The position numbers were made by a program, and so were the translations under genes. 64,000 nucleotides of DNA from Flavonifractor sp. An10 (GTDB taxonomy: Bacteria; Bacillota; Clostridia; Oscillospirales; Oscillospiraceae). Where the stretch lies: NCBI RefSeq assembly GCF_002161215.1, contig NZ_NFMB01000010.1:62001-126000 (forward strand). The letters are read 5' to 3'. The notes below the pieces were generated by a model. It did not search any database, was not told the DNA's origin, and was given only the letters and a program-made list of their open reading frames with translations. Shown in pieces: positions 1-64,000 of this stretch. Every line of letters starts with the position of its first letter. Positions within the stretch are counted from its first letter, which is position 1.

Positions 1-283
1 AGTGGCTCACCACCAGCTGCCGGGCAATGGCGAAGAGGAGCACGTCGGTCACCGCCCGCGGTGTGTGGAGCAGCAGCATCTTCACAAACTCGATACCCAC
101 CACGATGGTCATGGCCGAGACAAAAAAGCCGTCCAGATCGAACTGTCCGGCCAGCAGCTCGTTCAGGGTTGTCTGCCCTACCAGGAACAGCTGCACCAGG
201 GTGACGGCCAGAATCACCACCGCCACCACCAGCTCCAGTCCCCACGCCGCCCGCAGCAGGCCGCGCACCCATTTTGACCGCAT
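1..283 (-). CDS. PsiE-like membrane protein (3' end outside window)
   Basis: The reading frame runs off the left edge, leaving about 94 N-terminal residues. The start at 283 has a strong ribosome site (AAGGGGGGAGA) a few bases upstream. The residues visible give a basic N terminus (MRSKWVRG), a hydrophobic helix rich in V/L, and then a second helix region ending in VKMLLLHTPRAVTDVLLF, which resembles the phosphate-starvation-inducible PsiE family of small membrane proteins. The function of that family is not established. A good sigma70-type promoter lies upstream at 322-350. The family call is from remembered motif similarity, so it is moderate. Confidence 0.6.
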   Translation of the reverse strand, partial: MRSKWVRGLLRAAWGLELVVAVVILAVTLVQLFLVGQTTLNELLAGQFDLDGFFVSAMTIVVGIEFVKMLLLHTPRAVTDVLLFAIARQLVVSH

Positions 284-321
284 GGCGTCTCCCCCCTTGC
301 TCTGTTTGATGGATCCATCCA

Positions 322-350
322 AGTATACCGGAATCCGCCCCTGCCGTCAA
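322..350 (-). promoter_or_regulatory. Promoter of the PsiE-like gene
   Basis: On the minus strand a -35 box TTGACG (345-350) and a -10 box TATACT (322-327) are separated by exactly 17 bp, about 40 bp upstream of the start codon at 283. It is back to back with the promoter of the ATPase riboswitch transcript. Confidence 0.6.
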
Positions 351-399
351 CGGTCTGTGGAATCGGCGGGCGGAAACCGGGGCATACTGGAAAATTAGA

Positions 400-428
400 T
401 TGACAAAACAGGTCGGCTGTGCTACAAT
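400..428 (+). promoter_or_regulatory. Promoter of the Mn2+ riboswitch / P-type ATPase transcript
   Basis: A consensus -35 TTGACA (400-405) and -10 TACAAT (423-428) with a 17-bp spacer. The predicted start near 435 coincides with the 5' edge of the riboswitch P1 helix, which supports both calls. Confidence 0.75.
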
Positions 429-433
429 ACCGG

Positions 434-573
434 CAGTTGAAAAGGGAGTAGTTTGAAAGTCATGCCGTCAACACCACGGCCCGGTTCTCCGGCCTGGCGG
501 TATGCGCCCGGTGCGGTAACAAGACTTTTCGACAACTGCTGTGTCATGCAGCGGTTGGCGGAAGGTCTTTTTT
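434..573 (+). promoter_or_regulatory. yybP-ykoY (Mn2+) riboswitch with terminator expression platform
   Basis: The leader carries the family's conserved segments: AAAGGGAGTAG (441-451), CCGTCAACACC (465-475) and ACAAGACTTTT (519-529). P1 can form between CAGTTG..AAAG (434-444) and CTTTT..CAACTG (525-538). The same 3' arm also forms the 5' arm of a terminator: 521-541 pairs with 549-569, followed by six T (568-573). The two structures exclude each other, so ligand-stabilised aptamer should prevent termination, making this an ON switch. Members of this family sense Mn2+ and often sit before Mn2+ exporters or P-type ATPases. I recognise it by motif; no covariance search was run. Confidence 0.85.
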
Positions 574-616
574 GTTGCCCTCCGCCCATTCCAGAAGAAC
601 GAAAGGAAGGAATGTC

Positions 617-3244
617 ATGAGCGAGCAGCCCTACTACAGGCAGACCGCCCAGCAGGCGCTGGAGAGCCAGCAGGCCGACCTCCGCGGCCTGTCGGAGGCG
701 GAGGTGCGCAGGCGCGCCGAGCAGTACGGCCCCAACAAGCTGTCCGAGGGCAAGAAAAAGAGCACCCTGCAGGTGTTCCTGGAGCAGTTCAAGGATCTGC
801 TGGTGATCATCCTGATCATCGCCGCCCTGATCTCCGCCGTGTCAGAGAATGTGGAGAGCACCATCGTCATCTTCGCCGTGCTCATCCTCAACGCCATCCT
901 GGGCACCGTCCAGTATGTGAAGGCGGAAAAGTCCCTGGAGAGCCTGAAGGCCATGTCCTCCCCCACCGCCAAGGTGCTGCGGGGCGGCGCCCGGGTGGAG
1001 ATCCCCTCCGCCGACGTGGTGCCCGGCGACATCGTGCTGCTGGAGGCCGGCGACATGGTGGTGGCCGACGGCCGCATTTTGGAGAACTTCTCTTTGAAGG
1101 TCAATGAGTCCTCCCTCACCGGCGAGAGCGAGGGCGTGGACAAGAGCGCTGACGCCATCGACGCCGAGCAGGTGGCCCTGGGCGACCAGAAGAACATGGT
1201 GTTCTCCGGCTCCCTGGTGACCTACGGCCGGGCCACCGTGCTGGTCACCGGCACCGGCATGAACACCGAGCTGGGCAAGATCGCCGCCCTCATGAACCAG
1301 ACCCAGCAGCGCAAGACCCCCCTGCAGGAGAGCCTGGACAACTTCTCCGCCAAGCTGGCCATCGTCATCATGGTCATCTGCGCGGCGGTGTTCGTCCTGT
1401 CCATCTTCCGCACCGGCATGGGCGTGCTGGACTCCCTCATGTTCGCCGTGGCCCTGGCCGTGGCCGCCATCCCCGAGGCCCTCAGCTCCATCGTCACCAT
1501 CGTGCTGGCCATGGGCACCCAGAAGATGGCCCGGCAGAACGCCATCATCAAGGATCTCAAGGCCGTGGAGAGCCTGGGCTCCGTGTCCGTCATCTGCTCC
1601 GACAAGACGGGCACCCTGACCCAGAACAAGATGACCCCCCAGAAGGTGTACGCCGACGGCTCCCTGCTGGAGGGGGACGACCTGGATCTGGTCAACGACG
1701 TGCAGCGGCTGCTGCTCAAGGCCGCCCTGCTGGCCAGCGACGCCACCAACAACGCCGAGACCGGCGCCTCCATCGGCGATCCCACCGAGGTGGCCCTGGT
1801 CATGCTGGGGGAGCGGTTCGGCGTGGACGAGGAGACCTACCGGGAGCAGCACCCCCGCCTGGGCGAGCTGGCCTTTGACTCCGACCGCAAGCTGATGAGC
1901 ACCCTCCACGACATCGACGGCACCCCCACCCTGTTCACCAAGGGCGCCATCGACGTGCTGCTGAACCGCTCCAAGTGGCTCCTCACCCGGGAGGGCAAGG
2001 TGGAGATGACCCCCGAGCGGAAGGAGACCATCGCCCGGGTGAACATGGAGCTGTCCATGGAGGGCCTGCGTGTGCTGGCCTTCGCCTATAAGGAGCTGGA
2101 CGCTGTCCGGCCCCTCACCCTGGACGACGAGGACGACTTCACCTTCATCGGCCTCATTTCCATGATCGACCCGCCCCGGCCCGAGGCCATCCAGGCCGTG
2201 GCCGACGCCAAGCAGGGCGGCATCCGCACCGTCATGATCACCGGCGACCACAAGGTCACCGCCACCGCCATCGCCAAGCAGCTGGGCATCTTCCTGGAGG
2301 GGGACGAGGCCCTCTCCGGCGTGGAGCTTGACCAGATGAGCGACGCCGATCTGGACGAGCGGCTGGAGCACATCTCGGTCTACGCCCGGGTGTCCCCGGA
2401 GCATAAGATCCGCATCGTCAACGCCTGGCAGCGCAAGGGCAAGATTGTCTCCATGACCGGCGACGGCGTCAACGACGCCCCCGCCCTGAAGAAGGCGGAT
2501 ATCGGCGTGGCCATGGGCATCACCGGCACCGAGGTATCCAAGGACGCCGCCTCCATGATCCTGGCCGACGACAACTTCGCCACCATCGTCAAGGCGGTGG
2601 TCAACGGCCGCAGTGTGTACGCTAACATCAAAAACGCCATCCAGTTCCTGCTCAGCGGCAACACCGCCGGCATCTTCTGTGTGCTCTACGCCTCTCTGCT
2701 GGCCCTGCCGGTGCCCTTCCAGCCGGTCCACCTGCTGTTTATCAACCTGCTCACCGACTCCCTGCCCGCCATCGCCATAGGCATGGAGCCTGCACGCCGG
2801 GGCCTGCTGGACCAGAAGCCCCGGGACCCCAAGGAGCCCATCCTCAGCCGGGACCTGCTGACCCGCATCGGCGGCCAGGGCCTGCTCATCGCCATCGTCA
2901 CCATGATTGCCTTCTACCTGGGCTATCAGGGGGGCGACGCCGTCCTGGCCTCCACCATGGCCTTCGCCACCCTCACCCTGGCCCGTCTGTTCCACGGCTT
3001 CAACTGCCGGGGCGACGCGTCCATCTTCCGCCTGAAGTTCTCCACCAACAAGTACTCCGTCATGGCCTTCTTTGCCGGCGTGGTGCTGCTGCTGGCGGTG
3101 CTCTTTATCCCCGGCCTGAAGGGCCTGTTTATGGTGGCTCCCGCTTTCGGAGTCGCCAACCTGGGAGAGATCGTTCTGCTGGCCCTGGCTCCCACTGTGG
3201 TGATCCAGATCGTGAAAATCATCTGCGACGCCCGGAACAAGTAA
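617..3244 (+). CDS. Cation-transporting P-type ATPase, probable Mn2+/Ca2+ exporter
   Basis: 875-residue P2-type (SERCA-like) ATPase. The start at 617 is chosen because AAAGGAAGG lies 7 bases upstream; a longer frame from 572 would begin inside the terminator T-run. Visible features: N-terminal cation-ATPase domain; actuator motif with SLTGES; membrane motif IPEAL (residues 285-289) where the classic sequence is PEGL; phosphorylation motif DKTGTLTQ with Asp329; hinge motif TGDGVNDAP at about 614; and C-terminal helices with NLLTDSLPAIAIGMEP. It moves a divalent cation across the membrane at the cost of ATP. The Mn2+ riboswitch upstream makes manganese efflux the best guess, with calcium the alternative. 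It is transcribed alone and closed by a terminator. Confidence 0.92.
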   Translation: MSEQPYYRQTAQQALESQQADLRGLSEAEVRRRAEQYGPNKLSEGKKKSTLQVFLEQFKDLLVIILIIAALISAVSENVESTIVIFAVLILNAILGTVQYVKAEKSLESLKAMSSPTAKVLRGGARVEIPSADVVPGDIVLLEAGDMVVADGRILENFSLKVNESSLTGESEGVDKSADAIDAEQVALGDQKNMVFSGSLVTYGRATVLVTGTGMNTELGKIAALMNQTQQRKTPLQESLDNFSAKLAIVIMVICAAVFVLSIFRTGMGVLDSLMFAVALAVAAIPEALSSIVTIVLAMGTQKMARQNAIIKDLKAVESLGSVSVICSDKTGTLTQNKMTPQKVYADGSLLEGDDLDLVNDVQRLLLKAALLASDATNNAETGASIGDPTEVALVMLGERFGVDEETYREQHPRLGELAFDSDRKLMSTLHDIDGTPTLFTKGAIDVLLNRSKWLLTREGKVEMTPERKETIARVNMELSMEGLRVLAFAYKELDAVRPLTLDDEDDFTFIGLISMIDPPRPEAIQAVADAKQGGIRTVMITGDHKVTATAIAKQLGIFLEGDEALSGVELDQMSDADLDERLEHISVYARVSPEHKIRIVNAWQRKGKIVSMTGDGVNDAPALKKADIGVAMGITGTEVSKDAASMILADDNFATIVKAVVNGRSVYANIKNAIQFLLSGNTAGIFCVLYASLLALPVPFQPVHLLFINLLTDSLPAIAIGMEPARRGLLDQKPRDPKEPILSRDLLTRIGGQGLLIAIVTMIAFYLGYQGGDAVLASTMAFATLTLARLFHGFNCRGDASIFRLKFSTNKYSVMAFFAGVVLLLAVLFIPGLKGLFMVAPAFGVANLGEIVLLALAPTVVIQIVKIICDARNK

Positions 3245-3258
3245 TCTGCAACGCAAAC

Positions 3259-3299
3259 GCCCTCCCGGGCCGCAAAAGCGGCCCGGGAGGGCTCTTTTT
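3259..3299 (+). terminator. Rho-independent terminator of the P-type ATPase
   Basis: A 15-bp GC-rich stem (3259-3273 with 3278-3292, AAAA loop) followed by CTCTTTTTC. It also falls between two convergent genes. Confidence 0.85.
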
Positions 3300-3303
3300 C
3301 TGT

Positions 3304-4686
3304 TCACTGCACCGAGACATCCAGCAGATAGATGCTGTCCACGCAGACGTTGAGCAGGTAGAACTCATAGCTCCCGTCGGCGGGGGCGGTAAAGTGCATG
3401 TCCATGGTCACATTGAGATTGCCGTTGAACAGGGGCACCCTGGCCCCGTCCCGGAGGACGCCGATCTCCATGGGCTGGCCCCGCTCCTCGTAGCCCTCCA
3501 CCAGGCCAGCCGTCAGGGAGAAGCGCACCGTCTCCCCCTCCGCCAGTGTCCAGGGCCGGCCTCCGTCCCGGAACTGGCACATGACGCCGTTCTTGATTTC
3601 CACCGGGATGTCCCAATAGTCGCCGATATTCAGCACCGCGCCGCTCAGGCCGAAGGCGTTCAGATCATCGGGAGGCTCCCGATTGCCCAGGCCCACCACC
3701 CCCTCCCCCTGGGGGAATACCGGCACATCCGGTTCCCCCTGCCGGGAGACGGCGGCAAAGCCGGTGAGCAGGCCGATGCCGAAGGCCGCCAGCAGCACGG
3801 CCGCCAGCACACAGCGGCGGCGGGTGGGCTTTTTCCATGTCATAATGGTCACCACTCTTTCTTTGATGGCATGCTTGCCGTAGCAGGGATAGGGGGAAGA
3901 ACGGGCCGGCCGGGCCGCGGCGGATACCAGGGTGGAGGCGTACTCCGCCCGGCAGTCCCGGCCCGCCCGGGCCAGCACCGCCTTGTCGCAGTCCAGCTCC
4001 ACGTCCCGGGCCAGGAAAACCGCCAGCACCCAGGCCAGGGGGTTGTACCAGTGCAGGCAGACCACCAGCAGGGAGAGGCCCCGTTTCAGGTTGTCCCGCC
4101 GGGCCAGGTGGACGGACTCGTGGAGGAGCACCAGGGGAAGGGCCTCCTCCGGCACGCCGGGGGGCAGGAGAATGGCGGGGCGGAACAGGCCGCAGGCCAT
4201 GGGGGTGGTCAGGCCGGGGTACTCCAGCACCCGGAGCCGACGGCCTGACCGGCCGGTCAGCCACGCCTCCACCGCCGGGCGGCGGCAGGGGCGGGCCCGG
4301 CGGAGCCGGAGCCGCCAGGAGAGCCACAAGCCCGCAAACAGGGCGGCCAGCACCAGGGCCCCCGCGGCCCACACCAGCACCGGCCAGGGGATATCGAGCC
4401 TGTCCGGGGCCGCCGGGAGGGCCTCCGCGTCGGCCGCCGCCGTCCCGGGCAGGGGCGCCGGCAGGGACACGCTGGGCAGGGGCCGGGGCAGAAGGGCGCT
4501 GACATCCACAGAGGCGGGGCCGGACACGGAGACGGGCAGGAGAAACCGCAGGGCGGCCAGCAGCCACAGCCAGGACAGCACCCCCGAGGGGAGCCGCCTC
4601 CGGCCCGCCGTCCGCACCGCCAGGGCCGCCAGCACGGCGAGCCCTCCGTACAGGGACATCTGGAGCGGGGTCAGCCAGATCAGCAT
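3304..4686 (-). CDS. M56-family (BlaR1-like) membrane metallopeptidase / antirepressor
   Basis: 460 residues. The N terminus has several membrane helices (MLIWLTPLQMSLYGG, then segments around residues 30-50 and 105-125). The zinc site HESVH, with the downstream DVELDCDKAVL segment supplying the third ligand, is the M56 signature. Another membrane helix follows near residue 285 (after MTWKKPTRRR), and the C terminus (about 150 residues) is an extracellular domain that is not a penicillin-binding domain by eye, so the inducing signal is probably not a beta-lactam. It starts 16 bases after the BlaI-like repressor gene (4703-5056) with its own GGGAGG site, so the two form a sensor-protease/repressor pair. 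In this family signal binding activates proteolysis of the repressor. Confidence 0.87.
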   Translation of the reverse strand: MLIWLTPLQMSLYGGLAVLAALAVRTAGRRRLPSGVLSWLWLLAALRFLLPVSVSGPASVDVSALLPRPLPSVSLPAPLPGTAAADAEALPAAPDRLDIPWPVLVWAAGALVLAALFAGLWLSWRLRLRRARPCRRPAVEAWLTGRSGRRLRVLEYPGLTTPMACGLFRPAILLPPGVPEEALPLVLLHESVHLARRDNLKRGLSLLVVCLHWYNPLAWVLAVFLARDVELDCDKAVLARAGRDCRAEYASTLVSAAARPARSSPYPCYGKHAIKERVVTIMTWKKPTRRRCVLAAVLLAAFGIGLLTGFAAVSRQGEPDVPVFPQGEGVVGLGNREPPDDLNAFGLSGAVLNIGDYWDIPVEIKNGVMCQFRDGGRPWTLAEGETVRFSLTAGLVEGYEERGQPMEIGVLRDGARVPLFNGNLNVTMDMHFTAPADGSYEFYLLNVCVDSIYLLDVSVQ

Positions 4687-4702
4687 GGGACGCCTCCCTT
4701 CT

Positions 4703-5056
4703 CTATTTCAGCTTGTCGATCAGGGCCTGCATCTCCTCCACGTCCTCTTGGCTCAGGGAGCCGCTGCCCACCAGGGTGGAGAACAGCAGGGCGGGGGAGC
4801 CCTGGAACAGGCCGTCCACCAGGTGCCCCAGTTCCTGGGTGCGCACCTCCTCCCTGCCCACCAGGGGGCGGCAGAGGAAGCCGGGCTCCCGCCGCTCGAT
4901 GAGGCCCTTTTTCACGCAGCTGTTGAGGATGGTATAGGTGGTGTTCTTGTTCCAGCCGCACTGCTCGTGGAGCAGGCCGCACAGGGTCTTGGCGGGGAGC
5001 TCCCCCTTCTCCCACAGCTGGTTCATCACGCGCAGGGCGGATTTGGACAGTTCCAT
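4703..5056 (-). CDS. BlaI/MecI/CopY-family transcriptional repressor
   Basis: 117 residues, the normal length of the family. The winged helix is recognisable from the N terminus (MELSKSALRVMNQLWEKG, then WNKNTTYTILNSCVKKGLI), followed by a C-terminal dimerisation part. The start at 5056 is chosen for its GAGAGGTG ribosome site; a longer upstream frame would run through the promoter. Two dyads with half-site GACTACA/TGTAGTC flank the promoter of this gene, so it most likely represses itself and the M56 gene that follows. No beta-lactamase gene lies nearby. Confidence 0.9.
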   Translation of the reverse strand: MELSKSALRVMNQLWEKGELPAKTLCGLLHEQCGWNKNTTYTILNSCVKKGLIERREPGFLCRPLVGREEVRTQELGHLVDGLFQGSPALLFSTLVGSGSLSQEDVEEMQALIDKLK

Positions 5057-5069
5057 GGCGCACCTCTCA

Positions 5070-5141
5070 GACGATAATTGTAGTCTAGACGCCTGTAGTG
5101 TACCACAGGACAGGGCGCCTGTCAAGACTACAGTTATAGTC
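5070..5141 (-). promoter_or_regulatory. blaI-type promoter flanked by two operator dyads
   Basis: Minus-strand promoter TTGACA (5120-5125), 17-bp spacer, TACACT (5097-5102). Operator 1 is GACGATAATTGTAGTC (5070-5085), just downstream of the start site. Operator 2 is GACTACAGTTATAGTC (5126-5141), abutting the -35 box. Both are imperfect dyads built on TGTAGTC/GACTACA, the half-site type used by BlaI/MecI repressors. This arrangement implies autoregulation. Confidence 0.75.
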
Positions 5142-5149
5142 TGGCGCAC

Positions 5150-5188
5150 AAAAAAGCCGCCCGGGCCGCTTTTGCGGCCCGGGCGGGC
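5150..5188 (-). terminator. Terminator of the transglutaminase-like gene
   Basis: GC stem 5156-5169 with 5174-5188 (TTTT loop) followed on the minus strand by six T. It separates the transglutaminase gene from the blaI promoter immediately downstream. Confidence 0.8.
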
Positions 5189-5210
5189 TATGATTCTGCG
5201 TCGCGACGGC

Positions 5211-6545
5211 TCAGAGCAGCTCCAGCTCCAGCACCTCCTGAGACCAGTCCCGCTGGGTGCTGTCCAGCCCACGGCCGTCCACCATCAGTTCCCCCACCTG
5301 GTTGTCGTAGGGATCCTGCCGCCAGCCGGTCATGGGGGGCGTCAGGGGGGCCTGGAAGGCGGAGTTGGCCACCATCCGCCAGGGATCCAGGCTGCCGAAG
5401 TAGTGGGCGCGGCGGGCGTCCTCCCCGCTGCGCCGGGCGGAGGAGCCGAAGGAGCAGTCCGCCCACAGCCAGCCGTGGGGGGCCAGGTAGAACATGGCCC
5501 AGTCGTGGGGGCCCGCCCCGTCGGGGCGGACGGACAGGCCGCTCTGCCACCGGGCGGGGATGCCCGCGATGCGGCACAGGGTGATGAAGAGCAGGGCGAA
5601 CACCCCGCAGTCCCCCCGCAGGGTCTTGGCGCACTGGTCGGCGATGCAGTCCAGCTGGAGGTAGGCGGGCTGATAGCGGTAGTCCACCTGGCCGGTGACA
5701 TAGTCATAGATGGCCTTGGCCCGCTCCGCCGGGGAGGTGAGCCCCGCCGTCAGCCGGGCGGCCAGGGCCCGCAGGTAGGGGGTAAAGAGGATGTGGGGCG
5801 GCTGCTCCTCCAGATCGAAGGCGGGCTGCACCGGCTCCAGGGGGAGGGCCAGGGGATTCACATACTCCGCCCTGTGGAGGTAGCGGTAGGTGACGGTGAA
5901 CTCCGACACCCCCCTGGTGTCCCACCAGATGGTGCGCTGGGGGGCGTCCTCCGGGGCGGGAACGCCGCCGGGGGTGGCGTCCAGGATCTGGATCCCGCTC
6001 TGCTGGGGGCAGGCCGCCGGGATGGGCAGCCAGGCCTGCACCGCCCGCCCCTCCACCGGCACCAGGGCGCGGATGGAGGCCCGCAGGGTGATGCGGGCGG
6101 TGAGGGAGCCCTCCCGCTCCATCCGGGCCAGCATGGCGTCCCGCTCGGTGTGGTCGGCGCGCTCCGGCCGCAGGCCGGGGGCCTCCCGGGGGTAGATGCG
6201 CAGGGACTCCAGGAACCGCTCGTGGATGTGCATCTCCCCGCCCAGCATCCGCCAGTCGATGCGCCCGCCGTCCACCAGGGCGTCAAACTGCTCCTCGGTG
6301 AACTCCGGCCACTCCGCCCGGATCTGCCCGACGGCCTCCGCCCGGGTGAAGGGGTAGTCGTGGCCCAGCCGCTCCAGCCGCACCCGCTCCGCCTCCAGCC
6401 GGGGGGCCAGCAGGGGCTGCTTCCCCCCGGAGAGCCGCTGGTCAATGAGCCGGACGGCCCCCTCCAGATCTCCCATGTCCCGCCGGCGGGCGATGTCGGT
6501 GGGCAGGGCGTCGCCCAGATGCAGAAACGCCTCGTTCTTTGTCAT
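5211..6545 (-). CDS. Transglutaminase-like (cysteine protease fold) domain protein
   Basis: 444 residues from MTKNEAFLHL, chosen because AAAAGGGAGG lies upstream; a start 21 bases earlier would include that site. The N-terminal two-thirds (residues about 1-260) is not recognised. The C-terminal part has the transglutaminase core: GDCGVFALLF with the catalytic Cys, then HDWAMFYL with His, then WADCSFG with Asp. There is no signal peptide, so a cytoplasmic role is likely. Such domains cleave or cross-link peptides, or make amide bonds, but the substrate is unknown. It stands alone between the dehydratase genes upstream and a terminator downstream. Confidence 0.8.
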   Translation of the reverse strand: MTKNEAFLHLGDALPTDIARRRDMGDLEGAVRLIDQRLSGGKQPLLAPRLEAERVRLERLGHDYPFTRAEAVGQIRAEWPEFTEEQFDALVDGGRIDWRMLGGEMHIHERFLESLRIYPREAPGLRPERADHTERDAMLARMEREGSLTARITLRASIRALVPVEGRAVQAWLPIPAACPQQSGIQILDATPGGVPAPEDAPQRTIWWDTRGVSEFTVTYRYLHRAEYVNPLALPLEPVQPAFDLEEQPPHILFTPYLRALAARLTAGLTSPAERAKAIYDYVTGQVDYRYQPAYLQLDCIADQCAKTLRGDCGVFALLFITLCRIAGIPARWQSGLSVRPDGAGPHDWAMFYLAPHGWLWADCSFGSSARRSGEDARRAHYFGSLDPWRMVANSAFQAPLTPPMTGWRQDPYDNQVGELMVDGRGLDSTQRDWSQEVLELELL

Positions 6546-6598
6546 GGAACCGGCCTCCCTTTTCACGCGCTGCGGTTGATTCGTCAGACATCATTTTA

Positions 6599-8251
6599 TC
6601 ACGGCCCGGCCGGGCTGTCCAGGCTGTCCAGGGCGAAAAGGGCGGCCCCCAGGGCGCCGCAGAGATCCGGGTCGGGGGCGATCCACAGGGGCGCGCCCAG
6701 CCGCTCCTCCAGGGCCTTCACCACCCCCCGGTTGCGGGCCACGCCGCCGGTCATCATGTAGGGCCCTTTGGCCCCCGCCCGGCTGGCCAGGGCGGCGGTC
6801 TTGCCCGCCACCGACTGGTTCAGGCCGTGGACGATGTCGGCGGCGGAGTGGTTGTCGGCGATGAGGGAGACCACCTCCGACTCGGCAAAGACGGTGCACA
6901 TGCTGGAGATGGTCAGCTCCTGCTCCCAGGACAGGCCGATGGCCGCCATCTCGTCCATCTCCAGCTCCAGGGTGCGGGCCATCAGCTCCAGAAAGCGCCC
7001 GGTGCCGGCGGCGCACTTGTCGTTCATGACGAAGTTGGTCACGTTCCCCTCCCCGTCCAGGCAGATGACCTTGCTGTCCTGGCCGCCGATGTCCACGATG
7101 GCCCGGGCCTGGGGGTACAGCCGGTGGGCCCCCCGGGCGTGGCAGGTGATCTCCGTCACCTGGCCGGTGGCAAAGGGGATGTTGCTGCGGCCGTAGCCGG
7201 TGGCCACGATGGCGGCCATGTCCGCCGGAGAAAGGCCGTCCAGGGCGGCGAAGGCCTTCTCCGCCCCCTGGCTGGCCTTGGGGCCGGTGCGGACGATGGC
7301 GGAGGCCGCCACGTTCCCGGCCAGATCCAGCACCACCACGTTGGTGGTGGTGGAGCCGCTGTCGATGCCCGCCACGTACTTCCCCCGCCGGCCGGCGGAG
7401 GCGGGGGCTGCCCGGAGGTTCATCCCCTCCAGGAAGGCCTCCAGCCGGGTGGACAGCTGCCCGGCGGACAGGGGGGTAAAGTCGGTCTCCACCTTCAGCA
7501 GGGGGAGGGCGGTGGTCTTGCGCAGGTTCTCGTACTCGAAGGCGTAGTAGTCGCAGAACTTGACGGTGTGGTACACCAGCCCCTTCAGGTTGGGGTGGGC
7601 CAGCAGCTCCTCCCGCCGCCCCACCGCGTCCATCCGCAGGCAGGGGATCTGCCCCAGCAGGGCCCCGGCGTACCAGTCCAGCAGGCCGTCCGGCTCCTCC
7701 CCCAGCCCCTCCGGCGGGGGGACGAAGCGGTTGCCGCCGCAGGTGAAGTCCTCCACCGGGATGGGGGAGGCCCGCCGAAGGGCGGCCAGGAGGCTCTCCC
7801 CCGCCCGGGCACCGGTCACCGCCAGGAAGGGCCCAACGGGCAGGGGGCTGCGGGGGGTGAAGGCGGCCCGGAAGGCCGCGGCGTCGAATTTTGCGCCCCG
7901 GCAGGCCCCGTACTCCGCCGCCAGGCGCTTCAGCTCCGCCGCCAGCCTGGCCCGGGCGCAGCCATCGTCGTGGTGGGGGAGATCCAGCAGGAAGAGGAAG
8001 TCCAGCTCCCCCCGATCCCGGAGCACGTCATAGCAGCGGCGGATGGAGTCGCAGCAGTTGACCAGCACCAGCTCCCGGACGCCCTCCCGGCCGCACTCCT
8101 CCAGCACCGCCTTGGCGTGGCAGCAGAAGTGGTTGTGGGTCAGCTCCTCGGCCCGGGTGAAGTCCGCCGCCTCCCGGTTCAGCAGCACCGGCTCCCCGCC
8201 GAAGGCGGAGAGCAGCTCCACCGGGGTGTATTTGCAGGTATATCCGATCAT
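6599..8251 (-). CDS. Fusion of 2-hydroxyacyl-CoA dehydratase-like domain and BadF/HgdC-type activase
   Basis: 550 residues. The C-terminal about 260 residues are an acyl-CoA dehydratase activase: GIDSGSTTTNVVVLD (phosphate loop of the ASKHA fold), IVDIGGQDSKVI, then NDKCAAGTGRFLE with the Cys of the bridging [4Fe-4S] cluster, and TGGVARN. The N-terminal about 290 residues (MIGYTCKYTPVELLSAFGG, then VNCCDSIRRCYDVL) resemble the HgdB/FldC-type subunit. Normally the activase is a separate gene, so the fusion is notable. The start ATGA overlaps the stop of the upstream dehydratase gene by 4 bases, so the two are translationally coupled. The activase uses ATP to inject an electron into the dehydratase. 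Confidence 0.88.
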   Translation of the reverse strand: MIGYTCKYTPVELLSAFGGEPVLLNREAADFTRAEELTHNHFCCHAKAVLEECGREGVRELVLVNCCDSIRRCYDVLRDRGELDFLFLLDLPHHDDGCARARLAAELKRLAAEYGACRGAKFDAAAFRAAFTPRSPLPVGPFLAVTGARAGESLLAALRRASPIPVEDFTCGGNRFVPPPEGLGEEPDGLLDWYAGALLGQIPCLRMDAVGRREELLAHPNLKGLVYHTVKFCDYYAFEYENLRKTTALPLLKVETDFTPLSAGQLSTRLEAFLEGMNLRAAPASAGRRGKYVAGIDSGSTTTNVVVLDLAGNVAASAIVRTGPKASQGAEKAFAALDGLSPADMAAIVATGYGRSNIPFATGQVTEITCHARGAHRLYPQARAIVDIGGQDSKVICLDGEGNVTNFVMNDKCAAGTGRFLELMARTLELEMDEMAAIGLSWEQELTISSMCTVFAESEVVSLIADNHSAADIVHGLNQSVAGKTAALASRAGAKGPYMMTGGVARNRGVVKALEERLGAPLWIAPDPDLCGALGAALFALDSLDSPAGP

Positions 8252-9522
8252 TTCGCTCCCTCCAGCAGCTCCAGGAAGGCCTGGAGCCGGGTCACCATCT
8301 GTCCGTCGTTCACGTTGCCGCTGTCGCAGCCGTCCCCGTCCAGCACCAGGGTGGGAAAGCCCGCCTCCTCCAGGCGGCCCTTCACCAGCTGGGCCGCGCC
8401 GGAGGTCTGCTTGCACCCCCAGTGGCAGAAGTACACCGCCCCGTCGGCGTGCAGCCGCCGGGCCAGCTCCACCGCCCGCTCCGCCCGGCGGGCCGCCCCG
8501 CCGTTGAAGGAGGAGCTCACCAGCCGCCGGGCCATGGACTCGTAGGGGTGCTCCGGATCGGGGAGGAGATCGGTGTCCAGGGTCATGTCGGAGCCCACGA
8601 TCTCCACGTCCTCCCGGAAGTTGAGCAGGGCGCGCAGGCTGTCCTGCCAGTGGGGGAGTGTGTGCAGCCACAGCAGCCGCTTCCCCCGCCGCCCCTCCGG
8701 AAGGGCGGCCACCTGGGTGCACAGCCGCTCCACGTACTCCAGGGCCGCCTGGCTGCCCAGCATGGGGTGGACGGCGAAGACGGAGAGCATCTCGGAGGTC
8801 ATCTCGTCGGACAGGTGCCGCTCCGCCCGCAGCTCCAGGTAGCGGCGGTAACCCTCCACCGTGGCCCGGGAGCGGGCCATGGCCGCCCGCAGGGCGTCCT
8901 CCGACAGGGTGCGGCCGGTGTGGGCCTGGATAAAGTCCCCCATGGCCCGCAGCTGCTCCGCCACATAGGCCACGCTGTCCTCCGCGGGGGAGAAGGGCAC
9001 GTCCACCGTGAAGTGGGGCACGTCCCAGAACCGGGCCAGCCGGCGGAAGGTGAGCTGGTTGGCGTCGCAGGCCAGGGAGGTGTTGAGCACAAACCGGGGC
9101 TTTGCCATGACGCCGGTCTCCGCCAGGCCCAGCAGGATCTTGTGGTAGGAGCAGTAGCTGTCCGGCACCCCCCGCTCCTCCGCGGCCTCCACAAACACCC
9201 GCTCGGCCGCCGTGGACACCAGGTAGCAGGACAGGCCCTCGGGCAGCACCGGCGGGATGTCCAGGGCGTGGAGCAGCTCGCAGGGCAGGAAGATGTTGAC
9301 GCAGGCCGCCCGGCCGGGCTTCCCCAGCCCGGCGGCCATGGAGCGGGCCGTGGCCCCCTGCATCATGCACCGGGCGGGCAGCACGTTTTTGGGCGGAATC
9401 AGGCGCATCTGCACCCCCACCAGATTGTAGGCGGTGTGGAGCAGGCGGCGGGCCCGCTCCGGATGCTCCCCCACCTGGCGGGAGATGAAGCGGCCCAGCT
9501 TTTCAATGGCGGGACTTGGCAT
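8248..9522 (-). CDS. 2-hydroxyacyl-CoA dehydratase subunit (HgdB/FldB type)
   Basis: 424 residues from MPSPAIEKLG, with AAAGGAG 6-7 bases upstream. It has the family pattern of scattered cysteines: ARCMMQG, NIFLPCELLHAL, NTSLACDANQ and FCHWGCKQTSG, consistent with a [4Fe-4S] cluster of the dehydratase alpha or beta subunit. Family members remove water from (R)-2-hydroxyacyl-CoA by a ketyl-radical mechanism in amino-acid fermentation; some relatives act on benzoyl-CoA. Only one separate subunit is present, and the partner appears to be fused to the activase in the next gene. The substrate cannot be read from the sequence. Confidence 0.85.
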   Translation of the reverse strand: MPSPAIEKLGRFISRQVGEHPERARRLLHTAYNLVGVQMRLIPPKNVLPARCMMQGATARSMAAGLGKPGRAACVNIFLPCELLHALDIPPVLPEGLSCYLVSTAAERVFVEAAEERGVPDSYCSYHKILLGLAETGVMAKPRFVLNTSLACDANQLTFRRLARFWDVPHFTVDVPFSPAEDSVAYVAEQLRAMGDFIQAHTGRTLSEDALRAAMARSRATVEGYRRYLELRAERHLSDEMTSEMLSVFAVHPMLGSQAALEYVERLCTQVAALPEGRRGKRLLWLHTLPHWQDSLRALLNFREDVEIVGSDMTLDTDLLPDPEHPYESMARRLVSSSFNGGAARRAERAVELARRLHADGAVYFCHWGCKQTSGAAQLVKGRLEEAGFPTLVLDGDGCDSGNVNDGQMVTRLQAFLELLEGAK

Positions 9523-9591
9523 AGGGGCTCCTTTCCTGAGAAAAACGGCCGCCCGGAACAGGCGGCCCGAAACATAAAACGCATATATTCC

Positions 9592-9636
9592 AGAAAAGAA
9601 AGAAGGACGGCTTTCAGCCGTCCTTCTTTCTTTTCT
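9592..9636 (-). terminator. Terminator after tRNA-Gly
   Basis: A perfect 21-bp stem (9592-9612 with 9616-9636, TTC loop) whose A/T-rich outer part gives CTTTCTTTTCT on the minus strand. The stem begins within the encoded CCA end of the tRNA. Confidence 0.8.
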
Positions 9637-9711
9637 GGAGCAGGTGACGAGGCTCGAACTCGCTACCTCCACCTTGGCAAGGTGGCGCTCTACCAGATGA
9701 GCTACACCTGC
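9636..9711 (-). tRNA. tRNA-Gly (GCC)
   Basis: A 76-base cloverleaf on the minus strand: acceptor GCAGGTG (from 9711) with CACCTGC, D arm with AGCTC..GAGC, anticodon stem CACCT/AGGTG around loop TGCCAA (anticodon GCC), T arm AGTTCGAGC, discriminator T and an encoded CCA (9636-9638). Confidence 0.96.
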
Positions 9712-9798
9712 AAGCGACGGATTATATTATAGCGGACAGGGCCGTCTCTGTCAAGAGGTTGTGTCAAATTTTCTTGTTCCCTTTTTGCGGATTTTCTC

Positions 9799-9826
9799 TT
9801 GACAGGAGACTACTTTGTGATACAAT
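9799..9826 (+). promoter_or_regulatory. Promoter of the padR-like operon
   Basis: TTGACA (9799-9804), 16-bp spacer, TACAAT (9821-9826), about 40 bp upstream of the start at 9868. The A/T-rich spacer and flanks would suit a PadR autoregulatory site, but no clear dyad was fixed. Confidence 0.65.
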
Positions 9827-9867
9827 GTAGCTGCGAAAGGTATTTTGCAACGCAAGGTAGTGATGCC

Positions 9868-10206
9868 ATGATCCCGTCTCAACTGCTCAAGGGCACCCTG
9901 GAGGGGTGCATCCTGGCGGTAATCCGCAAAAAGCCCACCTACGGCTATGAGATCGCCCAGCAGCTGGCCGCCTACGGCTTCGGCCGCATCGCCGAGGGCA
10001 CCATCTATCCCCTGCTGCTGCGGCTGGAGAAAAACGGGGCCGTCCAGGCCCAACTCCGGCCGTCGGAGCTGGGCCCCCAGCGGAAATACTACGCCCTGAC
10101 GGAGCGGGGCCGGGAGGAGCTGGCCGCCTTCATGGGCAGCTATGCCGAGCTGACGCAGGCGGTGAACCGCCTGCTGGCCGACACGCGGAAGGAGGAGTCC
10201 CCATGA
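9868..10206 (+). CDS. PadR-family transcriptional regulator
   Basis: 112 residues from MIPSQLLKGTLEGCIL. The PadR winged helix is clear: KPTYGYEIAQQL, then AEGTIYPLLLRLEKNGAV, then QRKYYALTERGREEL. Longer upstream starts overlap the promoter, so the start at 9868 with AAGGT upstream was chosen. The gene overlaps the next one by 4 bases (ATGA). PadR plus a DUF1048/DUF1129-type membrane protein is a common pair in Firmicutes, where PadR usually represses its own operon. Confidence 0.9.
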   Translation: MIPSQLLKGTLEGCILAVIRKKPTYGYEIAQQLAAYGFGRIAEGTIYPLLLRLEKNGAVQAQLRPSELGPQRKYYALTERGREELAAFMGSYAELTQAVNRLLADTRKEESP

Positions 10207-10862
10207 CCCGAACCAAACAGCTGATGCGGGAGAACAACGCCTTTGAGCGGGCGCTGAGCCCGGAATTCAATCAGGTGCTCACCGACATGGTGGTCTACCT
10301 CCGCTCCGCCCCGGTGAGCGAGTACAATCAGGAGCTGGTGCGCCGGGACATCGGCCGGATGTTCCTGGACGCCCAGCGCCGGGGGGACTCCCCCGCCGAC
10401 GTGATCGGGGAGGACTACCGCCAGTTCTGCGACCAGGTGCTGGCCGAGGTGCCCCGGCTCACGGTGCGGGAGCGGGTGCTGGACGGCCTGTCCACCTCCC
10501 TGGTATGCCTGGGGGTATGGGGTGTGATCTGGTTTGTCAACCGGGGGGTGCTGGCCCGATTCTTTCCGATGGCCATTGTGTGGGGCGGCTGGCCGGAGAT
10601 CCCGGTCACCACGGGGGATGCGCTGGTGACGGTGCTCATCCTGGCCGCGGCGGGATATTTGTTCCACAGCGTCTCGCGGGCCGCGTTTTCCGGCAGCTCA
10701 AACCTCCTGCTGATCAAGGTCTTTGGGGCCCTGGCGGTGCTGCTGGTGGTGGGCCGGGTGTTTGACGGCCTTCTGGGGTATCTCCATTTTGGCGTTGTGC
10801 TGGCCGGGGTCGCCCTCTGCTTTGTACTGGGCAAGGTGCTGGAGCACCTCACCGACCGTTAA
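10203..10862 (+). CDS. DUF1048-like membrane protein, PadR partner
   Basis: 219 residues. The N-terminal about 95 residues are soluble and resemble DUF1048 (GEDYRQFCDQVLAEVPRL at about 75-95). The remainder holds about four membrane helices. It starts inside the padR stop codon, so it is translationally coupled. Function is unknown. Pairs of this kind are thought to report envelope stress to PadR, but nothing in this sequence proves that. Confidence 0.75.
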   Translation: MTRTKQLMRENNAFERALSPEFNQVLTDMVVYLRSAPVSEYNQELVRRDIGRMFLDAQRRGDSPADVIGEDYRQFCDQVLAEVPRLTVRERVLDGLSTSLVCLGVWGVIWFVNRGVLARFFPMAIVWGGWPEIPVTTGDALVTVLILAAAGYLFHSVSRAAFSGSSNLLLIKVFGALAVLLVVGRVFDGLLGYLHFGVVLAGVALCFVLGKVLEHLTDR

Positions 10863-10869
10863 AGCACGG

Positions 10870-11090
10870 CGGGGCGGGCCTTTGGCCCGCCCCGCTCAGG
10901 CTGTCGATAAACCATCCCACCGAAGGATTCGGAGGGAAGGATAGTGTGAAAGGGAACCGTCAGGGTTCCCTTTCGCGTTGGATCAAACAACTTTTTGAAA
11001 CTTTTTTGAAGTTTCAAAAAGTTCTGCAGCGTGTCGAAAAGACTTTTTCGACACGCTGCACGGCGGGGCGGGCCAAAGGCCCGCCCCGCT
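10870..11090. terminator. Array of four hairpins between convergent genes
   Basis: Four consecutive stem-loops: GCGGGGCGGGCC/GGCCCGCCCCGC at about 10868-10896; GAAAGGGAACC/GGTTCCCTTTC at 10947-10974; AACTTTTTGAAACTT/AAGTTTCAAAAAGTT at 10987-11022; CAGCGTGTCGAAAA/TTTTCGACACGCTG at about 11027-11060. A second GCGGGGCGGGCC hairpin follows at 11062-11089. They end the padR operon from the left and the phosphoesterase gene from the right. The CAGCGTGTCGAAAA stem recurs at 34238 and 51231. Confidence 0.7.
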
Positions 11091-11098
11091 CTTTGCTG

Positions 11099-12208
11099 TT
11101 ATTCCATCCGGCCGAAGTACCAGCCGGTGACGCCGTCCTTCTTCACCAGGGCCCGGTCGGAGATGCGCCGCACCACCGACAGGGTGTCGCCGGGGCGCAC
11201 CTCCAGCCGGTAGTCGGTGGAGTCCTCGCACCGGGTAACCCCCCTGTCCACGTACAGGTACTCGGTGAGCACATCCAGCACCCGCCCCGTCTCCAGGTGG
11301 CGGCAGCGGCTCAGCTCCCGCCCCCGCTCCAGCACCTCCAGGGCGTTGCGGCCCCAGCGGACGTTCACCGAGTCCGCCGACGGCGCCTGGGCGTCCAGGG
11401 CCGCGGCAGTGGGCAGGCCGTCGTAGGCAAACCAGGAGAAGGCCCCGCCGGGCCTCTCCGGCAGCACCAGGGCGTTGAGCTGCCCGCCGATCTGGAGGGA
11501 GCAGCCGCCGTCGATGGAGGCGATGTGCCGCCTCTCCTCCAGCAGGGGCCGGCAGCGGGGCACCCGGGGGTCGTAGAGGGTCACCGGCCAGTGGCCCACG
11601 ATGCACCAGCGGCGGAAGGCGTGCCCCTGGGAGAGGAAGTCGTCGTTTTTCATGCAGCCCCAGGCGTCCAGGCCGTCCAGCCGCTCCTCATCGGCCACGC
11701 CGCCGTGGACGAACAGATAGTCGGGGGTCACCAGGATCTCCGGCATGGCCTCCAGGAAGGCCAGCTCGGGGGCGAAGCGCTCCCGCACCACCTCCCGCAG
11801 GGCGGCCAGATCCTCCGGCCCTCTGGTCTCAAAGCCCGCCGCCTGCCCCATCTGCACCAGCAGGCAGCGGTCCCGCCACACATTCAGGTAGTGGTGGTAG
11901 AAGCCCGCCTCCGGCGCCCCCTCGTCCAGGGCGAAATCGCTGACCAGGTTGTCGCAGTTGCCCCGGACGCAGTACACCGTGTTCCGCTCCTCCAGGGCCA
12001 TGATATAGCGCAGGGTGGCCAGGCTGTCCGGCCCCTTCTCCACCAGATCCCCCAGCAGCACCAGGACATCGTCCGGGGTATAGCGGGCGGCGGAGAGCAC
12101 CCCCTTGAAAAACGGCAGATTGCCGTGGATGTCGCTGATCACCAGCACCCGCCGCCCCGGCGGCAGGGTCAGGCGCACCACGTTTGCGGTTCTGGACATG
12201 GGCTTCAC
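11099..12208 (-). CDS. Metallophosphoesterase (PP2A/PrpE-like) with C-terminal SH3-like tail
   Basis: 369 residues. Metal-binding motifs of the calcineurin-like fold: SDIHGNL (DxH), LLGDLVEKG (GDxxD), RGNCDN (GNHD variant with Cys for His), FVHGG, and GHWP (GHxx). The C terminus ends in ALVKKDGVTGWYFG, a short beta-rich tail. It should hydrolyse a phosphoester or protein phosphate. The GTG start at 12208 has AGGAGG 7 bases upstream; an ATG at 12199 preceded by GAGGTG is the alternative. It is transcribed alone. Confidence 0.85.
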   Translation of the reverse strand: MKPMSRTANVVRLTLPPGRRVLVISDIHGNLPFFKGVLSAARYTPDDVLVLLGDLVEKGPDSLATLRYIMALEERNTVYCVRGNCDNLVSDFALDEGAPEAGFYHHYLNVWRDRCLLVQMGQAAGFETRGPEDLAALREVVRERFAPELAFLEAMPEILVTPDYLFVHGGVADEERLDGLDAWGCMKNDDFLSQGHAFRRWCIVGHWPVTLYDPRVPRCRPLLEERRHIASIDGGCSLQIGGQLNALVLPERPGGAFSWFAYDGLPTAAALDAQAPSADSVNVRWGRNALEVLERGRELSRCRHLETGRVLDVLTEYLYVDRGVTRCEDSTDYRLEVRPGDTLSVVRRISDRALVKKDGVTGWYFGRME

Positions 12209-12243
12209 CTCGGTTCCTCCTGCTATTGTACCACGCCCGGCGC

Positions 12244-12287
12244 AAAAAAGGAACGGGATTCTCCGGAGAGAATCCCGTTCCTTTTTT
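12244..12287. terminator. Bidirectional terminator after the TSUP gene
   Basis: A near-perfect stem AAAAAAGGAACGGGATTCTC/GAGAATCCCGTTCCTTTTTT. It closes the long nag-glycolysis-larA-TSUP operon coming from the right on the minus strand and precedes the phosphoesterase gene. Confidence 0.85.
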
Positions 12288-12295
12288 GTGAGGCG

Positions 12296-13084
12296 TCAGG
12301 CCATCAGATTGCGGACAATATTGAACACCGCGATGGCCAGCACCACCAGCTGTACGGCGTTGAAGGCCTTCTCCACCGCCGCCTCGGAGCACTTCTTGTT
12401 CAGGCTGGCCCCGATGAAGCCGCCGGCGATGGCGCCCACGATCATCACGGGGGCGATGGACAGGTCGAAGACGGCGAAGCCGGTGGTCAGGGCCACGGTG
12501 GCCAGCTTGGAGATCTGGGCGAACAGGATGGTGACCAGGGAGCAGACCGTGGCGGTCTTGGTGTCAAAGGAGAACAGGTAGATGATGAGGGCCACATTGA
12601 TGGGGCCGCCCCCGATGCCCAGGAAGGAGGAGCAGACGCCCAGGAACACGCCCACCAGCAGGGCCACCGCCGCGCCCCGCAGCTGTCTGCTGGGGATGCG
12701 GCTCTTGTTCTTCATGTAGAGGAACACCGCCAGGATCAGCAGGCCCAGCACCACGTTCTGCACCACCGTGACGGCGGCGTTGGCCTGGAGGGCGTCCACA
12801 ATGAGCTGGAGCAGGTGCTCCCCCGCCAGGCCGCCCACCACAGAGCCCAGGGCCAGGGGGATGGCGGTGCCGAAGGGGATCTTCGTCCTGGCGAGCATCT
12901 GCTTGCCGATGGACACCACCGACATGGAAAACACGGTGAGGGAGGACAGCACGCCGATGGTCTGCACGTCAAAGCCGTGGAGCACGTCCATCAGCGGCTT
13001 GATGATGACGCCGCCCCCCATGCCGGTGAGGGAGCCCACCGTGGTGGCGCCGATGGCAATCAGGAAGTAGAGCACGTACTGCAA
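12296..13084 (-). CDS. TSUP-family transporter (TauE/SafE-like sulfite/sulfonate exporter)
   Basis: 262 residues with about eight membrane helices in two repeats, each opening with a glycine-rich stretch: GSLTGMGGGVIIKPLM (about 18-33) and GVCSSFLGIGGGPINV (about 165-180), the signature of the TauE/SafE/YfcA family. Family members export sulfite, sulfonates or other small anions. The predicted start is TTG at 13084 with GAAGG upstream. It is the last gene of the operon after the LarA-like gene, which hints that the pathway yields an anion that must leave the cell; that is inference. Confidence 0.85.
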   Translation of the reverse strand: MQYVLYFLIAIGATTVGSLTGMGGGVIIKPLMDVLHGFDVQTIGVLSSLTVFSMSVVSIGKQMLARTKIPFGTAIPLALGSVVGGLAGEHLLQLIVDALQANAAVTVVQNVVLGLLILAVFLYMKNKSRIPSRQLRGAAVALLVGVFLGVCSSFLGIGGGPINVALIIYLFSFDTKTATVCSLVTILFAQISKLATVALTTGFAVFDLSIAPVMIVGAIAGGFIGASLNKKCSEAAVEKAFNAVQLVVLAIAVFNIVRNLMA

Positions 13085-13119
13085 GGGAACGCCTTCTTTC
13101 GGAGAATTTCAGCGGGGGC

Positions 13120-14607
13120 TCAGCCGCCGCAGGGGCAACCGCCCACGGGGGCGGAGTTGAGGGCGGGATCCTTCATGCACAGGTGAACCGCCGCGGTGGT
13201 GTAGGTGCGGGGCAGGGCCAGGATGTTGGGGTTGGGGCCGGTGTACTTGCGCATGGCGTCGGCCAGGGCCTCCTCGAAGGTGGCGCGGGTCTTCAGGCCC
13301 ATGCCCCGGGCGATGCCCGGCTCCCGGGCGCCCACGATGTAGATGGCGCTGGTGTGCTCCTCGGCCAGGTGGCCGCAGCTCATCATGGAGAAGCCGTGGA
13401 AGGGGTGGAAGGCGTTGGCGAAGCGGTACTTGCGGATGTACTCCTCCTTGGTGGCGAAGTACTCGCCGTAGCGGTTCATGTCGGGGAGGATGTTCATGTA
13501 GTCGTGCTGGAACAGGTCGTACAGCTCCCGCAGGTAGGGCCAGCGCTCGTCGTGGAAGTACCCGTCGCAGATGGAGGACACGATGAACACGCAGTGGTCG
13601 CTCATGATGCGCTTGTGGCGGATGACCTGGGCGGACAGGGCCTGCATCATCTGGATGGGGTTGGTGCCCATGCCGTTGCCGTAGTGGAAGTTGGTGGGCA
13701 TGCCGAAGACGATGATGTCGTACTTCTTCTCCGCCCAGTGGACATAGGTGCGCTTGTCCGCCATCTTCCAGGAGATGGGCTGCATCTCCTTGGCCCAGCC
13801 GGAGTGGATCTCGATCTGGCGGCTCTTGGTGTCCAGCACGGCGTCGCAGCAGAAGAACTTCTTGCCCATCTTCTCCTCCATGAGCATGCCCTGCTGGTCG
13901 AACTTGTGGCGCATCTCGCTGTTGGTGGACACGGGCACGAAGTCGGGCCGGTGCATGACCTGGGGCACGTGGTGGGCCGCGATGCTCCGCCAGTGGGAGA
14001 TGCCGGTGGCGCAGTGCTTGTAGCCGCCGGAGTAGCCGCCGTAGGGGTTGCCCTGGGTGTGGCCGATGAGGATGGCCACGTCGGCGTCATAGACGTACTT
14101 GTTCATGATCACGTGGTCGCCCTGGGCTGTGTGGCCCAGATCCACCAAGTGGTCGTAGTCCTCGCTGTCGTGGCTGGTGATCTGGCCGGAGGGGTAGAAC
14201 TCGTTGAAGAGCTCGGGGCCCAGGATGGTCTGCATCTCGGCCACGGTGGCCCGGGGGTGCAGGCCGTTGGAGAAGAGGAGCAGAATGTCCTTCTTCTCCA
14301 CCCCGGCGGCGTACAGCTCGTCCAGGCAGGCCCGGATGGCCACCTTCCGGTGGCTGGTGGGCTGGTTGCCGCCCTTGACGATGTCGGGGATGACGATGAC
14401 CACGCTGCTGCCCTTGTGGGCCAGCTCCCGCAGGGTGGGCATGCCGATGGGGTTGCGGATGGACTCCAGGGTGGCGCTGTACAGGCTGTCCCAGTCCTGG
14501 GGCAGGCAGGGCGGGTCGGCCACCGTCTCGCCGGGGATGAAGATGTCGGTGCTGTCGGGCAGCTCCGCGCCCATCAGGCCCTGGCCGTATTCAAACTCCA
14601 GTTTCAT
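13120..14607 (-). CDS. LarA-family (DUF2088) nickel-pincer-dependent racemase/epimerase
   Basis: 495 residues, longer than lactate racemase (about 425). Family motifs: NGLHPRAT (about 117), GHTQGNPYGGYSGGYKHCATGI (about residues 175-197) with the Lys expected to bind the NPN pyridinium, and a further His-rich stretch ISHWRSIAAHHVPQ. The C terminus ends in a Cys pair (GGCPCGG). LarA enzymes invert or epimerise the alpha-hydroxy carbon of hydroxy acids and need the nickel-pincer nucleotide; LarE, LarB and LarC for this cofactor lie at 61.9-64 kb. It sits in an operon with divergent sugar-phosphate enzymes, so the substrate may be a sugar acid rather than lactate. Confidence 0.85.
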   Translation of the reverse strand: MKLEFEYGQGLMGAELPDSTDIFIPGETVADPPCLPQDWDSLYSATLESIRNPIGMPTLRELAHKGSSVVIVIPDIVKGGNQPTSHRKVAIRACLDELYAAGVEKKDILLLFSNGLHPRATVAEMQTILGPELFNEFYPSGQITSHDSEDYDHLVDLGHTAQGDHVIMNKYVYDADVAILIGHTQGNPYGGYSGGYKHCATGISHWRSIAAHHVPQVMHRPDFVPVSTNSEMRHKFDQQGMLMEEKMGKKFFCCDAVLDTKSRQIEIHSGWAKEMQPISWKMADKRTYVHWAEKKYDIIVFGMPTNFHYGNGMGTNPIQMMQALSAQVIRHKRIMSDHCVFIVSSICDGYFHDERWPYLRELYDLFQHDYMNILPDMNRYGEYFATKEEYIRKYRFANAFHPFHGFSMMSCGHLAEEHTSAIYIVGAREPGIARGMGLKTRATFEEALADAMRKYTGPNPNILALPRTYTTAAVHLCMKDPALNSAPVGGCPCGG

Positions 14608-14623
14608 GTGTTTCCACTCCTTT

Positions 14624-15460
14624 TTACTTGCCCAGATACAGGCGGATAATCTCCAGATACTCCTCGGGGTAGAAGCCGATCTCGCCGCTGAACCGGGTCA
14701 GGGCGATCAGGCCGCCGTCGATGTCGCCGATGGAGGAGAGCATGGCGGCGTTGTCCGCCTTCAGGCCGCCGCCGTACACCACGTCCAGGCCGCCGGTCTG
14801 CTCCTTGACGAAGCGGGCGATCTTCTCGATGTAGGGCTTGTCGGCGGGGGTCTTGCCGGGGCCGATAGACCAGATGGGCTCGTAGGCGATGACCACCCGG
14901 CTCTTGTCCACCCCGTCCAGGCCGATGGACAGCTGGTCGCCCAGCACCTGCTGCCACTGCTCCTGCTCCTCGCTCTTCTCGCCGATGCAGTAGAGCACCT
15001 TCAGACCCGCGGCCTGGGCCGCCTTTACCTCCTGGTTGAGCAGGCGGTTGACGGCGGCGGTGTCGGTGACGCCCGCCTCGGCCAGGATGCCGGCCTTGTC
15101 GTTGCGCTCCTCGCAGTGGCCGATCAGCGTCCAGCCGCAGCCCAGGGCGGCGGCGGCGTGGGCGGGCCGGTTGGTGGTGAAGGCGCCGAAGTTGCCCCCC
15201 ACGGCGGTGTCCGCCCGGAACACGCCCTGGCAGCCCAGCTGCACCGGGCTGTTCTCCGCCCGGGCGGCCGCGGCGGGAATCAGGTGGGCCTCGGGGAAGA
15301 AGTCCACAAACTCCGCCTCGGCGGGGTCGTAGCCGGTCAGGCCCTTCTGGGTCTCGGCCACGATCACCCTGCCCCACTCGGCCATGGGGGCCAGGCGGTT
15401 GACCCCGCCCAGCTCCACCGGCACGTCAAAACGTTTCAAATTGAGGAAAATATGTTTCAT
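14624..15460 (-). CDS. Divergent triosephosphate isomerase
   Basis: 278 residues from MKHIFLNLKRF. The stop codon of the upstream pgi-like gene is one base before this ATG, so translation is coupled. Active-site positions are kept: NLKRF (Lys), IGHCEER (His, with Cys for the usual Ser), AYEPIWSIG (Glu) and YGGGLKADN (phosphate loop, G for S). The N-terminal third is unusual compared with standard TpiA, with an extended FFPEAHLIPAAAAR region. This looks like a paralogue specialised for this operon, acting on a triose phosphate or a close analogue. Confidence 0.85.
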   Translation of the reverse strand: MKHIFLNLKRFDVPVELGGVNRLAPMAEWGRVIVAETQKGLTGYDPAEAEFVDFFPEAHLIPAAAARAENSPVQLGCQGVFRADTAVGGNFGAFTTNRPAHAAAALGCGWTLIGHCEERNDKAGILAEAGVTDTAAVNRLLNQEVKAAQAAGLKVLYCIGEKSEEQEQWQQVLGDQLSIGLDGVDKSRVVIAYEPIWSIGPGKTPADKPYIEKIARFVKEQTGGLDVVYGGGLKADNAAMLSSIGDIDGGLIALTRFSGEIGFYPEEYLEIIRLYLGK

Positions 15461-15461
15461 A

Positions 15462-16745
15462 TTACTTGGCACCCGGCTTTCCCAGATTTTTGAACATATA
15501 GCCCTTGTAGCTCTCCACGCCGGGCTGGTTGAAGGGGTTGACCCCCACCAGCCTGCAGGAGAGGTAGCAGGAGAAGAGGAAGAAATAGAACAGCTCCCCC
15601 AGGGTGTGGGCGTCGATGGCGGGGATGGACAGCTCCAGGCAGGGGATGCCCCCCTCGCTGTGGGCCCGCATGGTGGCCCGCCGGGCGGTGTCGTTGATGT
15701 CCCAGAAGTCCCTGCCCGTCAGGTAGTCGAAGTAGTCCTTCTTGTCCGTGGCGGGCAGCACCACCGACGCGTCGCGGGCCCGCACGGTCACGAAGGTCTC
15801 AAAGAGGATGGGGCTGCCCTGCTGGATGAACTGGCCGATGGAGTGGAGATCCTCCGAGTTGGAGGACACCACCGGGTACAGCCCGGTGCCGTCCTTGCCC
15901 TCGCTCTCGGCGAAGAGCTGGATCCACCACTTGGCGAAGTAGTCCAGCCGGGGCTCGAAGAAGGCCAGCATCTCCAGGCTCAGGCCCTGCTCCAGCATCC
16001 ACTTGCGCAGGCAGGCGTACCGCAGGGCCAGGTTCTCCCCCGCCGGGGCGGCGCGGAGCTCATCCCGCATGTCCCGCATGCCCTGCACCAGGGCCTTCAC
16101 GTCCACCCCGGCCACCGCCATGGGGAACAGGCCCACGTCGCTGCCCACGGAGTAGCGGCCGCCGATGCGCTCCGGGAAGGTGAGGAAGGTGTAGCCGTTG
16201 TCGATGCACAGCTGGTGGAGGGTGGAGCCAGGGGTGCCGGTGGCGAAGATGCGCTTTGCCGCCTCCGCCTGGCCGTACCGCTGCTCCAGATAGCGGCGCA
16301 GCACCCGGAAGGAGATGCCCGGCTCCAGGGTCTCGAAGTTCTTGGCGATGCAGTCGATGTAGACGGACTGATAGCCGTCCAGCTCCTTCAGCAGCCGGGC
16401 GGTCTCGCAGGCGGAGATGGTGTTGCCCGCCCACAGGATGGCGGGGCCGTTCTCCGGCCGCAGGGCCTTCACCACCGCCCGGGCCGCCTGGTTGGAGCCG
16501 CCGATGCCGATGACCACAAAGGCGTCGGCGTCGTCCCGCACCCGGGCGGCCTGCTCCAGCAGGAAGTCCACCCGCTCGGGCCCGGCGGCCTCGTCCACGG
16601 AGAACCAGCCCAGGTTGTCCCGGTGCTGCGCCTCCCCGGCCAGCACCTCCGCCAGCAGGGGGGCGGCGGCCTGGAGCCGCTGCTCCAGGGCCTCCTGGGT
16701 GAGGCCCGTCCGGCCGCCGGAAAAGGTCAGGGTGATGTCCCCCAT
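15462..16745 (-). CDS. Divergent glucose-6-phosphate isomerase
   Basis: 427 residues, somewhat short. Both Pgi signatures are present: ERIGGRYSVGSDVGL and GVNPFNQPGVESYK, plus the SIS-type phosphate site VIGIGGSNQAARA and EDLHSIGQFIQ with the ring-opening His. Several usually conserved positions differ (GGSNQAAR for GGSYLGAR; TGTPGSTLHQL for the KGAL segment), which suggests an isomerase for a modified hexose phosphate. It starts 3 bases after the stop of the aldolase gene. Confidence 0.85.
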   Translation of the reverse strand: MGDITLTFSGGRTGLTQEALEQRLQAAAPLLAEVLAGEAQHRDNLGWFSVDEAAGPERVDFLLEQAARVRDDADAFVVIGIGGSNQAARAVVKALRPENGPAILWAGNTISACETARLLKELDGYQSVYIDCIAKNFETLEPGISFRVLRRYLEQRYGQAEAAKRIFATGTPGSTLHQLCIDNGYTFLTFPERIGGRYSVGSDVGLFPMAVAGVDVKALVQGMRDMRDELRAAPAGENLALRYACLRKWMLEQGLSLEMLAFFEPRLDYFAKWWIQLFAESEGKDGTGLYPVVSSNSEDLHSIGQFIQQGSPILFETFVTVRARDASVVLPATDKKDYFDYLTGRDFWDINDTARRATMRAHSEGGIPCLELSIPAIDAHTLGELFYFFLFSCYLSCRLVGVNPFNQPGVESYKGYMFKNLGKPGAK

Positions 16746-16748
16746 GGC

Positions 16749-17903
16749 TCAGCCCTCCCCGGCGTAGCGCTCCGCCATGTCGGCCAGGGTGGCCTGCTCC
16801 ACCAGGGGGGCGCGGCCATAGCTGCCGAACTCCACGATCAGGGTGCCCACGGCCTCCTTCACGCCCCGGCGCATGGCATCGGTGATCAGGGCCACGGAGC
16901 CCTCGTCGCCGGTGCCGTACATGACGGTGTCCATGATGGGGGCCAGGAAGGCGCGGGGATCAAAGGCGTCCCGCTTCTCGTCCAGCAGCTTCCAGATGCC
17001 GCCCACCTTGGGGTCGTCCTTCAGCTCGGGGCAGTCCCGGAACAGCTCCCGGAAGTTGCGGGTGACAGCCAGGCGGATGTCGGTGTCCACGTTGATCTTG
17101 CTGATGCCGCAGGGGATGGCGGCCTTCAGCTCCTCCTTGGAGATGCCGTAGGCGTTCTGGATGCTGCCGCCCAGGGCGTTGATCTCGTCCACGATGTAGC
17201 GGGGCACGGTGGAGGAGCCGTGGGACACCAGGGCGCCCTGGATGCCCTCGTGGTTCATGCACTCCTTGATGGCGATGGGGATCTCGCGGCGCAGCTTCAC
17301 GTTCTTGCCCTTGCTGGCGCCGTGCATGGTGCCGTAGCTGATGGCCAGGGCGTCCACCCCGGTCTTCTTGAAGAACTCGATGGCGGACAGGGGGTTGGTG
17401 TAGGTGGAGTTGGCGGCGAACACGTGATCCTCCACGCCGGCCAGCACGCCCAGCTCGCCCTCCACGGACACGCCCCGGGCGTGGGCGTACTTGACCACCT
17501 CGCGGGTCAGCTCCACGTTCTCGTCAAAGGGCAGGGAGGAGCCGTCGATCATGACGGAGGTGTAGCCCCCCTCGATGGCGGCCACGCAGGAGTCGAAGTT
17601 CTTGCCGTGGTCCAGGTGGAGCACCACGGGGATGGGGCTGTCCGCCGCAAACTTCTTCACCGCCTCGGCGATGTTGCGGGCCCCCTTCTTCTTGTCCTCC
17701 AGGGTGCCGTTCTGGAAGTCCACCCGGCCGCCCATGAAGGCGTTGGCCAGGTCGGCCCCCTGCAGGATGGCGGGGGAGCGGAACATCTCGTGGACGGCGA
17801 TGACGGCCTCGGCCTGGGCCACCGCGTTGACGTTGAAGGCCCCCTGGGCGTAGCCGTATTTCACAGCGGCGTCCAGCACGGGACGCAGAGGTACGAGAGG
17901 CAT
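16749..17903 (-). CDS. Class II fructose-bisphosphate aldolase family protein
   Basis: 384 residues from MPLVPLRPVL, preceded by AAAGGAG. Zinc ligands and catalytic groups are visible: VLHLDHGKNFD, SVEGELG, YGTMHGASKG, ALVSHGSS and KINVDTDIR. It is longer than typical class II aldolases (about 285-310), with an insertion and an extended C terminus (DAMRRGVKEAVGTLIVEFGS). It would cleave a ketose 1,6-bisphosphate or a related ketose phosphate into two trioses; the exact stereochemistry is not readable. Confidence 0.87.
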   Translation of the reverse strand: MPLVPLRPVLDAAVKYGYAQGAFNVNAVAQAEAVIAVHEMFRSPAILQGADLANAFMGGRVDFQNGTLEDKKKGARNIAEAVKKFAADSPIPVVLHLDHGKNFDSCVAAIEGGYTSVMIDGSSLPFDENVELTREVVKYAHARGVSVEGELGVLAGVEDHVFAANSTYTNPLSAIEFFKKTGVDALAISYGTMHGASKGKNVKLRREIPIAIKECMNHEGIQGALVSHGSSTVPRYIVDEINALGGSIQNAYGISKEELKAAIPCGISKINVDTDIRLAVTRNFRELFRDCPELKDDPKVGGIWKLLDEKRDAFDPRAFLAPIMDTVMYGTGDEGSVALITDAMRRGVKEAVGTLIVEFGSYGRAPLVEQATLADMAERYAGEG

Positions 17904-17928
17904 AATGATTCTCCTTTCGGTTGTTCGG

Positions 17929-19086
17929 TTATCTGGTGTACACGGTGCGCCCGCCCACCACGGTGCGGGCCACCTGGTAATCCTCGTCCAGCAGAACCAG
18001 GTCGGCGTCACGGCCCACGTCCAGCTCCCCCTTGGAGGCCCAGCCCATCAGGCGGGCGGGGTTGGCGGTCATGAGGCGGGAGACGGTCTCCGCCCCCTCT
18101 CCGGTAAAGGCCATCAGGTTGCGCAGGGCCTGGGCCAGGGTGAGGGTGGAGCCGGCCCGGACGCCGTTGGGCAGCTTGGCGTCCCCGTCCTCCACAATCA
18201 CGTCGTTGACCCCCAGCTTGTAGTTGCCGTCGGGCAGGCCGGCGGCCATGATGGAGTCGGTGACGGCGATCACCCGGTCATACCCCTTGGCCTTCAGGTA
18301 GAGCCGCACGGTGCCCGGGTGGAGGTGGCGGCCGTCGCAGATGGCCTCCACATACACGTCGCTCTCCAGGGCCACGCCGAAGATGGCCGGGTCGTGCTGA
18401 TGGAACAGGCGCATGGCGTTGCCCAGGTGGGTGGTGGAGCGGACGCCCGCCTCCACGCAGGCTACGCACTGGTCATAGCCCGCGCCGCTGTGGCCCATGG
18501 CGCACACGATGCCCATGGCGTTGAGGCGGGGGATCAGCTCGGGCACGCCGGGGATCTCGGGGGCCAGGGTGGTGTAGCGCACGTGGCCGCCGGAGGCCTT
18601 CTGATATTGGGCAAAGAGCTCCGCGTCGGCGGTGTGCATCAGCAGGTGCTCCGGCATGGCGCCCTTGTACTCGGAGGACAGGCAGGGCCCCTCCAGGTGG
18701 ATGCCCAGCAGGGCCGCCCCGTCGTAGGGGCCGCCCTCGATGACCTGCCGGGCCTGCTCCATGCACCAGAGGGTCTGCTCCGGCGTGTCGGTGAGCACCG
18801 AGCACAGCCAGCCGGTGACCCCCTGGCTGGCGAAGAACCGGCCGATGGTGCGCAGGCCCTCGGCGTCGGCGGCGTTCACGTCCACTCCGGCGGCCCCGTG
18901 GGTGTGGAGATCCAGGAAGCCGGGGAGAACCTTGCACCCGGCGGCGTCCACCTCGGGCAGGCCCTTCTCATTGTGATAGCCGTGGGTGACGGCGGTGATG
19001 GTTCCGTCCTCCACCGCCAGATCCACCGGGGTGAAGGCGCCGTTCCACAGCACTGCGCCGTTTTTCAGATAGAAGGAATTGTCCAT
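17929..19086 (-). CDS. nagA: N-acetylglucosamine-6-phosphate deacetylase
   Basis: 385 residues from MDNSFYLKNG with GAGGAG upstream. Amidohydrolase motifs in order: LDLHTHGAAGVD (HxH), GIHLEGPCLS (metal Glu), MGHSGAGYDQ, TTHLGNAMRLFHQ, and VTDSIMAAGLPDG with the catalytic Asp. It removes acetate from N-acetyl-hexosamine 6-phosphate. It lies 10 bases downstream of the nagB-like gene and 25 bases upstream of the aldolase. Confidence 0.92.
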   Translation of the reverse strand: MDNSFYLKNGAVLWNGAFTPVDLAVEDGTITAVTHGYHNEKGLPEVDAAGCKVLPGFLDLHTHGAAGVDVNAADAEGLRTIGRFFASQGVTGWLCSVLTDTPEQTLWCMEQARQVIEGGPYDGAALLGIHLEGPCLSSEYKGAMPEHLLMHTADAELFAQYQKASGGHVRYTTLAPEIPGVPELIPRLNAMGIVCAMGHSGAGYDQCVACVEAGVRSTTHLGNAMRLFHQHDPAIFGVALESDVYVEAICDGRHLHPGTVRLYLKAKGYDRVIAVTDSIMAAGLPDGNYKLGVNDVIVEDGDAKLPNGVRAGSTLTLAQALRNLMAFTGEGAETVSRLMTANPARLMGWASKGELDVGRDADLVLLDEDYQVARTVVGGRTVYTR

Positions 19087-19096
19087 GGCGCGCTCC

Positions 19097-19912
19097 TCAA
19101 TAGGCCTGGCCGGCGGCCACGCTGTTGACATACAGCAGGGCGTCGGGGTGCTTCTGGGCCAGGGTGGCGGGGAAGGCGGCGGTGATCTCGCCGTAGGCCG
19201 CCCGGCGGCACACGGCCCGGTGCCAGTCCCGGAACACGCCCAGGCGCAGCTTCCTGGCCCCCAGGATCTCCTTCATGCCGATGGTGACGCACTTGTGGGG
19301 CATGTCCTCCAGGGCGCCGCCCAGATCGCCCACGCAGTTGGTGGCCCGGGTCTCCGGGTGGATGTCCAGCACCCGGGTGGGCAGCTGGGCGAACTGCTCG
19401 GGGGTCAGCTCGGGCTGGGGCTCGTTGAAGGCCAGGTGGCCGGTGATGCCGATGCCGCCGAAGGCGATGTCCACGCCGCCCAACTGCTCAATGAGGGCGG
19501 GGATGCGGCCCAGGTCGCTGGGATCGGGGAACACCCGCTGCTCCTCGGGCATGAGCAGCTCCGGGTCGATTTTGCCGTACACGTTCCGGGCCATGAAGCC
19601 CCGGAAGGACAGAGGGTCGTTCTGGTCGATCCACTGGCCGTCGTCGGTCAGGTACTCGTCCATGTTGATGAACCAGCAGTTCTTCAGGGACAGCTTCTCC
19701 CGGTTCACCAGGCGGACGAAGATGGGGTACTGGCCCACCGGGCCCACCGGGCAGATAAAGACGGTGTGCTTGCCGGCGGCGTTGTTGGCCCGGATGGCAT
19801 TGACCATCTCCAGGGCCATCTCGTAGAACACCTCGCCGGAGTCCCCCAGCTTGAGGATGGGCAGCTTGGCCCCCTGGCCCAGCTCCTGGGCGGAAATATG
19901 ATAGTAGTCCAT
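19097..19912 (-). CDS. Glucosamine-6-phosphate deaminase-like protein (NagB family)
   Basis: 271 residues, first gene of the operon, with AAAGGAG upstream. The family fold is clear: FICPVGPVGQYPI (phosphate loop), NMDEYL with the proton-shuttling Asp, GITGHLAFNEP, and a C-terminal lysine-poor tail. In the canonical motif G-N-D-G-H-I-A-F-N-E-P the Asp of the catalytic triad is replaced here by Thr (GITGH), while His and Glu remain. The N terminus also carries an extra 25 residues. It may therefore act on another amino sugar phosphate or have altered chemistry. Confidence 0.82.
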   Translation of the reverse strand: MDYYHISAQELGQGAKLPILKLGDSGEVFYEMALEMVNAIRANNAAGKHTVFICPVGPVGQYPIFVRLVNREKLSLKNCWFINMDEYLTDDGQWIDQNDPLSFRGFMARNVYGKIDPELLMPEEQRVFPDPSDLGRIPALIEQLGGVDIAFGGIGITGHLAFNEPQPELTPEQFAQLPTRVLDIHPETRATNCVGDLGGALEDMPHKCVTIGMKEILGARKLRLGVFRDWHRAVCRRAAYGEITAAFPATLAQKHPDALLYVNSVAAGQAY

Positions 19913-19944
19913 TGCGGTAAACTCCTTTCACAATATTGCCTGAC

Positions 19945-20131
19945 AAAGCCTCGCAGAGTTCACGCCCGCAGGCGCGAACTCAGTTGGATCAGTTTTCGGC
20001 CGCGACACGCGCGTGGACGAAAACACCTCTCAGCACGCAAGCGTGGGTATTGGCCGCCGGAAGCGGCCAATACCTGCGCACAGCGGGCTGCAGCTTCCTC
20101 GTCCAGGCAGCCCTATGCTGCCTGGACGAAT
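19945..20131 (-). repeat. Structured interspersed element, copy A
   Basis: Lies between the response-regulator stop and nagB. Hairpins in order on the plus strand: TCGCAGAGTT block (19951-19960); CGCCCGCAGGCGCG; outer stem GTTTTCG (19992-19998) with CGAAAAC (20018-20024); GGTATTGGCCGC with GCGGCCAATACC (20046-20074); terminal stem TCGTCCAGGCAGC with GCTGCCTGGACGA (20099-20129). Copies B and C have the same order of elements with different but complementary stem sequences. This copy lacks the inner TTGCCCCGAAGGGGCAA module. Confidence 0.75.
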
Positions 20132-20818
20132 TCACTGGAACAGATGCTCCAGGTTCATCTGGCGGATCATCTTGACGATCTCCTTGGTGCGGGAGCAGCC
20201 GAACTTGTGCAGCAGGCCCTTGATCTGGGTCTTGACCGTCACCACCTCCACGCACCGGAGCCTGGCGATTTCGGCCACCTTCTTGTCCCGGAGCAGCAGC
20301 TTCACCAGCTCGTGCTCCGCAGGGGTCAGGTGGGCCACATTGTTGATGAAGAAGATCAGGGATCGCTCGCTGCGGCGCAGGCGGGCGTACTCCTGCATGA
20401 CGGTGTTCTGGATCTTGGGCTCCAGCTCCGCCCGGCCCTGGCTGGCCCGGCGGATGTGCTCCAGCAGCCGCTCCTCCTCACAGCCCTTGACCACATAGTC
20501 CACCGCGCCTGTGCCCATGGCGCTGGTGATCATGTCGTCGGTCTCGTGGGCGGTGAGGAAGATGATCTTGATGTCCGGATGGATGGCGGAGATAATCTCG
20601 GCGGCGCGGATGCCCGCGTCCACCGTCTCCATCTCGATGTCCATGAGGATCACGTCGCAGGGGGTGCTCCGCGCCAGGGCCACAATCTCGTCGCCGGTGG
20701 CGGCGGCGCCCACCACCTCCATGTCCTGCTGGGAGGACACCACGTCGCAGAAGTCCTCCCGCAGCAGGGGGAAGTCCTCCGCCACCATGACACGAATCGG
20801 TTTGTCCACGCCGTTCAC
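20132..20818 (-). CDS. Response regulator, receiver plus LuxR/NarL-type HTH
   Basis: 228 residues. Receiver domain (about 8-125): VMVAEDFPLL acidic pocket, VILMDIEME with the phosphoacceptor Asp near residue 59, and DYVVKG with the conserved Lys. C-terminal HTH (about 165-225): LTPAEHELVKLLLRDKKVAEIA, then VVTVKTQIKGLLHKFG. The GTG start overlaps the histidine kinase stop by 4 bases. Its 3' end runs directly into repeat copy A. It likely controls the ABC transporter upstream or the nagB operon downstream. Confidence 0.9.
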   Translation of the reverse strand: MNGVDKPIRVMVAEDFPLLREDFCDVVSSQQDMEVVGAAATGDEIVALARSTPCDVILMDIEMETVDAGIRAAEIISAIHPDIKIIFLTAHETDDMITSAMGTGAVDYVVKGCEEERLLEHIRRASQGRAELEPKIQNTVMQEYARLRRSERSLIFFINNVAHLTPAEHELVKLLLRDKKVAEIARLRCVEVVTVKTQIKGLLHKFGCSRTKEIVKMIRQMNLEHLFQ

Positions 20819-22323
20819 TCCTTCCTGCGGGGGTCGTAGACGGGGAGCATGATGAGGAAGCTGGCGCCCTGGCCCTCCCGGCTCTCCAGGCGCAGCTTGC
20901 CCAGATGGCTCTGGACGATCTTTCGCACATAGTACAGGCCCATGCCCCAGTTGTAGTTGGTATTCTTGCTGGTGAAGAAGGGCTCAAAGATCCTGCCCCG
21001 CTTCTCCGGAGGGATGCCGGGCCCGTTGTCCTCCACCGCCACCACCGTCCACATCCGCTCGGCCCGGATGCGCAGGGTGACGCGGGGCTCCTCCCGCCCG
21101 GCCTGGACGGCGGCCTCATACCCGTTGCACAGCAGGTTGCACACCGCCTCGCTGAGATGGCCCAGGTCGGCCAGCACGGGCCGGTCGGTGGACAGCTCCA
21201 CCTCCACCGGCTGACCGGGGTATTTGCCGTGGAACCGCTCCACCGCCGCCTGGGCCAGCTCTGCCGCCGGCACCGGCCGCAGGGAGATGGCGTTGTTCTT
21301 CACCGTGCGGTAGAGCTCGTCCATCCGCCGCAGCATGCCCTCGTTCAGCTCGTTGAGCTGAAGGGCGCAGGCCCGGGCCTGCGCCAGATCCGGCGGCTCC
21401 GCCGACAGGGCGCGGGAGAGCTTTTTGTGGAGCACCCGGCTGGACAGCAGCTGGTTCTTCACGCCGTGGACAAATACCGAGATGCCCATGCCGGCGGTGT
21501 CGAACTTCCGCTGGAGGATCATATCCTGCCGCTCGTCGTCATAGTTCAGCTGGGTGTAGCGCACCATGTTATAGCTGCCCAGGGCCACAAAGAACACCGT
21601 GCACAGCCCCAGCATCAGCCACCCCAGCGCGGGAAGGGTGGGGCTGATATAGCTGCTGATGCCCAGGCGGATGTACTCGGAGACGAACATGTTGTAGATC
21701 TGAGCGGGATCCTTGCTGGCGTAGAGCAGGTATAGTGCGGAAATGCTCACCACGGAGAGGAGGACATAGCGGAAATTGCGCTTGAAGGCGGGGAAGGTGT
21801 GGGCCCGGTACTCCAGGAACATAAGGGCGATGGCCACCGCCAGATAGAGGACAATCCAGCCAAAGCAGATGTTGACCATCACGGGGAGCAGCCACAGCCT
21901 GCCGTTGATCACCATCCGGAACACAGGCGGGTAATAGTAGACCAGGGACAGGACGGGGAACAGGAAGGAGAGCAGACGCAGCGTCCGCAGGTGCCGCCGC
22001 ACCAGGGAGATCATGGTGGTCTCCAGGGCGGCCTGGAGCACGAACAGCGGAAACAGGGAGCGGCCCACCGCCACCAGGTAGCCCAGCTTGCCCAGAGGGA
22101 TGGGAAGATCGTGCAGCCAGGTCTGGAGGCTTGGGAAGAGGAACAGCAGGGTGCGCTGCTGGGCGGCGGTGCCGCCGATGGCCGCGATATAGACGATGAT
22201 GCCCGCCAGCATGATCAGGTTGCACAGGCTCATGCCCAGCAGGTACAGGGACAGAGAGTCCTTTCGGCGCAGCGCCACATACAGGGACGTAGCCAGGCAC
22301 AAAATCAGCACCAATATCAGCAT
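20815..22323 (-). CDS. Membrane-bound sensor histidine kinase
   Basis: 502 residues from MLILVLILCLATS (GGAGGGA upstream); an earlier ATG at 22386 is possible but has no site. About seven membrane helices fill residues 1-265. The phosphoacceptor helix is HGVKNQLLSSRVLHKK (near 300). The ATPase domain has NLLCNGYEA (N box), VEDNGPGIPPEKRGRIFEPFFTSK (G1/F boxes) and NWGMGLYYVRKIV (G2). It is coupled to the response regulator and follows the taurine-type ABC genes on the same strand. Confidence 0.9.
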   Translation of the reverse strand: MLILVLILCLATSLYVALRRKDSLSLYLLGMSLCNLIMLAGIIVYIAAIGGTAAQQRTLLFLFPSLQTWLHDLPIPLGKLGYLVAVGRSLFPLFVLQAALETTMISLVRRHLRTLRLLSFLFPVLSLVYYYPPVFRMVINGRLWLLPVMVNICFGWIVLYLAVAIALMFLEYRAHTFPAFKRNFRYVLLSVVSISALYLLYASKDPAQIYNMFVSEYIRLGISSYISPTLPALGWLMLGLCTVFFVALGSYNMVRYTQLNYDDERQDMILQRKFDTAGMGISVFVHGVKNQLLSSRVLHKKLSRALSAEPPDLAQARACALQLNELNEGMLRRMDELYRTVKNNAISLRPVPAAELAQAAVERFHGKYPGQPVEVELSTDRPVLADLGHLSEAVCNLLCNGYEAAVQAGREEPRVTLRIRAERMWTVVAVEDNGPGIPPEKRGRIFEPFFTSKNTNYNWGMGLYYVRKIVQSHLGKLRLESREGQGASFLIMLPVYDPRRKE

Positions 22324-22399
22324 CCCCGCATCTCCCTCCTTTTGGGCCAGTGACATCATTATACCCGATCCCGCCCGGGGATGCAATTGAGCAGAAAGA

Positions 22400-22437
22400 G
22401 CGCCGGGGCTCCGCCATCAACACGGAGCCCCGGCGGG
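22400..22437 (-). terminator. Hairpin between the ABC operon and the histidine kinase
   Basis: Stem GCCGGGGCTCCG/CGGAGCCCCGGC, followed on the minus strand by GCTCTTTCTG. The T tract is weak, so partial read-through into the two-component genes is plausible. Confidence 0.55.
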
Positions 22438-22449
22438 ATCATCGGGGAT

Positions 22450-23532
22450 TTACTTGGCGGCGCTGTAGGCGTCGTAGGCCTCCTGCATCACGTCGAAGAG
22501 TACGTAGTTCTCCACGGGAACCTCCTCGGTGATGGTGCCGTTGTTCAGGAAAATACCCTGCTGGGTCTCATAAACGGTCTTGATGGCGTCCATGTCGCCG
22601 CAGACCTCAGTGATGGTCTGCCAGTCAGCCTCTCCAACGGCCGCCAGCATGGTCTCCTCAGGGGCGTCCAGCTCCCGGGCCAGCAGAGTGGCCATCTCCT
22701 CGGGGTGAGCGGCACGCCAGTCGTGGGCCTTGTCCAGAGCCTGGGCGAAGCGCACCAGGATGTCGTGGTTCTCCTCGGCATACTGGGGGGTGCAGATGTA
22801 GCTGGAGGGGAAGATGGCGCTGTCCAGGAAGTCGGCGTTGGTGCCCAGATCCACATAGTCATCGCCCAGAGCGTTCTGCAGGGTGATGGTGTTGGGAGAC
22901 CAGGAGGCGGCGGCGTCAATCTGGCCGGACACCATGGCGGTGGTCATGCCGTCCACGGTCATCTCCACGGTGTTGATGTCGTCCATGCTCATGCCGGCGC
23001 GGGCCAGGGCCTGCTGCAGAATGATCTCGGAAGAGGTGCCGGAGGACACGGCCACGGTCTTGCCGGCCAGATCCTCAATGGTCTCGATGCCGTGAGAGCG
23101 GTTGCCCACCACCACGTCGGACAGGGAGGTGGTGTGATCCATCTGGAAGATCACGGCCTGGCCCTGGATGCACAGGGAGTGGGCGCCGTGGCCGATCTGG
23201 GAGATGTCGATGTCGCCGGAGGCCATTGCGGCGATCTCAGCAGGGCCGCCCTGGAACTCGAAGGGCTCGACAGTCAGGCCGACCTCCTCGAAGTAGCCCT
23301 GCTCAATGCCCACAAACAGGGAGCCGGCGGAGCCCAGGTTGGGCATGTAGGCCACGCGGACGGTGGCGGGCTCATAGCTGGGGGTCTCGGACTCGGGAGC
23401 AGCGGTCTCGGTGCTGGCCGCGGGGGAGTCGGTGGCGGGAGCAGGGGACTCGTCGGTGGTGGTTCCGCCGCCGCAGGCGGCCAGGGACAGAGCCAGGCCC
23501 AGGGCCACGGCAAGAGAAAGCAGTTTCTTCAT
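22450..23532 (-). CDS. ABC transporter substrate-binding lipoprotein, NMT1/SsuA/TauA type
   Basis: 360 residues from MKKLLSLAVA. Lipoprotein signal with lipobox LAAC (cleavage before Cys20), then a Ser/Thr/Pro linker of about 40 residues, then the binding domain (VRVAYMPNLGSAGSLF, GDIDISQIGHGA, GKTVAVSSGTSSE, AAASWSPN). This cluster of periplasmic-type binding proteins carries sulfonates, nitrate, pyrimidine precursors and similar ligands. Together with the ATPase and permease upstream it forms a complete importer; the substrate is not determined. Confidence 0.9.
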   Translation of the reverse strand: MKKLLSLAVALGLALSLAACGGGTTTDESPAPATDSPAASTETAAPESETPSYEPATVRVAYMPNLGSAGSLFVGIEQGYFEEVGLTVEPFEFQGGPAEIAAMASGDIDISQIGHGAHSLCIQGQAVIFQMDHTTSLSDVVVGNRSHGIETIEDLAGKTVAVSSGTSSEIILQQALARAGMSMDDINTVEMTVDGMTTAMVSGQIDAAASWSPNTITLQNALGDDYVDLGTNADFLDSAIFPSSYICTPQYAEENHDILVRFAQALDKAHDWRAAHPEEMATLLARELDAPEETMLAAVGEADWQTITEVCGDMDAIKTVYETQQGIFLNNGTITEEVPVENYVLFDVMQEAYDAYSAAK

Positions 23533-23586
23533 AATGGTTCCTCCTTGTTGATTTTTGACGATCCGGCAGGGCCGGAGCAATCACGG

Positions 23587-24390
23587 TTACTTGCGCACAG
23601 ACAGATACTCCTGGTACACCTGGCTCCAGATGTGGTTCTTCAGCTCCAGGAAGCGGGGGCTCATCTTGGTCTCCTGATCGCGGGGGTAGGGGATGTCGAT
23701 GTCCACAATGTCCTTGACGCGGCCGGGGCGGGCGCACATGACCACCACACGCTGGGCCAGGATGATGGCCTCCTCCACGTCGTGGGTGATGAAGAAGCAG
23801 GTCTTCTGCTCCTTCTCCCAGGTGTTGAGCAGCTCCTGCTGCAGCTGGGTGCGGGTCTGGGCGTCCAGGGCGCCGAAGGGCTCATCCATCAGCAGCACCT
23901 TGGGGTTGACGGCATAGGCCCGGGCGATGGCCACGCGCTGCTTCATGCCGCCGGACAGCTCCTTGGGGTAGGACTTGGCGAAGCCCTCCAGATCCACCAT
24001 CTTCAGATACTTGCGGGCGGTCTCCTCGCACTCCTCCTTGCTCTTGCCCTGGAGCTTGAGGCCGAACTGCACGTTCTTCTCCACGGTGAGCCAGGGGAAC
24101 AGGGCGTACTGCTGGAACACGATGCCGCGGTCGGGGCCGGGGCCCTGCACGGGCTTGCCGTCCACCAGCACCTGGCCCTCAGTGGGGCTCTCCAGGCCGC
24201 CGATGATGTTGAGCAGGGTGGACTTGCCGCAGCCGGAGGGGCCCACCACGCACACAAACTCGTTCTCATGGATGTCCAGATCCACGCCGTTCAGGGCCAC
24301 CATCTCGCCGTTGCGGCCGTTGAACTTCTTGACCACGTGGTCAATATGTACCTTTACAGGGGCATTTACGCCTGAATTGTTTCCTGCCAT
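23587..24390 (-). CDS. ABC transporter ATP-binding protein, SsuB/TauB type
   Basis: 267 residues. Walker A GPSGCGKSTLL, Q loop VFQQYALFPW, signature ELSGGMKQRVAIARA, Walker B VLLMDEPFGALD and switch HDVEEAI. The sequence PSGCGKS and the short C terminus are typical of the nitrate/sulfonate/taurine group. Its start overlaps the end of the permease gene by 25 bases. Confidence 0.93.
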   Translation of the reverse strand: MAGNNSGVNAPVKVHIDHVVKKFNGRNGEMVALNGVDLDIHENEFVCVVGPSGCGKSTLLNIIGGLESPTEGQVLVDGKPVQGPGPDRGIVFQQYALFPWLTVEKNVQFGLKLQGKSKEECEETARKYLKMVDLEGFAKSYPKELSGGMKQRVAIARAYAVNPKVLLMDEPFGALDAQTRTQLQQELLNTWEKEQKTCFFITHDVEEAIILAQRVVVMCARPGRVKDIVDIDIPYPRDQETKMSPRFLELKNHIWSQVYQEYLSVRK

Positions 24391-25145
24391 CCCGTAAACC
24401 TCCTCTCCAGGAATTTCACGATCTTCTCAAAGCAGATGCCGATGATGCCCAGCAGGATGATGCCCATGAGCATTACATCCATCTGGTAGTAGCCGTTGGC
24501 CTGCTGGATCATCATGCCGATGCCCTTGTCGCCGCCCACGATCTCGGAGGCCATCAGGGTGGTCATAGAGGTGGACAGGCCCAGCCGGGCGGCCACCAGA
24601 ATGAAGGGGGTGGAGGCGGGGATGGTGATCTTGAAGAAGATGTCGCTCTGCTTGGCGCCCAGCACCCGGGCGGCCTTGATGAGGGTGGTGTCCACGCTCT
24701 TGACGCCCTGATAGATGGTGATGACCATCACCAGGAAGGCGGCGATGAAGATAACGGTGACCTTACTGACCTGACCGATGCCCAGGGCGGCGATGATCAG
24801 GAACACATAGGCCAGAGGGGGGATGTTGCGGATGAACTGGATCCAGGGCTCCACCACGTGGCGGAAGGGGTCATACCAGGCCATGAGGAAAGCCACCGGG
24901 ATGGATACCACAAAGGCAATCGCAAAGCCGGAGAGCACACGGGACAGACTGGCCCACACGTGACCCCACAGCACGCCGCTGGCCGCCTTGTCAATGAATG
25001 CGTCCAGCACCTGTTTCGGGGTGGCAAAGACAATCGGCCACAGGGTTGCGGCCACCAGCCACAGTGCGATTGCCACGCCCAGGGAGATGAGCAGCCATAC
25101 CCAGTTGGGTATCTTACTCCAGAATGACGATTTTTTTAGCTTCAT
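24366..25145 (-). CDS. ABC transporter permease, SsuC/TauC type
   Basis: 259 residues with about six membrane helices and the BPD_transp_1 coupling motif (AARVLGAKQSDIFFKITIPAS, EAA loop). It is the first gene of the permease-ATPase-binding protein operon, followed by the two-component genes. The promoter and a 23-bp dyad lie just upstream. Confidence 0.92.
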   Translation of the reverse strand: MKLKKSSFWSKIPNWVWLLISLGVAIALWLVAATLWPIVFATPKQVLDAFIDKAASGVLWGHVWASLSRVLSGFAIAFVVSIPVAFLMAWYDPFRHVVEPWIQFIRNIPPLAYVFLIIAALGIGQVSKVTVIFIAAFLVMVITIYQGVKSVDTTLIKAARVLGAKQSDIFFKITIPASTPFILVAARLGLSTSMTTLMASEIVGGDKGIGMMIQQANGYYQMDVMLMGIILLGIIGICFEKIVKFLERRFTGWQETIQA

Positions 25146-25172
25146 CGGAACCGAGCCTCCTTTGTTGTCCCC

Positions 25173-25221
25173 AGTATATCAGACTGCCCGGTTTTTCAAA
25201 GTATGAACTTTTATCATACTT
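25173..25221 (-). promoter_or_regulatory. Promoter and palindromic operator of the taurine-type ABC operon
   Basis: On the minus strand, -10 TATACT (25173-25178) and a -35 candidate TTGAAA (25194-25199, spacer 15, or the one-base-shifted TTTGAA with 16). Overlapping its upstream edge is a perfect 8-bp dyad AAGTATGA-7 bp-TCATACTT (25199-25221), a likely regulator site. Confidence 0.6.
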
Positions 25222-25237
25222 TTCTCCAAGGCGGAGA

Positions 25238-25267
25238 GCCCCGGCCGGAGATGTCTCCGGCCGGGGC
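25238..25267 (-). terminator. Hairpin after the phosphofructokinase gene
   Basis: A 14-bp stem GCCCCGGCCGGAGA/TCTCCGGCCGGGGC with a two-base loop, 17 bases after the stop. There is no T tract, so it may act as a 3' stabiliser rather than a full terminator. Confidence 0.5.
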
Positions 25268-25283
25268 CCTGTGTGTATCTGCA

Positions 25284-26441
25284 TCAGAGCAGCCGCGCCA
25301 TGTGGGGCAGCTCCGGCCCGATGAGGGGCCGGCACCAGTCCACAAATTCCTGCGTCACGTCGGTGCCTCCGGCGCTGAGGTACTCCGGGGGCAGCACCCG
25401 CTCCCCCAGCATGACCTCCTCGATGGGGATCAGGAAGGTCTCGCACCGGTAGGGGGCGGAGGACAGGCGGCGGAAGCCCACCATCTTGCCCGTCTCGCCG
25501 GCCAGGGCGGCCCGGCAGGCCGCGCGCCCCGCCTCCTCCGCCTCGGCGGCGTCCACCGGGGACTGCCAGGCGATGGATGCCCGGGCCAGGATGCCCGGCT
25601 TCTCGCTGCGGGCCTTGATGCCCAGCCGCCGCACCACCATCTGGGCCAGGTGGGAGGACACGTCCCCGAAATAGGTGGAGCGCCCGGTCTGGAAGATGGG
25701 GGGCACGATGGGCTTGCCCGCCTCGTCGTGGAGGCCCTCGCTGGCCACCACGATCACGCCGCCCAGCCTGTCATAGAGGGCCTTCACCTCGTCCAGGAAC
25801 TCCTCCTCGTGGAAGGGCCGCTCCGGCGGGTAGATCAGGTGGGGGCCGTCGCCCCCCTGCTCCCGGGCCAGGGCGGAGGCCGCCGTCGTCCAGCCGGCGT
25901 TGCGGCCCAGGGCCTCCAGCACCACCACATGGATAGGCAGGCTGCGCACGTCCACCGCCAGCTCCCGCACGGTGCCCGCCATGTACCGGGCCACGCTGCC
26001 GAAGCCGGGGCAGTGGTCGGTGACGGCGATGTCGTTGTCCATGGTCTTGGGGATGCCCATAACGGAGATGCCCCTGCCCCTGCAGGCCGCCGCCAGCTTG
26101 CCGCAGGCGTCCATGGTGCCGTTGCCGCCGTTCATGAGCACGTAGCGGATGTGCTTCTCCGCCAGGATGTCCGCCATGCGGGCGTAGTCCTCCGCCTCCA
26201 GGGCGTCCCGGGAGGTGCCGATGGCGGTGGCGGGGGTGCGGGGGAGCCGCTCCAGCTCCTCCTCCGGCACGGTGCCGAAGTCCAGCAGGTTTTCCCGCAG
26301 CAGGCCGCCGGTGCCGCCGATGGCGCCGTAGACGTGCTCCACCGCGCCGCTCTGCTGCGCCTCCCGGATGGCTCCGTACAGGGAGCAGTTGAGCACGGCG
26401 GTGGGGCCGCCGCCGTGGATGATGACCAGATTGTCCTTCAA
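25284..26441 (-). CDS. 6-phosphofructokinase family protein (possibly PPi-dependent)
   Basis: 385 residues from a TTG start (MKDNLVIIHGG) with GAGGAGGGG 6 bases upstream; a frame opening at 26468 begins upstream of that site and is less likely. Fold markers: IHGGGPTAVLN, NGGNGTMDACGKL, GIPKTMDNDI, FGSVARYMAG, EALGRNAGWTTA and VVASEGLHDE. Lys in the P-K-T-M-D-N-D motif is typical of pyrophosphate-dependent enzymes, but the other discriminating site has Gly (as in ATP enzymes) next to an Asn in place of Asp. The phosphoryl donor is therefore uncertain. It is transcribed alone. Confidence 0.85.
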   Translation of the reverse strand: MKDNLVIIHGGGPTAVLNCSLYGAIREAQQSGAVEHVYGAIGGTGGLLRENLLDFGTVPEEELERLPRTPATAIGTSRDALEAEDYARMADILAEKHIRYVLMNGGNGTMDACGKLAAACRGRGISVMGIPKTMDNDIAVTDHCPGFGSVARYMAGTVRELAVDVRSLPIHVVVLEALGRNAGWTTAASALAREQGGDGPHLIYPPERPFHEEEFLDEVKALYDRLGGVIVVASEGLHDEAGKPIVPPIFQTGRSTYFGDVSSHLAQMVVRRLGIKARSEKPGILARASIAWQSPVDAAEAEEAGRAACRAALAGETGKMVGFRRLSSAPYRCETFLIPIEEVMLGERVLPPEYLSAGGTDVTQEFVDWCRPLIGPELPHMARLL

Positions 26442-26549
26442 GGGGATCCCCTCCTCGTTTTGATCCAAAATCCCATGATATCCTTTATTATACCCGGGCC
26501 GTTCCCGCCCCGCAAGGAGGATTTCCCATCATACCTTTTCAGCGGACGC

Positions 26550-26579
26550 AAAAGCGGCGCGCTATCCGGCGCGCCGCTT
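26550..26579 (-). terminator. Terminator after repeat copy B
   Basis: Stem AAGCGGCGCGC/GCGCGCCGCTT followed by TTTT on the minus strand. It lies downstream of prmA plus repeat copy B, so the repeat is within the 3' end of the prmA transcript. Confidence 0.6.
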
Positions 26580-26589
26580 GGCAAGAAAG

Positions 26590-26809
26590 CCTCGCAGAGT
26601 TTTGCCGCCCGCAGGCGGCAAAAAGATTAAAAATTCCTTCCTTTCCGGGGACACAAGGCGAATTGCCCCGAAGGGGCAAGAGAGGGCCCCCTGGGGGGTG
26701 CGCCTCGGAAAGGACTCTTCTCACGCCGGACAGCGTGACAATCGCCCCGCAATCGAGCGCTTTCCGGCGTGCAGGCTCATTCAAAAAAGTGACAGAGTCA
26801 CTTTTTTGA
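26590..26809 (-). repeat. Structured interspersed element, copy B
   Basis: Same order of elements as copies A and C: CTCGCAGAGT block (26591-26600), CCGCCCGCAGGCGG hairpin, outer stem CCTTTCCG (26640-26647) with CGGAAAGG (26706-26713), enclosing the conserved ACACAAGGCGAATTGCCCC-GAA-GGGGCAA hairpin and AGGGCCCCCTGGGGGG, then a gene-side terminal stem TCAAAAAAGTGAC/GTCACTTTTTTGA (26781-26809). The terminal stem overlaps the last codons and stop of prmA. Confidence 0.8.
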
Positions 26810-27739
26810 GGCTAAGGCCACCCAGCCGTTCTGCTCCCGCCGCTCGAACACATGCAGGCCGTTTTTCTCCAGGGCGGCCTGCACCTCGTCGGCCCGGGTG
26901 TCGATGATGCCGGAGCACAGGAACACCCCGTCCTCCGTCAGGAAGTCCCCCGCTTTAGCGGACAGGGGGATGATCACGTCGGCCACGATGTTGGCCAGCA
27001 CCAGGGCGTACTTTCCCGTCCCCAGCCGGCTGACCAGATCCTGATCGGACAGTACGTCGCCGGCCAGCACGGTGTAGCGATCCCTTCCGATGCCGTTGAG
27101 GGCGGCGTTCTCATAGGCCACGTCCACCGCCTTGGGGTCGATGTCCACCGCCATGGCCTCCGACGCCCCAAGAGCCAGGGCGGCGATGGACAGGATGCCG
27201 CTGCCGCAGCCCAGATCCAGCACCGGCTGCCCGGGGACGGTATAGGCCTCCAGTCCCGCCAGGCACAGCTGGGTGGATGCGTGGTTGCCGGTGCCGAAGG
27301 TGAGACCGGGGTTCAGGTACAGGGGCACCTTCCCCGCCGGCACGGGCTCCCCCCGCTCCCACTCGGGCACGATGTAGAGCCGCTCCCCCACGGCCATGGG
27401 CTTGTAGTACTTCTGCCAGGAGTGGGCCCAGTCGTTCTCCCCCAGGGAGGCGGCGGTGTAGGGCAGGTCGATCCCCTCCAGCCAGCGCGCCAGCTGCTTT
27501 TTCCCGTCGTCATCGTCGGTGACGTAGAGCTTCACCCGGCACACGCCGCGCATCTGCTCCATCAGGCCCTCGTCCACATAGTCCCAGTACTGGCGGTTCT
27601 GCTCCAGGAAGGTCTTGAAGTCCTCCTCGTCCTCGATGGCCATGCCGGTGACGCCGTTGGCGGTGAGGCGGGCGCACAGGCCCTCCAGCTCCTCCTCGGT
27701 GGTGTCCAGCACCACCTCCAGCCACTTGATATCCTCCAT
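26798..27739 (-). CDS. prmA: Ribosomal protein L11 methyltransferase
   Basis: 313 residues, standard length. N-terminal L11-recognition domain (about 1-120), then the SAM-dependent methyltransferase: LTFGTGNHASTQLCL (PrmA signature, with N-H-A-S for the usual T-H-P-T), PVLDLGCGSGILSIA (motif I) and VLANIVADVI (NPPY-equivalent ANI). It trimethylates L11. Its stop codon is inside the hairpin that ends repeat copy B. It is coupled to the DegV gene by a TGATG junction. Confidence 0.93.
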   Translation of the reverse strand: MEDIKWLEVVLDTTEEELEGLCARLTANGVTGMAIEDEEDFKTFLEQNRQYWDYVDEGLMEQMRGVCRVKLYVTDDDDGKKQLARWLEGIDLPYTAASLGENDWAHSWQKYYKPMAVGERLYIVPEWERGEPVPAGKVPLYLNPGLTFGTGNHASTQLCLAGLEAYTVPGQPVLDLGCGSGILSIAALALGASEAMAVDIDPKAVDVAYENAALNGIGRDRYTVLAGDVLSDQDLVSRLGTGKYALVLANIVADVIIPLSAKAGDFLTEDGVFLCSGIIDTRADEVQAALEKNGLHVFERREQNGWVALASKK

Positions 27740-28611
27740 CAGCGCTTGCTCCCCAGGAAGAACAGGGCCACGGTGCCGGGGCCGGAGTGGGCGCCGATGA
27801 CGGGGCCCACGTTGTTGAGCACAACCTGCTCCACCCCAAAGCGGCGCTTCACGTCGTCGGCCACCTTCTGCGCGTCCTCCAGGCAGTCGCCGTGGCTGAT
27901 GAACACCACCTGGCTGCCCGGGTCGATGGCGGTCTCCTCCATGTGGTTCACCAGGGCCTTGAGGGATGCGTTGCGGCCCCGGGCGGTGCCCACCTTCACC
28001 AGGCGGCCCTCGTCGTCCACGTGCATCACCGGCTTGATGGACAGCATGGTGCCCACCACGGCGGTGGCGGGAGAGATGCGCCCGCCCCGCTTGAGGAAGT
28101 GGAGATCATCCACGGTGAACCAGTGGCACAGGTGGAGCTTGTTGTCCTCCAGCCAGTCCCGCACCTCCTCCATGCTCTTCCCCTGGGCCTTCATCCGGGC
28201 GGCGTACCACACCAGCAGGCCCTGCCCCAGGGAGGCGCACAGGGAGTCCACCACCCAGATCTTCCGGTCGGGATACTGCTCGGACAGCTCCTGGGCGGCG
28301 ATCTGGGCGGAGTGGCAGGTGGCGGACAGGCCGGAGGAGAAGGCGATAATCAGCACATCCCTCCCCGCCTGCACCAGGGGCTCCACCGCCTCGGTGTAGT
28401 CGGAGACGTTGACGGCGGAGGTGGTGGCCGTCTCCCCCGCCCGCAGCCGCCGGTAAAAGTCCTTCGGGTCGATCTCCCGGTTGTCCGGCCAGTTCCGGTA
28501 GGTCTTGTCCCCCATGTGGAAGGACAGGGGGAGCACCTCCACCCCCAGCTCCGCCACCAGCTCCGCGGTGAGATCCGCCGACGAATCAGTCAACAGGACG
28601 TAATCACTCAT
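27739..28611 (-). CDS. DegV-family fatty-acid-binding protein (FakB-like)
   Basis: 290 residues from MSDYVLLTDSSADLT (DSSAD motif that helps hold the carboxylate). Other family blocks: IIAFSSGLSATCHSA, VVDSLCASLGQGLLV, HFLKRGGRISPATA, and VFISHGD. DegV/FakB proteins present a fatty acid to the kinase FakA; a FakA homologue is encoded at 30148-31845. The gene is first of a degV-prmA unit; GGAGG lies 10 bases before the chosen start. Confidence 0.9.
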   Translation of the reverse strand: MSDYVLLTDSSADLTAELVAELGVEVLPLSFHMGDKTYRNWPDNREIDPKDFYRRLRAGETATTSAVNVSDYTEAVEPLVQAGRDVLIIAFSSGLSATCHSAQIAAQELSEQYPDRKIWVVDSLCASLGQGLLVWYAARMKAQGKSMEEVRDWLEDNKLHLCHWFTVDDLHFLKRGGRISPATAVVGTMLSIKPVMHVDDEGRLVKVGTARGRNASLKALVNHMEETAIDPGSQVVFISHGDCLEDAQKVADDVKRRFGVEQVVLNNVGPVIGAHSGPGTVALFFLGSKR

Positions 28612-28654
28612 CAAACCATAACCTCCAGTATTCACACGTACTTGTCACAACAGG

Positions 28655-29182
28655 CTATTTCTTCCCCTTTTCCGGCTGGGGACGCCGCTCTCGCAGCAGC
28701 TCCAGCAGCCGCTGGCAGGCCAGGCGGTCGGCGTAGCTGCGCAGAGCCAGGGCCAGGGCCAGGCCGGGCAGCTCCTCCTCCCCGTCGGTGGCGTCCAGGC
28801 TGCCCGCCGTCACGTCCAGGGCCCGATCCAGTTCCTCCCGGAACTGCTCATACAGCTCCCGGGGCTCCCGCCCCTCCGACGCCGCGGCCAGCAGCAGGCC
28901 CGCGTCCTTTACGGACAGCACCTGCTTGAGGGCGCACAGGGCGGTGAGATAGGCCAGATGGGTGCGGGAGTACCGCTTGCCCTCCGCCCGGGGCATGGCC
29001 CCGTCCTTGATGTAGTTGTTGACCATGGCGGAGGTGAGGCTCTCCCCCTCCCCATAGCGGATGAGCTGCCGGGGCATATAGGAGATGAGCTGATCCATAT
29101 ACAGCCCGATGTCGGGCAGAGCCTCCCACTCCACGGGCCGCTCCCCCTCCAGGCGCTCCTTCAGTTCGCGGATCTCCTCCAA
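28655..29182 (-). CDS. DUF1836 domain protein
   Basis: 175 residues. The segment RYGEGESLTSAMVNNYIKDGAMPR followed by KRYSRTHLAYLTALCALKQVLS is the DUF1836 winged-helix-like core, common in Clostridia and Bacilli, probably DNA binding by analogy with MerR-type heads. No effector domain is visible. It precedes degV by 43 bases and may be co-transcribed. Confidence 0.8.
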   Translation of the reverse strand: MEEIRELKERLEGERPVEWEALPDIGLYMDQLISYMPRQLIRYGEGESLTSAMVNNYIKDGAMPRAEGKRYSRTHLAYLTALCALKQVLSVKDAGLLLAAASEGREPRELYEQFREELDRALDVTAGSLDATDGEEELPGLALALALRSYADRLACQRLLELLRERRPQPEKGKK

Positions 29183-29280
29183 CGCCGCCCCTCCTTTCTG
29201 GTTTTGAAAATGATGCCATAGAATGTTGCCGTCATTATATCACATTGCCCACGGGGAAGTAAAGGCCATCCGGGCATGAA

Positions 29281-29327
29281 AAAAGCCCGGCGGAGTCACA
29301 TAACAAAATTATGTGACTCCGCCGGGC
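29281..29327 (-). terminator. Strong terminator after the small membrane protein gene
   Basis: A 19-bp perfect stem (29286-29304 with 29309-29327) followed on the minus strand by six T. It separates the 65-residue membrane protein from the DUF1836 gene. Confidence 0.88.
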
Positions 29328-29339
29328 TGCGGCCGGGTG

Positions 29340-29537
29340 TTACAGCTCCCAGTCGGCGTAATCCTCCGCCTCGGCATCGCCGTCGGCCCGCACCTTCAGC
29401 GCGTCGGGCAGCATGGTCTTGATCCTGGCCACCACGGCCATGATCTTGTCCCAGTAGAGCACAGCGGCGTAGAGCAGGGCGCTGATCACCGCCAGCGCGG
29501 CCACCAGCTTTACCAGAGCGCAGATCAATTTCTTCAT
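29340..29537 (-). CDS. Small single-span membrane protein, unknown function
   Basis: 65 residues. A basic start (MKKLICALVKLVAALAV) leads into one membrane helix (about 8-30), followed by a short amphipathic stretch and an acidic tail (DGDAEAEDYADWEL). AAAGGAGG precedes the start, and a strong terminator follows. The tail pattern resembles small uncharacterised proteins of Oscillospiraceae, but I do not recognise a family. Confidence 0.7.
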   Translation of the reverse strand: MKKLICALVKLVAALAVISALLYAAVLYWDKIMAVVARIKTMLPDALKVRADGDAEAEDYADWEL

Positions 29538-29647
29538 AAGCCGAAAGCCTCCTTTGTCCAGGTCTCCTGGATCGGTTGTTCTCAGTTTACACGCTTCCGC
29601 CCCAAATTACAAGGGCCCGCCCCCACTTTCAGAAAACTTTTTTTCCC

Positions 29648-29676
29648 TTGTAATTTCGCCTGAAATAGAATACAAT
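29648..29676 (+). promoter_or_regulatory. Promoter of the asp23-fakA operon
   Basis: TTGTAA (29648-29653), 17-bp spacer, TACAAT (29671-29676), 84 bp upstream of the first start codon. Confidence 0.65.
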
Positions 29677-29759
29677 AAGAGGACAAAAGGCAGCCAAACC
29701 GCCCCAGCTTCAGCGGGTATCCGCTGGTATTCTCCCACGGAAAGGAAGGGATCAGCCAA

Positions 29760-30110
29760 ATGAGGCTTCAAACCGAAAAGGGCGAGATCACCATCAGCAG
29801 CGACGTTTTCACCAACATCACCGGCGCGGCGGCCACCAACTGCTACGGCGTCAAGGGCATGGCCATGCGCTCCAAGACCGACGGCCTGGTGCATCTGCTG
29901 CGCCGGGAGTCCATGGGAAAGGGCGTCAAGATCACCTATCACGACGACTCCTCCGTCTCCATCGAGCTGCACATCATGGTGGACAACGGGGTCAACCTGA
30001 TGGCGGTGAGCCGCTCCATCATGAGCGAGGTTCGCTATATCGTCAGCCGCACCACCGGCGCCGAGGTGCGCAGCGTGGATGTGTGCATCGACTCCATGGT
30101 CATCGGCTGA
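29760..30110 (+). CDS. Asp23/Gls24-family protein
   Basis: 116 residues with the family core: GEITISSDVFTNITGAAATNCYGVKGMAM and a C-terminal half with SVDVCIDSMV. These small alkaline-shock-type proteins sit on the membrane or bind the cell envelope. In Firmicutes a member of this family usually precedes the fakA (DAK-like kinase) gene, as here, with a 37-base gap. Confidence 0.9.
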   Translation: MRLQTEKGEITISSDVFTNITGAAATNCYGVKGMAMRSKTDGLVHLLRRESMGKGVKITYHDDSSVSIELHIMVDNGVNLMAVSRSIMSEVRYIVSRTTGAEVRSVDVCIDSMVIG

Positions 30111-30147
30111 ACCGGCCCTTGCCCATCGAAAGGAAGGAACAACAGAC

Positions 30148-31845
30148 ATGAGAGAGAGCATTGACGGAGCGTCCTTTGCCCAGGCAGTGATCCATGCGGC
30201 GGCCTCCCTCAATCTGCGCAAGCAGGAGATCAACGAGCTGAACGTCTTCCCCGTGCCCGACGGGGACACCGGCACCAACATGAGCCTGACCATCGGCACC
30301 GCCGCCACGGAGCTGCGCAAGAAGCAGCCCCGCACCGTGGGCGAGGCCGCGTCCACCACCGCCTCCGCCCTGCTGCGGGGCGCCCGGGGCAACTCCGGCG
30401 TGATTCTGTCCCTCCTGTTCCGCGGCCTGTCCAAGGCCGTGAAGGACAGGGACACCATCGACGGCCGGGATTTGGCCATCGCCCTGGACTTCGGCGTGGC
30501 CGCCGCTTACAAGGCGGTGATGAAGCCCGCCGAGGGCACCATCCTCACCGTCTCCCGGCTGGCCGCCGCCAAGGCGGCCGACGCCGCCCGGCAGACCCCC
30601 AACGATCCGGAGGCCGTGCTGGCCGCCGCCATCGCCGAGGGCCAGCTGGCCCTGGAGCACACCACCGAGATGAACCCCGTGCTGAAAAAGGCCGGGGTGG
30701 TGGACGCCGGCGGCAAGGGCTTCCTGGTGATCCTCCAGGGCATGCTGGACTCCCTGCGTGGGGAGCCCATGCCGGAGGAGGAGGGCGGTTCCGGCGCCGC
30801 TTCGGAGCAGAAGACCGACTACGCCGCCATCGCCGCCGAGGAGATCACCTTCACCTTCGACACGGTGTTCATCGTGCGCAAGACCGACCCCCACAAGGGG
30901 CTGGAGGCCTTTGAGGCCTATCTGAACAGCATCGGCGACAGCCTGGTTATCGGCGAGGACGACGACTGCTTCAAGGTTCACGTCCACACCGACATCCCCG
31001 GCGCCGCCCTCACCGAGGCCCAGAAGTACGGCACCCTGGAGCTGGCCAAGATCGAGAACATGCGCACCCAGGCGGAGGATCTGGCCGCCGGGCGGCACAT
31101 CCAGAGCACCGACGATCTGGACGCGGTGGAGGCCGAACTGGAGGGGGAGCCCGCCCCCGGCGGCCGGAAGATCGCGGCGCCGGAGAAGAAGTACGGCGTG
31201 GTGGCGGTGGCGGCCGGCGACGGCCTGGCCGCGGTGTTCAAGGATCTGGGGGCCGACGGCGTGATCAGCGGCGGCCAGACCATGAACCCCTCCACCGACG
31301 ACATCCTCCGGGAGATTGACGCCACCCCGGCGGAGATCGTCTTTGTCCTGCCCAACAACAAGAACATCATCATGGCCGCCGAGCAGTGCATCCGCCTGGT
31401 GGAGGGCAAGCAGGTGGTGGTGCTCCCCACCAAGACGGTGCCCCAGGGCATCTCCGCCCTGATGGTGATGGATCCCGAGGCGGACACCGAGGCCAATGTC
31501 CAGGCCATGCAGGAGGCCCTGAGCCGGGTGCACACCTCGGAGATCACCTACGCCGCCCGGGACAGCGACTTTGACGGCTTTGCCATCAAGCGGGGGGACT
31601 ATCTGGCCCTCACCGAGCACCAGCTCTTCGGCACCGACCGGAAGGTGGAGAAGCTGCTGCGCCGCCTGGCGGAGGCCGACAACCAGCAGAACGCCGAGTT
31701 CATCAACATCTTCTACGGGGAGGACGTGACGGAGCGGGAGGCCCAGAAGGCCCTCAAGCTCTTCACCGAGTGCTGCCCCAATGCGGAGATCACCCTGCTC
31801 TCCGGCGGGCAGCCGGTGTACTACTACATGATCTCCGCCGAGTAA
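30148..31845 (+). CDS. fakA: Fatty acid kinase A (DhaL-domain kinase)
   Basis: 565 residues from MRESIDGASF with GAAAGGAAGG upstream. N-terminal DhaL ATP domain: NELNVFPVPDGDTGTNM with the Mg-binding Asp residues, and RGARGNSGVILS; a central linker; C-terminal DegV-like half with VVAVAAGDGLAAVF and FVLPNNKNI. FakA phosphorylates fatty acids bound to DegV/FakB proteins for entry into phospholipid synthesis. The start overlaps no upstream gene, and a terminator follows. Confidence 0.92.
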   Translation: MRESIDGASFAQAVIHAAASLNLRKQEINELNVFPVPDGDTGTNMSLTIGTAATELRKKQPRTVGEAASTTASALLRGARGNSGVILSLLFRGLSKAVKDRDTIDGRDLAIALDFGVAAAYKAVMKPAEGTILTVSRLAAAKAADAARQTPNDPEAVLAAAIAEGQLALEHTTEMNPVLKKAGVVDAGGKGFLVILQGMLDSLRGEPMPEEEGGSGAASEQKTDYAAIAAEEITFTFDTVFIVRKTDPHKGLEAFEAYLNSIGDSLVIGEDDDCFKVHVHTDIPGAALTEAQKYGTLELAKIENMRTQAEDLAAGRHIQSTDDLDAVEAELEGEPAPGGRKIAAPEKKYGVVAVAAGDGLAAVFKDLGADGVISGGQTMNPSTDDILREIDATPAEIVFVLPNNKNIIMAAEQCIRLVEGKQVVVLPTKTVPQGISALMVMDPEADTEANVQAMQEALSRVHTSEITYAARDSDFDGFAIKRGDYLALTEHQLFGTDRKVEKLLRRLAEADNQQNAEFINIFYGEDVTEREAQKALKLFTECCPNAEITLLSGGQPVYYYMISAE

Positions 31846-31861
31846 GCCGCAGGAGACCAGC

Positions 31862-31902
31862 AAAATACCGCCCCGGCTGTTGCAGCCGGGGCGGTATTTT
31901 TT
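31862..31902. terminator. Bidirectional terminator between fakA and the nucleotidase gene
   Basis: Stem AAAATACCGCCCCGGCT/AGCCGGGGCGGTATTTT with further T on the plus side. It serves the two convergent genes. Confidence 0.88.
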
Positions 31903-31935
31903 GCTGGTTCAGCTCTCTGCTCCGGGGGCGGCCGC

Positions 31936-34092
31936 TCAGCTCAGGGTGCCGTTGACATCCTGGGGATTCAGGATGGTGATGCGTCCCTCCACGGCGGGGG
32001 CGACGGTGCCCTGCTCCTGGATGTACTGGGAGATCACGGTGCGGTAGTAGTCGTTGGTGCGGTACACCAGGCGGCAGCCGGGCAGCTCCTGGGCGGCCGT
32101 CTCGCTGTTGGAGGAGGCGCCGTCGGGGTTGAGCACGTTGAGCATGGTGTACCCGTCGCCGCCGCCGCACATGAAGTCGTTGCAGGCCAGGGTGTACCAG
32201 GCATCCAGATCCAGGGGGGTGCCGTCGGCCATGGTGACGGAGACAATGCGCTCGCCGGCGGGCTTGGAGGCGTCAAAGGTGTACTGGATGCCGGAGACCT
32301 GGGGGAACTTGCCGTTGAGCTCGGGATAGGCGTCCACGCCGTTCTCCAGGGCGTCCCACACGGTCTGGCCGGTGACCTCCACCAGGGTGACCTTGTTGTC
32401 AAAGGGCAGCATGCCGAAGATGTCGCCCACGGTCACGTCGCCGGCGGTCAGGCCGGCCCGGATGCCGCCGCCGTTCTGGATGGCGATGTCGGCGTCACAG
32501 TAGTCCCGCAGGGCGTCGGCGGCCAGGTTGCCCAGGGGGCTCTCCTGGGCGCGGACAAGGGCGCTGGACCAGGGGATGTCGGAGGCGCACTGTCCGATGA
32601 CCACATCCATCTGGGCGTCCAGATCCGCCTGGTAGTCGGCGATGATGGCGCTGACCTCGGGATCCTCGGGCACGTCGGAGGAGAGGATGATCTGGTTGAA
32701 GGTGTAGCCCAGCAGCTCCCCGTCCTTCACGTTCAGGTTGGTCTGGTTGACGCAGGTGCCCACGCCGCCGGGGTTGACCACCACGGTGCCCTCGATGTTC
32801 AGGGGGCGGCCGAAGGTGTCGTTGCCGCCGCCGATCTCCATGTCGATGCCGTCAATGCGGGTGGGAACCTCGTTGTTGGCGCCGTGGAGATGCGCCAGCA
32901 TGATGACCAGATCGGCCTCCGCGTTGGCCTGATCCACCACCTGCTGGCCCACCTCCCAGTGGTCGTGGAACTCGATGTCCTGGGTGTTGGAGTAGTGGGT
33001 GGTGGCCTTGCTGCCGTCGTCGGTCAGGCCCACGATGGCCACCTTCAGGCCGCCCACCTCCTTGACGATGTAGGGCTCAAACTGCTCGGGGTAGGTGCCG
33101 TCCTTCCAGTAGGTGTTGGCGGAGAGCATGGCGTACTCGGCCCGCTCCGCCAGGGAGAGCAGGTTGTCAAAGGCGTAGTCGAAGTCGTGGTTGCCCAGCA
33201 CGGTGGCGTCATAGCCCTGGGCGTTCATCACGTCCACGCTGGACTGGCCCTGGGACATGTTGGCCAGGTCGGTGTTGTAGGGGGAGTCGCCGCCGTCCAG
33301 CACCAGGGTGTTGGGGTTGCGGCGCTCGGCCTCGTCAAAGAGCCAGGCCGCCTTGGCGGAGCCGCCCACCTCGATGCTGGAGCCGGAGGGGGTGTAGGGC
33401 ACCATGTGGCCGTGGATGTCGGAGGTGGACATGGTGGTGATGATGGTCAGATCCTTGACGGCGGTGTCCAGCACATAGGCCGCCTCCCCCCGGGTGATCA
33501 CCGTGTTGTCCAGGGTCAGGCCGGCGGGCAGCAGGCCGTCCTCCGCGCCCTGGGCCAGGAAGTCCATGTCCTTGTCGGCGCCGTAGACCGCCTTCATCAC
33601 CGCCAGGGCGAACTCGGCGCGGGTCATGGTCTGCTCACCGCGGAACTCCCCGTCGATCTGATCCATGAGGCGGGCCTCCAGCACGGTGTTGGCCGCCGTC
33701 TCCGCCCAGGTGTCCACGGCGTCGGGGGCGGCGGGCATGAGCACCGCGTCCAGGGTGGCCACGGTGGTGTCGGTGGAATAGAACTGCTTGGTCACCGGCT
33801 CGGGCATGGTGCCGTCCTCATTGGCCTCGGGGGCGGGGGCCTCCATGGAGAACACGGGAACCAGGTCAAAGGCCTCATACAGCAGGGAGGCCGCGGCGGA
33901 ACGGGTCAGGGGGTCGTCGGGGCGGTAGGCGCCGGTGCCGTCGCCCCGGATGATGCCCTCTTCGGCCAGGCGCTGGATGCTCTCGGCATAGGTGCCGGAG
34001 GCGTCGCTGACCGAGGCGGCGGAGGCCGGCACAGCCAGGGACAGGCTGACTGCCGCGGCCAGCGCCAGGGCGGAAATACGGAAGTGCTTCAT
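31936..34092 (-). CDS. Secreted 5'-nucleotidase/UshA-like phosphoesterase with SLH domains
   Basis: 718 residues from MKHFRISALA (AAGGAG upstream). Signal peptide cleaved after about residue 26 (PASA). Two S-layer homology-like segments follow: IQRLAEEGIIRGDGTGAYRPDDPLTRSAA and the region with MTRAEFALAVMKAV, with a third partial one. The catalytic half has STSDIHGHM, DGGDSPY, LGNHDFDY and MLAHLHG (metal sites); the C-terminal 5'-nucleotidase domain has NGGGIRAGL and the GGGDGY adenine-stacking segment. It would hydrolyse extracellular nucleotides at the cell surface. Confidence 0.9.
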   Translation of the reverse strand: MKHFRISALALAAAVSLSLAVPASAASVSDASGTYAESIQRLAEEGIIRGDGTGAYRPDDPLTRSAAASLLYEAFDLVPVFSMEAPAPEANEDGTMPEPVTKQFYSTDTTVATLDAVLMPAAPDAVDTWAETAANTVLEARLMDQIDGEFRGEQTMTRAEFALAVMKAVYGADKDMDFLAQGAEDGLLPAGLTLDNTVITRGEAAYVLDTAVKDLTIITTMSTSDIHGHMVPYTPSGSSIEVGGSAKAAWLFDEAERRNPNTLVLDGGDSPYNTDLANMSQGQSSVDVMNAQGYDATVLGNHDFDYAFDNLLSLAERAEYAMLSANTYWKDGTYPEQFEPYIVKEVGGLKVAIVGLTDDGSKATTHYSNTQDIEFHDHWEVGQQVVDQANAEADLVIMLAHLHGANNEVPTRIDGIDMEIGGGNDTFGRPLNIEGTVVVNPGGVGTCVNQTNLNVKDGELLGYTFNQIILSSDVPEDPEVSAIIADYQADLDAQMDVVIGQCASDIPWSSALVRAQESPLGNLAADALRDYCDADIAIQNGGGIRAGLTAGDVTVGDIFGMLPFDNKVTLVEVTGQTVWDALENGVDAYPELNGKFPQVSGIQYTFDASKPAGERIVSVTMADGTPLDLDAWYTLACNDFMCGGGDGYTMLNVLNPDGASSNSETAAQELPGCRLVYRTNDYYRTVISQYIQEQGTVAPAVEGRITILNPQDVNGTLS

Positions 34093-34202
34093 GTCTGGGG
34101 TCTCTCCTTTCATCTCTGCGCGGGCGGGCCAGTCCGCCCGCATATCTGCATTGTAGCACAGCCGCCCCGCCGCCACAAGTAAAGTTCCTGTAATCGGACT
34201 GT

Positions 34203-34234
34203 AAAAAAAGGCCGCCCGGCTTCGCCGGACGGCC
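34203..34234 (-). terminator. Terminator after repeat copy C
   Basis: Stem GGCCGTCCGGC/GCCGGGCGGCC (one mismatch) followed on the minus strand by seven T. It ends the amino-acid ABC operon after repeat copy C. Confidence 0.8.
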
Positions 34235-34237
34235 CTC

Positions 34238-34490
34238 AGCGTGTCGAAAAGGTCTCACAGAGTTCGCGCCCGCAGGCGCGAAAAAATGGGAATCTGTTTT
34301 CTCCGGCGACACAAGGTGAATTGCCCCGAAGGGGCAAGAGAGGGCCCCCTGGGGGGTGTGCGTCGGAGAAAACACTTCTCAGGCCGCAAGTGTGGGATTT
34401 GTCCGCCTGAAGCGGACAAATCCTGCGCGCGGCGGACTGCATCCTGCTCGAAAAAGCGGCAAAGCCGCTTTTTCGACAGTCTCAGGGCGG
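34238..34490 (-). repeat. Structured interspersed element, copy C
   Basis: Same order of hairpins as copies A and B: CTCACAGAGTT block; CGCGCCCGCAGGCGCG; outer stem GTTTTCTCCG (34296-34305) with CGGAGAAAAC (34364-34373) around the TTGCCCC-GAA-GGGGCAA hairpin and AGGGCCCCCTGGGGGG; GGATTTGTCCGC with GCGGACAAATCC (34395-34423); terminal stem TCGAAAAAGCGGC/GCCGCTTTTTCGA (34448-34476). The left edge is the AGCGTGTCGAAAA motif also seen at 11027 and 51231. Confidence 0.82.
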
Positions 34491-34507
34491 CCCTTCTGCG
34501 TATGTTT

Positions 34508-35230
34508 TTACAGCACTTTGGACAAAAACTCGCGGGTTCGCTCCTCCCTGGGGTTGGCGAAGAAGGCGTGGGGCTCGTTTTGCTCCAGGATGTGGCCGCC
34601 GTCCATGAAGAGGACGCGGCTGCCCACCTCCCGGGCGAAGCCCATCTCGTGGGTGACCACCACCATGGTCATGCCCTCGTTGGCCAGCTCCTTCATCACG
34701 TCCAGCACCTCGCCCACCATCTCGGGGTCCAGGGCGGAGGTGGGCTCGTCAAAGAGCATCACCTTGGGCTTCATGGCCAGGGCGCGGACGATGGCGATGC
34801 GCTGCTTCTGGCCGCCGGAGAGCTGGTTGGGGTAGGCGTCGGCCTTGTCCTCCAGGTTGACCCGGCGGAGCAGGCGGACAGCCTCCTCGTCGGCCTCGGC
34901 CTGGCTCATGAGCTTGGTGCGCACCGGGGCCAGGGTGATGTTTTTGCGGATGGTCATGTTGGGGAACAGGTTGAAGTGCTGGAACACCATGCCCATCTGG
35001 CGGCGGATGGTATCGATGTCCACCTTGGGATCCGTGATCACGGTTCCCTCAAAGGTGATGGTGCCGGAGGTCGGCTCCTCCAGCAGGTTGAGGCACCGCA
35101 GGAAGGTGGACTTGCCGGAGCCGGAGGGGCCGATGATGACCACCTTTTCCCCCTCCTGGATGGTCTCGCTGATGTCGTCCAGGACCAGGTTCTTCCCGAA
35201 GGATTTGGTCAGATGCTCAACGGCGATCAC
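34508..35230 (-). CDS. Polar amino-acid ABC transporter ATP-binding protein (GlnQ/ArtP type)
   Basis: 240 residues. Walker [15 protein letters not shown] loop [10 protein letters not shown], signature [15 protein letters not shown], Walker [15 protein letters not shown], switch HEMGFARE. Length and the H-E-M-G-F-A switch are typical of PAAT-family ATPases. It overlaps the permease gene by 14 bases and is the last gene of the operon before repeat copy C. Confidence 0.94.
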
Positions 35231-35978
35231 TTTGACGCAGCCTCCTTTCCAGCTTGCTCTGGAGCCAGGTGAAGATCAGCACCATGATCAGGTACATGAC
35301 GGCGGTGATCAGATAGGGCATCATGGGCTGATAGGTGTTGGTGATGATGGCCTTGGCGAAGTAGACGATCTCCTTGCCGCCGATGACATTGATCAGAGAG
35401 GTGTCCTTCAGCAGGGTGATGAACTCGTTGCCCAGGGCGGGCAGGATGGCCTTGAAGGCCTGGGGAATGACGATGAAGCGCATGGTGTCGAAGTAGCCCA
35501 GGCCCAGGGAGCGGCCGGCCTCCATCTGGCCGGGGTCCAGGGACATGAGGCCGCCCCGGATGATCTCCGCCACATAGGCCCCCGAGTTGATGCCCAGGGA
35601 CAGGGCGCCGATGAGGGTCTTGTTCCGGTTGGAGGCGAAGATCACCAGGCCCATGATCAGCAGTTGCACCATCATGGGGGTGCCACGGATCACGGTGACG
35701 TAGATCCTGCACAGGAAGTTGACCACGCTCAGGAAGGGGTTCCGCTTCCCCAGGCGTTGCTGGTCGTGGGCGGTGCGGATCATCGCCACCACCACGCCCA
35801 GGACCACGCCCAGGGCCAGGGCCATTACCGTCACCTCCAGGGTGGTGAGCAGGCCGTCAAAGTACATGGTCCACCGGTCTTTGTAGAACCAGGCGTTGTA
35901 GAATTGGATATAGGCGTTCTGCCAGAACCCGGGATGTTCCAGGGCACTGAATGTCTCATAGAGCTGGGTGAATCCCAT
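35217..35978 (-). CDS. Polar amino-acid ABC transporter permease (GlnP/HisM type)
   Basis: 253 residues from ATG at 35978 (GAGGGGAG upstream; a GTG three bases earlier is possible). Membrane helices near residues 45-70, 95-120 and 205-235, with the coupling loop [22 protein letters not shown]. The N terminus (about 40 residues) is longer than usual. It is downstream of the binding-protein gene, with a hairpin between them. Confidence 0.93.
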
Positions 35979-36012
35979 CACGTGCTCCCCTCTCTTGTCA
36001 GATCACAGGGCG

Positions 36013-36040
36013 AAAAGGAGCGGCCACGGGCCGCTCCTTT
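36013..36040 (-). terminator. Intra-operon hairpin between binding protein and permease
   Basis: Stem AAAGGAGCGGCC/GGCCGCTCCTTT, 21 bases after the binding-protein stop, followed by TTTTC on the minus strand. It probably causes partial termination so that the binding protein is made in excess of the permease and ATPase. Confidence 0.6.
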
Positions 36041-36061
36041 CGCGGATATCTTCTGGAATGC

Positions 36062-36949
36062 TTACTCAGCGTTGATGTACTTGGCCACGATCTCGTCCAG
36101 AGTACCGTCGCTCTTCAGCTCATTCAGGGCGGTATTCAGGGCGTTCAGCAGGGCGGTGTTACCCTCGTCCACGGCCAGGCAGTAGTCCTCCTCCACCCAG
36201 TTGCCGGGCAGGATGGTCAGGCCGGCGTCGGGGTTGGCGGCCACATAGGCCTCGGCGGGCTGCTTGTCGATGATCACGGCGTCGATGGTGCCGTTGATCA
36301 GCTCCTGCACGGCGGTGACGCCGCTGTCATAGCCGATCACGTGATCCTCGCCATAGCCGCCGTTCTCCGGGGTGTCGGAGGCGTAGAGGTAGCCGGTGGT
36401 GCCCCGCTGGGTGCCGATCATGTAGTCGCCCAGGTTGTCCAGGGTCACGTCGGAGCCCTCCTTGACGATGACCACCTGCACGCCGGTGGCGTAGGGGTCG
36501 GAGAAGTCAACCACCTCATCCCGCTCCTCGGAGTAGCTCAGGCCGGCCAGCATCATGTCGGCGGAGTTGTTCTGTACAGCCAGCAGGGCGGCGTCGAAGT
36601 CCATGTCGTCGATCACCAGCTCCAGGCCCAGCTTGTCGGCCAGGGCGTAGGCGATCTCAATGTCAATGCCCTCGTAGCCGGAGCCGTTGACGCCGTCCCC
36701 GTCGGCCACCATCTCGTAGGGCGGGAAGGTGGCATTGGTGGACATGATCAGCTTGCCGTCCTCCACAGTAGTGAAGGTTCCGTCGGCGGCCGGGGTCTCG
36801 GTCTCGGGCGCGGTGCTCTCGGTGGCGGCGGGGGTCTCGGTGTTGGGGGCGGGGGTGTTGGAATCTCCGGTGCCGCCGCAGGCGGTCAGCAGGCCCAGGG
36901 ACATGGTGGCGGCCAGCGCGAAGGCGGCCAGCTTCTTGAAGTTCTTCAT
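36062..36949 (-). CDS. Polar amino-acid ABC transporter substrate-binding lipoprotein
   Basis: 295 residues from MKNFKKLAAF. Lipobox LTAC (Cys22), a Thr/Pro/Glu-rich linker to about residue 58, then the SBP_bac_3 domain: LIMSTNATFPPYEM, GIDIEIAYALADKLG, LAGLSYSEERDEVVDFS, IGTQRGTTGYLYA. The GIDIEIA and GTQRGTTG blocks fit arginine, glutamine or cystine binders. An ArgR-like box over its promoter favours a basic amino acid. Confidence 0.92.
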   Translation of the reverse strand: MKNFKKLAAFALAATMSLGLLTACGGTGDSNTPAPNTETPAATESTAPETETPAADGTFTTVEDGKLIMSTNATFPPYEMVADGDGVNGSGYEGIDIEIAYALADKLGLELVIDDMDFDAALLAVQNNSADMMLAGLSYSEERDEVVDFSDPYATGVQVVIVKEGSDVTLDNLGDYMIGTQRGTTGYLYASDTPENGGYGEDHVIGYDSGVTAVQELINGTIDAVIIDKQPAEAYVAANPDAGLTILPGNWVEEDYCLAVDEGNTALLNALNTALNELKSDGTLDEIVAKYINAE

Positions 36950-37014
36950 GGTGTATCTCTCCTTATTCATTCCTTGTATCCTCGAAGGGAAGTTCTCTCG
37001 TTTGGATGCTCCCT

Positions 37015-37053
37015 ATTATACACCATATTCATAAAAATGCAATATTTATTCAT
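37015..37053 (-). promoter_or_regulatory. Promoter with ArgR-like box before the amino-acid ABC operon
   Basis: Minus strand -10 TATAAT (37015-37020), 16-bp spacer, -35 TTGCAT (37037-37042). The -35 lies within ATGAATAAATATTGCAT (37037-37053), which resembles the Bacillus arginine-repressor box (ATGAATAAAAATTCA). A similar sequence occurs at 44481-44498. Confidence 0.55.
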
Positions 37054-37067
37054 TCGTCAAACCCAAC

Positions 37068-37103
37068 AAAAAAAGAAGAGCGGAGCCGTAAGGCTCCGCT
37101 CTT
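37068..37103 (-). terminator. Terminator of the oppA-like gene
   Basis: Stem AAGAGCGGAGCC/GGCTCCGCTCTT followed on the minus strand by CTTTTTTT. Confidence 0.87.
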
Positions 37104-37121
37104 TTCAACAGGGAAAGCTCT

Positions 37122-38858
37122 TTACTCCACGGTAGCGTAGGTAAAGATGAAGTTGCCCAGCGGGGTGTAGTACATGCCGTGGACACGGTCAGACACCATG
37201 TAGGGCTGAGAGTAATAATACAGAGGAGCGATGGCGCAGTCGGTGTCGCACAGCAGGGTCTCGGCCTGGTGCATCAGCTCCATGCGGCCGGCGGCGTCGG
37301 AGTCGCTCAGCACGGTGGTCATCATGGCGTCATACTCGGGGTTGGAGTAGTGGGCGTCGTTGTTGCCGTTGTCGGTCATGAACATGTCCAGGAAGGACAC
37401 GGGGTCGTTGTAGTCGGCGATCCAGCCGTTGCGGCAGATGCTGTAGTCACCGGCGGAACGGGTCTCCAGGAACACGTTCCAGTCCTGGTTGTTCAGGGTC
37501 ACGTTAACACCCAGCACGTTGCTCCACATCTGCTGCAGGGCCTCGGCCACGGCCTGGTGCTTGTCGTCGGTGTTGTACAGGTAGGTGGTCTCGGGGAAGC
37601 CCTCGCCGTTGGGGTAGCCGGCCTGGGCCAGCAGCTCACGGGCCTGGTCGCAGTTGGCCTGATAGGCCTCGTCGGTGTTCTCCACGCTCCAGAAGTCGCC
37701 GCCCACCTCGCGGAAGTCGGGGCCGGAGGTACCCTCGGCGTCAACCACGCTCTCGGGCACCCAAGCGCCGGCGGGGATCTCACCGGCCTGGGTCACCATC
37801 TCCACGATGTAGTTGCGGTCGATGGCCAGGTTGAAGGCCTTGCGAACCAGCACGTTGTCGAAGGGGGCCTTCTGGTTGTTGAAGCAGGCATAGTAGGTGC
37901 CCAGGTAGTCGCCGGCAATCAGGGTGCCGTCGGCCAGCAGGGTGGCAACCTCGTCCGGGGGAGGATTCTGCATGAAGTCCAGATCGCCGCTGTTGAAGGC
38001 GGTCAGCTGGGCGTTGGCGTCGTCCATCAGGGCGAAGGTCAGGCTCTCGATGCTGATGCTGCTCACATCATAGTAGTTCTCGTTGGGAACCATGACGATC
38101 TCGGCGTCGTGAGTCCAGGACTCCATCTTGAAGGGGCCGTTGGTCACATAAGTGGAGGGATCCGTCCAGGTGGTGTTGCCCTCCACGATGTCCTCACGCA
38201 GAGGCATGGTGTTGGGGAAGGCGCAGATGTCCAGGAAGTAGGGGCAGTTGTAGGTCAGCTCCACCACGAAGGTGTGGTCGTCGGGAGCGGACACGCCCAG
38301 CTCCTCCTTGGGCAGCTCGCCGGCGATAATCTCGTTGGCGTTCTTCACCATGGCGATGATGGTGTTGTAGGGGGAGGCGGTGGCGGGATCCACCAGGCGG
38401 CGCCAGGAGTACACGAAGTCGTTGGCGGTGACGGGCTGGCCGTCAGACCACTTGGCGTCGTCGCGCAGGGTGAAGGTGTAGGTAAAGGTGCCGTCACCGT
38501 TGTCGGTGACCTCGGGCTCGGCAGCGGCCATGCCCAGATCCAGCTCAGCGGTGGCGCCGTTGCGGCCGTCGCCGGAGGGATCGCTGTCAACCCACTTGTA
38601 CAGGCCCTCGAACAGGTGGCTGATCATGACGTTGCCGTCCACAGTCCGGTTCAGGCTGGGATCCATGGTCTCAGGCTCAGACGCGAAGCAGACACGGATG
38701 GAGTTGGTGCCGGTGGCGACCGCGCCGGTCTCGACCGGGGTGGTCTCGCCGCCGGTGGGAGAGGTCTCGGTGGGCTGCGTGCCGCCGCCGCAGCCGGCCA
38801 GCAGGCCGACAGTCAGCGCCGCAGACAGACCCAGAGCAAGGATTCTGCGCTTCTTCAT
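37122..38858 (-). CDS. Oligopeptide ABC transporter substrate-binding lipoprotein (OppA/SBP_bac_5)
   Basis: 578 residues from MKKRRILALG, with GGAGG upstream. Lipobox LAGC (Cys23), linker, then the family 5 binding domain: RVCFASEPETMDPSLNRTVDG, TLRDDAKWSDGQPVTANDFVYSWRR, and KAFNLAIDRNYIVEM. The blocks match OppA/DppA peptide binders. It has its own promoter (39018-39046) and lies 0.95 kb downstream of the oppBCDF-type genes on the same strand, separated by a tandem repeat array. Confidence 0.92.
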   Translation of the reverse strand: MKKRRILALGLSAALTVGLLAGCGGGTQPTETSPTGGETTPVETGAVATGTNSIRVCFASEPETMDPSLNRTVDGNVMISHLFEGLYKWVDSDPSGDGRNGATAELDLGMAAAEPEVTDNGDGTFTYTFTLRDDAKWSDGQPVTANDFVYSWRRLVDPATASPYNTIIAMVKNANEIIAGELPKEELGVSAPDDHTFVVELTYNCPYFLDICAFPNTMPLREDIVEGNTTWTDPSTYVTNGPFKMESWTHDAEIVMVPNENYYDVSSISIESLTFALMDDANAQLTAFNSGDLDFMQNPPPDEVATLLADGTLIAGDYLGTYYACFNNQKAPFDNVLVRKAFNLAIDRNYIVEMVTQAGEIPAGAWVPESVVDAEGTSGPDFREVGGDFWSVENTDEAYQANCDQARELLAQAGYPNGEGFPETTYLYNTDDKHQAVAEALQQMWSNVLGVNVTLNNQDWNVFLETRSAGDYSICRNGWIADYNDPVSFLDMFMTDNGNNDAHYSNPEYDAMMTTVLSDSDAAGRMELMHQAETLLCDTDCAIAPLYYYSQPYMVSDRVHGMYYTPLGNFIFTYATVE

Positions 38859-38934
38859 TTGCTTGTACCTCCAATCAATTCTTGATCCTCTTATTTGTAT
38901 CCAGAACGCCCGAAGGCGCAGATACCGTCTTACT

Positions 38935-39046
38935 CCGCTGCCCCGTGCCGGGGCAGCGGACAGGGGTTAACCCCTGTTGTCCGCACCGGGTATACAGTTG
39001 TATTCCCTATGGGGTGCATTATAGCACACATTCTCACTGTTGTAAA
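38935..39046 (-). promoter_or_regulatory. Promoter and hairpin-rich leader of the oppA-like gene
   Basis: Minus strand -35 TTTACA (39041-39046), 17-bp spacer, -10 TATAAT (39018-39023). The leader to the start at 38858 is about 150 bases and contains two hairpins: ACAGGGGTT/AACCCCTGT (38960-38977) and CCGCTGCCCCG/CGGGGCAGCGG (38935-38959). Neither is followed by a T tract. The rest of the leader shows no further structure by eye. Confidence 0.65.
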
Positions 39047-39144
39047 GTTTCAAACTAGCGCAGCAGAGTGCGTGCCGCAAACACTGCCCTCCCCCTCTGC
39101 ATCAGGGGAAGGGCGTGTCGTTATTCCGCGGAACCTGCGGCATG

Positions 39145-39640
39145 ATACCCCCTCCGCTCTCCGAGGGGGACATCATCCAGCCGCTCTGTGGGGCGCGACG
39201 ACTCGGCGCGCCGACTTAACCCAGCAGGTGGCACGCGGCCCAGTAAAGGCGCGGGCATGTTCTGCGGAACATGCGTCCCTTCGCTCCAAAGCCGCGCCTT
39301 CCAGTGGGAACCAGTTCCCCCTGGATACGCGCCTCCGGCGCGATACCCCCTCCGCTCTCCGAGGGGGACATCATCCAGCCGCTCTGTGGGGCGCGACGAC
39401 TCGGCGCGCCGTCTTAACCCAGCAGGTGGCACGCGGCCCAGTAAAGGCGCGGGCATGTTCTGCGGAACATGCGTCGCTTCGCTCCAAAGCCGCGCCTTCC
39501 AGGGGGAACCAGTTCCCCCTAGATACGCGCCTCCGGCGCGATACCCCCTCCGCTCTCCGAGGGGAACATAATCCAGCCGCTCTGTGGGGCGCGACGACTC
39601 GGCGCGCCGTCTTAACCCAGCAGGTGGCACGCGGCCCAGT
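39145..39640. repeat. Tandem repeat, 198-bp period, 2.5 copies, carrying the 3' end of the oppF-type gene
   Basis: Units begin with ATACCCCCTCCGCTCTCCGA at 39145, 39343 and 39541, that is, exactly 198 bp apart, with few differences between copies. Each contains TTAACCCAGCAGGTGGCACGCGGCCCAGT, whose complement reads HWAACHLLG-stop, the same last residues as the oppF-type gene that ends at 39804. The third unit breaks off at about 39640 into a divergent stretch that again leads to the genuine gene end. The repeats contain no credible gene. The region 39641-39803 holds the transition sequence with short GC-rich palindromes. Confidence 0.85.
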
Positions 39641-39803
39641 GACCCGGCGCGTGCGCCCCACGCGGCAGGCCGCGCGGGGGCCCCGGTTTGATTTCACATC
39701 CTCGGGCGGAGTGAATCCGCCCTGCGGCAAGGTTTTGCTGCGCAAAACGCTTGGGCGCCGCTGTCGCGGCGGCTCGCTCTCGCTCGCAAGAGCACGCGCC
39801 GAC

Positions 39804-40838
39804 TTAGCCCAGCAGATGACACGCAGCCCAGTGACCCGGCGCGTGCTCTTTGAACTCGGGGGCGGCCTCCTTGCACTTGTCGGTGGCGTAGGGGCAGCGG
39901 GTGTGGAACCGGCAGCCTCTGGGCGGGTTCATGGGGGAGGGGATGTCGCCCTCCAGCACGATGCGCTGCCGCTGACGGCTGACCTCCGGGTCGGGCACCG
40001 GCACTGCGGACAGCAGGGTCTTGGTGTAGGGGTGCAGGGGGTTCTTGTTGAGCTCATAGCTCTCGGCCAGCTCCACCAGAGAGCCCAGGTACATGACGCC
40101 GATGCGGGTGGAGATGTGGCGCACCACGGACAGGTCGTGGGCGATGAACAGGTACGTCAGGCCCAGATCCTGCTGCATGTCCTCCAGCATGTTGACCACC
40201 TGGGACTGGATGGACACGTCCAGGGCGGAGATGGGCTCGTCGCAGACGATGAACTCGGGCTTCACGGCCAGGGCGCGGGCGATGCCCACGCGCTGCTGCT
40301 GGCCGCCGGAGAACTCGTGGGGGTAGCGGTTGGCGTGCTCGGTGTTGAGGCCCACCATGCCCAGCAGCTCCTTGATGCGGTCGGTGCGCTCCTGCTTGGA
40401 GGCGCAGAGCTTATGGATATCCAGGGCCTCGCCGATGATCTCGCCCACCGTCATGCGGGGATCCAGGGAGGCGGAGGGATCCTGGAAGATGATCTGCATC
40501 TTGCGGCGGTAGGGCAGCATGTTGACCTGCTTGCCCTTGGCCACCTTGGCGTGGTGCTTCTCCCCGTCCTCGCCCACGGGCCAGGGGTCATCCCCCTGGA
40601 AGATGGTCTCGCCGCCGTAGACGATGCGGCCGGAGGTGGGGTTGTACAGCTGCAGGATCGTGCGGCCCAGGGTGGTCTTGCCGCAGCCGGACTCGCCCAC
40701 CAGGCCCAGGGTCTCGCCCCGGCGGATGAAGAGGGACACGTCCTCCACCGCCTGGACGCCGGGGCCCTTGACGCCCTTGACCGGGAAGTATTTTTTCAGG
40801 TGATCGACCTGAACCAGGATTTCATTCTTCTCACTCAC
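39804..40838 (-). CDS. Oligopeptide ABC transporter ATP-binding protein (OppF/DppF type)
   Basis: 344 residues from a GTG start with GGAGGAGGTGA upstream; it overlaps the previous gene by 8 bases. Walker [14 protein letters not shown], signature [15 protein letters not shown], Walker [16 protein letters not shown], switch HDLSVVRH; then the oligopeptide C-terminal domain with cysteines [14 protein letters not shown], typical of a [4Fe-4S] cluster or zinc site in this family. Its last codons (HWAACHLLG) are copied in the tandem array downstream. Confidence 0.94.
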
Positions 40839-41925
40839 GGCCGGTCACCTCCTCCTGCTCGTTCTCCGCGGCCGGGGCGGCCCCGGCCTCCGGCGCGGTG
40901 CCGGCGGCCTTCTCCCGCTCCAGCTGCTCCTGCACCCGCAGCCAGCAGGCGGAGCGGTGGTTGCCGCCCAGCTCCACGTAGGGGGGCATCTTCTGCAGGC
41001 AGATCTTCATGGCGTGCTCGCACCGGGGGGCGAAGGGGCAGCCCTCGGGGGGATTGAGCATGTCCACGGGGGTGCCCTCGATGGGGATCAGCCGCTCATA
41101 GCTCTCGGCGTCCACCCGGGGCATGGAGCGCAGCAGGCCCACGGTGTAGGGGTGGCCGGGCTTGTAGAAGATGTCGTCCACCGGGCCCTGCTCCACGATC
41201 TTGCCGGCGTACATGACGGAGACCTTGTCGCAGATCTCGGCCACCACGCCCAGGTTGTGGGTGATGAAGATGATGCCCATGTGGGTCTTCTTCTGGAGGG
41301 ACTTCATCAGCTCCAGAATCTGGGCCTGGATGGTCACGTCCAGGGCGGTGGTGGGCTCATCGGCGATGAGCAGCTTGGGGTGGCAGATGAGGCCCATGGC
41401 GATCATGACGCGCTGGCGCATGCCGCCGGAGAACTCGTGGGGGTACTGCTTCATCCGCTTCTGCACGTTGTTGATGCCCACCAGCTCCAGCATCTCCATG
41501 GCCCGCTTGGCGGCGGCGGCCTTGGAGATCTTCTTGTCGTGGGCCCGCAGGGCCTCGATAAGCTGGTTGCCCACGGTGTAAACCGGGTTGAGGCAGGTCA
41601 TGGGGTTCTGGAAGATCATGGCCACCTCGCTGCCCCGGAAGGCGGCCATCTCGTTCTTGCCGAAGGAGAGCACGTCTCTGCCCTCGAAGGTGATGGAGCC
41701 GCCGATGACCTTGCCGGGGGACTGGAGCAGGCCCATGATGGAGTAGGCCTCCTGGCTCTTGCCGGAGCCGGACTCGCCCACGATGCCCATCACCTCGTCG
41801 TAGTCCAGGTCATAGCTGATGCCGCTGACCGCCTTGACCTCGCCGGCGGGGGTGAAGAAGGAGACGCGCAGATCCTTGACTTCCAGCAGCTTTCCGGTTT
41901 TCTCATTCTGTACCGTCTGTTCCAT
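40831..41925 (-). CDS. Oligopeptide ABC transporter ATP-binding protein (OppD/DppD type)
   Basis: 364 residues. Walker A GESGSGKSQEAYSIM, signature EFSGGMRQRVMIAMG, Walker B LLIADEPTTALDVT, switch HNLGVVAE, C-terminal CPFAPRCEHAMKIC. In Walker A the residue after the Lys-Ser is Gln where Thr/Ser-Val is common. The C-terminal tail is Ala/Glu rich. Paired with the OppF-type ATPase. Confidence 0.94.
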   Translation of the reverse strand: MEQTVQNEKTGKLLEVKDLRVSFFTPAGEVKAVSGISYDLDYDEVMGIVGESGSGKSQEAYSIMGLLQSPGKVIGGSITFEGRDVLSFGKNEMAAFRGSEVAMIFQNPMTCLNPVYTVGNQLIEALRAHDKKISKAAAAKRAMEMLELVGINNVQKRMKQYPHEFSGGMRQRVMIAMGLICHPKLLIADEPTTALDVTIQAQILELMKSLQKKTHMGIIFITHNLGVVAEICDKVSVMYAGKIVEQGPVDDIFYKPGHPYTVGLLRSMPRVDAESYERLIPIEGTPVDMLNPPEGCPFAPRCEHAMKICLQKMPPYVELGGNHRSACWLRVQEQLEREKAAGTAPEAGAAPAAENEQEEVTGRE

Positions 41926-41947
41926 GGTTATGGTGTCTCCTCCTCTC

Positions 41948-43276
41948 TTATTTCTTCAGCCGGGGATCCAGGGCATCCCGCAGGCCGTCGCCGAACAGGT
42001 TGAACGCCAGGATCATCACGCTGATGATGATGGCGGGGATAATCAGCCGGTAGGGGTAGGTATTGATGCCGCCCAGGGCGTCGGAGCACATGGAGCCCAG
42101 GCTGGTCATGGGGGCCAGCACGCCCACGCCCAGGAAGGACATGAAGGACTCGGTGAAGATGGCCGACGGGATCTGCAGGCAGGTGGTGGCCACGATCTGG
42201 CCGATGCAGTTGGGCAGCAGGTGCCGCTTGATGATCCGGCCGCTGGAGGCGCCCAGGGCGCGGGCGGCGGTGACGTACTCCTGCTTCTTCAGGGTGAGGA
42301 TCTGGCCGCGGATGATGCGGCTCAGGCCCACCCAGTACAGGCAGGCAAAGGCGATGAACATGCCGATCAGGTTGGGGCCCACCGTCTTGAAGAACTCCGC
42401 CAGGGGGTTGCCCTGGTGGTCTGTGATGAACTGGGTGACATGGGGGCTCATGGCCGTGGAAATGAGCAGGATGATGAGCACGTCGGGCAGGGAGTAGATC
42501 ACGTCCACGATGCGCTGCATGACCACGTCCACGGTGCCGCCGAAGAAGCCGGAGATGGAGCCGTAGATGGAGCCGATGATGAGCACGATCAGGGCGGCGG
42601 CCAGGCCGATGATCATGGACACCCGGGTGGCGATCATGGTGCGCACAAGGATGTCGCGGCCGTACCGGTCAGTGCCGAAGATGTGGGGGAACACCTTCTC
42701 GCCGGCCTCGATGCGCTCCAGCTCGTCCAGGGAGTAGCCGAAGGGCTGGAGGGAATAGCCCAGCTCCTTGTAGATCTGGGCCTCGGTCATGCCCTCGTAC
42801 TTCTCGGAGCCGCCGGCGCGGATCTGGGCCCGGATCAGGGCCGCGTCCTTGCTGGTGAACTCCTCGCCGTTGGCCTCGGCCTCGGCCCGGGCGGCCTCAA
42901 CGGCCTCGTCGGGATCCTGGGCGGCGGTGGCCTCCGCGTAGGCCCGCTGGGCCTCCAGGGAGTAGTGCCAGGGGTAGAGGTTCTCCGCCCCCTGATTGAA
43001 GCCGGTGTTGGTGTAGGGCACAAGGAGGGGCCCCACAAAGGCGAAGAGCACCAGGAGTACAATGACCCCCAGGGCCACCATGGCCACCACATTCTTGCGC
43101 AGCCGCCGCCAGGCGTCGGCCCAGTAGGACACGCTCTTGCGCTGCTGGATGAAGTCCTCCTTCTCGTCGCTGCTGGCCGGGGCGAAGTCCGCCGCCGTCA
43201 GGCTGTTGAGTTCCAGCAGGGGATCCACATTGGGCTGGAGGGAGCCAAGGACGGCCTTTTTCTTTTTCTCTGCCAT
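41948..43276 (-). CDS. Oligopeptide ABC transporter permease (OppC/DppC type) with long insertion
   Basis: 442 residues, against about 300 for usual OppC. After the N-terminal helix (NVVAMVALGVIVLLVLFAF at about 68-86) there is an Ala/Glu-rich insertion of about 100 residues (about 105-205) before the conserved HIFGTDRYGRDILVR motif. The core permease (about 225-440) has the coupling loop AARALGASSGRIIKRHLLPN and the C-terminal GDGLRDALDPRLK. The insertion should lie outside the membrane. Confidence 0.92.
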   Translation of the reverse strand: MAEKKKKAVLGSLQPNVDPLLELNSLTAADFAPASSDEKEDFIQQRKSVSYWADAWRRLRKNVVAMVALGVIVLLVLFAFVGPLLVPYTNTGFNQGAENLYPWHYSLEAQRAYAEATAAQDPDEAVEAARAEAEANGEEFTSKDAALIRAQIRAGGSEKYEGMTEAQIYKELGYSLQPFGYSLDELERIEAGEKVFPHIFGTDRYGRDILVRTMIATRVSMIIGLAAALIVLIIGSIYGSISGFFGGTVDVVMQRIVDVIYSLPDVLIILLISTAMSPHVTQFITDHQGNPLAEFFKTVGPNLIGMFIAFACLYWVGLSRIIRGQILTLKKQEYVTAARALGASSGRIIKRHLLPNCIGQIVATTCLQIPSAIFTESFMSFLGVGVLAPMTSLGSMCSDALGGINTYPYRLIIPAIIISVMILAFNLFGDGLRDALDPRLKK

Positions 43277-43279
43277 TCT

Positions 43280-44233
43280 TTACTCTCCTTTCGTCAGATC
43301 AATGCGGGGATCCACTACGCGGTAGAGGATGTCCACCACCAGGTTCATGATGACCACCAGGGTGGCCAGGAAGATGGTGGTGCCCATGATGATGAAGTAG
43401 TCGCGGTTCTGCACCGACTGCACCAGATAGCGGCCCAGGCCGGGGATGGTGTACACGGTCTCCACCACGAAGCCGCCCACCAGGGTGAAGGCGGTCAGGG
43501 GGCCCAGGTAGGTGATGACGGGGATGACCGCGTTGCGCAGGGCGTGCTTGAAGATGATCTTGGGGGTCATCAGGCCCTTGGCCCGGGCGGTCTTGATATA
43601 GTCCTGCCCCAGGGCGTCCAGCATGGAGGAGCGGGTCAGCCGGGCGATATAGCACATGGGGTAGAGGCCCAGAGCCAGGCACGGCATCAGGTAGGCCAGC
43701 CACCCGTCCTCGGTCGGGTTGAAGATCACGTTGATGCCCAGGAACTTGAAGGGCCCTCCGTCGTTACAGAACAGCATCAGCAGGAAGGTGGCCACCACGA
43801 AGCCCGGCATGGATACGCCCAGGGTACAGATCACCCGCAGCAGGCTGTCTATCCACTTGCCCCGGTTATAGGCCGCCAGACAGCCCAGCGGTATGCCCAG
43901 GCAGATGGCCCAGCACAGGGCCACCACGCCGATGCTGGCGGAGAGGGGGAACTTCTCCGTGATGATGTCCAGCACGGGGCGGTCTTTCTGCATCTTCAGG
44001 GAGACGCCGAAGTCCCCGCGGGTGATAATCCCGCCCAGATAGCGCATCATCTGCGCGGGCAGCGGATCGTCCAGGCCGTACTTCTCCTCCATCATCGCCC
44101 TCTGTTCCGGCGTGATCTTTTCGTCGTTGAAGGGGCTGCCCGGCACGCTCATCATCAGGACAAACGTGACGCAGGCCACCACCAAGATGGTGATGATGGC
44201 CATGACAACCCGCTTCACAATGTATTTTGCCAT
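43280..44233 (-). CDS. Oligopeptide ABC transporter permease (OppB/DppB type)
   Basis: 317 residues, first gene of the oppBCDF-type operon. Standard features: membrane start MAKYIVKRVVMAIITILVV, then PGSPFNDEK, six helices, coupling loop TARAKGLMTPKIIFKHALRN, and ETVYTIPGLGRYLVQSVQNRDYF near the C terminus. Confidence 0.94.
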   Translation of the reverse strand: MAKYIVKRVVMAIITILVVACVTFVLMMSVPGSPFNDEKITPEQRAMMEEKYGLDDPLPAQMMRYLGGIITRGDFGVSLKMQKDRPVLDIITEKFPLSASIGVVALCWAICLGIPLGCLAAYNRGKWIDSLLRVICTLGVSMPGFVVATFLLMLFCNDGGPFKFLGINVIFNPTEDGWLAYLMPCLALGLYPMCYIARLTRSSMLDALGQDYIKTARAKGLMTPKIIFKHALRNAVIPVITYLGPLTAFTLVGGFVVETVYTIPGLGRYLVQSVQNRDYFIIMGTTIFLATLVVIMNLVVDILYRVVDPRIDLTKGE

Positions 44234-44296
44234 TCTCTCACTTCCTATAGTATTCTCTGTTCACACATCAAACTTTCCCAATATATGCGTCCGTTT

Positions 44297-44325
44297 ATTT
44301 TAGCGCAAAATCCCCCATCCGTCAA
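44297..44325 (-). promoter_or_regulatory. Promoter of the oppBCDF-type operon
   Basis: Minus strand -35 TTGACG (44320-44325), 17-bp spacer, -10 TAAAAT (44297-44302), about 65 bp upstream of the first start. Confidence 0.7.
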
Positions 44326-44480
44326 GAGAAACTGCCCCGTTTTTGATGGAAGCCCTGCCTATTCTTGCAAGTGTCTTTGTGTGAGAGACATTTTTCCTTT
44401 TCACCGTTCGTCACAGAAGGATTCTTCTGCGGCACCTCATCCGTGGAAACCCGTCCAGTATTTCATAATATGCATAAATT

Positions 44481-44498
44481 TACTAATAATTATTCATT
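44481..44498 (-). promoter_or_regulatory. Possible ArgR box upstream of the peptide transporter
   Basis: On the minus strand AATGAATAATTATTAGTA, sharing AATGAATAA-(A/T)-TATT with the site at 37037-37053. It lies in an A/T-rich patch (about 44455-44515) that contrasts with the GC-rich surroundings, about 150 bp upstream of the opp promoter. No gene is seen in 44326-44560. Confidence 0.4.
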
Positions 44499-44562
44499 TT
44501 TGTCCTTTGAAGTACCGGCCGCCCCGTGCATCCCGGCACAATCCGCATTGCAAAAATTACGA

Positions 44563-44593
44563 AGCGCGGAGCAAATGCCCCGCGCTCCGCGCA
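44563..44593 (-). terminator. Hairpin after the GNAT gene
   Basis: Stem GCGCGGAGC/GCTCCGCGC, followed on the minus strand by TTCGTAATTTTTG, immediately after the acetyltransferase stop. Confidence 0.5.
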
Positions 44594-44598
44594 GAATG

Positions 44599-45480
44599 TC
44601 AGTCAAAGCCCAGGCCCATATAGCCGTGGGTGCCCGCGCCCCAGCGGGCCTCCTTCCCGGGATCATACCACTTGAGCATGGCGAAGGGCTGGAGGTAGCT
44701 CCCCTTCATGCCCTCCCAGCCGGCCGGGGTGCGCACGTGGCAGCGCCGCCCGGGCAGGCGCTTCTCCAGGGCCGCCAGGCCCCGGCCCATCTGCTCCGAG
44801 GGCAGCAGCAGCTCCTTGAACAGCACGCTCTCCCCGTCCTCCAGGTACTCGGCGGCGGCGCAGCCCTCCGTGCCGCCGGCCACCACCCGGTAGAGCCCGC
44901 CGCCGGACATGGTGCTCATGCCCTGCTGCAGGCGGATGAGCTGCTCCGGATAGTGTACCGCGGGGACGCCCTCCAGCAGCCGGTTCCGGATGGCGTTGTA
45001 GTCCGCCGGCTCCACCGGCTCGGCATAGTCCCCCTCCGCCAGGGGCTCCAGCATATCCTTGAGCAGCTCCAGCTTCCGGGTGGAGAAGCTGGCTGTGAAG
45101 TCCACGGTGGCAAAGAATTTGAACAGGCTGGGCTCCGCCGGCACGATGGTGAGGCAGTCCACCCCCTGCTCCTTCAGGAAGGTGTCCGTCCAGCGGAGCA
45201 GCTGCCGGCCGTAGCCCTTGCTGCGGGCCGCCGGATCGGTGGCCAGGGCGTAGACGTACCGGGCCGAGGCGGCGCCCCCGTCGGGCAGGCTCAGGGTGTG
45301 GGGGAGCAGCGTCAGCATGGACACCACCGCCCCGTCCTCCAGCACCACCGGCACCTGGGCCTCGGGCCCCCGGCAGTCGTAGAACCAGTCGATAAAGGCG
45401 TCGTCGTCCCCGAAGGCCGTCTTCCACAGCCGCTTCTGCGCCGGGATCTCCTCGGGGCGGGACAGTCGGATGTCGGTCAT
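44599..45480 (-). CDS. GNAT-family N-acetyltransferase
   Basis: 293 residues from MTDIRLSRPE with AAAGGAG upstream. The acetyl-CoA-binding segment YVYALATDPAARSKGYGRQLLR matches the GNAT V/A-x-x-x-x-R-x-x-G-x-G/A motif. The C-terminal half (about 130-293) looks like the second, degenerate domain of Eis-like or sterol-carrier-type acetyltransferases. The substrate is unknown. Confidence 0.85.
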   Translation of the reverse strand: MTDIRLSRPEEIPAQKRLWKTAFGDDDAFIDWFYDCRGPEAQVPVVLEDGAVVSMLTLLPHTLSLPDGGAASARYVYALATDPAARSKGYGRQLLRWTDTFLKEQGVDCLTIVPAEPSLFKFFATVDFTASFSTRKLELLKDMLEPLAEGDYAEPVEPADYNAIRNRLLEGVPAVHYPEQLIRLQQGMSTMSGGGLYRVVAGGTEGCAAAEYLEDGESVLFKELLLPSEQMGRGLAALEKRLPGRRCHVRTPAGWEGMKGSYLQPFAMLKWYDPGKEARWGAGTHGYMGLGFD

Positions 45481-45543
45481 TGCGCGCTCCTTTCTCACAC
45501 AGGCCCGGACGGTTCGCCGGGGCCCTCTGATGTCACGGTCTCT

Positions 45544-45995
45544 GCAAAATCGCAGTGTGCTTTTCCGCCCACGGCGGCAGGGCCGCCGTGGGTTCCCCTT
45601 CTTTGCTTCCTCGGGCGGAATGAATGGCCCAGGCCACCTTCTCTTGCCGCTGCGCGGCAATTCACCTTGTCCGCCCTGCGGCAAGCTGCCTTGCAGCTTG
45701 TACGCGCCACAGGCGCGCCCCACCGTGTGGGGCCCCGGTGGAAAAGCCCCCTACGCTTTTTGCAAAATCGCAGTGTGCCTTTCCGCCCACGGCGGCAGAG
45801 CCGCCGCGGGTTCCCCTTCCTTACTTCCTCGGGCGGAATGAATGGCCCAGGCCACCTTCTCTTGCCGCTGCGCGGCAATTCACCTTGTCCGCCCTGCGGC
45901 AAGCTGCCTTGCAGCTTGTACGCGCCACAGGCGCGCCCCACCGTGTGGGGCCCCGGTGGAAAAGCCCCCTACGCTTTTTGCAAAATCGCAGTGTG
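45544..45995. repeat. Tandem repeat, about 218-bp period, carrying the 3' end of the DUF2156 gene
   Basis: GCAAAATCGCAGTGTG recurs at 45544, 45762 and 45981 (periods 218 and 219). The two complete units are nearly identical. The third begins inside the coding end of the DUF2156 gene, whose last residues (EKHTAILQKA-stop) are encoded by this same segment. Inside each unit is the TCTCTTGCCGCTGCGCGGCAATTCACCTTGTC hairpin, related to the TTGCCCC-GAA-GGGGCAA module of elements B and C. There is no credible gene inside. Confidence 0.85.
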
Positions 45996-46886
45996 CTTTT
46001 CCACCAGGAGGTCGGGATAGTAGCTCTCCTTGGCCTTGCGCAGGCCGGGGACGCCCATGTCGTCCTCCCGGTTCAGGTATTTGATCTCGGGGTGGTGCTC
46101 CCGCACCCAGCGGGCAAATTCCCGGTTGATCATGGCGTAGGCCCCCTGGAGCTCGCCGTAGGCCTTTTCGAAGTGGACGTCGTAGGTATCGGCGGACAGC
46201 CGGTCGCCGATGGTGAAGGCCACCACCTCGCCGTACACCCGGATAAGCCCGCCCTCCAGGCCCAGCTCCTCATAGTGCTCCATGGCGGCGCGCAGGGCGA
46301 TGCCCTCATCGCCCAGATCCCGCTCCTCCACCTCCCCCTCCCGCTGGAGGGAGCGGCGGTACCACTCCTGATCCATCTCCAGGCACTCGGGCAGGCTGGC
46401 GGGGGTGATCTCCTCGTAGGCCCAGGTGGGGTTGTTCTCCACAAAGCGGTGGATGTGGTTGCGCTTGGCGTGGAGCTTCTTGCCCCCCAGGTCGGCCAGG
46501 CGGTCGATGTCGTACAGATAGTCGTACCCGTCCCGGTCGGCGGTGCAGGTGAACCGGCCGGGGAAGAACTCCTCCAGCTCGGCCATCTGGGGCGGGGTGA
46601 GGCACACCAGGCGCAGGGGCTCTCCCCGCTCCGCCGCGTCGGCCTCCAAAGCGCGGACGGCGGCGGCGATGTCACCGGAGCCGGCGGGGTACATATAGCT
46701 GTTCCCCGTCCGCCCCCGCAGGCGGATGAGCAGGAAGTTCCCCATCCGCGCCAGCTCGAAGCGGTAGGCCTTCTGCCAGACAAAGAGGTTGGTAAAGTTA
46801 TAGTCGCAGCCCCGGAGGTTGCCCAGGGCCAGCAGTTCATCCACCCAGGCCTTATCCGCCGGGGTGGGGGCTTGAAACTCGATCAT
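45969..46886 (-). CDS. DUF2156 (phosphatidylglycerol lysyltransferase C-terminal-like) protein
   Basis: 305 residues. The double-GNAT-like fold is indicated by NLRGCDYNFTNLFVWQ near the N terminus, the basic KLHAKRNHIHRFVENNP segment, and the C-terminal YLNREDDMGVPGLRKAKESYYPDLL typical of DUF2156. Relatives transfer aminoacyl groups to lipids or peptides, but this short soluble version has no membrane domain and its role is unknown. Its stop codon lies inside the tandem repeat. Confidence 0.88.
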   Translation of the reverse strand: MIEFQAPTPADKAWVDELLALGNLRGCDYNFTNLFVWQKAYRFELARMGNFLLIRLRGRTGNSYMYPAGSGDIAAAVRALEADAAERGEPLRLVCLTPPQMAELEEFFPGRFTCTADRDGYDYLYDIDRLADLGGKKLHAKRNHIHRFVENNPTWAYEEITPASLPECLEMDQEWYRRSLQREGEVEERDLGDEGIALRAAMEHYEELGLEGGLIRVYGEVVAFTIGDRLSADTYDVHFEKAYGELQGAYAMINREFARWVREHHPEIKYLNREDDMGVPGLRKAKESYYPDLLVEKHTAILQKA

Positions 46887-47023
46887 GCAGGGGATGTCTC
46901 CTTCGTTTTTGATGCGTCATCCGCCGAAATCATATCACGACCGTGGGGAAATGGCAAGCAAAACCCGTCATATTTCCCCCGCCGGGGCGGCCGCAGGGGC
47001 CCGCGGCGGGATTCGTGCCCGGG

Positions 47024-47320
47024 TCAGGTTCCGTCCCAGCGGCACAGCTCCAGCGCCGCCCGGCCGTCGGCGGTAAAGGGCACCCCCTCCGCCTCCAGCA
47101 GGGCGCGCTGGACACCGGGGCCGAAGGCCTCCGCAGTGGAGCCGTCCCCCCGCAGCACCCGGTGGCAGGGCACCGCCGGATCTTTGCAGGCCCGCATGGC
47201 ATAGCCCACCGCCCGGGAGGCCCGGGGATTGCCCAGCATCAGGGCCAGCTGCCCGTAGGAGGCGCACTTCCCCGCCGGAATGCGCCGGGCCAGCTCATAG
47301 ACCCGCTGGTAAAAATTCAT
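47024..47320 (-). CDS. MGMT-family (alkyltransferase-like) protein, short form
   Basis: 98 residues that cover only the C-terminal DNA-binding half of O6-methylguanine-DNA methyltransferase: VYELARRIPAGKCASYGQLA, then RAVGYAMRACKDPAVPCHRVLRGDG. The acceptor motif PCHRV with Cys is intact. The usual N-terminal domain (about 70-90 residues) is absent. Stand-alone forms of this size exist and may act as alkyltransferase-like proteins that flag damage. Confidence 0.88.
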   Translation of the reverse strand: MNFYQRVYELARRIPAGKCASYGQLALMLGNPRASRAVGYAMRACKDPAVPCHRVLRGDGSTAEAFGPGVQRALLEAEGVPFTADGRAALELCRWDGT

Positions 47321-47334
47321 CCAAACCCCTCCAT

Positions 47335-47368
47335 AAAAAGCGGGGGCCGCCCTTTCGGACGGCCCCCA
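47335..47368 (-). terminator. Terminator of the pspC-like gene
   Basis: Stem GGGGGCCGTCC/GGGCGGCCCCC (mismatched) followed on the minus strand by GCTTTTTATG. Confidence 0.75.
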
Positions 47369-47383
47369 TTCCTTTTCCCGGCC

Positions 47384-47590
47384 TCAGTAGCCCGGATACA
47401 CCTGGCTCTTCTTGGGCAGCAGCAGGGCCGCCGCCACATAGAGCCAGAACCCGGCAGTCCCCGCAAAGCACAGGGCCACCCAGATCAGGCGCACCACGTT
47501 GGCGTCCACGTTGAAATACTCGGCCACGCCGCCGCACACGCCGGCCAGCACGCCGTTGTCCAGCCGGTACAGTTTTTTTGTCTCGTTCAT
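47384..47590 (-). CDS. PspC-domain small membrane protein
   Basis: 68 residues. KKLYRLDNGVLAGVCGGVAEYFNVD is the PspC signature, followed by one membrane helix (VALCFAGTAGFWLYVAAALLL). It is a single-domain version related to phage-shock protein C, suggesting a role in envelope stress. Short gap to the MGMT-like gene, with a terminator between. Confidence 0.9.
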   Translation of the reverse strand: MNETKKLYRLDNGVLAGVCGGVAEYFNVDANVVRLIWVALCFAGTAGFWLYVAAALLLPKKSQVYPGY

Positions 47591-47687
47591 ACAAAACCCT
47601 CCCAGGTCGTTTGATCTGCTTTCTGGGATCAGGATACCACGGGAGGGGTTAAAAAGTCCTTCCGGCTTTCTTAAAAATAGATAAAAA

Positions 47688-48872
47688 TCACTTGCCGTCC
47701 TCCACCAGCATGAGGCAGCCGTCCTTGTCGTATTTCAGCCGCTGCACCTCGGCCTTGGTGTTGCGCACGATGTCGTCCATGCGGATACCCTCGGTGACGG
47801 TGGCGATGAAGGTGTAGGCCACGCCGTGCTTCTTGGCCCGGCCGGTGCGGCCGATGCGGTGGGTGTAGTTCTCCAGCTCGTCGGGCACGTCATAGTTGAA
47901 CACCGCGTCCACGTCGTCGATGTCCAGGCCCCGGGCGGCCACGTCGGTGGCCACCAGCACGGCGATCTCCCCCTTCTTGAACTTTTCCAGGGTTTTTTCC
48001 CGGATGCGCTGCTGGATGTCGCCGTGGATGGCCTCGCAGGAGATGCCCCGCATCTTCAGCAGGCCGGCCAGGCGGTCGGTCATGTTCTTGGTGTTGCAGA
48101 AGGCGATGGCCCGCTCGTACTCCCCGTGGGTGATGAGGGCCGCCAGGGTGTCCAGCTTCTGCTCCCGCCCGTCCAGATCGATGCGGTACTGGGTGATGTC
48201 CGGCTTGGACTCCTCCACCGGCCGGACGGTAATCTCCACGGGGTCCCGCTGGTACACCCAGGAGATGTCCATCACCTCCCGGCTGATGGTGGCGGAGAAC
48301 ATGCCCAGGTTGCGCCGGTGCTTGAGCTGATCCAGAATCCGGGTCACGTCCCGCACAAAGCCCATGTCCAGCATCCGGTCGGCCTCATCCAGCACCACGG
48401 TCTGCACCTTGTCCAGGCGCACGGTGCGCCGCTTCATGTGATCCATGAGGCGGCCGGGGGTGGCCACCACGATCTGGGGTCTCTTTTTTAAGGTATTGAT
48501 CTGCTTGTCGATGGGGGCCCCGCCGTAGAGGCAGACGGTGCGCACCCCCTCCTTGAACTCGCACAGATCCCGCAGCTCCTCCTGGATCTGCACCGCCAGC
48601 TCCCGGGTGGGGGCCAGCACCAGGCCCTGCACGTCCTCACACGCCGGGTCGATGTGCTCCACCATGGGGATGCCGAAGGCAAAGGTCTTGCCGGTGCCGG
48701 TGGGCGCCTTGGCGATCACGTCCTTCCACTCCATAAAATAGGGAATGGCCCCGGCCTGCACCGGGGTGGCCTGGACGTAGCCCTTCTTGCCGATGGCCTT
48801 CATGATGGCCTCGGACAGGCCCAGCTCCGCATAGGTTTTGGTCTCGTTGACCTGCTCGCCGTTGATTTCCAC
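47688..48872 (-). CDS. DEAD-box RNA helicase
   Basis: 394 residues. Motifs: ATPVQAGAIP (Q), APTGTGKT (I), PTRELA (Ia), TPGRL (Ib), VLDEADRMLD (II, DEAD), SATIS (III), ATDVAARGLDID (V), HRIGRTGR (VI). The C-terminal RNA-tail domain of CshA/RhlE is lacking. The GTG start has AAGGAAG about 11 bases upstream; the leader from the promoter at 49019-49047 is about 145 bases, as is common for cold-responsive helicase genes. Confidence 0.93.
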   Translation of the reverse strand: MEINGEQVNETKTYAELGLSEAIMKAIGKKGYVQATPVQAGAIPYFMEWKDVIAKAPTGTGKTFAFGIPMVEHIDPACEDVQGLVLAPTRELAVQIQEELRDLCEFKEGVRTVCLYGGAPIDKQINTLKKRPQIVVATPGRLMDHMKRRTVRLDKVQTVVLDEADRMLDMGFVRDVTRILDQLKHRRNLGMFSATISREVMDISWVYQRDPVEITVRPVEESKPDITQYRIDLDGREQKLDTLAALITHGEYERAIAFCNTKNMTDRLAGLLKMRGISCEAIHGDIQQRIREKTLEKFKKGEIAVLVATDVAARGLDIDDVDAVFNYDVPDELENYTHRIGRTGRAKKHGVAYTFIATVTEGIRMDDIVRNTKAEVQRLKYDKDGCLMLVEDGK

Positions 48873-49018
48873 GGGTACAAAACTTCCTTTCGTCTCGATC
48901 TGCCTGATTCAAGGCCCCCACAGGCAACCGAAACCCCGTTCCGTACCCAAACGCCTCCCCGTCCGGGGGCGCGGCCTCAAATCCAAGGGCCGGGCTTCCC
49001 CGGCCGCTGTCGCCCACT

Positions 49019-49047
49019 ACTATATCATAGCGGCACCGATTGCGCAA
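49019..49047 (-). promoter_or_regulatory. Promoter of the DEAD-box helicase gene
   Basis: Minus strand -35 TTGCGC (49042-49047), 17-bp spacer, -10 TATAGT (49019-49024). The leader 48873-49018 is GC-rich with short palindromes. Confidence 0.55.
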
Positions 49048-49073
49048 GCCCATGGCCTGCCGGAGGCAGAAAA

Positions 49074-49101
49074 ACGCCGGACTGGATTCGAACCAGGATT
49101 A
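49074..49101 (-). other. tRNA-like 3' fragment (T arm and acceptor arm), candidate attachment scar
   Basis: On the minus strand CCTGGTTCGAATCCAG followed by TCCGGCGT. The T loop TTCGAAT with its closing stem and the following acceptor-like bases look like the 3' part of a tRNA, most like an Arg isoacceptor. There is no matching 5' half nearby. It marks the left edge of the lower-GC island (about 49100-51010), as expected for an integration site. Confidence 0.5.
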
Positions 49102-49182
49102 TTATAGAAGAATGCGTGGTGCATCAGCAGTACATTCATGATATAATTAGAAGGCAATTATCCCGCCAGAAGGAGCGGTGTT

Positions 49183-50678
49183 ATGGACAGAGCAGGCGGA
49201 AGTTTTATCGGCACCATAGGAGCGCTCTACTCTATGAGCGGGGAAAAAATTGCCAGCCATCTGCGGAAATTGCAGGGGGATCCTTCCGAATCAGAATATA
49301 GATCCTGGGAGAACTCTATTCCCGTTTTGGTCAAGGTGCTGCACCAGGCAGGGCTGGACGCATTGACATTGGTTTTGGAATATCAGACACCCATTGGCAG
49401 TCGAATTGACGCTGTGCTGCTGGGCGAACGGCGAGAGACTGGAAAACCCCTTGTGTTGATCTTTGAGTTGAAGCAGTGGAGCTCCATAGGAGAAAACCCA
49501 CAGAATACAAGCAGCAATGTCCCTGTTCTTCTTTCCAAACTCGATGGCCGTTATGAGGACCGCCCCCATCCAGTGCTGCAGACCCAGACATATGCCAAGC
49601 ATCTGCAGATGAACCACAGCGGCGTATGCGATGGGCAGATGGAAGTGGAGCGCTGCCAGTTTCTGCACAATTTTGAGGAGAAAGAGCAGCTTTTTACGGG
49701 AGCATATGGCGTATTTGCCCCGTACCGGCATGAGACGTACGTCAAGGGCGAAGAGGCCCGGTTGGCGGCGGATCTGCGCAGGCTTTTTTCTCCCACCCCC
49801 AGGCCGGACGTGGTGAGCAGCTTCCTCACCGGCGTCTATACGCTGGGACAGGCCAGCTTCCGGGATCTGAAGAAAGCGCTGGGGGCCGAAGAAAATGCGG
49901 TCATGCTGGACGACCAGCGCGAGGTCAACATTCAGGTCTGCCGCAGAATCAACGCGCTTTTTCGGCCCGAAGCCGGCAAGCATCTGTTTATTATCTCCGG
50001 TCCCCCGGGTACCGGAAAAACGGTGGTAGGGCTGCACGCCATTTATGCCTATTGCTTAAAAGATAAGCGTTCCGGTCAAAACCGGCACAAATGTATTTTT
50101 GCACTGCCGAGAAGCCGTACATTGTCCCAGGTGATTGCAGGAGCGTCCGGCGTTGCGCCCGCCTATCTGGACGCGGTTCCGCCAGGGCGAGATCTGGTCG
50201 TTGTAGATGAAGCCCACCGTATTGAACATCTGGATGACACCCTAAGCAAACTGTTCCACAAGGCTGGTCTGATCGTTGTGCTGCAGGATGACCGGCAGCG
50301 TATTCGTCCCACAGAAGAAGGAACTGTGGACCGCTTCCGCCGGTTTGCCGAGGATCACGGGATTCCCTATACATTCTGTTCCTTGCACTCACAAAAGCGG
50401 GCAGGATATCTGGGCAGTTATGTTTCTGATCTGGATATGCAGGTGTTATCATCGCAAAGGATCTGACCTACGAAAACGGAATGGTAACGGCAAAAAAGGA
50501 ACACTACTTTGATACCAACGGGACGCCGCCGAAAGCAAGTTTTTCCCCGGCTGAACTAAGCACCTACGTCAGGCAGATTTATTATGTGCTCCTCACAAGA
50601 GGAATCAGCGGGATTCGGGTTTACTTTGAGGATCCAGCCCTGAAGCAGCACTTTATGGAGGTCGTTGGACTGTTATGA
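49183..50678 (+). pseudogene. Broken DUF2075 nuclease/helicase-like gene
   Basis: The first frame (49183-50466, 427 residues) has an N-terminal PD-(D/E)xK-like motif (RIDAVL, then IFELKQW), Walker A GPPGTGKT, Walker B LVVVDEAHR and ends QKRAGYLGSYVSDLD. The 3' part of the family reappears in another frame from about 50449 (YAGVIIAKDLTYENG, then YYVLLTRGISGIRVYFEDP), ending at 50678. About 100 codons of the central C-terminal helicase motifs are missing at the junction near 50445, and the frame shifts there. Base composition is clearly lower in GC than the neighbours. An extended -10 (TGATATAAT, 49139-49147) and GAAGGAG precede it. Confidence 0.82.
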
Positions 50679-51007
50679 GACGAGAAACGATCCAGGCAAT
50701 CAACCGTTTCCGGGATGAGCGGCACTGGCGGCAATTCCACAACCCAAAGGATCTAGCCATCTCAATCTCTCTGGAGGCCTCGGAACTGCTGGAATTGTTC
50801 CAATGGAAGCACAGCGAGGACGTGGTAGGCGTTAAGACCGGCCAACTGCAGGATGAACTGGCGGATGTACTGATTTATGCCGCCATGCTGGCAGATGACC
50901 TCGGATTTGATCTGGACGAAATTGTGATGAAGAAGCTGGAAAAGAATGTTCGAAAATACCCGGTAGAAAAGTGCATGGGACGCAGCACAAAATATACTGA
51001 CCTCTGA
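50675..51007 (+). CDS. MazG-like nucleotide pyrophosphohydrolase
   Basis: 110 residues. The all-alpha NTP pyrophosphatase motifs are intact: SLEASELLELFQW (ExxE) and DELADVLIYAAMLADDLG (ExxD). Its ATGA overlaps the stop of the broken DUF2075 gene, so the pair was once an operon. Such enzymes hydrolyse noncanonical or alarm nucleotides. Pairing with a DUF2075 nuclease/helicase suggests a phage-defence or mobile module; the partner is dead here. Confidence 0.9.
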   Translation: MRRETIQAINRFRDERHWRQFHNPKDLAISISLEASELLELFQWKHSEDVVGVKTGQLQDELADVLIYAAMLADDLGFDLDEIVMKKLEKNVRKYPVEKCMGRSTKYTDL

Positions 51008-51191
51008 GGTCCTGCACGCCCTGCCATGCACTACAGCTTGCATACAGGCCCTGCCCTCGGCCTTTTGATAATGCAGTGTCAAGGGTTGGACCTGTTGACA
51101 AAGTCCCACCAAACTCCAACTCTATGGTATAACTGAAATAGGGAGGGATGGAGGGTGATGGGACGGCAGAGCGGCCAGATAAGTATGGATA

Positions 51192-51303
51192 AAATGTGGG
51201 CTGAGAATATGATTTCTCAGCCCACATTTTCAGCGTGTCGAAAAAGCGGCTTTGCCGCTTTTTCGACACGCTGCACGCCGGAGCAAAGCTTGCTTTGCTC
51301 CGG
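51192..51303. terminator. Three-hairpin array downstream of mazG
   Basis: AAAATGTGGGCTGAGA/TCTCAGCCCACATTTT (51192-51230); AGCGTGTCGAAAAAGCGGC/GCCGCTTTTTCGACACGCT (51232-51272); CCGGAGCAAAGC/GCTTTGCTCCGG (51277-51303). The middle hairpin is the same family as at 11027-11060 and the edges of repeat copy C. Between 51008 and 51191 I see no gene. Confidence 0.7.
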
Positions 51304-51335
51304 CGCTTTTTGATTCCGGACGGCGAAAGAGAGGA

Positions 51336-51386
51336 TTGACACCGTGTCAGAACTGTGCTATATTGTATGTGCTGACACAGAGTCAG
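51336..51386 (+). promoter_or_regulatory. Promoter with two TetR-type operators
   Basis: -35 TTGACA (51336-51341), 17-bp spacer, -10 TATATT (51359-51364). A perfect 13-bp palindrome TGACACCGTGTCA (51337-51349) overlaps the -35, and a second related dyad CTGACACAGAGTCAG (51372-51386) lies just past the start site. The TetR-family gene of this operon (52840-53469) is the obvious candidate regulator. Confidence 0.75.
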
Positions 51387-51446
51387 AATGTGCGCAGGAC
51401 GGTTCCCGAAACCGCCATTTCTGGACTTCGAACAAGGAGAGCTGTT

Positions 51447-52337
51447 ATGAAGGCAAACGTGTATTTTACCAGAGAGATCACCCCGGAAAAGGTCGTTGAG
51501 CTGTACCGCGCCCTGGGGGTGGAGCTGCCCGGAAAGGTGGCTGTAAAGGTTCACTCCGGGGAGAAGGGGAACCAGAACTTCCTCCGCCCGGAGTTCTGGC
51601 GGCCCATGGTGGAGGCGGTTCACGGCACCGTCGTGGAGTGCAACACCGCTTACGGGGATGCCGCCGGCGGCGTCCGGGATCACACGGAGAGCCACCGCAG
51701 GCTCCTGGAGGAGCACGGCTGGACGAAGTATTTCGGCGTGGATCTGATGGACGCCGAGGGGCCGGACGTGGTGTGGCCCATCCCCGGCGGGAAAATCCTG
51801 AAGGAGGATCACCTGGGCAGGAACATCGAAAACTACGACTCCATGCTGGTGCTGGCCCACTTCAAGGGCCACCCCGCCGGCGGCTACGGCGGGGCCCTGA
51901 AACAGCTGTCCATCGGCTGTGCCAGCGCCGGGGGCAAGGCCCTGATCCACTCCGCCGGCAAGACGGACGACCGGTTCAAGACCTGGGAGGAGCACGCCGA
52001 CAGCGCGGCGTTCCCCGAGGCCATGGCCGACGCCGCCATGTGCGTGGCCGAGCACTTCAAAGGGCGCATCGCCTGCATCAACGTGATGAAGAACCTGTCG
52101 GTGGACTGCGACTGCTGTGAGGTGGCGGAGGATCCCTGCATGAAGGACATCGGCATCCTGGCCTCTCTGGATCCGGTGGCCATCGACCAGGCCTGCATCG
52201 ACCTGGTGGTGAACTCCGACGCCCCCGGCAGGGAGCACTTTATGGAGCGGGTAAACAGCCGCAACGGCATACACACCATTGAGGCGGCCGCCGAGCTGGG
52301 CTTCGGCACCCGGGAATATGAGCTGATTGAGCTGTAA
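51447..52337 (+). CDS. DUF362-family protein
   Basis: 296 residues from MKANVYFTRE with AAGGAGA upstream. DUF362 pattern: GKVAVKVHSGEKGNQNFL, VVECNTAYG, VLAHFKGHPAGGYGGALKQLSIG, and ASLDPVAIDQACIDLV. A cysteine cluster (CDCCEVAEDPC) near residue 220 could hold an iron-sulfur centre. The family's function is poorly known; it often sits with ferredoxin-like redox genes. First gene of the TetR-controlled redox operon. Confidence 0.87.
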   Translation: MKANVYFTREITPEKVVELYRALGVELPGKVAVKVHSGEKGNQNFLRPEFWRPMVEAVHGTVVECNTAYGDAAGGVRDHTESHRRLLEEHGWTKYFGVDLMDAEGPDVVWPIPGGKILKEDHLGRNIENYDSMLVLAHFKGHPAGGYGGALKQLSIGCASAGGKALIHSAGKTDDRFKTWEEHADSAAFPEAMADAAMCVAEHFKGRIACINVMKNLSVDCDCCEVAEDPCMKDIGILASLDPVAIDQACIDLVVNSDAPGREHFMERVNSRNGIHTIEAAAELGFGTREYELIEL

Positions 52338-52364
52338 AATCGGATTGGAATGGAGGAAAACGTG

Positions 52365-52832
52365 ATGAGCAAAACATTGGTGGCCTATTTTTCCGCCAGC
52401 GGCGTGACCGCCCGGGCGGCCAAGGAGATCGCGGACGCCGTGGGGGCGGATTTGTATGAGATCCGCCCGGCGGAGCCCTATTCCCAGGCCGATCTGAACT
52501 GGATGGACAAGAAGAGCCGCAGCACCGTCGAGATGAACGACCCCGCCTGCCGCCCCGCCATTGCCGGCGCGGTGGAGCACATGGAGCAGTATGACACGGT
52601 GTTCGTGGGCTTCCCCGTCTGGTGGTATGTGGAGCCCCGGATCGTGGACACCTTCCTGGAGAGCTATGACTTTTCCGGCAAGACCCTCATCCCCTTTGCC
52701 ACCTCCGGCGGCAGCGGCATCAGCAAGGCGGAGAAGAGCCTGGAGGCCCACTGCCCCAAGGCCGACTGGAAGCGGGGCGGGCTGGTGAACCGCGGCGCGG
52801 CGGCCTGGGCCAAGTCCGCTCTGGGAATGTGA
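52365..52832 (+). CDS. Flavodoxin
   Basis: 155 residues from [19 protein letters not shown], where YFSASGVT is the FMN phosphate-binding loop. [18 protein letters not shown] supplies the aromatic side of the flavin site, and [14 protein letters not shown] is the second loop. The start at 52365 is supported by GGAGG 8 bases upstream. Electron carrier, likely serving the reductases in the same operon. Confidence 0.9.
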
Positions 52833-52839
52833 GGCGGCC

Positions 52840-53469
52840 ATGCCCAAGGGATCGGAAGAGCTGACCCACGCCAGGAAGGAGGAAATCATCGACGCCTGCG
52901 CGGCGTTGTATGAGACCATGGGCTTCCGGGACATCACCATCCGGGACATCGGGGCCAAGACCTCCTTCACCCGCACCTCCATCTACAACTACTTCCAGAC
53001 CAAGGAGGAGATCTTCCTGGCCCTGCTCCAGCGGGAGCACGAGGCCTGGATCGCCGATCTGGAGGAGCTGGCCCGGCAGGGCGGGGCCCTGTCCGTGGAG
53101 GAATTTGCAGACCGGATGGCCCGCATGCTGGAAAAGCGGAAGTGTATGCTGAAGCTGATGTGCATGAACCTCTATGACATGGAGGGAAACAGCCGGCTGG
53201 AGAACCTGGTGGCCTTCAAGCTGGCATACGCCGGCGCGCTGCGGGCGGTCACCCGCTGCCTGGAGAAGGCCTTTCCCAGCCTGACCGCGGATGAAATCCA
53301 GACCTTCCTCTACGCCTTTTTCCCCTTCCTGTTCGGCGTCTACCCCTACACCTCCCACACGGAGAAACAGCTGGCGGCCATGGAGGCGGCCCACGTGGAG
53401 TACATCCAAACCTCCATCTACGAGCTGACAAAGTCCTTTGTGGGCAATCTTTTGCGGGCCTTTGTGTAA
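52840..53469 (+). CDS. TetR/AcrR-family transcriptional regulator
   Basis: 209 residues. N-terminal HTH: KEEIIDACAALYETMGFRDITIRDIGAKTSFTRTSIYNYFQTKEEIF. The C-terminal ligand domain is not assigned. It lies 7 bases after the flavodoxin gene and probably represses this operon through the two TGACAC dyads at 51337-51386. Confidence 0.93.
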   Translation: MPKGSEELTHARKEEIIDACAALYETMGFRDITIRDIGAKTSFTRTSIYNYFQTKEEIFLALLQREHEAWIADLEELARQGGALSVEEFADRMARMLEKRKCMLKLMCMNLYDMEGNSRLENLVAFKLAYAGALRAVTRCLEKAFPSLTADEIQTFLYAFFPFLFGVYPYTSHTEKQLAAMEAAHVEYIQTSIYELTKSFVGNLLRAFV

Positions 53470-53502
53470 GGGGCCCCCGGCGAGTGCAAGGAGGCAGTTC
53501 AA

Positions 53503-54045
53503 ATGAAGATTCTTGTTTTGGAGGGCAGCCCCAACCGGCACGGCTCCTCCAATTTCCTGGCGGAGGAATTCATCCGCGGCGCCAAGGAGGCCGGCCATGC
53601 GGTGGAGGTCATCGACGCGGCCCACGCCGACCTGCACCCCTGTACCGGATGCGTCCGCTGCGGGTATGAGGGCCCCTGCGTCCAGAAGGACGACATGGAG
53701 CAGTTCCGCAGACAGATCCTGGACGCGGACATGCTGGTATTTGTGACCCCCCTGTACTACTACGGGATGTCCGCCCAGCTGAAAATCCTGGTGGACCGGT
53801 TCTGCGCCATCAACAGCAGCATCACCCGGAAGCACATGAAGTCCGCCCTGCTCTCCGCCGCCTGGAACGCGGACGGCTGGACTTTCGAGGCCCTGGAGGC
53901 CCACTACCGCACCCTGGTGCGCTACCTGGATCTGGACGACCAGGGCATGGTGCTGGGCAAGGGCTGCGGAACCCTGCCCATGACAAAGCACACCCGCTAC
54001 CCCGGAGAGGCCTATGAGCTGGGCCGGAGTCTAGAGCCTGTTTGA
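53503..54045 (+). CDS. NADPH-dependent FMN reductase / iron-sulfur flavoprotein-like
   Basis: 180 residues. Flavodoxin-like fold: VLEGSPNRHGSSNFLAEEF (FMN phosphate loop), then HPCTGCVRCGYEGPCVQKDD, the cysteine-rich loop of iron-sulfur flavoproteins, then VTPLYYYGMSAQLKILVDR. The coding end runs into the terminal repeat of the element at 54035-54197, which supplies the last residues and stop; the natural end may have been a few residues different. Confidence 0.9.
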   Translation: MKILVLEGSPNRHGSSNFLAEEFIRGAKEAGHAVEVIDAAHADLHPCTGCVRCGYEGPCVQKDDMEQFRRQILDADMLVFVTPLYYYGMSAQLKILVDRFCAINSSITRKHMKSALLSAAWNADGWTFEALEAHYRTLVRYLDLDDQGMVLGKGCGTLPMTKHTRYPGEAYELGRSLEPV

Positions 54046-54197
54046 AACATGTCAACATGCCCAATCGGCGGATCTTTCGTCCCCTGGACGGCACAATTTT
54101 TTCTTGAAATCCGCCAGGATTCCTGCGAAAAAATTGCTTGCCAGCGGCCCCAAATCCCTCGCCGCTGGGCACATCGCCAATTTTCAAACAAGTCCTA
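54035..54197. mobile_element. MITE-like element, about 160 bp
   Basis: Imperfect terminal inverted repeats: GAGCCTGTTTGAAAC (left) and TTTTCAAACAAGTCCT (right, complement AGGACTTGTTTGAAAA), continuing inward as ATGCCCAATCGGCG against the complement of CGCCGCTGGGCACAT. There is no coding capacity. It interrupts the operon between the flavoprotein and the truncated dehydrogenase. Confidence 0.65.
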
Positions 54198-54231
54198 AAA
54201 TAATCTGCAGAATAAGGAGAATCGTAATCGG

Positions 54232-54759
54232 ATGGAACGGAGAAGGATGAAGGCCGCTGTCCTGACCGGCCCACAGGCCATCGAGGTCAAGGAGGTGCCG
54301 GTGCCCGTCCTGAAGCCCGGTGAGATCGAGATCAAGGTGTCCGCCTGCGGCGTGTGCGGCAGCGACGTGCACATGTGGAAAGCCGGCAGTGGCAGGGTGC
54401 TCCAGGAGGCCTCCCACGGCGGCTTTGACATCGCCTTCGAGGCGGTGGGTGCGTCCTCTGCTCTGGCCGCCTGCGTGGACGGGGTGCGCCCCGGCGGAAA
54501 GATTGTGATGATCGGCAACTCCATCGACCCGGAGATTCCCTTTGCCATGAACCGGGCGGTGCTCCAGGAGATGACCCTCATCGGCAGCGTCTCCTGCACC
54601 CGCAAGGAGTTTGAGGAGACCATCGACCTCATCGCCGGCGGCATGATCGACCCGGAGAAGTATGTGACCGAGGTGCTCCCCCTGGAGGGGCTTCAGCACG
54701 CCCTGGAGCGGCAGATTGACCCCAACGACCCCATGGTCAAGTTTGTGGTCAAGCCCTGA
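54232..54759 (+). pseudogene. Internally deleted zinc-type alcohol dehydrogenase (MDR)
   Basis: 175 residues against about 345 for the family. The N-terminal 50 residues match (MKAAVLTGPQAIEVKEVPVP, then SACGVCGSDVHMW), then the frame jumps directly to the later part (FDIAFEAVGASSALAACVDG, then VLPLEGLQHALE). Missing are the second and third catalytic zinc ligands, the structural zinc site and the Rossmann GxGxxG. The deletion is in frame, so a protein may be made but should not be an active dehydrogenase. The conventional MKAAV start is at 54247. Confidence 0.8.
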
Positions 54760-54788
54760 TGAATCGAACCTGATCAGGAGGAACGCAG

Positions 54789-55883
54789 ATGGAATACAGA
54801 ATTCACCCCAAGACCGGGGACAAAATCGGCGTCATCGGCATCGGCACCGGCCCCATCTTTGACACCACGGAGCGGGAGGCGGCCGCCGCCCTGAACTATG
54901 CCTATGAGCACGGGGTCAACTACCTGGACTTCGCCACCGCCGGGGCCAAGACCTTCCCCTATGTGGGTGCGGCCCTGGGCTCCGTGCGCAGGGAGCTGTT
55001 CTATCAGATCCACTTTGGCGCCAACTATGAGAGCGGCGAGTACGGCTGGACTACGGATTTGGACACCGTCAAGCGCCAGGTGGACTGGCAGCTGAAGGAG
55101 CTGAAAACCGACTACATCGACTTCGGCATGATCCACTGCCTGGACGAGGAGCGGGACTGGAAGGCATACCAGAAAAACGGCGTACTGGACTGCCTGCTGG
55201 AGATGAAGCAGTCCGGCGTGGTGCGGCACATCGGCCTGAGCTCCCACACGCCGGAGCTGATCCAGAAAATTCTGGACACCGGCCTGGTGGAGCAGCTGAT
55301 GTTCTCCATCAACCCCGCCTACGACTACCAGCACGGGGAGTTTGCCATCGGCAGCGCGTCGGAGCGGATGAAGCTCTACCAGCGCTGCGAGGCGGAGGGG
55401 ATCGGGATTTCTGTGATGAAGCCCTACTCCGCCGGACAGCTGCTCAACGACAAGACCTCCCCCTTCGGCAGGGCCCTCACCAAGGTACAGTGTCTCCAGT
55501 ACGCTCTGGATAAGCCGGGGGTGCTGACAGTGCTGCCCGGCATCCGGAACCTGGAGGACATGAAGGAGGCGCTCTCCTGGCTGGACGCCTCCCCGGAGGA
55601 GCGGGACTACTCCGTCCTAGGGACGTTCACCCCCAAGGACGTCACGGGCACCTGCGTGTACTGCAACCACTGCGCCCCCTGTCCCGCCGGGCTGAACATC
55701 GGCCTTATCAACAAGTATTACGACCTGGCCAAGATCGGCGACGCCATGGCGGCGGATCACTATGCCAAGCTGGAAAAGCACGCCTCCGACTGCGTCTCCT
55801 GCGGCCACTGCGACCGCCGCTGCCCCTTCCACGTGGCCCAGTCGAACCGGATGAAGACCATCGCGGAATACTTTGGGCGGTAA
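54789..55883 (+). CDS. Aldo/keto reductase with C-terminal [4Fe-4S] domain
   Basis: 364 residues. AKR barrel (about 1-270): GIGTGPIF, NYLDFATAG, KTDYIDFGMIHCLDE, VVRHIGLSSH and the NADPH tail. The C-terminal about 80 residues carry two cysteine sets, CVYCNHCAPC and CVSCGHCDRRCPF, giving two clusters of the ferredoxin type. AKRs of this build reduce small carbonyls or flavin-linked substrates using electrons routed through the clusters. Last gene of the redox operon. Confidence 0.9.
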   Translation: MEYRIHPKTGDKIGVIGIGTGPIFDTTEREAAAALNYAYEHGVNYLDFATAGAKTFPYVGAALGSVRRELFYQIHFGANYESGEYGWTTDLDTVKRQVDWQLKELKTDYIDFGMIHCLDEERDWKAYQKNGVLDCLLEMKQSGVVRHIGLSSHTPELIQKILDTGLVEQLMFSINPAYDYQHGEFAIGSASERMKLYQRCEAEGIGISVMKPYSAGQLLNDKTSPFGRALTKVQCLQYALDKPGVLTVLPGIRNLEDMKEALSWLDASPEERDYSVLGTFTPKDVTGTCVYCNHCAPCPAGLNIGLINKYYDLAKIGDAMAADHYAKLEKHASDCVSCGHCDRRCPFHVAQSNRMKTIAEYFGR

Positions 55884-55982
55884 GCGGGTACAGGGGCCGC
55901 CGCGCGGCATCCCCGGCCGCGGCGAGGGATAGCCTCCGCCTGACCCGGCCACCGGGGGAAGAAAAGATCGGAAAATCCCGGG

Positions 55983-56140
55983 TTGACAAGGGGCGGAGCC
56001 TCTGCTATACTGAACACCACTGAACCGCAGAAGCGGTCTTGGAGAGGCCGAAGCCTTTTTTCACGCAATCCCCCGGCGCAGCAGAACCGGTGAATGGAAG
56101 TTCACCATGTGCACAAGAGGTGCACATGGTGAACTTTTTT
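55983..56140 (+). promoter_or_regulatory. Promoter and attenuator-type leader of the metal transporter/NPN cluster
   Basis: TTGACA (55983-55988), 17-bp spacer, TATACT (56006-56011). The leader (start near 56018) ends in a perfect 15-bp terminator stem GTTCACCATGTGCAC (56100-56114) / GTGCACATGGTGAAC (56120-56134) followed by TTTTTT (56135-56140). Just upstream GGTGAA (56089-56094) can pair with TTCACC (56101-56106), which is part of the terminator's 5' arm, so the two structures exclude each other. The aptamer or protein that decides between them is not identified; I could not match it to a known riboswitch. Confidence 0.75.
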
Positions 56141-56169
56141 GCGTCCCGGGGCAAAAAGGAGACACGGAT

Positions 56170-57777
56170 ATGAAGCACATCGGAAAAAAGGCGGTCAGCC
56201 TGACCCTGGCCGGGGCCCTGAGCCTGGGCCTGCTGGCGGGCTGCGGCGGCACAGAGCAGACAGGCGGAAGCGGGATCCCGTCGGGGTCGGAGAGCCCCGC
56301 CGCCGCATCAGAGTATCGGGTGGACACCCTCCGCCTGGAGGGGGGCACCGACTACGGCGCGCCCAACCCCTTCCTCCACAACTCCCGGGGCCCGGGCACG
56401 GCCAAGATGCGCCTGGTGTACGGCAGCCTGCTGGAGAAGGATGAGGAGGGGGACGTGCCCTGGCTGGCGGAAAGCTGGTCCATGGACGGCAATGACTACA
56501 CCTTCACCCTCTTTGAGAACGCCCGGTTCCAGGACGGGGAGCCCCTCACCACCGCCGACGTGGCCTTCACCCTGGACTACTATCAGGAGCACCCCCCGGT
56601 GACCAACCCCCTGGGGGCCGGCGAGGGCTGGATTGTGGATCACTACACCGTGGTGGACGGGCAGACCATCACCATCACCGTGAAGGAGGCCGACGCCGAC
56701 ACCCTGTCCAATCTGGGTTCCTTCGTAATTCTCCCAAAGCACATCTGGGAGAACGTGGACGACCCCTACACCTACACCGGCGACGGCTATCTGACGGGCA
56801 GCGGGGCCTATTCCTGCACCGCCTACGACGGGGCTGCCGGCAGCTATGAGTTCACCGCCTTCGACGGCTGGTGCAACGGCACTCAGGGGGCGGAGAAGAT
56901 CCAGTTCGTGCCGGTGAGCGACGCCCTGCTGGCCTTTGAGAACGGGGAGATCCACATCACCGACCTGCCCGCCGACCTGATGGACACCTACCTCAGCGAC
57001 CCGACCATCGGCGTGGTGGAGAAGGCCAACGACTTCGGCTACAAGCTGCTCATCAACTACGAGGCCTGCCCCGACTTCCTGGAGCTGCCCCTGCGGCAGG
57101 CGGTGTACGCCGCCATTGACCGGCAGAGCGTGGTGGACAGCGTGTTCCGGGGCGCGGGCACGGTGGGCAGCGCCGGGTACGTCCCCCAGGGCAGCCTGTA
57201 CTACAACGAGGACGTGGTGCAGTACGACTACGACCCGGAGGCGGCCCGGGCCGCCCTGGAGGGCCGGGGCCTCTCGATCACCCTCCTGTGCTCCGACGGC
57301 GCCGACGACCTGGCCATCGCGGAGCTCATCCGCAACGGCCTCACCGCCGCGGGCGTGGAGGTGACGGTGGAGTCCCACGACTCCGCCACCCGGGATCAGA
57401 TGGTCAACGACGGCAGTTACCAGTTCGCCCTGGTGGGCAACGGCGGCTGGGGCAACAATCCCCCCACCTATATGCGCACCCTGTTCTCCGACACCGCCAA
57501 GTTCACCGGCACCAGCCCCATCTATATGGGGGCCATCGGCTACTCCAACCCGGAGATGACCGCCCTGGCGGAGGCCCAGGCCGCGGAGACCGACTTCGAC
57601 GCGCGGGTGGAGCTGTTCCGGGAGCTGGAGCTGCTGGTGAGCCAGGAGATCCCCATCTTCGTCATCGCCAACCAGTCCACCTACTCCATGTACCGCACCG
57701 ACTACTACGACGGCTGGATGAAGACCTACGCCTACCAGCAGGCGGAGCAGAACCGCCTGTCCTACATGGCGCGCTGA
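56170..57777 (+). CDS. ABC transporter substrate-binding lipoprotein, Nik/Opp type
   Basis: 535 residues from MKHIGKKAVS with AAAAAGGAGA upstream. Lipobox LAGC (Cys20), Ser/Gly linker, SBP_bac_5 domain: SLLEKDEEGDVPWLAESWSMDG, FQDGEPLTTADVAFTLDYY, LLINYEACPDFLELPLRQAVYAAIDRQ. The family includes nickel (NikA) and oligopeptide binders. Location upstream of LarE/LarB/LarC, which insert nickel, makes nickel or a nickel chelate the likely cargo; sequence alone does not prove it. Confidence 0.9.
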   Translation: MKHIGKKAVSLTLAGALSLGLLAGCGGTEQTGGSGIPSGSESPAAASEYRVDTLRLEGGTDYGAPNPFLHNSRGPGTAKMRLVYGSLLEKDEEGDVPWLAESWSMDGNDYTFTLFENARFQDGEPLTTADVAFTLDYYQEHPPVTNPLGAGEGWIVDHYTVVDGQTITITVKEADADTLSNLGSFVILPKHIWENVDDPYTYTGDGYLTGSGAYSCTAYDGAAGSYEFTAFDGWCNGTQGAEKIQFVPVSDALLAFENGEIHITDLPADLMDTYLSDPTIGVVEKANDFGYKLLINYEACPDFLELPLRQAVYAAIDRQSVVDSVFRGAGTVGSAGYVPQGSLYYNEDVVQYDYDPEAARAALEGRGLSITLLCSDGADDLAIAELIRNGLTAAGVEVTVESHDSATRDQMVNDGSYQFALVGNGGWGNNPPTYMRTLFSDTAKFTGTSPIYMGAIGYSNPEMTALAEAQAAETDFDARVELFRELELLVSQEIPIFVIANQSTYSMYRTDYYDGWMKTYAYQQAEQNRLSYMAR

Positions 57778-57804
57778 GTCATCCCCGGCCGGGGAAGGGG
57801 TTCC

Positions 57805-58773
57805 ATGAGAAGAAAACTGCTGATGCTGTTGGGGGCCTTCCTGGTGATCTATCTGATCAATTTCACCATACCCCGCCTCATGCCCGGGGATCCCTTCGAC
57901 TACGTATCCTCCGCCGCCGGGGACGACGGCAGCGTGGCCTACTCGGAGGAGCAGAAGGAGCAGCTGCGGGCCTACTACGGCCTGGACAAGCCCTTCTGGG
58001 AACAGCTCGGGGACACCCTGTGGAGCAACCTCCGCGGGGACTTCGGCCAGAGCATCCACTACCGCCGGCCGGTGGGGGAGGTGCTGCTGGAGCGCCTGCC
58101 CTGGAGCCTGTGGATCCTGGGGGCCTCCCTGGCCCTGAGCCTGGTGATCGGGGTGGGCCTGGCCCTGTGGTGCGTGCGGCGACGCTGGGCCGACCGGGTG
58201 CTCTACCCCGTCCTCTCCGCCCTGGCGGAGGTGCCCCCCTTCCTTACCGGCGTGCTGCTGCTCTTCCTGGTGGCCGCCCGGGTGGCGTGGATCCCCCTGT
58301 CGGGGGCCTATACCGCCTTCGCCGAGTACGGCAGTCTCTGGGCCCGGCTGGGGGACATCCTGCTCCACAGCCTCATGCCCGTGGCCGCCCTCACCCTGGT
58401 CACCGTCCCCCGGTTTTTCTTCACCGCCCGGGCCAGCTTTCTCTCCATTCTGGAAAAGCCCTATCTGACCCACGCCCGGGCCAAGGGCCTGAGGGAGGGC
58501 CGCATCCGCACCCGCTACATCCTGCGCAACGCCGCCACCCCCATCGTGGCCCGGCTCTTTCTCAGCGTGGGCGGCGCGGTGGGGGGCACCATCCTGGTGG
58601 AGAACGTGTTCGCCTACCCCGGCCTGGGCACCGTATTGCGGGAGGCGGTGCAGTACCGGGACTACCCCATGCTCCAGGGGGTGTTCCTCCTGTCCGCCGT
58701 GCTGGTGCTGGTGAGCCTGGCGGCGGCGGATCTGGTCAACCGCCGTCTGGACGGAGAGGAGGATGGGCTGTGA
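57805..58773 (+). CDS. ABC transporter permease (NikB/OppB type)
   Basis: 322 residues, with GGAAGGGG upstream. Membrane start MRRKLLMLLGAFLVIYLINF, PRLMPGDPFDYV, six helices and coupling loop HARAKGLREGRIRTRYILRNA; C-terminal NVFAYPGLGTVLREAVQYRDYP. Its stop overlaps the next start by 4 bases. Confidence 0.92.
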   Translation: MRRKLLMLLGAFLVIYLINFTIPRLMPGDPFDYVSSAAGDDGSVAYSEEQKEQLRAYYGLDKPFWEQLGDTLWSNLRGDFGQSIHYRRPVGEVLLERLPWSLWILGASLALSLVIGVGLALWCVRRRWADRVLYPVLSALAEVPPFLTGVLLLFLVAARVAWIPLSGAYTAFAEYGSLWARLGDILLHSLMPVAALTLVTVPRFFFTARASFLSILEKPYLTHARAKGLREGRIRTRYILRNAATPIVARLFLSVGGAVGGTILVENVFAYPGLGTVLREAVQYRDYPMLQGVFLLSAVLVLVSLAAADLVNRRLDGEEDGL

Positions 58774-59594
58774 AACGGAAATCCTGGCTGCTCCCCCTGG
58801 TGCTGCTGGGCCTGCTCACTCTGTTCTTCCTGTGGGGCCTCACCGGCTACCCCCACCCGGCCCAGCTGCCCTCCGGGGACTCCCTGGAGGCCCCCTCCGC
58901 CACCCACTGGCTGGGCACCGACAACCTGGGGGTGGACATCTATGCCCAGCTCTCCGCCGGCTACTTCCGCAGCATGGGCATCGGCCTGGCCGCCGCCGCC
59001 TTCACCTTTCTGGTGGGGGGCGTGCTGGGGGTGCTGGCCGGGTTTGCGGGGGGCTGGGTGGATCTGGCCGTCTCCTTTCTGATCCAGGTGCTGCTGTCCA
59101 TCCCCCAGCTGCCCGTCATGATCGTCATCGGGGCCTTCCTGGGCCAGAGCACCTGGAACATCATCTGGATCATCGCCCTGTTCTCCTGGGCCCCCATCGC
59201 CAAGCAGCTGCGGGCCAAGACCATCTCGGTGCGCCGCCGGGACTATGTGCAGCTGGCCCGGCTCTACGGCGGCGGGCCCTGGTACCTCATCCGCACCCAC
59301 ATCGGCCACGAGCTCTGGCCCCTGCTCACCATCAACTCCCTGGCGGTGGTGGGGAGGGCCATCCTCCAGGAGTCGTCCCTGGCCTTCCTGGGCCTGTCCG
59401 ATCCCCTGGCCCGGTCCTGGGGCATGATGATCGCCCGGGCCGTGGACTTCCCCGGCATCTACCGCACCCAGTTCTGGAAGTGGTGGATTCTGGCCCCGGT
59501 GGGGGCCCTGCTCCTGTCCACCCTGCTGCTGCGGCTGCTGGTGGCCGGGCTGGAACAGCAAGAGAGGAGGCGTCACCCATGCTCCTGGAAGTAA
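58770..59594 (+). CDS. ABC transporter permease (NikC/OppC type)
   Basis: 274 residues from a GTG start with GAGGAGG upstream. Features: WLGTDNLGVDIYAQL (OppC-type entry motif), LVGGVLGVLAGFAGG, coupling loop RDYVQLARLYGGGPWYLIRTHIGHE, and SLAFLGLSDPLARSWGMM near the C terminus. The coupling loop has GGGP instead of the usual G-A-S/D. Confidence 0.92.
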   Translation: MKRKSWLLPLVLLGLLTLFFLWGLTGYPHPAQLPSGDSLEAPSATHWLGTDNLGVDIYAQLSAGYFRSMGIGLAAAAFTFLVGGVLGVLAGFAGGWVDLAVSFLIQVLLSIPQLPVMIVIGAFLGQSTWNIIWIIALFSWAPIAKQLRAKTISVRRRDYVQLARLYGGGPWYLIRTHIGHELWPLLTINSLAVVGRAILQESSLAFLGLSDPLARSWGMMIARAVDFPGIYRTQFWKWWILAPVGALLLSTLLLRLLVAGLEQQERRRHPCSWK

Positions 59595-61216
59595 AGAATC
59601 TGTCGGTCTCCTTTCCGGAGTTCACCCTCCACCCGGTGAGCTTCACCCTGGAGCGGGGGGAGATCCTGGCCCTGGTGGGGGAGTCGGGCAGCGGCAAGAC
59701 CACCCTGGCCCGGGCCATCGCCTGCCTGTCCGACCCCATGGCCCGGGTCAGCGGGGAGGTGCTCCTCAACGGCCGGGAGCTGCTGGGCATGAAGGAGCGC
59801 GACCGGAAGCCCCTGCGGATGAAAGAGTTCGCCCTCTCCTTCCAAACCTCGGCGGAGTGGCTCAACCCCTCCCTCACCCTGGCGGAGCACCTGAGGGAGG
59901 TGCTGTGCCGGGCGTACCGGGGGGAGGCCCTGGCCCGGCGGGCGCGGGAGCTGATGGCCCTGGTGGGCCTGGAGGAGGGGGATCTGTCCCGCTACCCCCG
60001 GGAGCTGTACGGCGGCATGGTGCAGAAATTCCTGCTGGCCAGCGCCCTGGCCCTCAACCCGCCCCTGGTGCTGCTGGACGAGCCCACTGGGGCCCTGGAT
60101 CTGGCCTCCAGCCGGGGGATCACGGCGCTGATCCGGGACTTGAACCGCAAGCTGGGCACCGCCTTTCTCATCATCACCCACGATCTCAAGCTGGCCTCCG
60201 ACCTGGCGGAGCGGATGGTGGTGCTCTACGACGGCCATGTGGAGGAGGCCGGAGACACCCGGGCCATCCTGGACAACCCCCGCCACCCCTACACCCGGGG
60301 CCTGCTCCAGTCGGCGGTGGGCCTGAACCCGGCGCGGGACATGTGGGGCATCCGCCCCACCACCGCGGCCTACACCCGGGAGCCCCACGGCTGCCCCTTC
60401 TACGGCCGGTGCACCCAGAGCCTGCCGGCGTGCGCCTCCCACGCGCCGGAGCTGGAAAGGCTGCCCGACGGGCGGCAGCTCTCCTGCAACCGGGGCGGCA
60501 TCCTCACCCTGCTCTCCTGCCGGAACCTGAGCAAGTCCTTCGGGAGACAGAAGGTGCTGGAGAACATCGACCTGACCCTGTACAGCGGGGAGATCGTCTC
60601 CCTGGTGGGCCGCTCCGGCGCGGGCAAGACCACCCTGGCCCGCACCCTGGCGGGCCTGCTCCCCCTGGAGGGGGGCGGCACGGTGGCGTTTCAGGGGGAG
60701 CCGGCCCGCTTCACCGACCTCCACCGGCGGCTGGGCGGGGTGCAGATGGTGCTCCAGGACAGCCAGGCCGCCCTCAACCCCCGGATGACCGTCCGGGCGG
60801 CGGTGGAGGAGCCCATGCGCCTCACCGGCCACCTCCGGGAGGACGCGGCGGCGAAAGCCCTGGAGGACGTGGGCCTCTTCGCCTGCGACAGCTTTTTCAG
60901 CCGGCCCATCCACGCCCTGTCCGGCGGGCAGAAGCAGCGGGTGGCGGTGGCCCGGGCCCTGACCATGGAGCCCGCCCTGCTCATCGCCGACGAGCCCACC
61001 TCCATGCTGGATCCCTCGGGCAAGGCCAACCTGCTGCGGATGCTGAAGGGCCTCCAGAACAGCCGGGGCTTCTCCATGCTGATGATCACCCACGATCTGG
61101 ACGCCGCTTTGAAGATCTCCGACCGCATCTTCCTGCTGGAGGGGGGCAGCTTGCGGCGGCTGGATCCCAACGACCACATCCGGGTGGACTTTGACCGCCT
61201 GTTTGACGCCGGGTGA
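59579..61216 (+). CDS. Fused double ATP-binding protein of the Nik/Opp transporter (NikD-NikE type)
   Basis: 545 residues with two complete ABC domains in one chain, replacing the usual separate NikD and NikE. Domain 1 (about 1-300): GESGSGKTTLARA, LYGGMVQKFLLASALA (degenerate signature, L-Y-G-G-M-V-Q-K for L-S-G-G-M-x-Q-R), VLLDEPTGALD, HDLKLASD, and the CPFYGRCTQSLPAC cysteine tail. Domain 2 (about 315-545): [48 protein letters not shown]. The start overlaps the permease end by 16 bases. Confidence 0.93.
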   Translation: MLLEVKNLSVSFPEFTLHPVSFTLERGEILALVGESGSGKTTLARAIACLSDPMARVSGEVLLNGRELLGMKERDRKPLRMKEFALSFQTSAEWLNPSLTLAEHLREVLCRAYRGEALARRARELMALVGLEEGDLSRYPRELYGGMVQKFLLASALALNPPLVLLDEPTGALDLASSRGITALIRDLNRKLGTAFLIITHDLKLASDLAERMVVLYDGHVEEAGDTRAILDNPRHPYTRGLLQSAVGLNPARDMWGIRPTTAAYTREPHGCPFYGRCTQSLPACASHAPELERLPDGRQLSCNRGGILTLLSCRNLSKSFGRQKVLENIDLTLYSGEIVSLVGRSGAGKTTLARTLAGLLPLEGGGTVAFQGEPARFTDLHRRLGGVQMVLQDSQAALNPRMTVRAAVEEPMRLTGHLREDAAAKALEDVGLFACDSFFSRPIHALSGGQKQRVAVARALTMEPALLIADEPTSMLDPSGKANLLRMLKGLQNSRGFSMLMITHDLDAALKISDRIFLLEGGSLRRLDPNDHIRVDFDRLFDAG

Positions 61217-61372
61217 CGGCGGGGCCCGTGGTGCGCGCCGCCCCGTCCGTGGGGCGCGACGACCCGGCGCGTTGGGCACAACGCCCCGCTGCCCGCACCT
61301 ATTTGTAGGGCGGGGGCTTGCCCCCGCCGCTCTCCCCTGATGCCAATTCACAAAACACAGAGAGGACGAACC
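61217..61372. repeat. Intergenic repeat fragments between transporter and FmdE-like gene
   Basis: Contains GTGGGGCGCGACGACCCGGCGCG, which matches the core of the 198-bp repeat at 39.1 kb (GTGGGGCGCGACGACTCGGCGCG), and a hairpin GGCGGGGG-CTTG-CCCCCGCC near 61312-61330. No promoter is obvious, so the genes downstream may be read from the transporter promoter. Confidence 0.6.
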
Positions 61373-61906
61373 ATGATGGACAAACAAGCCCTTTGGGACA
61401 AATGCGTGGCCTTCCACGGCCACGGCTGCGGCGGCCTGACCATCGGCTTCCAGGCCGCCCGGTACGCCATGGAGCTGCTGGAGCTGGACTTCTCCCGGGA
61501 CGAGGACGTGGTGTGCATCTCGGAGAACGACGCCTGCGGCGTGGATGCCATCCAGGTGCTGCTGGGGTGCAGCGCGGGCAAGGGCAACCTGCTCTTCCAC
61601 CTCCGGGGCAAGCAGGCCTTCTCCTTCTACAACCGGAAGACCGGCAAGTCGGTGCGGCTGGTGCTCCGGCCCACTCCGGAGGGGCTGGATAAGGAGGAAC
61701 GCTTCCGCTACCTCCAGGACGCCGAACCCGCCGACCTGTTCGACGTGAAGCCCGCAGTGCTGGAGCTGCCCGAAAAAGCCCGCATGTTCCAGTCCTACCC
61801 CTGCGACGGCTGCGGCGAGGTGACGGCGGAGCACCTGCTCCGGCTGGAGAACGGCAAAAAGCTGTGCCTGGACTGCTTCCGGGCCTACAACCGCTTTGAT
61901 GTGTGA
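61373..61906 (+). CDS. FmdE-family protein with C-terminal zinc-ribbon-like motif
   Basis: 177 residues. N-terminal FmdE signature: FHGHGCGGLTIGFQAARYAMELL with the conserved His and Cys, then ISENDACGVDAIQVLLGCSAGKGNL (second Cys set). C-terminal YPCDGCGEVT and LCLDCFRAYN form a CxxC...CxxC zinc-ribbon. FmdE proteins bind metals near molybdenum/tungsten or nickel systems; their role is unclear. Here it leads the lar genes. Confidence 0.85.
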   Translation: MMDKQALWDKCVAFHGHGCGGLTIGFQAARYAMELLELDFSRDEDVVCISENDACGVDAIQVLLGCSAGKGNLLFHLRGKQAFSFYNRKTGKSVRLVLRPTPEGLDKEERFRYLQDAEPADLFDVKPAVLELPEKARMFQSYPCDGCGEVTAEHLLRLENGKKLCLDCFRAYNRFDV

Positions 61907-61916
61907 GGGACTGCCC

Positions 61917-62660
61917 ATGACGCTGGAACAATTTTTTCAGGAAAACCCCAGATGCGCCCTGGGCTTCTCCGGGGGCGTGGACTCGGCCTACCTGCTGTAC
62001 GCCGGGGTGAAGGCCGGGGCGGACATCAGGCCCTATTTCATCAAGACCGCCTTCCAGCCCGCCTTTGAGCTGGCCGACGCCCGAAAGCTGGCGGAGGGGC
62101 TGGGGGCGGAGGTGACGGTGCTGGAGCTGGACGCCCTGGCCGACCCACGGGTGGCGGCCAACCCGGCGGATCGCTGCTATTTCTGCAAGCAGAACCTGTT
62201 CCGCACCTTGAAGGAGCGGGCAGTGGCCGACGGATACCCCGTGCTGCTGGACGGCACCAACGCCTCCGACGAGGCGGGGGACCGGCCGGGCATGAAAGCC
62301 CTGGCGGAGCTGTCCGTCCGCTCCCCCCTGCGGGAGTGCGGGCTCACCAAGGCCGAGATCCGCGCCCGCTCCAGGGAGGCGGGGCTGTTCACCTGGGACA
62401 AGCCGGCCTACGCCTGCCTGGCCACCCGGGTGCCCGCCGGGGAGGCCATTACGGCGGAGACCCTGGCCCGGGTGGAGGGGGCGGAGGACGCCCTGTTCCG
62501 CCTGGGGTACACCGACTTCCGGGTGCGGGTGTTCCATGGGGCCGCCCGGCTCCAGCTCCCCCAGGGGCAGATGGAGCGGGCCGTCCGGGAGGCGGAGGCC
62601 ATCCAGGCGGCGCTGAAACCGTATTTTACACCGATCCTGCTGGATCTGGAGGGGAGATAA
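61917..62660 (+). CDS. larE: LarE, NPN-cofactor sulfur transferase (three-cysteine type)
   Basis: 247 residues. PP-loop ATPase motif LGFSGGVDSAYLLYAG (about 15-30) adenylates the pyridinium dicarboxylate; Cys87 and Cys90 (RCYFCKQ) and Cys167 (YACLATR) match the class of LarE that carries a [4Fe-4S] cluster, rather than the single-cysteine sacrificial type of Lactiplantibacillus. It converts the two carboxylates to thiocarboxylates. It overlaps nothing upstream and precedes larB by 4 bases. Confidence 0.93.
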   Translation: MTLEQFFQENPRCALGFSGGVDSAYLLYAGVKAGADIRPYFIKTAFQPAFELADARKLAEGLGAEVTVLELDALADPRVAANPADRCYFCKQNLFRTLKERAVADGYPVLLDGTNASDEAGDRPGMKALAELSVRSPLRECGLTKAEIRARSREAGLFTWDKPAYACLATRVPAGEAITAETLARVEGAEDALFRLGYTDFRVRVFHGAARLQLPQGQMERAVREAEAIQAALKPYFTPILLDLEGR

Positions 62661-62664
62661 GAAC

Positions 62665-63426
62665 ATGGAACAGAGAGCGATCAAGGCCCTGCTGGAGCAG
62701 GTGGCCGCCGGACAGGTGAACGTGGACGACGCCCTGCTGAAACTGAAGCTGGAGCCCTTTCAGGAGCTGGGCTACGCCAAGCTGGACAGCCACCGGGGCC
62801 TCCGCCAGGGTGTGGCGGAGGTGATCTACGGCGCGGGCAAGACTCCGGAGCAGATTGCCGGAATCGTGGACGCCATGCGCGCCGGCGGCCAGGAGACCAT
62901 CCTCATCACCCGCATGTCCGCCGAGGCGGCGGAGAAAATCAACCCCGCCCACCCCTTCACCTACCACGAGATGGGCCGCATCGGCATCGTGGGCGCCCTG
63001 CCCGTCCCCGACGGCAGCGGCAAGGTGGTGGTGGCCACCGGCGGCACCAGCGACATGCCGGTGGCGGAGGAGGCGGCCCTCACCGCTGAGGCCCTGGGCA
63101 ACGAGGTGACGCGGCTGTACGACGTGGGGGTGGCCGGACTCCACCGGCTGCTGTCCCACCTGGAGGAGATCATGAGCGCCAACGTGATCATCGCCATCGC
63201 GGGCATGGAGGGGGCCCTGGCCAGCGTGATCGGCGGCCTGGCCGACTGCCCGGTGATCGCCGTGCCCACCAGCATCGGCTACGGGGCCTGCTTCCACGGC
63301 CTGTCCTCCCTCCTGTCCATGCTCAACTCCTGCGCCAGCGGGGTGAGCGTGGTCAACATCGACAACGGCTTCGGCGCCGGTTATCTGGCCAGCATGATCA
63401 ATCACATGGGAGGCAAGAAGGGATGA
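62665..63426 (+). CDS. larB: LarB, pyridinium-3,5-dicarboxylate synthase
   Basis: 253 residues. The C-terminal half resembles PurE (AIR carboxylase): VVVATGGTSDMPVAEEAA, GMEGALASVIGGLADCPVIAVPTSIGYG. A conserved Cys lies in the MLNSCASG segment, matching the Cys that forms the substrate adduct. It carboxylates and hydrolyses nicotinic acid adenine dinucleotide in the first step of NPN synthesis. Confidence 0.94.
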   Translation: MEQRAIKALLEQVAAGQVNVDDALLKLKLEPFQELGYAKLDSHRGLRQGVAEVIYGAGKTPEQIAGIVDAMRAGGQETILITRMSAEAAEKINPAHPFTYHEMGRIGIVGALPVPDGSGKVVVATGGTSDMPVAEEAALTAEALGNEVTRLYDVGVAGLHRLLSHLEEIMSANVIIAIAGMEGALASVIGGLADCPVIAVPTSIGYGACFHGLSSLLSMLNSCASGVSVVNIDNGFGAGYLASMINHMGGKKG

Positions 63427-64000
63427 AAACACTGTATCTGGACTGCGGCATGGGGGCCGCCGGCGATATGCTCATGGCCGCCCTGCTGGAGCTTGTGGAC
63501 GACAAGGCGGCGTTCCTGGACAAGATGAACGGCCTGGGCCTGCCCGGCGTGGAGGTGACCGCCCAGCCGTCGGTGAAGTGCGGCATCACCGGCACCCACG
63601 TGACGGTGACGGTGAACGGCCAGGAGGAGATCAGCTGCGACGTGGACGCCGGGGCGGCCCCCGTCCACATCCATGACCATGACCACCACGGCCACGGCCA
63701 TGACCACGAGCATGCGCACTGCCACGGGCATGCGCACGAGCACGACTATGATCACCATCACGAGCATGCGCATGACCATGACCACCATCATGCTCATGAC
63801 CACGATCATGGGCATGAGCACTCCCATGACCATGACCACCATCACCACCACACCGGCATGGGGGAGATCCGCCACCTGCTGAGCCACCTGGATCTGCCGG
63901 AACAGGTGCGCTCCGACGCGGAGGCGGTGTACGGCCTGATCGCCGAGGCGGAGAGCCGCGCCCACGGCCGCCCGGTGGAGGAGATCCACTTCCACGAGGT
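63423..64000 (+). CDS. larC: LarC, nickel-insertion cyclometallase (3' end outside window)
   Basis: The first 192 residues are visible. N terminus MKTLYLDCGMGAAGDMLMAAL is the LarC (DUF111) signature; ATGA overlaps the larB stop. Between residues about 80 and 143 is an extreme histidine/aspartate-rich stretch (repeats of HDHDHHGHGH type), then the fold resumes with MGEIRHLLSHLDLP and VEEIHFHE. LarC installs nickel into the pincer nucleotide using CTP; the His-rich stretch should store or deliver Ni2+. Some LarC genes use programmed frameshifting, which cannot be checked here because the gene is cut. Confidence 0.95.
   Translation, partial: MKTLYLDCGMGAAGDMLMAALLELVDDKAAFLDKMNGLGLPGVEVTAQPSVKCGITGTHVTVTVNGQEEISCDVDAGAAPVHIHDHDHHGHGHDHEHAHCHGHAHEHDYDHHHEHAHDHDHHHAHDHDHGHEHSHDHDHHHHHTGMGEIRHLLSHLDLPEQVRSDAEAVYGLIAEAESRAHGRPVEEIHFHE

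Follow-up and report, generated by a model that had tools for sequence, protein, structure and literature searches.

Three minus-strand elements, A, B and C, lie in the window (the whole stretch of 64,000 nucleotides analysed here) and share a fold whose paired stems differ in complementary ways. In the first-pass annotation they were read as a selected RNA structure rather than a decaying repeat, and the question is what such a fold means. Judging from their ends and targets, we consider it probable (about 75%) that each is a copy of a miniature mobile element, non-coding and with an IS1182-type partner. The features needed for the argument are listed below; the hairpins beyond B and C were read from the sequence, and the gene calls, made with a caller trained on nine Pfam-supported genes, are approximate.

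10868-10894 and 11062-11089: terminator hairpins flanking F2, loops inverted (TTT / AAA)
10895..11060, plus strand: element of a second family, F2, with the same kind of inverted repeats and without an R1 model match
19945..20130, minus strand: element A, short form (covariance-model match C2:81945-82129)
26550..26579, minus strand: terminator-like hairpin beyond B
26586..26809, minus strand: element B, subfamily-II-like long form, at the prmA stop (covariance-model match C2:88586-88809)
26654..26698, minus strand: 45-nt module in B, the same as in C
34203..34234, minus strand: terminator hairpin and T run beyond C
34235..34251, plus strand: terminal inverted repeat of C, CTCAGCGTGTCGAAAAG (pattern match, 1 mismatch)
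34249..34476, minus strand: element C, subfamily I, long form, 3' of an ABC-transporter ATPase gene (covariance-model match C2:96249-96476)
34312..34356, minus strand: 45-nt module, apical loop of hairpin P4 of C; many matches break at query 136/182
34469..34485, minus strand: terminal inverted repeat of C, CTGAGACTGTCGAAAAA, which overlaps hairpin H0 (exact pattern match)
51229..51275, no strand assigned: H0-like 47-bp palindrome between two different terminators (partial R1 match, 32 bits)

The common fold of A, B and C

The sequences and stems of the three copies are as first described, and each copy lies 3' of a minus-strand gene, namely those of a response regulator (A), prmA (B) and the ABC-transporter ATPase (C). 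A terminator or the next gene follows: B and C are succeeded by terminator-like hairpins with 4 T and a run of 7 T, respectively, and A, which has none, stands in an operon gap. Hairpin H0 of A begins directly 3' of the response-regulator stop codon (20132-20134), and this copy has no clear terminal inverted repeats. On the opposite side of C from its terminator hairpin, at approximately 34485-34494, there is a partial copy of that hairpin, GGGCGGCCC. The core ACACAAGG..GGGGCAA, also pointed out earlier as common to B and C, corresponds to the module of about 45 nt in the apical loop of a single hairpin; it is missing from A and from most of the copies inspected, the short form being the one without this P4 module. 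All three copies share a 3' motif, AACTCTGYGAGRC, which occurs three times in the window at no more than one mismatch (0.20 expected), a number reached in 0 of 100 shuffles.

The element consists of four hairpins (H0, P2, P4 and P5), helix P1 and, as its conserved 3' end, AACTCTGCGAGGC; in subfamily I there is also a short pseudoknot helix (P3). P4 carries a conserved 1x1 mismatch, which is A.C in 180 of 240 hairpins. A 16-copy alignment bears out one common fold with paired changes for A, B and C (alignment A2 excludes interrupted copies as well as those of subfamily II and of the long form). Among its 56 pairs, 27 change on both sides, compared with 10.7 in shuffles and reached by none of 500; standard pairs make up 95.8% of pair cells, and when the partners are displaced by 1-3 columns, pairing falls to 39-53%. 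Covariation beyond that of column shuffles is what a functional sense RNA should give. The folding of C is about equally strong on either strand (z = -8.0 for the minus and -8.3 for the plus strand). Above its gathering cut-off, Rfam returned only a tRNA in the window and nothing on the elements; at E<=1, over seven loci, it gave two matches, neither on an element.

A mobile family at gene ends

When the covariance model that had been called for was built, it matched the genome of origin 74 times at 58 bits or more, and the search of related genomes found matches in 23 of 60, this genome included. Copy number differs widely among relatives, from 0 to 44 scored matches per genome within the genus. 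The gene upstream is in sense orientation for 57 of 68 copies, and 26 of the 68 begin 0-8 nt 3' of a sense stop codon. The family is a short, hairpin-rich mobile element at gene ends in gut Oscillospirales, which often copies the gene's stop signal on insertion. No earlier description of it was recognised among the literature matches listed, a search with preprints outside its scope.

As in MITEs, the element is small (about 180-230 nt) and non-coding, and a transposase would not fit in it. Another MITE trait is found at its ends: the terminal inverted repeats of C and many other copies resemble those of an IS1182-family insertion sequence. With no more than one mismatch, this pattern was found at 43 forward and 43 reverse places, compared with 0 and 1 for a control pattern, and the 3' repeat score was passed by 71 of the 119 copies in the genus set (g1) and by 9 of 117 control stretches. 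In the wider Oscillospirales set, where the alignment kept the 85 of 95 rows with the 3' motif, 39 of 78 copies passed. Duplicated flanks (score of at least 30), the target duplication expected of MITEs, are present in 45 of the 119 g1 copies and in 21 of 3000 mismatched pairs, and in 35 of 78 copies of the wider set; only 1 of 30 copies in G042 reaches this score. Of the 45 duplicated stretches in g1, 39 are self-complementary hairpins. Many elements are thus placed that a single terminator hairpin recurs on either side of them. The flanking terminators are sometimes inverted copies of each other. Another 45 of the 119 g1 copies have neither inverted repeat nor duplication, and A and other operon copies occupy insertion sites without a stem-loop or terminator.

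Movement of the element over evolutionary time is shown by its empty sites. The site of A is empty in G014 and G015, and B is missing from the corresponding gap in G014. A single terminator is left at the empty sites of L095 and L034 (both in G014 and G015), L032 (in G002, G016 and G014) and L112 (in G002 and G016). The sites of L041, L115, L092 and L052 are empty in 4, 3, 3 and 1 of the relatives read, respectively. When six intercistronic copies were looked up in seven relatives, L041 and L092 were absent from all seven, L115 from six (G014 being ambiguous), L051 from six (present in G014), L050 from five (present in G006 and G016) and L052 from at least three.

A proposed IS1182-type partner

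Two IS1182-family elements, L188 in G000 and L185 in G006, lie between duplicated hairpins and have inverted repeats 1-3 mismatches from the pattern. An autonomous partner with the same ends, another feature of MITEs, is accordingly found in these two, and not in every carrier genome. Of the four PF13751 matches in G000, L188 has both ends, L192 has one, and L184 and L191 have none. PF13751 was not found in the carriers G042 (84 family matches; 98% complete), G002 (19; 99%), G004 (7; 99%), G005 (36; 89%) and G008 (40; 79%), and in G003 it appears below the cut-off only; in such genomes the partner would have been lost or missed, or another enzyme would be involved.

It is proposed, from the ends and targets, that an IS1182 transposase acts in trans on the element's inverted repeats and joins it at the feet of a terminator hairpin, in which case fill-in would copy the whole hairpin. 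Accumulation at gene 3' ends might then reflect that insertion there does little harm. Upstream transcripts would carry the hairpin array as their 3' UTR, and H0 itself may be terminator-like in recent copies. Hairpin correction at the DNA level may maintain the fold; so too, with less certainty, may a role of the transcribed array, e.g., in 3'-end protection or termination. Such insertions would be natural cases in which an IS1182-type element duplicates a whole stem-loop target, an outcome that PMC5678879 draws only as a possibility (the hypothetical "pathway b").

As PMC4923244 and PMC5678879 describe the IS1182 family, and IS1272 in particular, the DDE transposase (NF033551) is common to it and the partner proposed here, the target is a hairpin or terminator in both, and several insertions are directly 3' of genes. 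The elements described here, by contrast, have no transposase. Moreover, IS1272 removes its target stem-loop without duplication (PMC5678879), whereas here a stem-loop or terminator is targeted and the whole hairpin is duplicated instead of being replaced. Bacterial MITEs, as outlined in PMC10969869, are likewise short and non-coding, with terminal inverted repeats, target duplication, a partner IS and folded transcripts; the present family differs from them in that the duplicated target is a whole terminator and in that the internal fold, which also occurs without inverted repeats, is shared across genera in conserved form. By description, BOX, RUP and SPRITE of Streptococcus pneumoniae, from a different host group, are also small, intergenic, folded and mutually inserting (PMC3049150, PMC10969869). 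The family is a new MITE-like one with a structured cassette, whose RNA function is putative.

Other candidate mobilisers were rejected. An IS481-like insertion sequence (L174) sits inside an F2 element and has, by eye, ends of its own and a 23-bp duplication. An IS4-like fragment in L166 and, next to an IS-end hairpin in L175/L181, zinc-ribbon/nuclease-like ORFs (identities by eye) are neighbours only.

RNA function or DNA-level processes

Evidence for an RNA reading of the fold is mixed. The family, its conserved fold, its real paired changes and its place at gene 3' ends stand as the first-pass annotation would have them, while selection on a sense RNA is not borne out, and the G-U test fails; the mobility seen in empty sites, IS1182-family-like inverted repeats and target duplication had been missed. 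A selected cis-acting or stable sense RNA in the 3' UTR, with a host function and with mobility as its means of spread, is a tentative alternative to which we give somewhat less than an even chance. The covariation in 16 copies argues for it. Furthermore, the ends of F2 and of the IS1182 element resemble those of the main family. F2 lacks the fold and no R1 match is listed at that IS, which makes the fold look dispensable for movement. The fold is also present in G023, G030 and G042, mostly without inverted repeats (the score is passed by 1/5, 1/10 and 3/30 copies, respectively), and the fabH-fabK copies of G000 and G014 share 95.2% identity, the adjoining genes 84.6% and 91.0%. That the fold outlasts the inverted repeats, together with the fabH-fabK conservation, is some evidence in favour of some function of the fold. 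By contrast, the sites of the intercistronic copies L041, L092, L115, L051, L050 and L052 are empty in three or more of the seven relatives, the elements have no Rfam match, and no sense-strand G-U excess was observed in the hairpins of 166 copies (18 GU to 25 AC; 166 of 185 aligned rows, those with the 3' motif), whereas 136 terminators from the same DNA gave 23 to 8 (Fisher p = 0.009). With 251 copies there was again no sense-strand excess (27 GU to 44 AC distinct contexts, p = 0.057). The sole count leaning to the sense strand comes from model-fitted alignments (60 to 36 raw; 44 to 33 by cluster, p = 0.25), which take in poorly aligned P1/P2 columns of subfamily II. A raw count of 11 to 58, inflated by the fixed P4 mismatch, was not used; it and the model-fitted count leave out two opposite-strand partial matches.

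The pattern of paired changes would also be given by DNA template switching or whole-hairpin exchange between copies. That such processes, with palindrome inversion, account for it alone and with no RNA selection is nonetheless rather doubtful, as conserved unpaired motifs across genera, the P4 mismatch and the pseudoknot helix (no simple palindrome) are left unexplained. In its favour, double changes are frequent relative to single ones among nearest copies (29 to 17 in subfamily II, 33 to 45 in I) at an unpaired-site divergence of 8-10%, and transversions make up 13/29 and 12/29 of Watson-Crick double changes (41-45%). The P2 hairpins of the orthologous fabH-fabK copies, GGCGAAGCC and GGCTTCGCC, are exact reverse complements, the inverted flanking terminators fit the same processes, and there is a published precedent (PMC8794818). 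It is improbable that the structured strand is instead the opposite one (plus in the window), forming RNA or single-stranded DNA that is antisense to the gene upstream. Mismatches are biased toward G-U there (66 to 37 in distinct hairpins of 251 copies, p = 0.006), the P4 mismatch would be G.U on that strand, with A-U as its main alternative (31/240), and H0 would serve as a 3' terminator in recent copies; however, the bias is not significant once collapsed to distinct contexts (p = 0.057, as above), no promoter was seen by eye, and UNCG-type loops, known for their stability, are mostly on the sense strand (by eye). Very improbable is movement by a Y1/HUH transposase, as for REP elements. Such enzymes are suited by hairpin-ended elements, there are 12 Y1_Tnp matches in G000, and Y1 transposases are also present in G002, G008, G016, G023 and G030. 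REP/BIME elements with RAYT are, like those described here, palindromes 3' of genes, but the present elements are much larger and multi-hairpin; Y1_Tnp is absent from G014 and from G042 (with its 84 family matches), which already disfavours such an enzyme, and inverted repeats with hairpin duplication fit IS1182.

It is conceivable, although unlikely, that a DNA transposon lineage carries a structured-RNA cassette with a job of its own (e.g., 3'-end protection, attenuation or antitermination at the upstream gene). Selfish insertion into terminators would then supply dozens of genes with this regulatory module, and the host would have kept some copies, for instance that at fabH-fabK. Strong covariation without RNA-type strand asymmetry calls for caution in RNA discovery in palindromic mobile DNA. 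The effect on expression is open to test, and one common 3'-UTR module would stand behind dozens of gut-bacterial genes.

Fold and covariation of the element

The three copies of the repeat in the window have the sequences reported in the first-pass annotation. Aligned in minus-strand sense, they show a single architecture, in agreement with the shared element order described there.

A: 19945-20130, minus strand, repeat copy
B: 26586-26809, minus strand, repeat copy
C: 34249-34476, minus strand, repeat copy

Parts of the element, in minus-strand sense
H0: first hairpin, TCGAAAAAGYGGC..GCCRCTTTTTCGA in recent copies
P1 and P2: after H0, helix P1 around hairpin P2
P3: after P1/P2, short pseudoknot helix CACTT/AAGTG, in subfamily I
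P4: after P3, hairpin containing a 1x1 mismatch; its apical loop is short
3′ part: after P4, an A/T-rich linker, then hairpin P5, then AACTCTGCGAGGC

Copies fall into two groups, subfamily I and subfamily II; the latter has more members, is more uniform and reads CATGGCGGAAGGG..CCCTTCCGCCATG in its middle. Folding of C gives a z of about -8, alike on both strands. Across 16 copies from the same genome (G000), 95.8% of cells are paired and 27 of 56 pairs have changed on both sides; neither value was reached in any of 500 shuffles, and sliding abolishes the signal. The earlier claim of a conserved structure stands. Independently, RNAalifold returned 55 pairs, 28 of them with double changes. No pair of P3 shows a double change, so the pseudoknot is supported by conservation and a few one-sided changes. 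By eye, six loci (L013, L016, L120, L121, L123 and L125) carry an extra GC-rich module within the P5 hairpin, and L126 has a different insert, located in P4.

Mobility, terminal repeats and duplicated terminators

The element is mobile. At the site of A, the stop codon and the ribosome site nearly touch in the related genomes G014 and G015 (about 85% identical here), and at the site of B, G014 has a simple terminator in place of the element (the G015 stretch compared for B is not syntenic). The locus of C is not a clean empty site, since the neighbouring SLH/5′-nucleotidase-domain gene (31936-34176) is also missing in both relatives. At four further loci, a hairpin-element-hairpin arrangement in G000 corresponds to a single hairpin elsewhere.

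Loci with a single hairpin in relatives
L095: G014, G015
L032: G002, G016, G014
L034: G014, G015
L112: G002, G016

L095 is the clearest case, because its G014 hairpin is recognisable as the same terminator; at the other three, the relatives have a single terminator of different sequence. Longer and different spacers at L033 and at the G006 site for L032 carry no weight as empty sites, there is no usable second flank for L031, L101, and L032 in G015 and G018, and L108, L036 and L113 gave no flank pair for this comparison. The sites of L041, L115, L092 and L052 are empty in the relatives read, the pstB-phoU gap (L041) being down to 12 nt (here and below, fabH, fabK, pstB, phoU, argR and recN are names assigned by eye from sequence). 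In the argR-recN gap, the copies of G000 and G006 belong to different subfamilies, a sign of independent insertion.

Duplicated flanks (score of at least 30) are present in 45 of 119 copies from the genus, the figure for mismatched pairs being 21 in 3000. The 3′ repeat is also present in 42 of these 45, and 39 of the 45 duplications are self-complementary stretches. In G000, 22 of 62 copies have duplicated flanks, a few of them weak (L040, L091, L097, L100), and all 22 have the 3′ repeat. In the wider set, the values are 35/78 for flanks and 39/78 for the repeat. Allowing one mismatch, the pattern CTSAGNNTGTCGAAAAA is present 43 times in forward and 43 times in reverse orientation (0 and 1 in the backward control), and many of these sites belong to a second element family, F2, with similar ends and duplicated terminators, unmatched by the covariance model. 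The stretch 10868-11089 comprises an F2 copy and the terminator hairpins on its two sides, whose loops are opposite (TTT, AAA). At 51198-51308, a 47-bp palindrome resembling H0 has a different terminator on each side and appears to be a minimal or remnant element.

A candidate partner is the IS1182-family element L188 (contig C10 of G000), with ends TTCAGCCTGTCGAGAAA and TTTTTCGACAGCCTGAA and two near-identical terminator-like hairpins at its flanks; L185, a relative in G006, shows similar ends between two identical hairpins. Their proteins, at 370 and 401 bits, both pass the 270-bit threshold that NCBIfam sets for IS1182. Three other matches to the transposase domain PF13751 in G000 have a single end in one case and none in two. 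PF13751 was not found in the carrier genomes G002, G004, G005, G008 and G042, which counts against a simple partner story. PMC4923244 and PMC5678879 describe IS1272, of the IS1182 family, as targeting stem-loops, including terminators, and removing them without duplication. Many of the present copies likewise sit at a stem-loop, here duplicated. Their flanks fit ‘pathway b’ drawn in the Discussion of PMC5678879, in which the entire stem-loop would be duplicated through joining at its 5′ feet. At L032, L035, L042, L059, L060 and L109, the second hairpin fits better, by at least 6 points, as an inverted copy; this lies outside ‘pathway b’ and suggests hairpin inversion during repair. From these sequence features, the family is MITE-like with a structured cassette, at least partly moved by predicted IS1182-type transposition into terminators.

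Two other observations concern contig C8 of G000. L174 (190391-193867) is an IS481-like insertion sequence within an F2 hairpin, with a 23-bp target duplication by eye, scoring 194.9 bits, under the NCBIfam cut-off of 224. Locus L181 holds, at its positions 5301-7358, a long ORF of zinc-ribbon-like type (assigned by eye) whose codon use is atypical; a hairpin like an IS1182 end is nearby.

Copy number, spread and position

BLAST gives 76 matches to C in G000. The covariance model, built from the 16 copies, gives 133 at E<=0.01, many partial or on the opposite strand. Of its matches, 74 reach 58 bits or more, and a pair among the 74 are halves of one copy split by another element. The search of related genomes proposed in the first-pass annotation found matches in 23 of 60, G000 included, with 0 to at least 44 per genome within the genus and 84 (E<=1e-6) in G042, of another family in the same order. 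Scanning GTDB contigs for an exact pattern gave at least 114 stretches in at least 80 loci; all 80 listed loci contain a model match at E<=1e-6. These are mostly titled Oscillospiraceae, Ruminococcaceae or unplaced Clostridia (Flavonifractor, Pseudoflavonifractor, Intestinimonas, Oscillibacter, Sporobacter, Papillibacter and others). Partial copies at 74-79% identity also occur in four phage records of human faecal origin (MT836333.1, MT835961.1, MT838551.1, MT837098.1), prophage and host DNA not being distinguished. Two 218-bp tandem copies in the window (45535-45970), 96% alike, contain, in opposite orientation, a stretch 84% similar to the 45-nt module that B and C share. At 39134-39846 are GC-rich repeats in tandem, each about 198 bp long; later copies match the first at 96% and 66%, and there is one more partial copy.

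By approximate gene calls, 57 of 68 G000 copies have an upstream gene in their own sense, 9 have both neighbours antisense and 26 begin 0-8 nt after a sense stop codon; tandem contexts are sense in 28 cases and antisense in 9. The bias is weaker in the wider set. Among the 64 copies there whose flanks span 500 nt or more, a sense gene alone ends upstream of 25 and an antisense gene alone ends downstream of 14; both arrangements occur at 18 copies and neither at 7.

What maintains the fold

If the sense RNA were selected, stems should tolerate G-U above A-C mismatches. When scoring is strand-neutral, G-U and A-C number 23 and 8 (p = 0.011) in 136 terminators taken from the same DNA, and 18 and 25 in element hairpins from 166 copies, the latter showing no sense-strand G-U excess. 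Adding 85 copies gave 37 and 66 in distinct hairpins, or 27 and 44 in distinct contexts (p = 0.057); an earlier count by cluster, on model-fitted alignments, leaned the opposite way (44 and 33, p = 0.25). Between nearest neighbours, at 8-10% divergence of unpaired sites, double and single changes number 29 and 17 in subfamily II (945 pair cells) and 33 and 45 in subfamily I (1300 pair cells). Transversions make up 13/29 and 12/29, respectively, of the Watson-Crick double changes, and these have no route through a G-U intermediate. Template switching can create and maintain such stems (PMC8794818). Together, these points mean that covariation by itself is not proof of RNA function in this family.

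F2 and the IS1182-family insertion sequence have ends of the same type without the fold, and G023, G030 and G042 have the fold mostly without terminal repeats. The mismatch in P4 is also conserved, being A.C in 180 of 240 hairpins. The fold appears to be maintained by something besides transposition ends.

The fabH-fabK copy is common to G000, G014 and G006. Between G000 and G014, it is 95.2% identical, above both the neighbouring coding DNA (84.6% and 91.0%) and the spacer (87.5%); against G006, identity is 76-77%, lower than that of its coding DNA (82-89%).
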